Shown: piece by piece, positions 1 through 64,000 of the stretch
How positions within the stretch are numbered: the stretch's first letter is position 1
Layout: each line of letters begins with the position of its first letter
Assembly (NCBI GenBank): GCA_034509925.1
Contig: CM067528.1
Span: forward strand, 1,453,501 to 1,517,500
DNA: 64,000 nucleotides
Source: Hirudinaria manillensis
Lineage: Eukaryota; Annelida; Clitellata; Hirudinida; Hirudinidae
Reading direction: 5' to 3'
Made by a program: the position numbers and the translations under genes
The notes under the pieces: model-generated
Databases searched by the model: none
What the model was told of the DNA's origin: nothing
The model's input: only the letters and a program-made list of their open reading frames with translations

Positions 1-24
1 TGTATTAACTAAGAAATTACAATC

Positions 25-485
25 ATTTATTTATTTTTCTAAAAAAAAGAAGGCTCATCCGATGACCTCTTACACATTTTGTAATAGCGTTAGGCGACAG
101 AAAATAGAGTGAAACGGAAACAAGTAACATTGTCAGCAGAAAATCAAGTTCACTTAATGGAGAGGTAGTTATTTAGGTTTAAGGATGACATGATTTGAAG
201 CAAGAAATTGTTGAGATGTTAGTGACACCAGATCGTAGTGAGTTCCAGGGTTTGATAATGCGGTTGATGAAGTGTGACTGGTGGAGCATTTCTCTTGGCG
301 TAAGCGAAGGGGTGACCTCGGGTTCTGGAGACTAGAAAGTTAGGGAATTGTGGAGTGCTGCTTTTAACATGACCATGGACCATTTTGTTACACAGGCATA
401 AATCGTGGATAAGACATCGATGTTCGAGTGTTTTAAGTCCAAGTTCTTGTAATCTGCAATTTTATGGCAGTGTTCTGAAGCCGGA
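25..485 (-). mobile_element. Non-LTR retrotransposon 3' tail in intron 1 of inhibitor-like gene 1
   Basis: This segment is nearly the same as 6190-6670, where the minus strand encodes a reverse-transcriptase C-terminal tail with the typical W-N-S-L-P motif. Here the reading frame is decayed. It ends on the minus strand in AT-rich repeats instead of a clean poly(A). The insertion predates the segmental duplication because both copies carry it at the same place inside the first intron of the neighbouring gene. Confidence 0.6.
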
Positions 486-589
486 TTTATAAAGAATTAG
501 AAGCTAAATTTTAAAAATTATGCCGAATTTCATACTTACGACTTACGGATCCTTAGATAATATCTAAAAAAACCCTTTACCATCGACAG

Positions 590-1887
590 CCGCTCTTGCC
601 CTCGATCGTGTCTTCCAATTTGAGACATTAAAGTGGCCTCATTTAGTAAATCAGGTAATATATCATATTTAATTATTTATTTATTTATATTTTTTTAAAC
701 ATCCGTGTCAAAAACTTTTCATATTGAAATTACGAAATGCATACTTCAAAAAATATTTCAAATGCAATTTGAATATTGACAATTTTTCTTGAAAAAAAAA
801 CTAAAATAAAACTGAACAATTTTATTTTTCAAGACCAGAATTAAAGTTCAGGAATTGCTCTCTAAAATCTTTCCAAACGTGGAGGTACAATCCGTTTTTA
901 CATTTTCAATGCAGACTGTAATGAGTACATTTTCTTTATTCCTATTCCTGTAGCAACAAAAGGACGTATTTTAATTTGAAATTTCATTTTCATAACAGTT
1001 CAAAGTTTTCTCAGTTAAGGACAGAAAAAGATTCTTGGAAGAATTCTTCTTTGAGAATATCAAAATCGTTGTTGATGACAACGACATTGTTATGGAAGAC
1101 CCTGTTTTCACTGGATTAAGTAGGAAAAATATTCTACTTTTGTTTTGAGCAAGTATTCAGAAATACTTTTAAATTTTAAATACGTTAACTACATTATTTT
1201 GCTTGTTATTTATTTTTGGTATTATTCAAAAATTGTGTATTTGTCATTGTTTCCATTTAATATGCTAAGTTTACATTTAATTATGCCAGAGCCAGATTTC
1301 ACTTTTGCCCAGAAACTCTTAGGGATGGTATGAATTAAATTTGAGCCGATTTTTTAAAATCTAAGGTAGACAGCAATTGATCACCTTTACATGAATTATT
1401 GATTAATTTAATTTAATTATTTAATAATAATTCGAACTTATTTCCAAGAATGAAGTCTGATTTGGATTATCAATATCCGGTAGATATTTTGCGTAGGAAC
1501 AGATAAGATTCAGAATTCTTTGAATTTATTACATTACATTGTTGCAGCTTAGAGTAAAGTCCTTTTTGTTTTGACTTGATTTCCACATTTTCAGAATTGG
1601 AACGAAGTGAAGTATGCCGTGACTAAAGCCTGGCCCACTGCCAAGGTACTTAAAGATCTTTTTGTTAGCTAGACAAATGGTATCATTTAATGATCTATTC
1701 ACAAAGTCATTTAACCATATGTTTTCGTATTTATAAAAGCTCTTTACTTTAAATCCAGGTCGTTGTGGAGCAAGGTGGCACCAGGATTACCGACGATGAT
1801 CAGGGAGGCAACTATGTTCTCATCTTTGCAGATCCCGACGACATCGTCAGAAAAATGCCGGAGTATGTCAGGGTGCCCAAAAGTTAA
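590..1887 (+). CDS. Inhibitor-like gene 1 (potato inhibitor I/eglin-like, two modules), 5' partial
   Basis: Exons by splice signals and phase: 590-654, 834-884, 999-1119, 1290-1327, 1595-1645, 1759-1887 (TAA). The signal-peptide exon must lie left of the window, because its equivalent in gene 2 is about 100 bp before the matching position. Module A carries K-W-P-H-L-V at the end of its first exon, close to the W-P-E-L-V-G signature of potato inhibitor I; then a 17-residue helix ending FPNVE; then a strand exon with NIKIVVDDNDIV and DPVF. Module B repeats the scheme: AQKLLG, a helix ending PTAK, then VVVEQGG...NYVLIFAD and MPEYVRVPKS. Known for the family: small serine-protease inhibitors with one helix, a beta sheet and an exposed loop. 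Inferred here: a secreted two-domain relative. The loop-supporting arginines of eglin c are not obvious, so inhibition is unproven. A cystatin-like fold is the main alternative. Poly(A) signal AATAAA at 2037. Confidence 0.65.
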
Positions 1888-2516
1888 GCTGGAATCTGTC
1901 AGTTAAGAGAATGGAGTTCCGTGACGTTCTTAGGAATAATAATTTAAAAATATACTTATATTACTCAGTATTTTGTTTAGCATTTCATTTCTTATTTCGG
2001 CCATTTATTTTGCCCACAAACTCTTGTTTAATGCTAAATAAATTACTTTGAAATTGTTTGACCAGAGATAATTAATTATGAGATTAAGAAATTTTGGAGA
2101 CGATTAAAGTCATCTGCACTAAAGATGTTGTTTATTTAATCAGAGCGTGTTCGTTATAACATGTTAAGGATTATTAAACTGATAAAAAGACAAAAAGATT
2201 TCGACCAGTACTGACCTTAATTAATAATAATTAGCAATAGTGATAAAGAACCACACAGTGTGCAACACGCAAGGGTGTTTTAATAACAATTTTTAACATT
2301 TTTTAAACTTCATTATCAATTATTTGCACCAGTGCAACTGTTTACATACCATGGACAAACTTTGTTTACGTAAGATATCAAAAACTGATCAATAAAATCA
2401 ATTGATGAAATAATCAATTGTAAATTAAAAATTAATAGTATATAATGAATAAAGTGTAATACAATATAATGTATAATTGATTAACTCATTCAACTTAACA
2501 TACAAAGGTTGATAAT
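1888..2516. other. Intergenic, AT-rich, nothing coding seen
   Basis: Follows the stop of inhibitor-like gene 1 and holds its poly(A) signal at 2037-2042. The rest is AT-rich DNA without a recognisable exon, RNA or repeat, up to an AAT tract at about 2520. Confidence 0.5.
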
Positions 2517-3820
2517 ATGTATAATAATAATAATAATAATAATAAAAATTTCTTCGGCGGCGTTGAATTTGGCTTTAAAATACTGTCAAAACTGTACGAA
2601 AGTTGCTTATCGTTTCTGAACGAAAATATGCCGAGACCGAAGAGTGCAAAGGAGGCCAACTGCGTAGGCAAAATGGCTGCCGAACTTCTCGGTTTTCACC
2701 TGTGTGAAAGTTGTTTGAAGGCAAATGAGGATTGCCTGAAGAAAATGGCTGATGAAAGTTCAGGAGACAAAAGAGACGATTTGAAAAATCTAACGAAGGA
2801 TATTGAAGAAATGAAATTGGTTATCAAGAAAACCGATGCCTTGTGTGACACTATCAGAGAGCACGGGAGGCAAATAACTGAAATTGAAAAGAGCCTGAAA
2901 GAACTGAGCAAAGACTCCATTCAAAAGCTGGAAGAAAACAGCGAAGAGACCAAACAATGGAGTAGTCTGTTTCAGACCAAGGTAGAGACTCTCATCTCTG
3001 ATGTTGGAAAAGTTCAGAGCTGAGTCACTGATGCAAAGGCAAAAATTGAAAACAATGATGACAGACATAGGAGACAGAAAAATATTATAGTTTACAATTT
3101 GAAAGAGGAGGCTTCCAGTTCTGGGTCTCAAGATAAAGAAAGTGTGCTTAAACTTTTGGAAGAAATCAGTTTAAAAAAGATGGACAAGGAAGTTGTTGAG
3201 GTTTATAGAATTGGGAGAAAAGTTGATGCCGCAAGACCAAGGCCAATTCTAATCAAATTTGACAACGAAAACTCTAGAAACAATGTGCTGGAGAAGAGTA
3301 AGAGATTGAAGGGAAGCAAAGACTTCAGTAAAGTCATCCTAAGTCTGGATTTGTCAAAGGAAGACAGAGAAACCTGCAAGAGGCTTTTCTCAGAAAAACT
3401 AAAGGAGGTTAACAAGAAAGGAGGAAGCAACCAGTGGATCGTCCGAGTGAGAGGAGAACCTGGTGCTTTCTACGCAGTGGCTTACAAGAGAAGGGAGGAA
3501 GAATAAATTTAACATTATTTTTTGGTTCTGCCGAAGTTGTATCGATATCTTAGTTCATGTTTTATTTGAACCGTCGAAGACACTCGGTTTTTGTGTTTGA
3601 TATGAACATATGATCTAAATTGTTTTTCGGTTTGACGTGGGGCAAGCGTTTATGTGCAGTTTCAGTTTGTTAATTAAGATATAATTTATCAGTCCCGTGA
3701 AGATCCCGAGTCAGGCTGGGGGACTTTAAAAATCTACGAGGGGTTTTTATTATTTGCTTGATTGTGGGTCGGGAAAATAAATGGTGTTGCAGCCATTAAA
3801 AAAAATAAATAATAATAATT
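2517..3820 (+). mobile_element. Retroelement ORF1-type unit with in-frame stop and A-rich 3' end
   Basis: One reading frame runs from 2517 to 3506 (330 codons) broken only by a TGA at 3021-3023. The N-terminal third is Lys/Glu-rich and coiled-coil-like. After the stop comes a basic stretch and RRQKNIIVYNLKEE, then PILIKFDNENSRNNVL, which resembles the RRM-like fold of ORF1 proteins from CR1/jockey-type non-LTR elements. The first codons (a run of Asn) are probably host AAT repeat; a better start is the ATG at 2629, where the resemblance to a degenerate copy near 60058 begins. About 300 bp of 3' sequence ends in an A-rich tail near 3800. No endonuclease or reverse transcriptase follows, so this is an ORF1-only or deleted copy. 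Confidence 0.6.
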
Positions 3821-3883
3821 ATAACAAGTGTTCAGTTGATTTGAAGATACTTCTGCCTCTACTTTCGCTTCGCTAGATTGTCA

Positions 3884-3915
3884 TCTATATAAATGCAATG
3901 TTTAATAATAATACA
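3884..3915 (+). mobile_element. Helitron 5' terminus (broken copy)
   Basis: Begins TCTATATAAATGCAATG preceded by A, as expected for Helitron 5' ends (TC, inserted between A and T). It matches the start of the longer Helitron at 59196. The element is interrupted after about 30 bp by a retrotransposon fragment and resumes near 4815. Confidence 0.55.
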
Positions 3916-3919
3916 TAAT

Positions 3920-4815
3920 AATAGTTCATTTATATAGCCCCGTATGCGTAGCGTCGGAGGCGCTTTGTGTGAATCTTCTGTTTCCGACTAATTTGGAAGG
4001 TGTTTCCTGAAGAGGTGGGTCTTCAGGTGCCGTTTGAAGAGCTCCAGGGATGGCTGGGCTCTTACAGATGGGGCTAGATCGTTCCAGATGGCAGGAGCGG
4101 CTAGTGAGAAGCTTCTATTGACGATGGTCGCCTTGTGAACCGGTTGATGGTGGCAGATGAGCGGAGACTCTTGGGTGGGTGGCGGCGCTCTATGAGGCGA
4201 TGGAGGTAAGGCGGATTTGATGTCGCGAGTAAGCGATAAGTTATTATGGATATTTTGAATGAGATTCGGGCGGTGATGGGTAGCCAATGAAGTTCTCTCA
4301 GGCACTCATAGCTGTCAAGGATCGAATTGAGTAATACGAGCTTGGCTAACTTGTTTTGAATGCGTTGAAGGTATTGGATCAGGGAAGCAGAAGATCCACA
4401 TAGAAGAGAGTTGCAGTAGTCAAGGCGAGATAGAACCAGCGAGCGGGCGAGTGCAGATGTTGTGTCAACGGAGAGGAGTGGGCGGATTTGCCGTATAGCC
4501 CAGATGGGATGGTTGCTGGCTTTAACTATGGAGGCTATGTGTTGTCTGAAGCTCAAATGAGAATCAAACGTGACAATAAGAAGCTTTAGAGTAGCCGAGG
4601 AAGGGAGAGGAGTTCCTTCTATCTCTGCAGAGGACGTAGGGTTGAGAGCTTTAATGTTCGTGGGTGTCCCGATGAACATAAGTTCAGATTTGTGGGGATT
4701 AAGCTGAAGGAAGTTCACGAGATGCCAGTGGTTTATAGCCTTGTTACACTTACGTAAGTTGTCAAGCTGATCAGAAAGATTATGGCTGGAGAGTGCGCAG
4801 TACAGGCTGTTGTTT
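3920..4815 (-). mobile_element. Non-LTR reverse transcriptase C-terminal fragment (pseudogene)
   Basis: On the minus strand two overlapping frames (4871 to 4101 and 4305 to 3988) together give the end of a CR1/jockey-like polymerase. Visible motifs are LQLNPHKSELMFIG (RT palm/thumb), LVLSRLDYCNSLLCG, LQRIQNKLAKLVL, LRELHWLPITARISFKI and AIWNDLAPSVR. The change of frame near 4180-4220 shows it is dead. The first residues of the upstream frame are Helitron DNA, so the element is a 5'-truncated insertion with an AT-rich 3' tail near 3920. Confidence 0.8.
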
Positions 4816-5098
4816 GTATTAGGCAAATGTCCTCTGAAAGTATTTAACCAATCGCTTTGAAATTTTGACACATGATAGTGCTCGATTAGGCGAGTATTTC
4901 TATACAGGTTTCATATACATATATGCCGCAACTACATCAGCTAAAAATACGCTTTAATCGAAAATCCTGCCATCCATTGGACGTGAAAAAGACGAACCAT
5001 TAAATTTTTATTAAAATAATAAAATTAAATAATTTTATGACATTATTATATTAAATTTATCTTTGGTTTGTTTCCTCTAGAAACTGTATCAGCAAAAT
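4816..5098 (+). mobile_element. Helitron internal remnant resuming after the retroelement insertion
   Basis: Shares with the element at 59196 the run of about 90 bp around CTCTGAAAGTA..TTGACCA and GCTTTGAAATTTTGACAC, then ATATATGCC(A/G)CAACTA. It ends with AGAAACTGTATCAGCAAAAT, a segment that also follows gene 2 at 8198. No Helitron 3' end follows; instead the DNA runs straight into an inhibitor-like exon fragment. Confidence 0.55.
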
Positions 5099-5380
5099 AT
5101 CAAACTACGTCCTCATCTTCGCAGATTCCGATGAAATCGTCAGAGAAATGCCAAGTATGTCAGGAGCTTGCCCAAAAGTAACTCTTAAGCTGGAATCTGT
5201 CAGTTGAGAGAATGGAGTTCCAATCGTTCTGAGGAATTTAATTTTAAATTCTAAATTAAAGGAGTTTAATTTTAAAATATACTTGTTTAATATTTCATTT
5301 ATTTTTTCGGCCATTTAATTTGCCCACCAATTCTTGTTTAATGCGCAATGATCGAAATAAATTACTTTGAAATTAAGTTA
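5099..5380 (+). pseudogene. Orphan terminal-exon fragment of the inhibitor-like family
   Basis: Starts inside the last exon (NYVLIFADSDEIVREMP in frame) and carries the family's 3' flank, including the CTGGAATCTGTCAGTTGAGAG stretch seen after genes 1 and 2. Small indels after the conserved Pro break the Y-V-R-V-P-K ending. No upstream exons are present, and the 5' edge is fused to Helitron DNA. It is a broken gene copy or a Helitron-associated fragment. Confidence 0.65.
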
Positions 5381-5847
5381 TCTTGTTTGATCCGTTTAAT
5401 TTATGAATTACTTTCAAATTTCAAAATTGGTTTGCCTCGGATTTCTCTACAAATAAATCTTTAATGTTATTGTAATAACCCGGTGTCCTCAAAGTAATTA
5501 TGGAAGTTCAGGTTTATTGAAAGTGTTCAGATAGCTTGGAAGATGTACAATGATTAATTGTCTAAGTCTCGGAATCTGCTGTTTCTCTTACTTTCGCTCT
5601 GCTTTTCTAGATAACTCTATAGAGGTTACCAACCAAAGAATCTGAATAGCACCTTGAACATTAATTAATTATTAAATTAATTAGCAATACAATTTAAATA
5701 TTCTTTAATTACCTGGATCCAGGGATCCAGCACTGTAATACAGTTTATCAAAGTACAGAACGGGGCAAATATATTTAAACGCACTTAACATTATCACATT
5801 ATCATGGCCTTGAAGTCCACCGGACATACGCTACTCTAAATAACCGA

Positions 5848-5880
<33 letters not shown>

Positions 5881-5983
5881 TAAATGCATATCATTTGCAA
5901 TTGTCACTTTTTAATCGAAGATGTTTTAAAATTAATTGAATTGTACTTAAATAACACATAAGATAAGCATAGATAAACGTCAG
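5381..5983. other. Intergenic upstream of inhibitor-like gene 2
   Basis: AT-rich DNA with an ATT tract at about 5850-5880. I see no exon or RNA gene. The last part is the presumed promoter region of gene 2. Confidence 0.4.
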
Positions 5984-5990
5984 TATAAAA
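5984..5990 (+). promoter_or_regulatory. TATA box of inhibitor-like gene 2
   Basis: TATAAAA, 74 bp before the start codon at 6064, which places a start site near 6014. It is the best TATA match immediately upstream. Confidence 0.5.
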
Positions 5991-6063
5991 CACATAATTT
6001 GGGCAACGCTTACTTTGTTCTGCTAACAACTGTAACTTGGTAGAATCACTGAAAATTTATACG

Positions 6064-8061
6064 ATGTTAGCAAAATACTTCGTCTTTCTGTGTTTATTCA
6101 GCACCGGTTAGTTATTCAGTCTTCTGTAAACTTTATTTTATTCCAATTTCAGTTCATTAAGTGATTGTATTAACTAAGAAATTACAATCATTTATTTAAT
6201 TATTTATTTTTCTAAACAAAATGAAGGGTCATCCGATGACCTCTTACACATTTTGTAGTAGCGTTAGACAACAGAAAATAGACTGAAACGGAATCAAGCA
6301 ACATTGTCAAAAGAAAGTCAAGTTCACTTAATGGATAGATAACTACCTATACACGCATGATTTGAAGCAAGAAAATGTTGAGCAGTTAGTGACATCATAT
6401 GGTAGTGAGTTCCAGAGTTTGGTAATGCGGTTGATGAAAAAATGCTGCCTGTGACTGGTGGAGCATTTCTCTTGGCGTAAGCGAAGGGGGTGACCACGGG
6501 TTCTGGAAACTAGAAAGTTAGGGAATTGTGGAGTGCTGCATTTAACATGACCTTGAACCATTTTCTAGCACAGGCATAAATCGTGGATAATACGTCGATG
6601 TTCGAGTGTTTTAAGTCCAAGTTGTTGTAATCTTCTATGGTATGGCAGTGTTCTGAAGCCGGATTTAGAAAGAATTAGAAACTAAATTTTAAAAATTATG
6701 CCGAATTTTATACTTACGGATCCTTAGATAATATCACAAAAACCCTTGACCAGCAACAGCCGCCCTTGCCCTCGATCCTGGGTTCGAATTTGAAGAAATA
6801 AAATGGCCTCATTTAGTAAATCAGGTAATATATCATATTTAATAATTTATTTATAATTATTTTTGTATACATCGCTATCAAAAACTTTTCATTTTGAAAT
6901 TACGAACTTCAAAATTCAAAAAACATTTCAAAGGCAATTTGAATATTGCCAATTTTTCTGGAAAAAAAACCAAAATAAAATTGAACAATTTCATCTTTCA
7001 AGACCAGAATTAAAGTTCAGGAATTGCTCTCTAAAATCTTTCCAAACGTGGAGGTACAATCCGTTTCTACATTTTTAATGCAGACTGTAATGAGTACATT
7101 TTCTTTATTCCTATTCCTGTAGCAACAAAAGGACGTATTTTAATTTTAAATTTCATTTTCATAACAGTTCAAAGTATTCTCAGTTAAGGACCCAAACAGA
7201 TTGATGGAAGAATTCTTCTTTGAGAGAATCAAAATCGTTGTTGATGACAACGACATTGTTGTGGAAGACCCTGTTTTCACTGGATTAAGTAGGAAAAACA
7301 TTCTACTTTTGTTTTGAGCAAGTATTCAGAAATACTTTTAAATTTTAAATACGTTAACTACATTATTTTGCTTGTTATTTATTTTAGTATTACTTAAAAA
7401 TTGTGTATTAGTCATTGTTTCCATTTAATATGCTAAGTTTACATTTAATTATGCCAGAGCCAGATTTGACTTTTGCCCAGAAACTCTTAGGGGAGGTATG
7501 AATTAAATTTGAGCCGACGAAAGGATTTTTAAAATCTATGGTAGACAGCAATTGATCGCCTTTATATGAATTATTGATTAACTTAATTAATTATTTATTA
7601 ATAATTCGAACTTATTTCCAAGAATGAAGTCTGATTTGGATTATCAATATCCGGTAGATATTTTGTTTAGGAACAGATAAGATTCAGAATTCTTTGAATT
7701 TATTACATTACATTGTTGCAGCTTAGAGTAAAGTCTATTTTGTTTTGACTTGATTTACACATTTTCAGAAGTGGAAAGTGATGGAGGAAGCCGTGATCAA
7801 AGCCTTGCCCACTGCCAAGGTACTTAAAGATCTTTTTGTTAGCTAGACAATTGGTATCATTTAATGATTTATTCACAAAGTCATTTAACCATATATTTTG
7901 GTATTTATAAAAACTATTTACTTTAAATCCAGGTCGTTGTGGAGAAAGGTGGCACCAGGATTAGTAGCAATAATCAGGGAGGCAACTATGTCCTCATCAT
8001 GGCAGATTCCGATGACATCGTCAGAGAAATGCCGGTATATGTCAGGGTGCCCAAAAGTTAA
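6064..8061 (+). CDS. Inhibitor-like gene 2 (potato inhibitor I/eglin-like, two modules), complete
   Basis: Seven exons: 6064-6106, 6760-6824, 7003-7053, 7168-7288, 7458-7495, 7769-7819, 7933-8061. They total 498 nt, an exact multiple of three, for 165 residues. The ATG begins MLAKYFVFLCLFSTA, a clear signal peptide, so the product should be secreted. Module A: IKWPHLVNQ (potato inhibitor I-like W-P-x-L-V), helix ending FPNVE, strand RIKIVVDDNDIVVEDPVF. Module B: AQKLLGE, helix ending LPTAK, VVVEKGGTRISSNNQGGNYV, then YVRVPKS. Intron phases are 1,0,0,1,0,0, so each module is bounded by phase-1 introns. All introns are GT-AG. Gene 1 is its close paralogue by segmental duplication. Role as a protease inhibitor is inferred from the fold pattern; the target is unknown. 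Confidence 0.72.
6190..6670 (-). mobile_element. Non-LTR retrotransposon 3' tail in intron 1 of gene 2
   Basis: The minus-strand frame 6561 to 6343 ends a polymerase: FFINRITKLWNSLPYDV followed by a Ser/Phe/Lys-rich end, as in CR1/L2-type elements. It is 5'-truncated and keeps about 150 bp of 3' sequence. The matching insertion in gene 1 shows it was there before the duplication. Confidence 0.7.
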
Positions 8062-8821
8062 GCTGGAATCTATCAGTTGAGAGAATGGAGTTCCGTGACG
8101 TTCTGATGATTAATAATTTAAAAATATACTTAAATTGTTCAGTATTTTATTTCTTTTTTCGGCCATTTATTTTGCCCACCAACTCTTGTTTAATGCTAGA
8201 AACTGTATCAGCAAAATATCAAACTTTGTAAAATAAACGATTATAAAAATAAACTTATTAGAAATTCTGTGCATTTTCATTTCTTTGTGATTAATAATTT
8301 AACTGTTTGTACTTAATCAATTTTATCTGAAATTTTGGTTGGGGTAGTTATTATAATATTTATTATTATTATTATTTATTATTATTATTATTATTATTAT
8401 TTATTATTATTATTGTTGAGCATTTATATTGATAATATTACTATTAATATCCTAATAGATCTGGTGCCATTGCTTTTAGCAGTTTGATGAAAACACACCA
8501 CATTTAACTTGGAGATATTTTAATTTTTACACGAAATCTTTATTGTCCTAAAATCTAAATGGATTTTAAAATCTAAATAGTTTTATTATGCAATTTAATT
8601 GTTTAAATAATATTTATTATCAGAATATTTGTTTTATCTTTTCAACATCAATTCATCCTATCAGTGAAGCACTCATTCCTTTTATCGAAAAGATATATGG
8701 CAGAACATAAATAATTCGTTGAAAGATATAGATAATTTATTACCCTAATAAATTGAAAAATATTCGTAATCAATTTTAAATAATTGCTTTAGATAAATTT
8801 TGTTTGATTTTTTTTTTTAAA
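8062..8821. other. Intergenic with Helitron leftovers and ATT repeats
   Basis: Contains gene 2's 3' flank, a switch at about 8198 into Helitron-type sequence (AGAAACTGTATCAGCAAAAT...), a damaged Helitron end near 8320-8340 that lacks the terminal CTAG, and ATT tracts at about 8350-8415. The copy at 11900-11941 still has the complete Helitron end. No coding exon seen. Confidence 0.5.
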
Positions 8822-8829
8822 TATAAAAG
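8822..8829 (+). promoter_or_regulatory. TATA box upstream of inhibitor-like gene 3
   Basis: TATAAAAG about 250 bp before the start codon, identical to the one at 12406 before gene 4. The distance, and a CATTTCAG acceptor-like site just before the first coding exon (9027-9028), suggest a non-coding first exon and a 5' UTR intron; I could not place its donor. Confidence 0.4.
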
Positions 8830-9074
8830 TCAAATGTATAATGATTATGACAAACAGAGGGCAACGAAGTTCTCTATTAAGTTCTACATTAATTTAATTT
8901 AATAATTACATTATATTTTTCAGAAATATTATATTAGAAATAAATTAGAAGCATTATAATATAATTTATCGTTTAATAATTCATAATTTATCGTTTAATA
9001 ATTCATAATTTATTTCATGACATTTCAGGAGGATTCGATCCAAGGTCATGGGAACACCACACGAGCTCAAAATC

Positions 9075-11186
9075 ATGTCCGTCTATTCATTCCTTGTTCT
9101 TCCAACTTTGCTTCTGATGAAATTGGATCCAATTACAGCTTATCGTAATTAGTAGCATTACGTTTTATAGCTCGGACTTCCAATGCATAATATGTCGAAA
9201 AAATAATAATTTTGTTACAATTTACATTTTACATAAAGTTACAATTGAAATTAAAATTTACATAAAGTTTTCAAATTTGTTCTATAATAAGAAATGGTAA
9301 TTCTTATGGTTCAATTACGTGCCCAGTAAGTCGATTAAACGTTTTGATTTAGAATAATATGAATTAATAATAACATAATGAATATTTAAACAATTAAATT
9401 TATGCAGCTTATTGTGATTCGAAGAAGCCACGTGAGGGATTTACATTCTTACAAACGTGGTGGTCGGAGTTCGTGCTGCTGGTGAAAATTAATAAATTAT
9501 ATGAATATCAATTAATGATTAGTATTAATACTTCATTTATTAATTAATATATCTTAATTATTTCATTCATTTACGTAAATATACTCTTAAATTAAAATAA
9601 CATGTGAAAATAACGGTTATTCGATTTTTACTTCATTATTTATTTTAGAGTGTTGAAGAAGTCAAGCTAATATTCAGAAACGAGTGGCCACACGTAAAGG
9701 CAAGTGAAGGAGTTGATATGCAATAAGTAAACTTGATACATTTTACCAATATCATACAATAGGTATTACAAAAGGGTAACAAATATTTTTGACAGTAATA
9801 GTAATAATAATAATAATAACAATAATAATAATAGACATTATGTTGTAATTACGTTTAAAAGAATTACTGTAATTTAACGGACTGCAAATCAGTTGTAATA
9901 CATTCGACAATTGTAATACAATAATGTAATGAATCATTTATTCCTTAAAAGATTGACATGTCGTGCTATTTGGCATAATCCTTACAATCGCTGTAATTTT
10001 GATTTATTTGTAAATTCTGTATAATTCGACAGTTCAGAGTATATGAATTGCATCATAACGATTCCGAGATGTGTCTTGGCCACATAAAAATCATCGTCGA
10101 CTGGTATGGCGTTGTCGTGGTCCCACCTAGTTACACGGCCTATGGTAAATTTATGACGAATTTTTTCTTCTTTCTTAAATATTTTTTTCTAAAAATTTTC
10201 CCCCTACCCAATGCATAATTTTGTGAGTTTAACATAAAGTTGTTTATTATTTGTAATTGATTTATTATTACGTGACTGTATTAATAAGTATTGAATTACT
10301 TTAAGTACTGTTGAATCCCCTTTTGTCTCTTTTTGGTTGTGCTTTACATAATTGCAAATCATTAAGTAATGGCTTTCATTAACGACTTAAGTGTTTAGAA
10401 AATATTACAATACCCTTACAAGAACACCTCTAAAATATAAGAATTACAATTATAATAACACTATAATAGCACGTAATAATAAAATCCATAACAATGTTTC
10501 TAACAATTTCATTCAGAACCAGATATGTCGCTAATCCGTTTTATGGCAGGAGAGGTAACATGGAAATTATGTGGATGCTTAATTTTTAGTTGTCAGTTGA
10601 ATGTTATTTAAATGTTTTGTAATTGAAAATAATTCAGTTTTCGGTGAACCAACGTCTCTCAGAAGTTCATTTTTTCGTAATTTTTCCAGAACCTCACGAA
10701 AGTCATTGAGCGAATTCTGTCTAAAATTCCTTCCATCAAGGCAGGTTCCAGTTTATTTTAATCTTATTTTTAGGCTGAAATTTGTTTTGTCATTCGACAT
10801 GAAACGTCGATTAATTTTGACGTTGGTGAATGAACTCATTCAAGAGTAAGGTCGTTTTCTAAATATGACTTAAAATGTACAATTAAGTAATTAAATAAAT
10901 AGTCGAGAATACATTTTTAATTACGCAATATATTATATCATTTTATTTATAATTCACAACGCCAACCATAATAAATTTATTTATTAAAAATTAAACATTT
11001 TATTAATAATAGATTGGAGTTCAGTTCGCCGGCGAGGAGATAATGGCCGTGAGAAATACAGAAGAAAGACAATATATTCTCATAAACGTTGCAGACAATT
11101 ACAAAGTTTACTCTCCACCCGAGTACATAAGATTCCCAAAAGACATTAGGACTAATTTAGACTTTAATTATAAGGATAGGGGTTAG
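9075..11186 (+). CDS. Inhibitor-like gene 3 (two modules, two GC-AG introns)
   Basis: Exons 9075-9144, 9408-9481, 9649-9699, 10033-10144, 10517-10554, 10690-10740, 11013-11186; 570 nt, 189 residues. Start: ATG at 9075 gives MSVYSFLVLPTLLL, a good signal peptide; an in-frame ATG at 9048 would only add nine polar residues. Module A: TWWSEFVLL (degenerate W-P-E-L-V), helix SVEEVKLIFRNEWPHVK, strand HIKIIVDW...VVVVPPSYTAY. Module B: SLIRFMAGE, helix NLTKVIERILSKIPSIK, IGVQFAGEEI, QYILINVAD, SPPEYIRFPK. Both helix exons are followed by GC donors (AAG|GCAAGT and AAG|GCAGGT), the only choice keeping phase. The C terminus runs about a dozen residues beyond gene 4 and stops inside a TTAGGG-type tract. 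Secreted inhibitor-like role is inferred. Confidence 0.68.
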
Positions 11187-11238
11187 GGTTAGGAGTTAGG
11201 GTTAACGTTAGGGCTAGGGTTAAGGCTAACCCTAACCT
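11181..11238 (+). repeat. Interstitial telomere-like tract with inverted end
   Basis: Degenerate GGTTAGGGTTAGG units followed by GCTAACCCTAACC, so the tract turns back on itself. The stop codon of inhibitor-like gene 3 (TAG at 11184) lies in its first unit. The duplicate copy after gene 4 is at 14583-14667. Confidence 0.8.
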
Positions 11239-11520
11239 TTTAGAATTTAGACAAGACTTCCAAAGAATGGCATTCATTTAGACTTATACTCTTTTTCCTA
11301 TTATTCTTAGTTATCTTAGTTAATGACTTGCTTTATAATAAACTCCCAACCTGGAATATTTGATTTGAAAAATAATTCATTCAAATAAAAAGTTGGTACG
11401 AAATTAAGCATTCAAATGAAACCAGGGTTAGGTTGATTTATCATTTTCTTTATCAATTTATCTTATCTTTCTTTATTGGATTAATTCAAAAATGCACACT
11501 TCGATTAATAATCGATAGAC

Positions 11521-11574
11521 ATCTGGCTATATCTGGCTTCCATGTTGAAAAGCAAGTTATGAGTTATTTACCTA

Positions 11575-11614
<40 letters not shown>

Positions 11615-11880
11615 TATTCTATTGGTTATATCGGTATTAGCTGTTTGATTGATCACGATTTCCTGCATCGATATTGTATAAATGTGTTTGTTTACTAAAC
11701 ATCTAAATCTGAAACTGTTTGTTTTAATCCAATCATTTGAAACAAATTTGTTTGCAAATAATAGCAAAGAATTGCTTCAACTAAACAGACAGCAAAACGT
11801 GCCGAAGTTGTGATTAAAAATCACGCGTTACCAAACAAATGTTTCTTAATGAACCTATTTAACAATCTTCTCCAATCACG
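11521..11880 (+). other. Duplicate of the gene 7 upstream region, without a gene
   Basis: Matches 19240-19880 closely, including the stretch GATTGATCACGATTTCCTGC, the Asn/Lys-poor AT region and the CTTCAACTAAACAGACAGCA stretch just before gene 7. Here no signal-peptide exon follows; the segment runs into a Helitron end at 11940. ATT repeat at 11576-11612. Confidence 0.6.
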
Positions 11881-11894
11881 TAATCAATGTTATC

Positions 11895-11940
11895 TGAAAT
11901 TTTGATTGAGCCACAGCAACGCGTGGCTGGGCAACGCTAG
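11895..11940 (+). mobile_element. Helitron 3' terminus
   Basis: GAGCCACAGCAACGCGTGGC followed by TGGGCAACGCTAG and a host T. This is the classic Helitron end: a short hairpin close to a terminal CTAG. The end at 61046-61089 is nearly identical. No matching 5' end was recognised nearby. Confidence 0.7.
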
Positions 11941-11941
11941 T

Positions 11942-12405
11942 TATTATAATATTTATTATTATTATTAATTATTATTATTATTTTTTATTATTATTATATT
12001 TATTATTATTATTTAATATTTCTATTGTTTAAAATTACTTAATTGTTGAGGATTTATATTGATAATATTACTATTAACATCCTAAAAGATCGGGTCCAAT
12101 GCTTTTGATGAAAACACGAAATCTTTATTGTCCTAGAATCTAAATGGATTTTAAAATCTAAATAGTTTTATTATGCAATTTAATTGTTTAAATAATATTT
12201 ATTATCAGAATATTTGTTTTATCTTTTCAACATCAATTCATCCTATCAGTGAAGCACTCATTCCTTTTATCGAAAAGATATATGGCAGAACATAAATAAT
12301 TCGTTGAAAGATATATATTGCATTATTACCCTAATAAATTGAAAAATATTCGTAATCAATTTTAAATAATTGCTTTACATAAATTTTGTTTGATTTTTTT
12401 TTAAA
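11942..12405. repeat. ATT-rich intergenic start of duplicated block 2
   Basis: ATT/TATTATT tracts at 11950-12020, then AT-rich DNA nearly identical to 8440-8820. No exon recognised; it leads to the TATA box at 12406. Confidence 0.5.
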
Positions 12406-12413
12406 TATAAAAG
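12406..12413 (+). promoter_or_regulatory. TATA box upstream of inhibitor-like gene 4
   Basis: TATAAAAG in the same context as 8822 before gene 3. Confidence 0.4.
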
Positions 12414-12651
12414 TCAAATGTATAATGATTATGACAAACAGAGGGCAACGAAGTTCTCTATTAAGTTCTGCATTAATTTAATTTAATAATTACATTATAT
12501 TTTTCAGAAATATTATATTATAAATAAATTAGAAGCATTATAATATAATTTATCGTTTAATAAATGTATCATAATTCACTTTATTTCATGACATTTCAGG
12601 GCGATTCGATCCAAGGTCATGGGAATGTCAACACCACACGAGGACAAAATC

Positions 12652-14556
12652 ATGTCCGTCTATTCATTCCTTGTTCTTCCAACTTTGCTTCTGATGAAAT
12701 TGGATCCAATTACAGCTTATCGTAATTAGTAGCATTACGTTTTATAGCTCGGACGTCCAATGCATAATATGTCGAAAAAATAATAATTTTGTTACAATTT
12801 ACATTTTACATAAAGTTACAATTAAAATTAAAATTTACATAAAGTTTTCAAATTTGTTCTATAATAAGAAATGGTAATTCTTATGGTTCAATTACGTGCC
12901 CAGTAAGTCGATTAAACGTTTTGATTTAGAATAATATGAATTAATAATAACATAATGAATATTTAAACAATTAAATTTATGCAGCTTATTGTGATTCGAA
13001 TGAGACACGTGAGGGATTTACATTCATACAAACATCGTGGCCGAAGTTCGTCTGGAAGGTGTAAATTAATAAATTATATGAATATCAATTAATGATTAGT
13101 ATTAATACTTCATTTATTGATTAATATATCTTAATTATTTCATTTACGTAAATATATTCTTAAAATTAAAATAACACGTGAAAATAACGGTTTTTTGATT
13201 TTTATTTCTTTATTTATTTTGGATGTTGATGAAGTCAAGAAAATATTCAGTGATATGTGGCCAGACGTGCAGGCAAGTGAAGGAGTTGATATGCAATAAG
13301 TAAACTTGATACATTTTGCCAATTTCATACAATAGGTATTACAAAAGGGTAACAAATATTTTTGACAATAATAGTAATATGTCGGACAACAATAAGAATA
13401 ATTATATTGTAATTACCTTTAAAAGAATTACTGTAATTTAACGGACTGTAAATCAATTGTAATACATTCGACAAATGCAATACAATAATATAATGGATCG
13501 TTTATTCCTTAAAAGATTGACATGTCGTGCTATTTGGCGTAATCCTTACAATCGCTGTAATTTTGTTTTATTTGTAAATTCTGTATAATTCGACAGTTCA
13601 GAGAATATGCCTGGTCTCATAACGATACCGAGGAATGTTATGGCTACATAAAACTCATCTCTTCTTATGACCTCGTCATGGGCCCACCTAGTTACACGGC
13701 CATGGGTGAATTTATGACGAATTTTTTCTTCTTTCTTAAATATTTTTTTTCTAAAATTTTTCCCCCTATCCAAATCATAATTTTGTCAATTTAACATAAC
13801 ATTGTATTAATAAGTATTGAATTACTTTAAGTACTGGTGAATCCCCTTTTGTCTCTTTGGTTGTGCTTTACATAAGTGCAAGTCATTAAGTACAAGTTAA
13901 GAGGTTATTAATAATGGCTTTCATTAACAATTATAATAACACTATAATAGCACGTAATAATAAAATCCATAACAATGTTTCTAACAATTTCATTCAGAAC
14001 CAGATATGTCGCTAATCAATTTTATCGCAGGAGAGGTAACATGGAAATTATGCGGATGCTTAATTTTTAGTTGTCAGTTGAATATTATTTAAATGTTTTG
14101 TAATTGAAAATAATTCAGTTTTCGGTGAACCAACGTCTCTCAGAAGTTAATTTTTTTCGTAATTTTTCCAGAAATTCACGCCTCTCATTCAAAAAATTCA
14201 GTCTAAAATTCCTTCCATCAAGGCAAGTTCCAGTTTGTTTTGTTATTCGACATGAAACGTCGATTAAGTTTGACGTTGGTGAATGAACTCATTCAAGAGT
14301 AAGGTCGATTTTTAAATATGACTTAAAATGTACAATTAAGTGAATAAATAGTTAAGAATACATTTTTAATTACGCAAATCATAAATTTATTTATAAAAAT
14401 TAAACATTTTATTAATAATAGATTGGAGTTCAGTTCGACGACGAGCTGCCAATAGCCGTGAGAAATGCAGAAGGAAGACAATATATTCTCTTAGACGTTT
14501 CAAACAATTACAGAGTTTACTATCCACCCAAGTTCATAAGATTCCCAAAGACTTAA
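12652..14556 (+). CDS. Inhibitor-like gene 4 (paralogue of gene 3, one acceptor lost)
   Basis: Exons by alignment with gene 3: 12652-12721, 12985-13058, 13222-13272, 13597-13705, 13998-14035, 14172-14222, 14422-14556; 528 nt, 175 residues if all are joined. Signal peptide MSVYSFLVLPTLLL. Module A: TSWPKFVWK (better W-P-x-x-V than gene 3), helix DVDEVKKIFSDMWPDVQ, strand YIKLIS...GPPSYTAM. Module B: SLINFIAGE, helix ending IPSIK, IGVQFDDEL, QYILLDVSNN, YPPKFIRFPKT. Both helix exons have GC donors. Oddity: the base pair before the third exon is TG (13220-13221), not AG, so normal splicing at that site should fail. Every frame is otherwise open. It is either a recent pseudogene, uses a nearby acceptor with an altered helix, or carries a sequencing error. 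Confidence 0.6.
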
Positions 14557-14582
14557 AGACAAGACTTTCTAATTTAGACTTT

Positions 14583-14667
14583 GGGTTTAGGGTTAGGGGT
14601 TAGGGTTAGGAGTTAGGGTTAGGATTAGGGATAGGGTCAAGGTCTAGGGTTAAGGCTAACCCTAACC
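14583..14667 (+). repeat. Interstitial telomere-like tract after gene 4
   Basis: TTAGGG-type units with variants, ending in the inverted GCTAACCCTAACC. Longer than the copy at 11181 and lies 27 bp past the stop codon of gene 4. A weaker trace follows at 15120-15150. Confidence 0.8.
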
Positions 14668-15345
14668 TTTAGAATTTAGACAAGACTTCCAAAGAATGGC
14701 ATTCATTTAGATTTATATTCTTTTTCCTATTATTCTTAGTTATCTTAGTTAATGACTTGCTTTATAATAAACTCCCAACCTGGAATATTTGATTTGAAAA
14801 ATAATTCATTCAAATAAAAAGTTGGTACGAAATTAAGCATTTAAATGAAACCAGGGTTAGGTTGATTTATCATTTTCTTTATCAATTTATCTTATCTTTC
14901 TTTATTGGATTAATTAAAAAATGCACACTTCGATTAATAATTGATAGACAGAATCCCTTTGGTAATATGCTGGATGTGGATAATCCTGTTTATGAAAATC
15001 ACAAGATAACTGGTACAAACTTTGTAATTGATCAATATTAATATATCATTATCGGATGACAAATAATCCTTAAGATAAAGTTAATCTGTCATTAAATCAA
15101 TCTTTAAAATCATAGATATACTAGGGTTAAGGTCCAGGGTTAAGGCTAACTAATATTTAATGCCAACCGAATACCATAAAATCAGTAAACTTGAACAAGA
15201 ATTCGTCAGATTTTTTTTCAAAAATTTAAACAAAAGTATAAATTGTTTGTTTTATTATTCTACGAATAATAAGTAAATATTGTACGATTAAACTGCATTT
15301 AATTCTGATTATTATCCTAGTTTGGGAGCGTCTGTCAAGACAGAA
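14668..15345. other. Intergenic between genes 4 and 5
   Basis: The first 280 bp repeat the gene 3 downstream flank (end of duplicated block 2 at about 14950). The rest is single-copy AT-rich DNA with a possible TATA (TATAAAT) near 15237. No exon seen. Confidence 0.4.
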
Positions 15346-16078
15346 ATGAAGCATTTCCTTTGGTTCACTGTATTATTGGCGGTGCTGGTGATGGTCATAC
15401 TACCGAAGTGGACCAGTTCACAGAGTGAGCAACATTAAATTTAATCAAATTTTGTCAAATTAAATACTAAAGTAATAGTAATAATATTACTATTAATATT
15501 ATTCACGTGACTCTTTCAAAATTTGTAACAAGCTCGAGACATTGCACCTCTGACTAAGAAAATGATGGGAAAGGTATTAAATTCTAGAAATTGCAAGTTT
15601 AATATGTTTTAATTTTTTTTACAAATTAACCATTAATTAATTAAATAATTTATTAATTCATAATTTTCTGCTGAAATATTGTCGGATTTAAATCCAATAT
15701 TTATAGAAATGGTGGCAAGCCGTGAAATTAGTCAAGGAATACCTTCCAAATGTCACGGTGGATATTTTTCTCTTCAATTTGTTTTCATTTGCATTAAAAT
15801 TATTTAAAAACTGCGGAGAAAATGACCTATATTGTATGTTACATGGTCTCTATAATTGCTCATTTGTTAGAAGTATACGATTTAAAATTAAAGTATTATT
15901 TAATCATTTAAATTTGTTAAAATGAAAGAATTTCAACCGCCAGGTGGCCGTTGAACAAGACAACAAACGAATCCACATCCGCTACGGGAGCAGTTGGAGT
16001 TACATGCTGTTGACAGCTGATGCCGATGACGTGATCAGGGAGTATCCCCTTTATGTCATGGAAATTAAAAACAGCTGA
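15346..16078 (+). CDS. Inhibitor-like gene 5, single module
   Basis: Exons 15346-15424, 15533-15573, 15707-15757, 15944-16078; 306 nt, 101 residues. The long hydrophobic start MKHFLWFTVLLAVLVMVIL is a signal peptide or anchor. One module only, of the second type: IAPLTKKMMGK, helix KWWQAVKLVKEYLPNVT, then VAVEQDNKRIHIRYGSSW, YMLLTADADDVI and YPLYVMEI. The signal exon ends in phase 1 and joins directly to the module, exactly as expected if a complete phase 1-1 module was lost, or if this is the ancestral form. The mature size is close to that of eglin c (about 70 residues). It is the copy that best shows that one module equals one domain. Inhibitory function is inferred only. Confidence 0.68.
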
Positions 16079-17010
16079 ACGGTCACATCAGGTCAAATCA
16101 GAAAATATTTCTGAACGAAACTTGAAATCGATTTTAAGACTTTTTATTATGTTTATTGTTAACCATTTCTGGCCATGTTCAGTTATGTTCATTTATGGAG
16201 ATTTTACGATCACTAAGTTCATTAAGTTTAACATTACTAAGATAGTTTAATGAAAAACATCAATCACTTTTATTTCGTCTTATCATCAACAATGAAATTC
16301 CAAAGTATAATAAATGCTTTCAAATATAATTACAACATACCTTTGGTTTTTGGTAAAAAAAAAATATATCGAAGCGAAACATGCAAACCATTGATTGAAT
16401 GCATTCGTCTTCATGACAACGAACAGCCACAACAACCAGCTACGGATATAGAGTCTCGTAGCATCCATGCATCCATTTCACTGAATATTTAAATATTTAA
16501 ATTAGGGTTAGGGTTAATGTTTTTAAGTATTAGCTTAACCCTAAAATTAAACCTGTCACTTCTAAGTTTTGAATGACATAGCCATGCATCATTTAAACTG
16601 AATATTTAAGTTAGGGTTATGGTCTACGTTGGGGTTAGAGTCTTGATTCTTAACCTAACCCTTGACCTAACCTTACCCTCTCTAAGTTTTGGCTCCCTTC
16701 TGCTCAAGTGTTCTAGACTAGCTATCGATCGTAAAAACCAATTATTCAATCTAACTGATATGAAAACATTACAAGCGTAAACTGGACTATGCTGACAGTC
16801 GTAAATGTACCTAGAAATAATGCTCAACAATCAATTCGGAACTTAATGAACCCCTCTAAAATGATTGCAATCTTTTGTCAGCAAAATTATTCATAGTGAT
16901 GGTGATAACTTCAAATTAAGTATGTTAAACTGTGTTTAGCGACCAAAGGCAAAACGCTACGGTATTCAACATCATCAGTTTTCGAAAAGAAGTTTGGAAA
17001 AGTATTAGAA
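16079..17010. other. Intergenic with short telomere-like traces
   Basis: TTAGGG-type stretches at 16502-16517 and 16611-16678 (the second with inverted CCTAACC units). A short open frame at 16250-16492 has no recognisable similarity or domain and is probably chance. No RNA gene seen. Confidence 0.4.
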
Positions 17011-19142
17011 ATGAAGTGCTTTGTTTTTCTGATTCTTTTCCTATGCGCAACTGGTTGGTTCTTGAACATATTTAATCAGATTTTAAATTCACTCATTCAC
17101 CTTGCTACGAGAAGCATTCCATCTTATTAGTTGTTAAGGCAGTGGAATAGATATCTTTGTAAAAGAATGTAATTTAATTCATTTTATTTCATTTTTATAT
17201 TTAAAATTTTGTTTTGATAAGTAATATTTCAAAGTTGCGAAATGTTTTGCCAATTGCAGTTGTATTGTTTCAAATGGCACATTTAAACTGTGTCATATTT
17301 CGATCCATTAAACGGACTATGGTAAATCAATAATGAGTGAATGGATAAATAAATATTAAATAAATAAATGTAATATAATAATTTATTTTACATTGTGGTA
17401 ATTAAATTCAGAATATTTATGTTACTATTAAATAAAAAATCAGGTGTTTCAGACATTGTCATGGGTGACAATCTCTACAAAGCTGTAGTAACGAGATATC
17501 ATGCTTTAGCTAATAAGGTTAATATAATATTATGAATAAAATATATATAATTAAAATATTTTTAAATAAATTCATTATTAGTATATATATATAAATATAA
17601 ATTGACATGAGATATTATAAATAAAGAATTATTTATTTTTTAATAAAGTTGATGTTTTTAATGCTAACATTATAAATATATAAACTTTCCTCAGCCTCTC
17701 AAAGAAGTGAAAAAGAATCTGACAAGGATTTACCCAAAGGCGGAGGTGGGTGCTTTATGATTAGATTTTGTTTTATAAAATGCTAAAAAAAAATTTTTTA
17801 TCAATTTAAAATTAATTATATATACACTTGTTGTTTTATAAGTTGATTACTTTTAATATTTATCTATTTAATATATTAATTCATTAATTCATTCAGAAAC
17901 AACTAATTTGCTTTTGAATAAAGTTGTTAGTCACAGCTTGGAACCATAACGATCCGTATTTCCTGAAAATAAAATTCACAACACATTTCACTTCACAAAA
18001 AAAAAATTAAAATTAAAAGATCGATGTAATAAACAAATAAATTAAATAATTAATGCAAATAATATAAAAAGATTTATTTAAAAATAAAATTATATTAGGT
18101 CGTTTTGGCATGGAATAAAGTAAAAAGACCATTGTCGCCTTATTGGAACAAGATTGTGATAAAACTCAATTCTAAAAACATCACTGTTGGTTCACCCATG
18201 TACGTCAGTAAAGGTTTGATTGTTTGAATTTGCTTCTTAATTGTAAATATTTTTCCGTAATTCTTAATTCATTTTTATTATCATAACTTCATAAATTCAT
18301 AAATTTTTTGTTTTGTTTATATTTTCCCTGGCTTTGGTAACAGTTTTATATATATATAACGTTATATGTATTTATAGCAATTATACAATATATGATATAC
18401 AACAACCGCAAATATAGTATATATATATATTTAATATTATTAAATAATCTGTATTTTAACTCCAGTGCCCGATTTGAAATTTCTCAAACCTTTTGTTGGC
18501 GAGGTATTTAAAGTTTATATTTTACGTTAATGGTTAAAGAAGAATTTTAGAAGTTTAATTCTCACTGATATATGACAACCACGAGTTGCTTTACAATTTA
18601 ATGTTAATTATATAAAATTACTTATTTAATACCATTGAGTTTGTTATAAATAATTTATTTTTATAACTGCAGTCTGTCGGGAAAGCCATAGTTAAAATAA
18701 TATATCGCCTTCCAGACATGGGGGTTTGTGATCTTTTTAATTTATTTGTTTATTAATTATAAATCTGTCAAAACAATCATTGGCATGAGTTGCTTCGCGA
18801 CAGCTTTCCTGACTTTTCTTCAGTCCCTCGCAAAGCAATTATTCAAGTTAATATCAAAACTTCAGCTTGCAAATTCAAACTAGCAATCTATACTGACTAC
18901 AGTATGTTCTTCTGAAGTTAATAAATAATATATAGTCAAGAGAATTGAGACCAATAATAATGATGTATAATAATATAATAATATATATATATTATTAGAT
19001 AATAGTCAAGAGAATTGAGACCAACGCAGTGGTTTGGAGGAACCGAACAGAAACTGATTCCCACATTCTCCTGAAAATTTCCAATGACGGCATTCTTCGT
19101 TTAGAACCGGAATATGTTGACAACAGCCAAAAGGGACGTTGA
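17011..19142 (+). CDS. Inhibitor-like gene 6 (two modules)
   Basis: Exons 17011-17053, 17444-17517, 17695-17745, 18099-18213, 18466-18503, 18673-18723, 18999-19142; 516 nt, 171 residues. Signal peptide MKCFVFLILFLCAT. Module A: TRYHALANK in the W-P-x-L-V position, helix PLKEVKKNLTRIYPKAE, strand VVLAWNK...NKIVIKLNSKNITV. Module B: LKFLKPFVGE, helix SVGKAIVKIIYRLPDMG, then IIVKRIETNAVVWRN, HILLKISNDGIL and PEYVDNS. The usual C-terminal Y-V-R-V-P-K is replaced, making this one of the more divergent copies. All introns GT-AG. Exon 2 could start nine bases later at a second AG in the same frame; 17444 is preferred because it gives the 74-nt length seen in genes 3, 4, 7 and 8. A relict extra strand exon lies in intron 3. 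Confidence 0.65.
17924..18010 (+). pseudogene. Relict strand exon inside intron 3 of gene 6
   Basis: After an AAG acceptor-like site an open stretch reads LLVTAWNHNDPYFLKIKF before low-complexity Lys/Asn and a stop. It resembles the start of the genuine exon at 18099 (VVLAWNK...). It has no good donor in the right place. It looks like a decayed duplicate of the strand exon, or possibly an alternative exon. Confidence 0.45.
18934..19024 (+). repeat. Short tandem duplication covering the start of gene 6 exon 7
   Basis: AGTCAAGAGAATTGAGACCA occurs at 18934 and again at 19004, 70 bp apart. The second is coding, the first is intronic. Confidence 0.75.
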
Positions 19143-19920
19143 CGATAAAAATGCAACTATAACTTATAAAATGAAATAATTTACCCTTTTAACTTTTAAG
19201 AATTTTTTTCCTAATACTGAATTAAAATTTTAACAATAAAAAGTAACTTATATCTGGCTTCCAAAAGCTTTTCAAAAGCAAGTTATGAGTTATTAACCTT
19301 TATTATTATTATTATTATTATTATTTATTTTATTGGTTATAATGTTATTATTTATTACCCTAATTTCTGCGAATCTTATGGATTTTAGAGTTAATTTTAT
19401 ATTCGGTTTACACTGAACAATAAGTCAAATAATTTATCCAATAACTTGAATTAATCACAATCAAATATGTAGAGCCCTATTATTAATCACTGTAAATTTT
19501 ATTATAATATTTTTAATTTGCAGAGCACCATACACATAGCGGCGTTTGTGACAAAAAATAAACTTAACGAGCTTAAAATGCACATTGATTTGCTGATCAA
19601 TAAATAACAAACAGAATATTTGGATTTGTGATATTCTAAGCAGACAAACAGATACCAAAAGTATGTTCCGATTAAACAAAGTATTAGCTGCTTGATTGAT
19701 CACGATTTCCTGCATCGATATTGTACATATGTGTTTGTTTACTAAACATCTAAAACTCAAAATGTTTGTTTTAATCCAATCATTTGAAACAAATTTGTTT
19801 GAAAATAATAGTAAAGAATTGCTTCAACTAAACAGACAGCAAAAGAAATGTTTCTGAATGAACCTATTTAACAATCTACAAATATCCGTTCGCATTTCAG
19901 TAAACTTTGATGAAGATTTA
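19143..19920. other. Intergenic and presumed promoter region of gene 7
   Basis: Contains an ATT tract (19299-19327) and the block 19240-19880 that is duplicated at 11521-11880. No exon seen before the gene 7 signal peptide. Confidence 0.45.
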
Positions 19921-19929
19921 ATGAAAAAG

Positions 19930-21728
19930 ATGAAAACCTTTGCGATAATAGTCAGCATCAGTTATTTTGCTACAGGTTACTTTGGGTTTATTATTTATTA
20001 TATATTAGAAAATAAATTATTCATTGTTGTTTTTAGAATTAAATTATCATTTAATTCATGTTAAAGAAATGAATTTATTTCTGTTTCACTTTCAGCCATT
20101 TACGGATTTGTTCTGGTTCCAGAGGGATATCGCTTAGTCTCCATAATTTTTATTGGCTATTCATTCAAGGTATTTATTTCAAACCAATCTGTGATGGTGA
20201 TAATTTTACTAAAACAACAAAAACGACAAATGACAACAAAAAGATACCAACTGTTCGCTAAACCATTTAGAACTACAGTTACAATCAACTACGTGTAACT
20301 ACATCACAGCTTCTGCGTCCGTGGAACTAAAATACCAACAACAAATTTCAAAGCACGACATTAAATGTTACGAAACAAATTCCATTTTTAAATAAAATTT
20401 TTCGTATTTTTAATGCAAAAATAACAAATTTGATGAATAATACCATTTATTTACTTCCAGCCCAGATATCTTGTTGAACGAGAACTAGCGAAACAATTGC
20501 CAAACGTCCAAGTAAACAAATATTATTAAATATAAATTAGGAAAATTATCAAATAATAGTATAATCCTTGAAATAACAATTATTATGAATGGCCACAAAA
20601 TGTGGTCTCAAAAGTTTTTTGTTTTAATTAAAGTAATTAATAAAAAAATAATTAATAAATAATTCTTTCGAATTTACAAACAAATAATTTCAATTGTCCT
20701 GCGGATATCATTTTTTATTTTTTTTTAAGCCTTAAAAATTATTTTAAATCGCAATCAGTTTGACAAACAACAACAACAACAACAACAACATGAACATCAA
20801 ATCATATCTTTCAAACGACAGTTCAAGATATACACGACAGAGAATTACTATATTTACCCAGAAGAATTCTATTTTGGAAAGATCAGACTCGTAGCGGATG
20901 ACGAAGACGTGGTCATGCTTCCACCCGAATTTAGCGGATTAGGTTTGAAAATAATGACATTATATTAATTATAATAATGATAATAATACTGTTACTAATA
21001 ATAATAATAGTAATGATGATGATGATGACGTTATAATTTCATTAAATTAAAAATTATTTCAATTTTAAAGACCCAAGTTGCAGATGATTTGTTAAACAAA
21101 ATCATTTCAGAACCTGATTTGAAGTTCGCAGCTAAACTAGTAGGAGAGGTTGTTGTTGTTGTTGCTGTTCATAAATTTTACAACCACTTTTTAATATAAT
21201 TGAGTACATTTGCAACAGTAATATCATGAAATATTAATTCATTTAAAAAAAAACAAAATCTGAAACAGAAAGATTACATGGAAGCTGTTCGAGAAATACA
21301 ATCGTTTATCCCAACCGCCAGGGTAATTAACCAATTCTTTCAACTTTGTATTTTTTCTTTGTGGTTGCTTATTAAATCCTAAATTAGTTGTTGAAATCAT
21401 CTGAATTTAAATTCAGACTTTAACGGGATTGTGATTTGATTAATTTGTTTAATTTATTGTTATTATTTACGTTATTATTAACATTGCTTACATTGCTATT
21501 CATCCTTAATAAAACCAAACAAAGAGAAACGTAGAAATCTTAAACTCTCTAAGGCTATATTTATTTTTTGTTTAGATTGTTGTCCAGAAAGGTGAGACTG
21601 TTATCTGGAAATCCTCAGAGGCAAACTGGGACTACATTCTCGTTGAGGTTTCGCCCACGGATTCGACAGTCACTGCGATTCCGAAATTTGTCAGAGTTCC
21701 TAAGACTCTTAGTCGTATATTTGTTTAA
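19930..21728 (+). CDS. Inhibitor-like gene 7 (two modules, clearest family example)
   Basis: Exons 19930-19975, 20096-20169, 20461-20511, 20822-20942, 21111-21148, 21269-21322, 21576-21728; 537 nt, 178 residues. Signal peptide MKTFAIIVSISYFAT; an in-frame ATG at 19921 would add three residues. Module A: helix PRYLVERELAKQLPNVQ, strand FGKIRLVADDEDVVMLPPEF. Module B: AAKLVGE, helix DYMEAVREIQSFIPTAR, IVVQKGETVIWKSSE, DYILVEVSPTDSTVTAIP, FVRVPKT. The order L-V-G, A-V-x-E-I, P, V-V, G, then a hydrophobic strand and x-V-x-x-x-P follows eglin c closely, and this copy led me to the family. Helix exon 6 has 18 codons, one more than others. The last six codons beyond VPKT are not shared with relatives and may come from an inserted retroelement tail. 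All introns GT-AG. Confidence 0.72.
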
Positions 21729-22020
21729 ATTTGAGAATAACATGGCTAATAATTGTTTACATTCATGTCCTTTTGAGTTATTGTTTTTGTTGTTTAAAAA
21801 ATTGTATAAGTCTCATCTAGTGAGAGATGCCTCGGTTGTTTGAATTTACATGGTTGCATTATATATGATTTCCAGGGCCAGTCTGTTTAGCGGAAGCTTG
21901 CGCTTCCTTAAGACTGACCCTATGAGTTTATTTTGTATTTTAAGTTCATTTGTTTCGCTGTGTTATGTACATAATTGTTTGTTTAATAAACTCATAAGCT
22001 CAAAAAAAATAATAATAATT
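21729..22020 (+). mobile_element. Probable retroelement 3' tail or long 3' UTR with hairpin
   Basis: Directly after the gene 7 stop comes GC-richer DNA ending with AATAAACTCATAAGCTC and an A-rich run near 22005. A palindrome at 21880-21915 pairs AGTCT with AGACT and GGAAGC with GCTTCC. Both features fit either the end of a truncated non-LTR element or the real 3' UTR of gene 7. I cannot separate the two without other copies. Confidence 0.35.
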
Positions 22021-22628
22021 CCTCAAAGAATTATTATGTTAAAGAGTCTCCAATAATGTTGATTGTTGATTAAAATAAATTATTATTATTATTGTTGTTG
22101 TCCAAATTATAGGTCATCAAAATTGTAATTTATAATTACCCATGGTAATTATATTTTTCTTACTGCTATCATTATTACGTTAGGCGACAGCTTGGCTTTC
22201 TGTTTTTCTATCCTCATAATATTTTCAAAACATAATTTTCCCTGCGATAAATAATTCTCTTCACATTAGGAATTGATTTGCGAGAAAATATGAAAACATG
22301 CTTTTGGTCAAACCTGATATGCGCGGATCAATGCTATTCAATGTCATTAAGACCAATTTTATACCTCAACGGGTACTGTCACACATGACCCGATATACGC
22401 CTACTACACTTTTACAAGTTATTACTTACAGATGTTTAGTCAAATTAATTTTCCAAAAAATGCACATTTAAAAAATATAATAACAAAATATAATAATAAA
22501 AAATAATAAATAAAATATAGTAATAAAAAATAACATAATATGAAAGGCTTTATCATCAAACAATCCAAAATTCAAAAACGAATGCAATAATGTTTTTTTT
22601 AGATGCTGTTCGAGAATATAGAATTTTT

Positions 22629-22661
<33 letters not shown>

Positions 22662-22938
22662 TATTTTCTACGCCCATTTTTGCGAAGACAATAGAATTCA
22701 TTGAATCAAATAAAATAAATGAATAAATAAATTGATGAATAAAAATCAGCTTCTATTCTCACAACACAACAACAACAACAGCAACAACAACGAAGCGCAC
22801 GAAATCAAAGGTGTGAATGTAAGTCACGCGATCCTAGCACAGATGTTTCTGATTGAATCTTTAAAACAATCTTCAGTCTCCTCTTATATCTGCCAACAGC
22901 TGAGAAAATCAACTTTGAAAGATCAGTTAAAGTTAAGG
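22021..22938. other. Intergenic between genes 7 and 8
   Basis: ATT and AAC repeats (for example 22632-22662 and 22765-22785) in AT-rich DNA. The part from 22840 weakly matches the upstream flank of gene 7, so it is probably promoter. No exon recognised. Confidence 0.4.
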
Positions 22939-24942
22939 ATGAAAACTTACGTATCAATAGTCATCGTAATCTATTTCGCTACAGGTCAGTATGAGTTTGT
23001 TTGCATTTTTTTTAAGGAATTGATTTGTTTACTTTTGTTTTTCGAAATAAATTGCTTAAATTAAGGTGGTGTGAACTGATTATTTCGTTTCAGTCATGTA
23101 TGGGATGATAGTCATGCCACAAGGCTACCAAGATGCTTCAGTAACTTTCGAGGGCTTTCAAAATGAGGTATTCATTTTAAGTCAATCCATATTTTAATTT
23201 CTCTATTGAAATTCACAGGAAGTAACGCAGTCACGATGTTAGGGAACAGTCGACATTTTTTCTTAATTTTTATAAATATTCAAATATTTTTAATGCAAAA
23301 ATTGCAAAGCTTTGATGAATTTTAGTGAATAAAATTGATTATTTTTTCAAGCCAAGAGCTGATGTTGAGCAAAAGGTCTCATTTATGTTGCCAAACGTTC
23401 CGGTAAAAAAAATATATAAATTATTTCATTTTTTATTTTGTTAAATATTATTAATTTGAAGAAAATTTCATCGCGTGGCCACGATTTCTTTGGTTTGAAA
23501 TGTTTGTTGATTTAATTAAGCATTGTTCGTATGACGAGATGATTCATTTATTTCGAATTTGAAAATAAATCAGTCAAATAATGAATTATTTTATTTTTTT
23601 TATTTAATTAGTGTTTAATAATGTATTTATGTTCATCAAATGATATGTTTAATAAATATTTGAACAATATTCCATCAGATTTTAAATAGCACTTAATAAC
23701 TTAATATTTTAAAATGATTATGAGTAAAAATCATGCAATTAACATTTTTGAAAAAAAGGAATTTTATTAAATTTTACTACTACCACCACCACCAACAACA
23801 ACAACAACAACTTCATGTTCCAACCAACAGTTCAGGATCTACTCAGAACAGAATTACAGCATTTATTCGGAAGAATTCTTTTTTGGAAAAGTCAGACTCG
23901 TCATCAACGACAACGACATTGTTGTCCTGCCACCGAGATTCTTTGGAATCAGTTCGAAATAATAACATAATATTATTTTCAATAGAATAATTACAATATT
24001 AATATTATAATATTTAAATATAATTCTAAATAAATAATCATAATTATTATGTTAACTATAATAATATTAATGATAATAATAATTTTATTAAGATGTAAAA
24101 TTGTTTAAATGTTAAAGACCCAATCGTACTTATTTACATTAAGCTCTTTGTTTCAGTGCCAAATTTAACGTTCGCTGGTGGACTATTGGGAAAGGTTATT
24201 GTTATTAATATTATTACTATTATTATTATTATTGTTTATATTTAAGTGGATAAATTGCAAATATTAATATAAAATATTAAGGGTTAATATATTTTAAATA
24301 ATAACAATAAAAATATTAAACTTTTTTTCTCTTGCAAAAAAATCTAAAATTTCAGGATAACAAAACCGCCGTACAGACGATCCAAGAACACATACCATCG
24401 ATCAAGGCAAGATGGCCAAAAATTGCTTCGACTTTTTTTTAGAATCTAATTTCCATTTTTATTTGTTTATTTATTTTGAAAAATAAATCGTTAGTTTCGG
24501 CAGGTACAGATTTAAATAATCTTTGTTACTTGTATAATAAATAATAATTGTATAATAATTATTGTTGTAATTATTATTATTACTAAATAATCTTTATTAC
24601 TTGAGTGAATTTAGTGAATAAATAAATAAATATAATAATAATTGTTATATAATTATAATTATTGTAATTTACAATAATAATAATTATTATAATATTAATA
24701 TGAAATTATTATTATTGTAATAAAAAATGTTCATTCTTAAAAATTATACTAACAACCTTAAACCCCAGAAATCTTCAGAGGAAGCTCCACATTATTTTCA
24801 GATCATTGTCCAAACGGATGGTTGTAGCATCGTTTGGCAGTCCACAGAAAAGAAGGAGGACTACATAATCGTCCAGGTGTCGCCCGAAGACTTAAAGGTC
24901 ACCAAAGAACCTAAGTACGTCAGGGTTCCAAAGAATTATTAG
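22939..24942 (+). CDS. Inhibitor-like gene 8 (two modules, frameshift in exon 4)
   Basis: Exons 22939-22984, 23094-23167, 23352-23402, 23832-23951, 24157-24194, 24356-24406, 24802-24942. Signal peptide MKTYVSIVIVIYFAT, close to gene 7. Module A: helix PRADVEQKVSFMLPNVP, then FRIYSEQNYSIYSEEF. At that point a run of five T (about 23879-23884) replaces the six bases found in gene 7, a one-base deletion that throws the rest of the strand exon out of frame. Module B is intact: TFAGGLLGK, helix DNKTAVQTIQEHIPSIK, IIVQTDGCSIVWQS, DYIIVQVSPEDL, PKYVRVPKNY. The second helix exon has a GC donor (AAG|GCAAGA). Either a young pseudogene or a homopolymer error in the sequence; with the base present the product would be 173 residues. 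Nearest relative is gene 7. Confidence 0.6.
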
Positions 24943-25732
24943 TGATGCCTTACGGAGAAAATCAAGCTGGGAAAGTGCAGGAGAATTTTGCGTTTTAAAG
25001 TGTCATAAATGAGTAAAACGAGGTGGTTTTGGAGCGTCTGTAATATTCGATTGGTTGGTAATAAAAATGTTGTTGTCAATGCTGTTCTTGTTGTTATTGA
25101 TGTTGTTGTTATCTTGCTTCTCATCTTGTTGTACACGTTTAATTTTTTAAATAACTTTTTTGAAATCATAAATGACAAAGGACCAGTGAAATAATTTATT
25201 TGCAGCTTGGAAACAATTGCAGAATAAAACATCACTGATGATAATGTTCAACTACATTATTGTAATTATCATTATAATATTTGTTATTATTATTATTAAT
25301 ATTAATTATCATTATTATTTTAGTTATTTTTATAATTATTTTTAATTATGCTAGTGGCACCAAAGATCAGATGAAGCTATATTTTATTATTAGTAGTTCA
25401 TCGCTTTAAGTTAAACTATTGAATTAATAGTAAAATCATGAAATAATAAATACTATTATTATTATTATTTATTATTATATTATATTATTATTATTTATTA
25501 TACTATTATTATTTAAGAAGAACGACAAACTCAAACAAATCGAAAGAAACTCAAACTGGAATGTTTGCAAAAGCTGTCAAACAGATAATTTTAGTTTGCC
25601 TACGCCCAAAATAATTTAAAAGTATAATTCATAATACTTTAGTATGTGGTCTTTATCTTTTCTTATGAAACATTGTAAATAATGATCCAGGTAAGGTATA
25701 TTTAACGCATTACTTTTCCCATATTTGGTCAC

Positions 25733-25771
<39 letters not shown>

Positions 25772-26564
25772 TAAGGGTATTATTATTATTATTATTAATA
25801 TTAACGTTAAAATTATTATTAATGTTAACGTTATTATTATTATTATTAATGTTAGCGTTATTATTATTATTATTATATTTTTTACTGTACTTAATCATCT
25901 TTATTAGCAAAACTCACGAGCTCGATCGATGAACGTGGACAAAAATGTTCGTCAGGTGTTGAGTTCGTCATCAATTTGCCATCGACTTTCAGTCCCAAGT
26001 GACGTTCCTCATTCCACGTTGCCTCATTTCCATAATTTATTTCTCATTTTCATATTTATTCATTAATTATAAAGCATCTTGAAATAATAAAAAGTACAAA
26101 GTATACCAGCAGTTCTCAGTTATCAACGTATCGTGTACTTGGAAGACTTTATGGAGGAACAATCAGTGCGAAACTTTTTGGCATAATCTGACGAATCTGA
26201 AAATAGCTAGCATTGTTTTACTGCAAGCATTCCTTCTCGTCTAGTCAGACTGTCGCAAACTCTCGTCAATATCCTGTTACTAATTCTTACGACAGCAAAT
26301 CAATGAACGTTTTTATTTTAAATCCAATTAGTCCACTTATTCAGATTATTCAGTAATAAAAAGACGTACATTAACATCCAAATAAACGAACAGTTTTATA
26401 AACGAATTTATTAATTAAATTAGCGCATTAAGTTTAAATTCTACGTAAAAAAAAGAATGACGATTCGAGAGGCGTAAACAAAGTTATTAGAAAATACTGC
26501 CGGGTTGAATGAGGTATTGCAGGGATGAATGGGTTGCTGTGAAGCCAGTTGCACCTGAGGAGAG
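24943..26564. repeat. Intergenic with long ATT tracts
   Basis: ATT arrays at about 25280-25310, 25455-25515 and 25734-25885, the last broken by ATTAATGTTAACGTT variants. Short open frames here are repeat translations. I see no exon of the neighbouring family and no RNA gene. Confidence 0.5.
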
Positions 26565-26571
26565 CATAAAA
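26565..26571 (+). promoter_or_regulatory. TATA-like box of inhibitor-like gene 9
   Basis: CATAAAAG in a GC-richer context. About 55 bp downstream a good donor (CATTCG|GTAAGA at 26611-26612) would end a non-coding first exon. Confidence 0.4.
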
Positions 26572-26712
26572 GCTACCTTCGCAAACATTTTCGGCCAACG
26601 AAATCTCGCTACTCATTCGGTAAGATTTATGGAACTATTTCCATTTTAATTTCTATTTATTTGATAGAAAATCAGGAAAAAGAAACTTGAAAATCATTTT
26701 ATTATTTAAGAC

Positions 26713-28243
26713 ATGATTGTACTCGAACCTGGATTTAAGAGCGTTTCCAAGATATGGAAAGATTATGTCAACAAGGTAGAGAATGCTTCAGTTTTTTACT
26801 GTTGAATCTTAATTTCAGACAATACATATGAATATTTATTGAACATAACATTATGCCCATTAATTAAATGTTAATTTTGTAACAAATATAATTAAATCAA
26901 GCATTCATTCATTTATATTTTCCAATTTCCATGTCAGCCCCGGAGTGAAGTTGAAGAAATCCTGAAGAAAGAATTGCCAAACGTTGAGGTTGTCTCAAAA
27001 AAAAAAGCTTCAGCTGCACAAAACGATATCCTTCCTCATTTTGTAATGAAAAATTATTTCAAATAACAAAATTAATTTTTAAATCTCCAGTTTCAAATCT
27101 TCGAAGAAGAGGAATTCAAATTTTGTTCAGAAGAATTCTACTTCTTAAAGATTGCACTCGTGCTGGACAAGAGTGGAATGGTGGTTTGTCCACCAAAATT
27201 CTTTGGATCAGGTCTCAAAGTTTTGTTTACAAATTCAGGATAAACAAAGCATCCAATTCATTTGACTTGAGAATTTATTTTCAATTTTTAGAACCAGACT
27301 TTAGCCTCATCAAAAGCCCCAGTGGGAAGGTGAATCATTCATGCTAATGTTTACATATTGAGTCACCTCTCTTGCATGAGAGCATTGCATTGTAAGAACT
27401 TAAACTAGTCCATAATATTATTACTCAGAAAGGACAATTTTTTAATTAATATTTTTCTAAGGTAAAAAAATTACATCGAATCTAAAAGAATGTACTACGA
27501 CGAAGTTCTAAGCTGACACCGCCGGTTGGTTGGCACGTCATAACAAAGTTTTGCACTCAAAAAAACTCAATCTCAGTCATTTCTTTCAGTTCTTGAATCT
27601 TTCGAGCGTCCATAAAATCACGAACGTCCTCAAACGCCCACTTGTTTCGATTCAAAGCCGATGACTTTGTTTTGAAACTTCAGCTGATTAAATGTAAACA
27701 CAGCAAAAAGAACATCTAAAGCGCCATTTTCCAAACCTTTCTTGGCATTAAATTATTTTCGCTTCGAGTCCTTGGACTATCTTTTAAAAAAAGATAATTG
27801 ATTATGTAAAATGACATTTAGTGTTTCGTATAGAATCGAGTAATGTGATTGATGAATTTATTCCAGACTTACCAGAGCGTTTGCGATGACATCAAAGCAC
27901 ACATTCCAAGTGCTAAGGTAAAAATCAGTTGTTTTTTTTTCCTAGTTATAAAATCCATGCTAATACGTCTTTAGATCTTTTCTTTTAATTTCTGTTTTTA
28001 ATCTCAATCCAATGTTGATCGTTGAATCAAAAAGTCAAATTCGCCTTACAACTTTATCTCTGTTGATTCGACTGTAAGTAAATAACTGATCCCAAACTAA
28101 AGGTTGTTGTCTTGGGCAAAGATGGCCAACAGAAGTGGTCCAACAAGGAGGCTGTTGAACATTACATTCTCGTCAAAGTTGACGGCGATAAAGTTTGCGA
28201 AGATCTTAGCTACGTCAGAGTTAGCAAACAAATGCACAAATAG
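26713..28243 (+). CDS. Inhibitor-like gene 9 (two modules, no signal-peptide exon found)
   Basis: Coding exons 26713-26775, 26938-26988, 27091-27211, 27292-27329, 27867-27917, 28103-28243; 465 nt, 154 residues. The first recognised exon begins at 26711 with AC then ATG, so translation can start in the module itself: MIVLEPGFKSVSKIWKDYVN. The likely upstream exon (ending at 26611) has no ATG in frame before a stop. Unlike the other complete copies, this product has no visible signal peptide and may be intracellular, unless a signal exon was missed. Module A: helix PRSEVEEILKKELPNVE, strand FQIFEEE, KIALVLDKSGMVVCPPKFF. Module B: FSLIKSPSGK, helix TYQSVCDDIKAHIPSAK, VVVLGKDGQQKW, HYILVKVDGD, LSYVRVSKQMHK. 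All introns GT-AG. Confidence 0.63.
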
Positions 28244-28867
28244 GATCTAGAATTGGCTAACTTAACATTCCAGCCAGCTGCAGGCTTTTAGAACTACTTA
28301 GTTGGTTCTTGAATTTATTTACTTGAGAGAGGAGAATTAATATTTCTAATCTGCAGAATTTCAATTTCCTCATTTCCTTTCTTTCGTGGTTTAAATCATT
28401 CAAGTCATCTATCGATCTGCTTTGGATTAGCTTTATAATTATACAAGTTTTAAGTATGGCCTTAAAATATCTTTGAATGTTTTTAAAATAAAGAATTTAA
28501 AATTGTTTTGAGGAATTTAAAATTTTAAAAGATATAAAAAATAGTCCATTTTGTCTCTGAACAATGAACTTATAATTCATAAGGTTCATTTTAAATCAAA
28601 TAGAATACTAGGTTTTGACAGCCTAGCAAAAGAACTTTCAATTAATTACTCCAGTCTCTTAAATAATCTGATGATTAAAACAAATTATTACAAATGAACT
28701 TCTTGATTAGTTTACGAGTCATTCCTCCTCCGAAAAAAAAGAGTCTTTTATTGGTGCCATCATAAAACCAAACAAAAGAGGCTTAACAAATGGAGCCTAA
28801 CGATATTAAAGACTACGTAACGGTTTTAACGAAGTAGTGGGATATCGATGTTGGCCATATCTTTGGC
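28244..28867. other. Intergenic
   Basis: AT-rich 3' flank of gene 9 (AATAAAG at about 28490 could be its poly(A) signal) and the upstream region of the C2-PDZ ORF. Nothing else recognised. Confidence 0.4.
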
Positions 28868-29950
28868 ATGAACGCTTCCAGAAGAATCAGTTCGAACTCT
28901 AGCTGTACTAGCGGCTATCGCTCGCTGGACAACTCTTTGCAATGCATCGCCAAACAAGGTTACTTGGGTCAGCTCAATCTCGATGTCAAGAGAGCGGGCA
29001 GTCACTTATGCATTCATCTCGTCACGGCTGACATTCCTAAGGTCAGTTCTGAGGCGAATTACTTCGTGGAGATTTCCATTTTACCGGTCAACAACAACCA
29101 GCAACAACAACAACAGCAGCAAAGATGCCGTTCCTCTGTGCGCTACTCGACTTGTAAGCCGGTCTTCGACGAGAAGATCGTCGTGGAGTTTCCCCTGAAC
29201 TTTGAATCGAAGAGGCTCAAGGTGGCCGTCTGGAATTGCAGAACGGACGGAGCAGTTCTGGGGTGCCACGGTTCCATGTCGTTCGGCTTGCAAAGGGCAC
29301 TGGACGAGTCTGGAATAGCATCGGGATGGTATTACATCCTAGACGATTCATTAGGGAACGAGAGATACAAAAAAGTCGAGGATCGTTCACTGCCGGAGAA
29401 TAATTGCCTTCTCGTGGATAACATTTCTAGGATCCTAATCTGCAAGATCGAAGGACGATTCGGATTCTCGATCATCGGCTCTCACCCTGCGAGGATCCAC
29501 AACGTCCAACCTAACTCGACCGCACATCATCACAACGTCAAAGACGGTGACGCCATTCTCTGCGTCGATAACATAGACGTCAGCGTCATGTCTCCCGCCG
29601 AAATCTTAACAATACTTCAGAGCATTGACCTATTTGTCGTCCTGACGATACGAAGAGACCCGAGTTACGCCTGTGACGAATCAGCGGACGAAATCAAGAA
29701 CGAAATCGTTCACAAGCATATCGAAGGTATTTACAGTCAGAAAGTCCAGAAGTTCGTCGTCTTGAAAGATTCCAGATTCGAGACGCTGGCCTGGCACAAT
29801 TACGGATGGATTGACTACCCGAGGGCACAGAGTCACTCGGATATGAATGAAATAGTCGGACGTCAAGTCACGAACCAAATGTCAAATGTGAAGCTCACAA
29901 TCTCTTCTAAGGCGAATAGAATTTTCTTTAATAATAGGAAAATCGAGTAG
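28868..29950 (+). CDS. C2-PDZ protein resembling the N-terminal half of RGS3, intronless
   Basis: A single uninterrupted frame of 360 residues, GC-richer than the surroundings. Residues about 32-175 form a C2-like domain: YLGQLNLDV, FVEISILP, then GSMSFG (135-140) and SGWYYILDDSLG (152-163), a combination typical of RGS3. Residues about 190-262 form a PDZ domain: FGFSIIGSHPARIHNVQPNS and VKDGDAILCVDNIDV. A Gln run sits in a C2 loop (78-85) and the last 95 residues match nothing I know. RGS3-type proteins bind membranes and partners through C2 and PDZ and act on G proteins through an RGS domain; no RGS domain is visible here or directly downstream. So it is a scaffold without GTPase-activating part, one large exon of a longer gene, or a retrocopy. 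ATG 28868 is chosen as the first in frame. Confidence 0.75.
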   Translation: MNASRRISSNSSCTSGYRSLDNSLQCIAKQGYLGQLNLDVKRAGSHLCIHLVTADIPKVSSEANYFVEISILPVNNNQQQQQQQQRCRSSVRYSTCKPVFDEKIVVEFPLNFESKRLKVAVWNCRTDGAVLGCHGSMSFGLQRALDESGIASGWYYILDDSLGNERYKKVEDRSLPENNCLLVDNISRILICKIEGRFGFSIIGSHPARIHNVQPNSTAHHHNVKDGDAILCVDNIDVSVMSPAEILTILQSIDLFVVLTIRRDPSYACDESADEIKNEIVHKHIEGIYSQKVQKFVVLKDSRFETLAWHNYGWIDYPRAQSHSDMNEIVGRQVTNQMSNVKLTISSKANRIFFNNRKIE

Positions 29951-30421
29951 ATATGTTTTGTCGAATTTTCTTTCGAATGATGTTGACAGCGACGATGACT
30001 ATGATGATGGTTATCATCATTGTTACTATTATTGTTGTTATTGCTAATATTATCATTATCATTATCATTATCATTACCAATGACGTTTTTATCACTTAAT
30101 TTTAAAGTTAGAATTAAATGACGTCCAAGTTAGAACAATGATCAAAGTTGTTTCGATTACGTAACCTGCCCGAAGGAAAGAAAACATTTTAATTTCAAAT
30201 AAAATATCGTATCTTTCAACTTCGCCTTTTATCCTTGAATGAGACACGGATCACTGCACACGTGTTTTACTGATAACTAACTGATAATAACTTTCGTCAC
30301 TTTACTCAGACAATGATTTAAGTAACTTGATAATTGCCATTGAAGATTTTTAAAGAAACAAAGATATGCAATGTAAAGTTTGTCATCTTCATAGGTTTTT
30401 GGACTATTTAGGAGAAAACAG
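29951..30421. other. Intergenic between convergent genes
   Basis: ATG/ATC trinucleotide and TATCAT repeats at 29990-30080, then AT-rich DNA. It holds the 3' ends of the C2-PDZ gene (+) and inhibitor-like gene 10 (-). Confidence 0.4.
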
Positions 30422-32993
30422 TTATTCCGAATCTGGCAAGTTGGCTTGACCTTCTGCAGCACTCCCCTCTGCCCCTTCATCTGTATTTTCCTCTGCTTGG
30501 GTAGTTTTTCGAGTAGACTCAGGGAATGGCAGGACCCGGATGTAAATGGGCGGCTCTACGACATTCAGGTCGAGGCCTAGCAACAAGATAACGTAGTTGT
30601 TCGAAGAGCTGCCTTTGTCTTCTGAGATCAGAAAATCCTCCCCGTTTTCCAAATTGATCACAATCTGCAGATATAAATTATTACCTTTTTGGACTTTATT
30701 CGTGGAATTTAAACGTAAAGTGTATTTCAATGACTTGCCTAGCAAGTAAATAATAATAATAATATTAATAATAATAATAACATTATTAATAATAATAAAT
30801 TATAATAATAACAACGTCGCTCAACCTCTTCTTTTACAACAGTCCTGAGAATATCAAGAGCTTCAGAGTGATTCTAAAATTTAAAATAATATTTTTATTT
30901 AATAAATAATTAAACATAAATTCATAAATAGAAATAATATAATTTATTAATTTTGTAATTATGAAACGAATATGGAAGCCTGCAGTTCAATCAGTTCAAT
31001 AGATTAGATGATTCTTGATGATTCAGAAGACCTCAACGAGTACCTTTCCAACGAGATCTCCCAATTTTTCAAAATCAGGTTCTGAAAATTACATTTTGAA
31101 ACTATTAACCAATTAAATCCATTATTAATTAAAGTAAAATGACTATAAAAGTAAATTTATAATTTATAAATACGAAATAAATTAGAAATTTCGTGATATA
31201 ATCTTTAATTAATCAAAAATTATTTATAAAATTGTTTTAAAAAAATGCACAAATTTACATGAGCAGTATAACAAATCCAAAGCCAACCGTGGCCAAAAAA
31301 CTTTGGAGTTTCGACCACATGGAAAGAAGAGTTGAAAACCAATTTGATTTTGTTGAAGTAGAATTCCTCTGGCAAGTCCTCCTCGAAGAAGTGTCTGAAC
31401 TGTTGACAGTAATTATAATAATAATTAATGATAATAATAATAACAATAATAATTACAATAATAATAAGAAGAAGAATAATTAATGATAATAATAATGAAA
31501 AATAATAATAACAATAATATTTTTAATATATTTGTCAAATGCGATCGCTGGATTTGCTGGAAAGGTAAATCTTTGAATATAATTAATTACCTTTAATATT
31601 TAAAAGTAAATGTGTGATTGTATTTGATTAAATTTTATTAATTTATTAATTAATACATTAATTAGAATGATATTTTATATTTTAAATTAAATTTCCATTT
31701 AATGTAACAAATCAGTATTTACCGCAACTCCTGGAAACTTTGAAGTGAGATATTGCTCCGCTTCTTGCTTAGTCTGACACAAATTAAAGAAAAAAAAAAC
31801 GTAGTTTTGTAATTTTGCAGCTCAACTAAATCGTGTTAATTAATTATTTATTTAATTAATTTACATAATTATTATATAAATACGAAATAATATCAGCTAG
31901 CAGTCTGCTTGTAGTATTTGTTTGTACTTGCATTAAGACGTTAATTGGGGTTAACCATTCAATTATTTGAAAGTTTTCCGTTTATTGACAATTTGGATTC
32001 CTATAAATTAATTAATTAATTAATTGTTTTTATTTGAAAAAATAAATTAAATAAAATGCATCTTCAAAAGTCGTCAAATTGGGCCGCACTGTCGAAGTTA
32101 AGAGGTTTGTTGAACTTTGAACTTTGAACAGTTGCGAAAAAATTTCCTTGAATCGAAATTAACTAAAACATTTCTATATTTTACGATTTTTTCAGATAAT
32201 TAAATTATTGATTTATGATTAGTAGTTTCTAATTTATACGATAATTAGACGTATTAACGATATTTAATTTAAAAATATTATAATAATATTAATATAATAA
32301 TTTTATTTAATAATGAATTTCTAATCCAAAATAATGACCTTTTACCACAAATGTTTTTATGCTTTTAAAGTTTTAAAACTAAAATTAGGTATTTATTAGC
32401 AAAAAAAGATTCTTTTTAAATAAACAAACTTCCTTAAATTTAAAACAAGATAAATTTCTTACCATCCCAATCACCTCATCCCAGGTGTGAATCACCTGCT
32501 TGTATCCAGGCTCCAATAATATGGAGCAGTTGGCTTTAAAATCATTTTACGAAATCATTAAAATTTATTTTAAATTATGCGCCATTCTAACATCCCCTAA
32601 AATTATTTATAATTATACAATTAATATTATTAGGTCACCTAGGATATCACCTAATTTCTTTTGAATCCTAATTTCTTCTTAAATCTATCTTAAAAGAAAA
32701 GAACATACTTTATTACCCCTTATTCAATAATCCGTTTACAAATTCCTCCATCTTTGTCCTTATATTTTGCAACCATTAACATATGTTAATATCATTAACA
32801 TATCATTAATATCATTAACATATGTTAATATCAGCGTCAATATTTAAATGGCATTAAATTCAAACTTATTAATGCCAATAATTTATCAATAATTAAAAAT
32901 TCGCAAAAAAAAAAAACAAAACAAAATCTAATCAAATTAACGAGTTTTACCGAAGGCAACCGCAATAGCGATGCAGAACAAACTTTGCTTCAT
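30422..32993 (-). CDS. Inhibitor-like gene 10, inverted, with acidic C-terminal tail
   Basis: Minus-strand exons in order: 32993-32951, 32533-32463, 31773-31723, 31399-31288, 31081-31044, 30873-30826, 30664-30422; 606 nt, 201 residues. Signal peptide MKQSLFCIAIAVAF. Module A: HTWDEVIGM (W-x-E-V-I-G, nearest of all to W-P-E-L-V-G), helix TKQEAEQYLTSKFPGVA, strand FNKIKLVFN...VVETPKFF. Module B: EKLGDLVGK, a 16-codon helix without the usual Pro, IVINLENGEDFLI, NNYVILLLG, PPIYIRVLPFPE. The tail of about 30 residues after that is rich in Glu, Ala, Gly and Gln and found in no other copy. Only member on this strand, at the right edge of the array. Intron phases are the same 1,0,0,1,0,0. Role inferred from family only. 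Confidence 0.7.
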
Positions 32994-33611
32994 CCTATTC
33001 TAGAAAGAAAGATATTTTGAGACCAATTCAGGTCCTTAGCATCACAGATCTTGTCACTTCGATCCTTTAACTTTTCAGTTAATGAATTAACTTCTAAAGC
33101 TAACAATGATCAGACTGAAGCCGACTCTGTTCAATGTTTCAACATGTTTGCTGCTCCTGTAACTGGACTCTTATCTAACATTTCAGTTGTTCATAAACAA
33201 GCCACACTTTTTTCAACCTATTTATTTCTTAAATCAGTATTAAATGATTGATCGATTGATCAGAGACCACCGCAACAACATCTCTATTCATTTTATGACC
33301 AATTAACTGGTGTCCCTAACTAGTAGCTGATGTAGATTTGCTTAACTGGATGATCTTGGATCTCGAAGAACGGTCTGACCTTCGACCTTGCAATTCATCG
33401 TTCGAATTAATTCATCCTAAGGATTCTCTAAACACAGAAGAAGTGAATTTATTGCATGCAAGAAAAACGCGCTCAGGATTTCATTCCTTTCGTTACGAGT
33501 CAAATTTCAAGATGGAAACGCGACTGCTTTGAGGCGACCCAACGAATCAAAGCCGGTGCACAATGTTCTACAATTATTCCATCTCCAAAAAAATATTAAA
33601 ATAAAATAAAA

Positions 33612-33650
<39 letters not shown>

Positions 33651-34872
33651 AAATTGCACGGAGGCTGTGACAGGCATTGACAAAAAAAGATTGTTTTCGA
33701 CAAAAAAACCCATCAGACATTTTTAAAAAGGGGTCATCGACCTTTGAAAGGTCAGGAGTTTAAAAATAAATTCGTTCAGAAATCGATCAAAAAAAAAAAA
33801 AGAAGAAAATCAAAATAAACTTCCGTGATCCGATCCATCGTTAACTCCTCCAAAGCAATCGGGTCGCCACTTTGAAGCGAGATAAATTATTCGAAAAAAG
33901 GATTAATTGATGCTAATTAATTATTAATAATTAATTAATTAATGTAATTAATTACAGCAATATTTATGTACAAATAAATCTATCGATCGATCGACCAGTC
34001 GTGGTCTTGTACAAGGAAGTATCAAGATTCAAGATTTTATGAAAAATGGCAGAAGGTAATCTGAGGCGTTAACTGAGCCTTAAACAAATTATTATTTCAA
34101 CAATTACAAGACCAATAGCTATGTGGTTATGGTAACAATAGTAAAAGTTAACAATAATAAATGTTAACAACAATAAATAAATAAGCATGCAACAAGTTAC
34201 GCATCCACGCATCCAACGACGACGGGGCACGGGGGCGAAAGGCGAGCAAAACACGTTCAAGAGTGGCGGGAGTTTTCCTCGTCAACAATCGCAACAACAA
34301 CAGCAGCAGTAAATGCAACAACAATAGCAACAAGAGTATAACAACAATGTAGAAGAACAACCAAGATGGTGGCAGTGCAAGACAACAACAACAACAATGA
34401 CGAGATGGACAGAGGAGGCAAAAATGACGACGTCAACCAGAGTCTCTCTCTCTCTCGTCAGTTTGCAAGACGGGCAAGAAGCGCTTTAACGGGGTCGGCT
34501 TGGCTGGCAATCGAAAACATCCCATTCCACTTTCTGTCGATCGACAGCCATTGCATAGCAACGATGGACGTGTTTGTTCCATCGAAATTAAAATTAAAAT
34601 GCTTTGCGTGCGTTCAAAGTCATCGGGCGGATAAAAGTGCAGCCGCGGCGACGGCGATCTAACTTCCGCCCTCTGTGTCTCCGACAGACAGACAGACGGA
34701 TGGATGGATGGACGAACGAACGAAGAGCGAACAAGAGAGCAAAAGCATCGAGCGTAATCGAGCACGGAGTCGTCTGCTCTCGGGAGAAACGTCATAGTCA
34801 CGAGGAAAGCATGAAGGAAGGTTCAAGTCGGGATCTAAAAATGGCGACGGGCTGCGATTGGTGGAAAAAGGT
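32994..34872. other. Intergenic between gene 10 and the p38 gene
   Basis: Holds an ATT tract at 33613-33650, CAA repeats at 34290-34400 and a CTCTCT run at 34443-34455. Short frames at 33051 and 33338 look like chance. The part from about 34500 is GC-richer and probably p38 3' UTR or downstream flank. Confidence 0.4.
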
Positions 34873-44538
<9,666 letters not shown>

Positions 44539-46538
44539 TCTTGGGAGGTTTTTCCAGAATTAAAGCTTCCGGTTGCAAATCCAATGGTAAAAGTTGCAGA
44601 AAAAGAATGCAAACAAATAATTCTAAAATCGTTAAACTTTTGATTAAAAGCGTTGCTTGAAATCGTGCAATATAAAATCAGATTTTGCAAAACGAAAAAC
44701 TGCCTTTATCCGGATGCAAAAACTCGCACGTCCGATAACTAATTTATGCGTACGAGCAAGGGTAAGATAAGAGCCTAGAGTCCGCGAATAGAAAAAAAAA
44801 TAATTTGATAATAAAAATGAAGTTCGCAAAGAAAATATTAAGAAAATATTTTTATTTTCACGGTATTTTGCAACGTTCCACATATAATTTTGTTAGCCGA
44901 AAATGGAGCTGTCTGCTATTTCGAAACTGTCTAATACGTATACAACTTGAAATTTTAAATAAACTATTTTTAGTAATAATTTTCAACAAATATTTACAAA
45001 AAAAACATGCTTGGAGTTGTTAAATCCTTTTAATTTTCATCTTGTCATGCAACCTGTTATGTTGCAAGCAATATTCCTGGATTTAACAATTCCTGGACGG
45101 CTGTTTTAATTAATTTTATTGCGTCTTTATACTCTATTCCTTCTTCATCTCATTTTTATAACCTTGGCTGGGAGAGGATAGATGTATTCTTAAAGGCTGC
45201 TCGCCACTAAAAAGTCACATAAACAGTCCAAACATTAAAACTGAGGAATCAAGCCGGCCGAAAAATCCAGTTAAAAATGCAATTCAGTTCATTCTTTAAG
45301 AAAGGTTGAAATTCCTTGTCGTCTAAAACAAGACCAGCTGTTGGCATCTGGTCAGAGAGAGGATCGTAAAATATGGGGACAGCAATCCCCTCGTGCCTAT
45401 TTGACCATCGCAGAACCCTCCTCCAGCTTCAAATTCAAACGTAATTTTAGGCAATAAAGTCAATCTCGAAGCCGAACATAAAACTTTTTCAGAATTAAAT
45501 TCTCCACCTGATGATATATTTTCTTCCATTTAATTTTGCAAATTCGGGAATCGAATTATAGGAAGCGAAGGAAAGTTCCTAATCCGATTGGCACGTTGTA
45601 AATTTGGACGGACAAAAAGAAAACCTTTTCAAGTTGGTGTTTCATTCCCCAGACCCTGTTGACATTTTGGGGCGACCCGGAGGGGATTGTTGGTTTTGAG
45701 GGCAACTCTTCCCCCCCACTTTCCTTAAAACTCTCTTCGAAATATCTGAGATGATCTAGAAACATGAGCCTTTCTTGTCTTGTTACGCACCATGTTTGCA
45801 CTCGATTACTTTTTTTTCTTGTGCTGCGCTTTTAAACAAACTTGGAGATTATTATTATTTTTTTTTTTATGTTTACGAAGCACTTGGAGTTTGTTCAAGT
45901 CTTGAGTGTTATCAATTTACCAAGTTTGCTCTGACAGTGTCACATTCTTTTCCTATTTTGTGCTGTCAACTTGCAGAGTTTCCTATTCGTCCCTTCGTTA
46001 TTCGATTTAGGAGGTGACTTAATCAGGTAGTTTCGTTTTCTTTCTAGAGTAAATATTGGGATTTAACAAGAAATATCGCAATATTCATGTGGGATTTTCT
46101 TGTGTAGTTAATTCCTGGCTATGGATTAAATCAAAATGGTCTAGAGAAAAAAAAATTGTTTAATTAAATTGTATAAAAGTTATTTTATTTTAAAATAGAA
46201 ATAACAATAATAACATAATATTTATTAATCCCAAAGTAATCTTATTAAATCTCTGACAATAAAATGCTTATTTAAATCTCTTAAATCTTAAAATAAATTA
46301 AATCTCCGGCACTCCTTTACTCTATTCATTAATTTTCCTCTCTTATAATCCTTCGATGAATTCCAATTCCATTCGGGTTTCATTAAACCCATTTCTTAAT
46401 TAAACTTTAAAAAAAAAAAACTAAAAAATCTCAAAGGGATTTTCAGAAAAGCGAATAATCTGAAGAGCATTTCAGACTTTAGACTCTAAAATTTAGATAA
46501 TAAAACCGTAGCTTGACCCAAAAGCCACCCCCCCAAAA
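44539..46538. other. Upstream flank of the p38 gene, no gene recognised
   Basis: Presumed p38 promoter next to 44539, then mixed-composition DNA. Frames at 44805, 45556 and 45775 are short and without recognisable motifs. Confidence 0.4.
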
Positions 46539-46609
46539 GGCCCGACGGGGGTTCGAACCCCGGATCTTCTGTTTACGAGACAGACGCCTTACCACTTGGC
46601 CACCGAGCC
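46539..46609 (-). tRNA. trnT-CGU: tRNA-Thr (anticodon CGU)
   Basis: The minus strand starts GGCTCGG and ends TCGGGCC, a seven-pair acceptor stem with G-T wobbles. The anticodon arm TCTGT-CTCGTAA-ACAGA shows CGT in the loop centre, with T on its 5' side and A on its 3' side as usual. The T arm is CGGGG-TTCGAAC-CCCCG. The D arm is short. TTTT follows the 3' end directly, a normal polymerase III stop. No CCA is encoded, as in animals. Confidence 0.93.
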
Positions 46610-55096
<8,487 letters not shown>

Positions 55097-55376
55097 ACAT
55101 TCATTTGTTTGCGACCATCTAGGAGGCACGTTCTTTGTCTCTTGTTTGCATGCCGTAATACAAAGCCATTGTATTAATACAAAGAGTTGATACAAAAATG
55201 GTGTGATACAGAGTTGATGCAAAGCCGATACAAACATTCATTTGTTTGCGACCATCGAGGGGGCAAGTTTATGGTCTTTGTCTCTGGTTTGCATGCCGTA
55301 TTAATACAGAGCCATGATACAGAGAGTTGATTCAAAAATGGTGCGATACAGAGTTGATGCAAAGCCGATACAAACG
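55097..55376 (+). repeat. Two-copy tandem duplication, about 138-bp unit
   Basis: Both copies begin ACATTCATTTGTTTGCGACC (55097 and 55234) and end GATGCAAAGCCGATACAAAC. Inside each is a shorter GATACAGAGTTGAT repeat that continues to about 55390. Confidence 0.85.
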
Positions 55377-56507
55377 TTACACAGAGTTGATAGGAAAATG
55401 TTTACAAACGACGGAGAAACAAAGCTGATGACAATCACGACAACTCAGAGTTGAACACAGAAGAGCGAATAATCAAGTAATTGAATATTTCCCTATCTAC
55501 ATAAACAGAACACTTGGCAGTTTTATCACCATCTCGAGTTGATACAACCCTCATCAACGGACCCTCATTACGTCATCTGCCGGTGACGTCAAAGGAAGCC
55601 GCACTCGAATGTCGATGACAGCGACACGCACGAACGATTACCAGCCCGGGCCTTATCTCGTAGATATTCCCACGAGAGTCCGCTCATGACATGACATGAT
55701 GACTATGGAGATGCCTTTTCGACGGTTATTACTGATACCCCACTCTTGATGACGTCATCGTTATCTGAGATTGGGGGGAGAAGGGGAAGTTGGGCCCGAT
55801 TGGGGCATTCTTCGGGACATTGTACCCATCTAATACCGAGAGAATTTTTGCGATGTTTCGTTTTTCGACGCAAGAGATTAATGTCATCCATTTCTCAGAT
55901 GGAGACCAATTCAATTTCGGGCATGAAGAATGGGCCACTCCTCCACTAACCCACCCATCCACGCATTTTACCCCGCTACCCCCTGACGAAGGGAATCGGA
56001 CTTGAAACGTTTGCGAGGAATAAATTCTTCAAAGACAGAAAACTAATAGTGGAGTTTGCAATGATTTATTGTCCAATAACAGTCACAGAATCGAATTCCT
56101 ATGCACCGGTGTTTTTCACGTGGACGAGGGAAGTCTTCAAAGTTCTTGCAGAGGAATGTTCAAGTACGGATAGCGGAATAAGTAAAATGTACAGTAAAGG
56201 TATATATTTTATACACAATATATATTTATATACACAGACACATATATGTATGTATGTGGTAGCACAGCACACAAAAAATAAAATTAATGCTTCTACAATA
56301 CACAGCGGACTTTTGGATCGTCAGAAAATTCTACGAGATACGAGATAAGGTCTGCCTTTTCTGGCATTTTCTTCTTTCTAATACTGTTTGGACGAGTGAT
56401 TTGGCTTTTTACATCGCGCTGATTCGAAAATCGTCGGAAGGTGGGCAATTCCACCCCATCCAGGGCCCAGGGTACACCCACCCGCCTATCCCAGCCGACT
56501 CCCCTTC
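55377..56507. other. Intergenic or 3' flank of the receptor gene
   Basis: Mixed composition. Frames at 55729 (-) and 56049 (+) lack recognisable domains. TATA/CA-rich spot at 56205-56260. The part adjoining 56507 is likely the 3' UTR of the receptor. Confidence 0.35.
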
Positions 56508-58157
56508 TTAGACACTGCCGGGCTTTCTCTCGAAACAGGCCGAGTTGTTTCGAATCAGGTAGTGAGGTCCGCCCAGGGGCGTGTTCAGGGACTGGGTGCC
56601 GGCGCTGCTGTGCGGCTGAGGCTGACTGTCGAAGAACTCGTTGGCGTTCGGTGACGTCGTCGTCCGACTGGGGTGGCACAGCGATCTTGTCCAGGGCTTG
56701 AGGCAGCAGAAGAAGCGAGACACGGATCGTCTGAAGTTGACGTTAATGGCGTAGTAGAGGAGAAAGTTGAGACTGAAGTTGGTGGCTTGGAGGATGTTGG
56801 CCAGCGAGCTGAGCAGATTGAAGAGAAGTTCTTTCTTTGAGTCGTCGAGGAAGCAACGTCTCAGGAAGAGGAACAGTTCGGATGGAGTGAATAGGACGAT
56901 GTAGGCGATCACCAGGACTATCAGGGTCATCGTGATGGGTCTGTACTGGTCCACGTGCGATTGTTGTCGCTGTAGTTGCTGCGGTGAAATCTGCTGCTGG
57001 TGTTGATGCTGCTGTTGCAGCTGGTGTCGCAGCAGCTGCTGGGAGAGACGCCTATTATAGCGAACGACGCGACAGTATCTGAGCGTCGTCGTAGCCCTGC
57101 CAAGCGTTTTAATGAGGAAGGCATTGCTGGACGTAAGGCAAAGAAAAGGGACGATTATGCCGACGATGAAGTAGAACCAGTTGTAGACGCTACTGAAGAC
57201 GTCCGAATGTTTTTTCTCGAGGCCTGTCACCGGCCACCTGAAATAGAACCTCGTACTGTTCTCGCTACATTTGAGCGACTCTATGCGATAGAAGAAGAAT
57301 CTCGGCAGGCTCATGACGATGCAGGCGACGATTATGCCGGAGATGGTCCGTTTGGCGGCCGTCCTTCCGATTATGGCACGGGCCGTGAACGGCTTGCAGA
57401 TGGCCAGGTAGCGACCCAGGGCCATGGCCACGGTCAGCCAGGTGCTGATCATGGCGAAGAGGTGGGCTGTGGCGTCGCCGTAAACAAAGTAAACGAGGGA
57501 GAAGTCGAACAGGTTCTCGGAAGCCGGGTCGACTCCTGCGAATGATCGTGGAATGATGCAGAGGCAGAACATGAGGTCGGAACAGGCGAGGCTGATCAGA
57601 CCCCAGTAGACCGACTTCTCCATCCTTCTCATACCGCACTTCTGACCCTGGGGTATCAGAAAGAAGACGTTGGCCAAATTGCCGATCAGACCGAGGAAGC
57701 AGATGGCCGACGAGACGTGGTTCAAGAATTCGGCGTTGTTCATGTACGAGGTGGCGTTCAGACCGACGAACGGACCCATCAGCTTGTAGCAGTGACTGGG
57801 CAGAGGTATCTGCAGTAGCGACGAAGAAGAATCGCCCGACAGGTCGGTGGAGAACCAGCTGGTATTGGAAAAACTGGAAGAGTCCAAGTAGCCCCCCAGG
57901 ACGAAAGTGGAGCGATTGGCCAGGAAATCGCCGTCCGTATTCAAGGACAGGTAGGCGCCCTGATCCAATAGTCCGCAGGTGCACTGTTCGATTGCCTGTA
58001 GGGTCAACGTGCCGTCTTCATCATCGCTCGTTTCGCTCATTTCAAAATGGTTGGTTTCAATCGGTGATTGAGTCATCGAGCGATTGACGATCGTCGCAAG
58101 CGGTAGTAGTAGCAGTAGTAGTAGTAGCGACAGCAGCAGCAACAACAACAACAGCAT
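56508..58157 (-). CDS. Class A peptide GPCR, FMRFamide-receptor-like, intronless
   Basis: One exon, 549 residues from ATG 58157; ATG 58076 is a reasonable alternative that omits a Leu-rich start. Seven hydrophobic segments at about 148-170, 184-204, 231-253, 272-290, 324-349, 408-432 and 447-471. Family marks: G-N in TM1, LACSDL in TM2, WLTVAMALGRYLAICKPF after TM3 (GRY in place of DRY), IIVPFL in TM5, LFTPSE in TM6, and SLNFLLYYA in TM7 (NFLLY for NPxxY). The W-L-T-V...R-Y-x-A-I-C-x-P-x-x-A-R pattern and TM7 point to FMRFamide/myoinhibitory-peptide-type receptors. Ligand is unknown. The N-terminal domain carries several N-x-S/T sites and the third inner loop is Gln/His-rich. The Cys usually found at the top of TM3 is missing although Cys is present in loop 2. 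Confidence 0.88.
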   Translation of the reverse strand: MLLLLLLLLSLLLLLLLLPLATIVNRSMTQSPIETNHFEMSETSDDEDGTLTLQAIEQCTCGLLDQGAYLSLNTDGDFLANRSTFVLGGYLDSSSFSNTSWFSTDLSGDSSSSLLQIPLPSHCYKLMGPFVGLNATSYMNNAEFLNHVSSAICFLGLIGNLANVFFLIPQGQKCGMRRMEKSVYWGLISLACSDLMFCLCIIPRSFAGVDPASENLFDFSLVYFVYGDATAHLFAMISTWLTVAMALGRYLAICKPFTARAIIGRTAAKRTISGIIVACIVMSLPRFFFYRIESLKCSENSTRFYFRWPVTGLEKKHSDVFSSVYNWFYFIVGIIVPFLCLTSSNAFLIKTLGRATTTLRYCRVVRYNRRLSQQLLRHQLQQQHQHQQQISPQQLQRQQSHVDQYRPITMTLIVLVIAYIVLFTPSELFLFLRRCFLDDSKKELLFNLLSSLANILQATNFSLNFLLYYAINVNFRRSVSRFFCCLKPWTRSLCHPSRTTTSPNANEFFDSQPQPHSSAGTQSLNTPLGGPHYLIRNNSACFERKPGSV

Positions 58158-58749
58158 CAATTTTCATCATTTCGTCCGCTCTTTTGGATCCTGTAAAAAG
58201 CGAGAAAAAGAAAAATAAATAAATAAATACTCTAAATACGAGATGAGGCTTGTTTCTACGTTTTTTTTTCCCCTTTCTCAATTTATTTTGAATTTAGTTT
58301 CTCGGGTCCTTTAAAATTAAACCCGCCAAGAGGGATGGATACGTTGAGATTTGTCTTAGTAAATAGTTCTAATTTGCTCAAAATTCGCAAATAAATGGTA
58401 ACATATATGAAAGCAAAAGATCCATTTTAGCGAGGAAACAGTTTTTATTTGTTTTTTTGTTTGTTTCTGACAGCGTTGACGGCAAATTATATTAAAAAAA
58501 TTACCCCAGATATTTCGAAAAGACAAAGATAAAAGCATGACGACGAAAAAATATTCCAAAATTGCAGGAAAAAAAAAGTAAAATTATAAAATATGATTTA
58601 AAATATAATTATAAAATATAATTTAAAAGCATTCTAAAGCAAAGCCATCGCTAGCTGATTTACGATCTTTTGACGCATTTTGAAAGGAATGAAGAACTGA
58701 AAAATGTCTATGAAATGAGTAGGAATATATATCATTTCGAGGCAGTAAT
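58158..58749. other. Upstream flank of the receptor gene
   Basis: AT-rich with no recognised exon. CAG/TAG-type trinucleotides at 58105-58155 overlap the Leu-rich N terminus of the receptor frame. Confidence 0.4.
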
Positions 58750-58890
58750 TGTGGTCACTTGCGGTCAGTTGTGGTCGATTGTGGTCGCTTGCAGTCACGT
58801 GTGGTCACTTGTGGTCGCTTGTGGTCGAATTGCGGTCACTTGTGGTCGCTTGTGGTCCCTTGCGGTAGCTTGTGGTATTGTGTGGTCAGA
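58750..58890 (+). repeat. GTGGTCRCTT minisatellite
   Basis: About fourteen 10-bp units such as GTGGTCACTT, GTGGTCGCTT and GCGGTCAGTT, with one 11-bp spacer. GC-richer than its surroundings. The unit is not a multiple of three, so the open frames over it are fortuitous. Confidence 0.85.
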
Positions 58891-59048
58891 AACCAGCGAA
58901 AAAGCGAGTGGAAAATCCGCATTTACTTTTTAAGGAAACTTATTGCGCTGCATTTGTGCACAGGATTGATTTTTTTAGTTGACCTTGTGGAGTTTTTCTT
59001 TCTTTTCAAACACAGGAAGAAATTATATTTAATCACCATTGTTTGCTT

Positions 59049-59070
59049 AATAATAATAATAATAATGATG

Positions 59071-59160
<90 letters not shown>

Positions 59161-59190
59161 GTAATAATAATAATAATAATAATAATTAAT
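59049..59190 (+). repeat. AAT microsatellite adjoining the Helitron
   Basis: About 45 AAT units with a few interruptions, ending immediately before the Helitron 5' end at 59196. Confidence 0.95.
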
Positions 59191-60057
59191 AATAATCTAT
59201 ATAAATAAAAATGCAATGTGCGTTTGTAACATGCTAATGTTCTCTGAAAGTACTTGACCAATTGCTTTGAAATTTTGACACAACATAGTACTCGATCAGG
59301 GGAGTGTTTGTATATAGGTTTCATATATATGCCACAACTATATCGTGTAAAAATACCCTTTTTTCGAAAATCTGGCCATCTTGCCAGGGACGAAAATAGG
59401 CGAACATTTTAATTTTTATTTCATTTCTTTATACATAAAAATTTAATTTTAAAACTAAAATTAATTAAAATAATCAAATTCAATAATTTAATATAATTTA
59501 AAATAAAATAATCTGATTCTGTATCAATCGAATAACATTGGTCTAAGCAGTTCAAAATTCCTTTTTGCTTCCTCTTGAAACGGTTATATATGGATTACAT
59601 ATAATTTTGTATAAGTGTAAGCAACTCGAAATTAACCTATCGGCCGAAATAATTTTTAATATTTTTATTTCATTTCTTTATAATCTTCTATATTATTAAA
59701 AATGTAAGTTTGTGTTTGTTTCAAATGAACGTTCTCTGAAAGTTAAATTTAAATGTTCGCCTATTTTCGTCCCTGGCAAGATGGCCGGATTTTCGAAAAA
59801 AAGCATATTTTTACACGATATGTAAGTTTGTGTTTGTTTCAAATGAACGTTCTCTGAAAGTTCTTAACCAATTGTTTTGAAATTTTGGCACAACATGGTA
59901 CACGATTAGATGAGTGTTTTTATATAGGTTTGATATAAATATCATTAAACGATATTAAATTCATCTTTGGTTTGTTTCTTTTAGAAACTATCAATAAAAC
60001 TGATCAAACTAAGCATTGTGAAATTGTAAAATAAGTCGTTTTTGTTTGAATCCAAAT

Positions 60058-60300
60058 TATGCCAAGGCCAATTGCGAAATTAGAATTGCGGCCGAACTTC
60101 TTGGTTCTCACCTGTGCTAAAGTTGTTTAAAGGCGAGCGGGGATGGTCTCAATAAATTTGTTGAAGGGAATTCAAAAGGCCAGTTGAAAGGTCTTATTAA
60201 ATATATAGAATTGAAGACTATTATGACACAGATATCATGTGCGAAACCATCAGAGACCAAGGAAAGCAAATAAATGTTCTGCGTAAAACAAATTCGAAAT
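60058..60300 (+). mobile_element. Decayed ORF1-type retroelement fragment inside the Helitron
   Basis: Similar to 2629-2890: ATGCC(A/G)AG(G/A)CC at the start, GCCGAACTTCTTGGTTCTCA, GTGCTAAAGTTGTTTAAAGG, then GAAACCATCAGAGACCA. Frames are broken by stops and indels. Confidence 0.6.
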
Positions 60301-60524
60301 GGTTGATCTGACCTCAGGACTCATTTCGTTGCATCATAAATTCTGTAATTTAGTGACGTCAAAAGAATTGGTTGAAAAAGTACTTCCAAATATTCAAACC
60401 AATTATAAGATTGGCTGAGTGAACGAGCTAATCAAGAGCCAAGAACAAATACGTCGATGAACCGAACAATATTAATCAATCCAATATTAAAAGCGAGGCA
60501 GTCACTTATAATAACATCAACATT

Positions 60525-60990
60525 GTTGTGGAAGCAGATGAAGCGGTTAAATATCCAACAGAATTTTTGAATTCATTCGATCTGCCAGGGATTCCACCGC
60601 CAATACTGCAATTGAAAGTCGGCATGCCATGTTGCGAAATTTCAACCAAAAAAGCTTTGCAACGGCACGCGGCTTGCAGTAAAAACATTAATGAGCAGTA
60701 AGTACTAGAAGAAATGATCTAGACAGGACCTATAAAAGGTGAAGATATCCTCATTTCTAGCATTCTTATGATTTGCCATTTCAATTTAAGAGATTACAAT
60801 TCCCAGTTCGATTGGCCTTTGCAATCACAATAAACAAAAACTCATCGACAATCTTTAGAACTGCATGGTTTAGACCTAAGCACGGATTGCTTCTCGCATG
60901 GGCAATTACATGTTGCGTTTTCTAGAAACGGCAAACCTGATAATGTCTATATTTGTACAGAGAACGGAACAACTAACCCTCAAACATTGT
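60525..60990 (+). pseudogene. Helitron helicase C-terminal remnant
   Basis: First part in one frame: KYPTEFLNSFDLPGIPPPIL and QLKVGMP, as in the last third of the Pif1-like Helitron helicase. After a stop and frame changes come LPFQFKRLQFPVRLAFAITI, LELHGLDLSTDCFSHGQLHV and GKPDNVYICTENGT, the helicase motif V/VI region. The enzyme unwinds DNA during rolling-circle transposition; the Rep nuclease and helicase motifs I-IV are absent, so this copy is inactive. Confidence 0.85.
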
Positions 60991-61346
60991 GAAATTGTAA
61001 AATAAACATCTTAGCAAACATGTGCTAAATTTCTTTCTTTTAATATTAATGAAATTGAGCCACAGCAACGCGTGGCCGGGCACCGCTAGTAATTAATAAT
61101 AATAATAATAATAATAACAATAACAATAATAATAATAACAATAATTACAACGATGCGAAATCAATTTCAAACAAAGCATTTTCGCCTCTATGAATATTCA
61201 TGAACACGTTGACGACGATAACGAGCGAAGTGGAGGAGCAGACGAGACGAGGGAAAAGAGAACTGTTTGGAAAACAAAAAATTCTTTTTTCGTTTTTTTA
61301 TTTTTTTTTTTATATTTTATTTTTATTTTTATTTTTTTATATTTTT

Positions 61347-61500
61347 ATTTTTACAAAATAACGAGAAAACATTTTAAATTGGATCCTTAAAATTATTATA
61401 TTATATTATATTTTATTTTTTTATATTTTATTACTTTTTATTTTTACAAAATAACGAGAAAACATTTTAAATTGGATCCTTAAAATTATTATATTATATT
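61347..61500 (+). repeat. Two-copy tandem duplication of about 93 bp
   Basis: TTTTTACAAAATAACGAGAA and the following 40 bp occur at about 61347 and again at about 61440, embedded in TTTAT-rich DNA. Confidence 0.8.
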
Positions 61501-61653
61501 TTATTTTATTTTTTAATATTTAATATTATATTTTTTTGGGTCTCCAATTAGCTGTTTAATTATTTTATTCTCCAAACTAGTGTCTCTTTTCAGCCCATTT
61601 TGTATTCCTAATCATGAACCTAAAAGGCCGTGCCTAATTAACAAAGCGATGCC

Positions 61654-61723
61654 AACACACACAGACACACACACACACACACACATGGAAATACACATGC
61701 ACACACACACACGCACACACATC
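61654..61723 (+). repeat. CA-rich microsatellite
   Basis: CA dinucleotides with CATGG and CACGC interruptions. Confidence 0.9.
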
Positions 61724-62172
61724 TCAATGCTAGCATAGGATTGGCTCCCCTGATGGGTAGGGTACAGAAGGGTAGATCATGGTAGAGTGGGTTAGGGTAG
61801 GTTTGGGATGAAAATTCAAAAATCTTGGGAGAGAATTGCAAAGGATTAAATAAATTAATTTGAACCTAATGTTTTCCAACGAGAACAAACAAACAAAAAT
61901 AATTATAAAATGATTTTAAAATTTAAAATTTAAAATTTTTAAATTTTAATAGCATTTCTTAGAAGCCCTAGGACCGACAAACAAGTTGGCAATTGTTTTC
62001 AATTTCAGAGGAGATATAAAAAAAGAGTCCAAATTTAAAAGAATTCTTCTCTCTTTTAAAGGAATTAATAAACTTTAAATAATTTAAGTTCAAATAATTC
62101 ATGTTAAATAATAGAAATAATTACAATAAATGACAAATTATAATAACAATTGAGTACAGATGGCCATGTTGA

Positions 62173-62323
62173 TATAATATAATATAATATAATATAATAT
62201 AATATAATATAATATAATATAATATAATATAATATAATATAATATAATATAATATAATATAATATAATATAATATAATATAATATAATATAATATAATAT
62301 AATATAATATAATATAATATAAT
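62173..62323 (+). repeat. TATAA pentanucleotide array, about 30 units
   Basis: Perfect ATATA-containing 5-bp units over about 150 bp. All three minus-strand frames are open because the unit has no stop in them; none is a gene. Confidence 0.95.
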
Positions 62324-62987
62324 AATAAGCAATGTTCCTTAATGAAGAAGAGATGTATAAATCGTAGTTCATTAACAGGTAAAAAAAACATTTTCAAACA
62401 TCAATCCAGGTGAGACGTACACGATGAGGTCTTGGTCGTATGTCAGGATTAGTCGATTGAAAAAGAAACGAGGAAGATGAATGTCAGTTATAAATTTAAT
62501 TATAAAATTAATAAATAAATTTAATAATAATAATAATAATTAAATTGTTATAAAGAATTATAATTATTATTATTATAATAATAATTATTATTATAATTGA
62601 ATTTTCTTGTTTCGTTTTTATTATTATATTTGTATTTAAATGTTTATTCGAATATTTTTCGAGCTACATAATTATTATTTTTTATTAAAATTGTTTGTTT
62701 TGTTTTTAATTCATTCCAATTAATAATTTTGCTTAATTAAATAAAACTGCCAAAAATGACGTCAAATAAAACGTCAAATAAAAGAAATTAAATTAAAAAT
62801 ACTTTTATATTTATCTCAGACCCCATTCCTCTCTGTCTCACCCAGTCCAACCCCCCCACCTCTTTCGTCCGCGGGTCAATCCTCCTCCCCAGACGACGAA
62901 AAAAACCTTTAAAAGTGAAGTTCGTCTGTTGTAAATTTTTCATTTCCGCTTTTTTTTGATGTCAAAAGATTTGTATACGAGGAACAA

Positions 62988-63115
62988 CACATACACACAC
63001 ACAAACACACACACACACACAAACACATAAACACGCACGCACACACAAACACATAAACACGCACACACACACACATAAACACGCACGCACACACAAACAC
63101 ACACACGCACAAACT
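62988..63115 (+). repeat. CA/CACG/CATAAA microsatellite
   Basis: Mixed CA repeat with a higher-order period (ACACACAAACACATAAACACGC repeated about three times). Confidence 0.85.
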
Positions 63116-63462
63116 CGCAAGAAGAAAAAATGACGAAAATCAACAAAACAGGCAGAGAAATATTCTCAGGGGAAATTACAGAAAAACGATATTTTCAAAC
63201 GTCTTTCAAAAGTCGATGCCCGTTTACCGCCAATGGCATCACTATCATCACCACGGCTAGTATCACTATCATCACTACCAGTACTACCATCGTTATCATC
63301 TCCCGTTCTCTTATCAACCACAACATCATCATCATCATCATCATCACGATAACCTGGAACCCAAAGATATTACGCCAACCTTCACCTTGAATCGGAGACT
63401 TGCAAATACTCCACGTGACTTCATTGACGCCAGACTTGGTAGTCACAGCTGTCACTAATTGG

Positions 63463-63507
63463 AGGACGGACGGACGGATGGACGGACGGATGGATGGATG
63501 GATGGAC

Positions 63508-63538
<31 letters not shown>

Positions 63539-63551
63539 CGAATGGATGGAC

Positions 63552-63582
<31 letters not shown>

Positions 63583-63603
63583 CGAATGGATGGACGGATG
63601 GAT
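63463..63603 (+). repeat. GGAC/GGAT tetranucleotide array
   Basis: About 35 units alternating GGAC and GGAT with GAAT interruptions. Like the ATCC array in the p38 gene but in the other orientation and with GGAC admixture. Confidence 0.9.
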
Positions 63604-64000
63604 TTGTATGTACCCACAGGGAACGAAATGACAGCCGTGTACGGAAATTGGATGTGAAGGACAATTTGTTACGTTTTTTCGGTCATTTTTGTATCTTAAA
63701 AACATCAGTTGTTAATTATTTCACTATTATTTATAATTATTTAATGCCAATTTAAAGTTAATAAATAAATTAAATTAAATAAATAAATATATATATATAT
63801 ATATATTTTTTTTTTATTTATAGATGTTTATATCTTCTTTTTGCAGCTGAGATTGAAAATGTTAAACGCCGACCTTAAAGAAGTTTTTAAATTAATTTCT
63901 AACTTAATTCTCGAAAAATAAAATCTTTTTCTGACGATTTTTTTTTAATGCATTTTTGTTAATTTTTAATAAAAATAGTCGTTAATTGTTGCCTCAGAAA
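63604..64000. other. AT-rich end of window
   Basis: AT-rich, with a TATA run at 63788-63806. No exon, RNA or transposon recognised. Confidence 0.4.

Follow-up and report, generated by a model that had tools for sequence, protein, structure and literature searches.

A tandem array of predicted secreted two-domain potato inhibitor I-type proteins in the leech Hirudinaria manillensis

A 64,000-nt stretch of Hirudinaria manillensis DNA (the window; coordinates are window positions, and negative ones lie upstream of its start) was predicted to hold, between 590 and 32993, ten related genes for secreted proteins, each with a signal exon followed by two eglin-like modules. The locus raises the question of whether both modules belong to the eglin family, how such two-domain genes arose, and what their divergence means. 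Judging from sequence, we favour, with modest but better than even confidence, the local expansion of one branch of the eglin (I13) family, whose members are predicted to be secreted, double-headed inhibitors under diversifying or relaxed selection.

Extent and exon plan of the array

All ten window genes (g1-g10) were found where they had been predicted, and the predicted limits coincide with exon edges to the base. The array is larger, however, since the window start is not its limit: five further two-module genes (u1-u5) lie upstream, between -15721 and -856, and with them the array counts 15 genes across 48.7 kb of contig C3, from position 1437779 to 1486493 of that contig. Two modules per gene hold for eight of the ten window genes, including gene 9; gene 5 has a single module, and module 1 of gene 4 has no spliceable B1 exon for lack of an acceptor (Table 1). 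Over the whole array, 14 of 15 genes encode two domains if gene 4 is counted with its lesion. The predicted signal exon precedes the modules in most genes, but that of gene 1 lies outside the window and none is convincing in gene 9, where eight hydrophobic candidates were present against about three expected and none was accepted. Apart from genes 4 and 9, every gene of the array (13 of 15) combines a signal exon with exons that are open and spliceable throughout. Exon relics are present between array genes.

Table 1. Array genes and an exon relic in the window
Feature	Position	Strand	Exons and remarks
Gene 1, two modules	590..1887	+	A1 590-654, B1 834-884, C1 999-1119, A2 1290-1327, B2 1595-1645, C2 1759-1887
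Gene 1 signal exon	-101 to -59	+	upstream of window
C2 exon relic between genes 1 and 2	5103..5153	+	no other exons recognised around it
Gene 2, two modules	6064..8061	+	signal 6064-6106, A1 6760-6824, B1 7003-7053, C1 7168-7288, A2 7458-7495, B2 7769-7819, C2 7933-8061
Gene 3, two modules	9075..11186	+	signal 9075-9144, A1 9408-9481, B1 9649-9699 (GC donor), C1 10033-10144, A2 10517-10554, B2 10690-10740 (GC donor), C2 11013-11186
Gene 4	12652..14556	+	signal 12652-12721, A1 12985-13058, B1-like segment 13222-13272 (no AG before it), C1 13597-13705, A2 13998-14035, B2 14172-14222 (GC donor), C2 14422-14556
Gene 5, one module of module-2 type	15346..16078	+	signal 15346-15424, A 15533-15573, B 15707-15757, C 15944-16078
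Gene 6, two modules	17011..19142	+	signal 17011-17053, A1 17444-17517, B1 17695-17745, C1 18099-18213, A2 18466-18503, B2 18673-18723, C2 19011-19142
Gene 7, two modules	19930..21728	+	signal 19930-19975, A1 20096-20169, B1 20461-20511, C1 20822-20942, A2 21111-21148, B2 21269-21322, C2 21576-21728
Gene 8, two modules	22939..24942	+	signal 22939-22984, A1 23094-23167, B1 23352-23402, C1 23831-23951, A2 24157-24194, B2 24356-24406 (GC donor), C2 24802-24942
Gene 9, two modules	26711..28243	+	signal exon not recognised; A1 26711-26775, B1 26938-26988, C1 27091-27211, A2 27292-27329, B2 27867-27917, C2 28103-28243
Gene 10, two modules, long acidic C-terminal tail	30422..32993	-	signal 32951-32993, A1 32463-32533, B1 31723-31773, C1 31288-31399, A2 31044-31081, B2 30826-30873, C2 30422-30664

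The full exon plan is signal, A1, B1 (51 nt), C1, A2 (38 nt), B2 (48-54 nt) and C2, with intron phases 1,0,0,1,0,0 in all 12 seven-exon genes and a phase-1 first intron in all 14 genes that have a signal exon. Every model uses AG acceptors, and donors are GT except for GC in g3, g4 and g8. A 17-residue helix ending in Pro had been proposed. As in the eglin genes of the same genome, the B exon codes for such a helix with Pro close to its end and is followed by the strand/loop exon; it is 51 nt almost throughout, the exceptions being B2 of g7 (54 nt), B2 of g10 (48 nt, no Pro) and gene 4, whose 51-base B1-like segment is not preceded by AG and is thus either a lesion or a skipped exon. An exon search over the genome with the products of gene 7 and u5 gave matches on contig C3 only among the best candidates, and an HMM scan with module-1 and module-2 profiles found no two-module gene in ten 10-kb stretches of contigs C2 and C6.

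Family assignment and descent of the two modules

Profile searches and gene structure support the assignment of both modules to potato inhibitor I (PF00280, MEROPS I13). The HMM search suggested with the original prediction bore the family out: nine of the 15 array proteins scored above the curated cut-off of 24.5 bits, three scored below it and three had no match. Within the window the four proteins above the cut-off were those of gene 1 (34.4 bits, over two stretches), gene 2 (31.3), gene 8 (26.0) and gene 10 (24.8); genes 3, 7 and 9 reached 14.5, 16.2 and 20.7 bits, and genes 5, 6 and 4 (modelled without B1) gave no match to PF00280. Scored apart, the two modules of gene 1 reached 19.9 and 19.4 bits, each below the cut-off. 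Gene structure adds independent support, as 12 eglin genes on contig C2 of the same genome share the joins A, 16-17-residue B and C of both modules, their B exon being 51 nt in 11 genes and 48 nt in one. It is mainly this agreement that excludes chance resemblance.

HHalign related module 1 to the eglins (E 5.6e-9), module 2 to module 1 (E 1.8e-6) and module 2 to the eglins (E 1.7e-4, 50% probability). Against the PDB, the module-1 profile matched trypsin inhibitor V (E 2.1e-6), CI-2 (1e-4) and eglin c (0.07) with alignments that span the I13 domain; the best matches of module 2 were CI-2 chains, all weak (best E 0.023) and none significant. This last result, the low identity of the divergent modules to eglin and the three proteins missed by Pfam would suit a different fold, such as that of cystatin, that resembles eglin in a few motifs only. 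We rejected such a fold as highly improbable, since cystatins are absent from the Pfam and PDB matches listed, the module-1 matches span the I13 domain and the exon joins are those of eglin genes; the array proteins would adopt the eglin fold.

I13 domains typically begin with W/F-P-x-L-V-G. Of the module starts that had been proposed, W-P occurs in 6 of 13 module-1 copies and in no module-2 copy, where the start is L-(L/V)-G or a variant. The C-terminal P-x-(F/Y)-x-G is present in 11 of 13 module-1 copies and 0 of 15 module-2 copies, the latter carrying an extension x-V-R-V-P-K or a variant. Because it lacks the P-x-x-G end of eglins, we call module 2 a divergent I13 domain by descent and not an eglin. 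Each module contains 0-2 cysteines.

In the tree, all module-2 copies, with the single module of gene 5 among them, form one clade (100/96) and the eglins another (98/91); both modules of gene 6 sit on long branches. Since module 2 is a clade of its own, a single internal duplication probably preceded the tandem expansion. The exons A, B and C of an eglin unit would have been doubled within one gene, whose secreted product thereby gained two consecutive inhibitor domains, and this gene would then have been multiplied in tandem to the roughly 15 genes on contig C3.

Reactive loops and divergence of young copies

I13 reactive loops typically carry Thr at P2 and Asp or Glu at P1', with a pair of basic residues lying behind them. 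At the aligned reactive bond of module 1, with positions set by a strand anchor that misplaces u3, 9 of 13 copies have E-E at P1-P1' and P2 is variable; both basic residues are kept in 7 of 13, and the loop is two residues longer than in eglins. This mostly fixed acid-acid pair suggests that module 1 may bind a Glu-preferring protease or have another binding role. In module 2, neither the Arg pair that backs the loop nor the C-terminal Gly is present; its six young copies have Ser or Thr at the aligned P2 and D, S, T, S, R and R at P1, a site at which the 12 eglins of the same genome likewise vary. The array proteins would be exported via their signal peptide, and serine proteases would engage the variable loop of module 2 in a substrate-like manner, as they do that of eglin.

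Coding parts that change faster than the surrounding DNA are a pattern familiar from evolutionary arms races. In three young pairs, mature exons are about 2-2.5 times more divergent than introns 2-6: 0.105 vs 0.056 in g1-g2, 0.131 vs 0.052 in u2-u4, and 0.192 (88/458, B1-like segment included) vs 0.075 in g3-g4. Signal exons differ at only 2/43, 2/43 and 0/70 positions, respectively, and those of u1 and gene 2 are unlike (23/43 differ). The exon excess also holds against all neighbouring non-coding DNA in u2-u4 (p 1.6e-5) and g3-g4 (p 9e-15); in g1-g2 it is absent against all non-coding DNA (p 0.28) and against intron 1 (p 0.54), and the 5' flank is more divergent than the exons (0.166 vs 0.105). 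The older pair g7-g8 shows no excess (exons 0.406, introns 0.403). Eglin genes served as a control: an excess was seen in egl1-3, egl2-3 and egl9-10, was not significant in egl1-2 (p 0.09), and was reversed in the older pair egl1-4 (exon 0.167, intron 0.383).

The dN/dS ratios were 0.68 (g1-g2), 1.22 (u2-u4) and 1.92 (g3-g4; dN 0.239, dS 0.124), and in no pair did the ratio exceed 1 significantly (Fisher p 0.27, 0.74 and, with the lesion-bearing g4, 0.08). Because dS exceeds the divergence of introns 2-6, gene conversion of introns or base composition may contribute to the exon excess. Among five young copies, changes cluster at the aligned reactive site of module 2 and at the N-terminus of module 1. 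In a permutation test over seven windows chosen with the alignment already in view, variability was significant for the module-2 loop (p 0.006-0.021) and not for the module-1 loop (p 0.10-0.20); the first 12 residues of module 1 vary as much as that module-2 loop does.

An arms race may underlie these changes, and other readings compete with this one. The eglin fold may have been kept while protease inhibition was lost, so that the variable surface binds other partners. The fixed E-E pair in the lengthened module-1 loop would fit such re-use, as would the missing Arg pair and Gly of module 2 and the variable N-terminus of module 1; we nevertheless think it unlikely, if worth taking seriously, given that young module-2 copies keep Ser/Thr at P2 and vary at P1 as eglins do, and that seven module-1 copies retain both basic residues. 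The array may alternatively be a decaying gene nursery in which exon changes are near neutral, a view that we judge rather improbable. It would account for a pooled pN/pS of 0.85 in the mature non-loop part (ten pairs of five genes), for the equal exon and intron divergence of g7-g8 and the absence of an excess over all non-coding DNA in g1-g2, and for the defects of genes 4, 5 and 9 alongside intergenic exon relics. Open frames in young copies say little here, the chance of zero stops being 0.34 for gene 1 after 24 random changes and 0.12 for gene 3 after 43; for gene 8, however, it is only 0.014 after 96, and 13 genes are intact in signal exon and splicing. Near neutrality also sits poorly with mature exons of g3-g4 and u2-u4 that outpace all non-coding DNA next to almost unchanged signal exons.

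Within the favoured reading of double-headed inhibitors, the heads might split the work, module 1 with its fixed Glu-Glu inhibiting glutamyl-specific serine proteases and P1 of module 2 diversifying with hosts, prey or microbes. We regard this division as doubtful; glutamyl-specific protease inhibition is not a known eglin specificity. If true, the division would mean that a leech shows venom-like evolution. One study described mainly purifying selection on the anticoagulants of leeches, among them eglin c (PMC3631404).

Comparison with known inhibitors

Both eglin c and CI-2 serve as models of small inhibitors, and in this analysis they were encountered as single domains only. The array resembles eglin c and the other leech eglins in domain length, A/B/C exon joins, near-absence of cysteine and local gene clustering in the same genome, and a signal exon is present in both eglin genes read that far. 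It differs in that 14 of 15 genes are two-domain, the first intron is in phase 1 (phase 2 in those two eglin genes), the module-1 loop is two residues longer, and module 2 exchanges P-x-x-G for its extended end. Plant inhibitors such as CI-2, trypsin inhibitor V and BWI-1 rank highest when either module profile is compared with the PDB, but the I13 chains listed are short and single-domain (24-92 residues).

Published divergent leech I13 inhibitors may be orthologs; the part of their description available gives no domain number. According to PMC10671345, the elastase inhibitor family HMEI of H. manillensis has 18 genes and, like the array, is a large leech inhibitor family; its ten cysteines led us to reject it as the same family. 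The same source describes internal tandem repeats in leech LDTI and antistasin, which thus share duplicated domains with the array but are cysteine-rich, each repeat having 6 conserved cysteines in LDTI and 10 in antistasin (PMC10671345). In the accessible open-licence literature we recognised no description of a two-domain I13 protein or of such an array, which agrees with the original prediction, where no described cluster of this kind was known. Four eglins have been reported for H. manillensis in that source (PMC10671345), whereas this assembly has, besides the 15 array genes, a single cluster on contig C2 with at least 15 matches of eglin type, suggesting that leech inhibitor catalogues are incomplete. 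Next to the single-domain eglins, the array is a naturally occurring set of two-domain genes whose structure is conserved while their mature exons change fast; it lends itself to tests of how I13 specificity evolves and of whether leech inhibitors take part in arms races.

Extent and exon structure of the array

The window occupies bases 1453501-1517500 of contig C3 in the assembly examined (148.4 Mb, 23 contigs). Gene models were built with splice sites assigned by eye and then checked by script. The array comprises ten genes within the window (g1 to g10) and five upstream (u1 to u4 on the plus strand, u5 on the minus strand), spanning -15721 to 32993, where negative coordinates lie upstream of the window start; the original prediction had confined it to 590..32993. 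The full exon plan, signal-A1-B1-C1-A2-B2-C2 with intron phases 1,0,0,1,0,0, is present in 12 of the 15 genes. One A-B-C exon unit encodes one eglin-type module, and phase-1 introns flank module 1 on both sides. All ten genes predicted in the window were found, but they are not uniformly two-module genes with a signal exon, as had been claimed: g5 has a single module, g4 lacks the AG before its B1-like segment that its twin g3 possesses, and no signal exon was recognised among the candidates examined in g9. Gene g4 may be a pseudogene or skip this exon. In u3, a second A1 copy lies upstream of the one used, possibly as an alternative first-module exon or a crossover product. Elsewhere in the window, GC content is 51% around a receptor frame and about 30% in its surroundings. 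The two adjoining frames between g1 and g2, the first with weak below-cut-off matches and the second without any in the domain search, are perhaps a transposon remnant.

Features of the array and the window (window positions unless a locus is named)
Feature	Position	Strand	Remarks
Gene u1	-11792 to -10104 (L018)	+	
A1 exon copies of u3	L019:3411-3475 and L019:4083-4153	+	
B1-like segment of g4	13222-13272		51 bases
Exon relic	5103-5153		
Exon relic	near -3753		
GC-AG introns	9699, 10740, 14222, 24406		genes 3, 4, 8; donors GCAAGT, GCAGGT or GCAAGA
Two adjoining open frames	2499-3506	+	TGA stop between; between genes 1 and 2
164-base repeat	11634-11797 and 19681-19844		95% identical copies, 8 kb apart, within array
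Intronless open frame	28838-29950	+	370 residues; C2 + PDZ domains; g9-g10 interval
Open frame	36315-37043	-	partial protein kinase match under cut-off
tRNA gene	46538-46609	-	Rfam 64.4 bits
Open frame	56508-58163	-	551 residues; rhodopsin-family 7TM receptor, PF00001 E 1.1e-21

Family assignment and probable order of duplications

Pfam profile scoring of all 15 proteins placed nine above the PF00280 cut-off (u1, u2, u3, u4, u5, g1, g2, g8, g10) and three below it (g3, g7, g9), and gave no match for g4, g5 and g6. The expected assignment of the ten spliced window products to PF00280 was thus obtained for four, whereas six fell below the cut-off or had no match. Scored singly, the g1 modules reached 19.9 and 19.4 bits, both under the cut-off. 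Profiles were built from 13 module-1 and 15 module-2 copies and compared with the PDB. Among the best 60 of 66 matches, the module-1 profile hit only inhibitors of MEROPS family I13, that of potato inhibitor I, at E < 0.01 (best 2.1e-6). The module-2 profile had no significant match; CI-2 chains ranked top (best E 0.023) and unrelated chains appeared from 0.17. When profiles were compared with each other, module 2 matched module 1 (E 1.8e-6) and module 1 matched the eglins of the same genome (E 5.6e-9), while the direct match of module 2 to the eglins was weak (E 1.7e-4, probability 50%).

These eglins lie on another contig, C2, where at least 15 eglin-type matches, 14 over the cut-off, occupy 13.367-13.413 Mb (G000:C2:13367393-13412609, loci L020-L025) with a few additional exon pieces. 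Twelve of the 15 had all three exons readable; in the three left out, A or B could not be recognised. In each of the twelve, exon A closes with P-x-x-x-x-K (a single gene has L for K), the length of exon B is 17 codons in all but a single 16-codon case, and exon C extends to the stop. Their A/B/C joins are those of both array modules. The proposed membership of the potato inhibitor I family is therefore borne out by PF00280, the I13 matches of module 1 and the shared exon joins; homology of the array proteins to I13 is nearly certain, and the genes probably encode predicted secreted double-headed inhibitors.

A tree built from 40 domains (13 of module 1, 15 of module 2 and 12 eglins; 83 columns) placed module 2 in a single clade (100/96) that includes the only module of g5, and the eglins in another (98/91); module 1 grouped at 82/85 except for the long branch of g6. 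The tree program warned of long branches meeting, which makes the finer branching order unsafe. The simplest history would be duplication of the A-B-C unit within one gene; these clades suggest that it probably preceded array expansion and that g5 probably lost module 1.

Divergence of exons and the putative reactive loop

Mature exons differed more than introns 2-6 in g1-g2 (48/455 vs 47/840, p 1.6e-3), u2-u4 (60/458 vs 36/695, p 3.4e-6) and g3-g4 (88/458 vs 83/1111, p 1.0e-10). Signal exons differed at 2/43, 2/43 and 0/70 positions, respectively, and intron 1 of g3-g4 at 2/263. Under a broader control (introns plus 250 bases of 5' and 100 bases of 3' flank), the excess persisted in u2-u4 (0.131 vs 0.066, p 1.6e-5) and g3-g4 (0.192 vs 0.064, p 9e-15) but not in g1-g2 (0.105 vs 0.088, p 0.28); 5' flank divergence reaches that of exons in g1-g2 and u2-u4. 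Signal exons are conserved, while mature exons show constraint no stronger than that of the non-coding DNA nearby and in two pairs evolve faster than it. The comparisons u2-g1 and u4-g1 agree; both involve genes of these pairs. In u1-g2 the excess holds over introns 2-6 only; the resemblance of u1 to g2 covers the mature exons and introns 2-6 and does not extend to the 5' flank, signal exon or intron 1, and u1 looks like a chimera or a gene with a replaced 5' end. No excess over introns 2-6 was seen in g7-g8 (192/473 vs 401/994).

Nei-Gojobori dN/dS over the whole coding sequence was 0.68 in g1-g2 and 1.22 in u2-u4; in g3-g4, calculated on the mature part without B1, it was 1.92 (dN 0.239, dS 0.124). 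In none of the three pairs does it exceed 1 significantly. Nonsynonymous change exceeded introns 2-6 change (p 0.028, 2.0e-5 and 8.1e-10, respectively). Synonymous change (dS) was likewise higher than introns 2-6 divergence, so part of the difference may stem from base composition or from intron gene conversion.

The most variable 8-column stretch among u1, u2, u4, g1 and g2 is the module-2 loop. HHalign aligned this loop with eglin T-L-D, residues that belong to the TLDLR reactive segment (PMC11897028). Module-2 P1 residues in these genes and u3 are D, S, T, S, R and R. Pooled pN/pS was 1.48 for this loop, 1.01 for the module-1 loop and 0.85 for the remaining mature protein. Seven windows, chosen after inspection of the alignment, were permutation-tested: three around the module-2 loop gave p 0.006-0.021, a window over the first 12 residues of module 1 gave p 0.005 and the next N-terminal window p 0.06, and two on the module-1 loop were not significantly variable (p 0.10-0.20). 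E-E occupies the aligned reactive bond in 9 of 13 module-1 copies, a count in which u3 was anchored at the wrong strand of its domain.

We lean towards secreted double-headed I13 inhibitors under diversifying or relaxed selection. That the heads have divided roles, module 1 holding a fixed Glu-Glu bond against glutamyl-specific proteases while module 2 diversifies, would accord with the E-E copies and the variable module-2 loop; we consider it distinctly unlikely. Relaxed selection, with the array decaying and exon changes near neutral, is favoured by the loss of the g1-g2 excess under the broader control, has against it the persisting excess of u2-u4 and g3-g4, and seems to us rather unlikely. 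The non-coding controls weaken the g1-g2 case, which lowered our confidence in the double-headed and divided-head readings and raised it in relaxed selection.

Comparison with leech eglins

Leech anticoagulants including eglin c are described as mainly under purifying selection, one eglin codon being positive by one method (PMC3631404), and divergent eglin-like salivary transcripts are reported from Hirudo, with domain number absent from the text (PMC7191736). The accessible portions of these two papers and of PMC10671345, PMC11897028, PMC10887747, PMC10087013 and PMC12984643 contain no two-domain I13 protein. Aimed searches of the open-licence literature, partly seen, likewise found no described two-domain cluster, in agreement with the original prediction; the array is a genuine branch of an established inhibitor family, new within the literature searched.

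Eglin numbers in Whitmania species range from 2 to 11 (PMC11897028), and four eglin genes, 83-88% similar to eglin c, were published for H. manillensis (PMC10671345), compared with the at least 15 matches on C2. At least 63 antistasin-domain matches in the assembly exceed the Pfam cut-off; together with the eglin cluster they identify the genome as that of a leech. The two eglin genes traced to the signal exon have it immediately before A, with a phase-2 first intron, whereas the first intron of the array genes is in phase 1. Like the array copies, the 12 eglins vary at P1, where they carry L, F, S, M, D, A, R, H, K or E. Young pairs of these eglin genes (egl) also showed an exon excess over introns, mostly in exon C (egl1-3 p 0.011, egl2-3 p 0.0012, egl9-10 p 0.0017; egl1-2 p 0.09). 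The older pairs differ: egl1-4 is constrained in the ordinary way, with divergence of 0.167 in exons and 0.383 in introns, whereas g7-g8 of the array is not.
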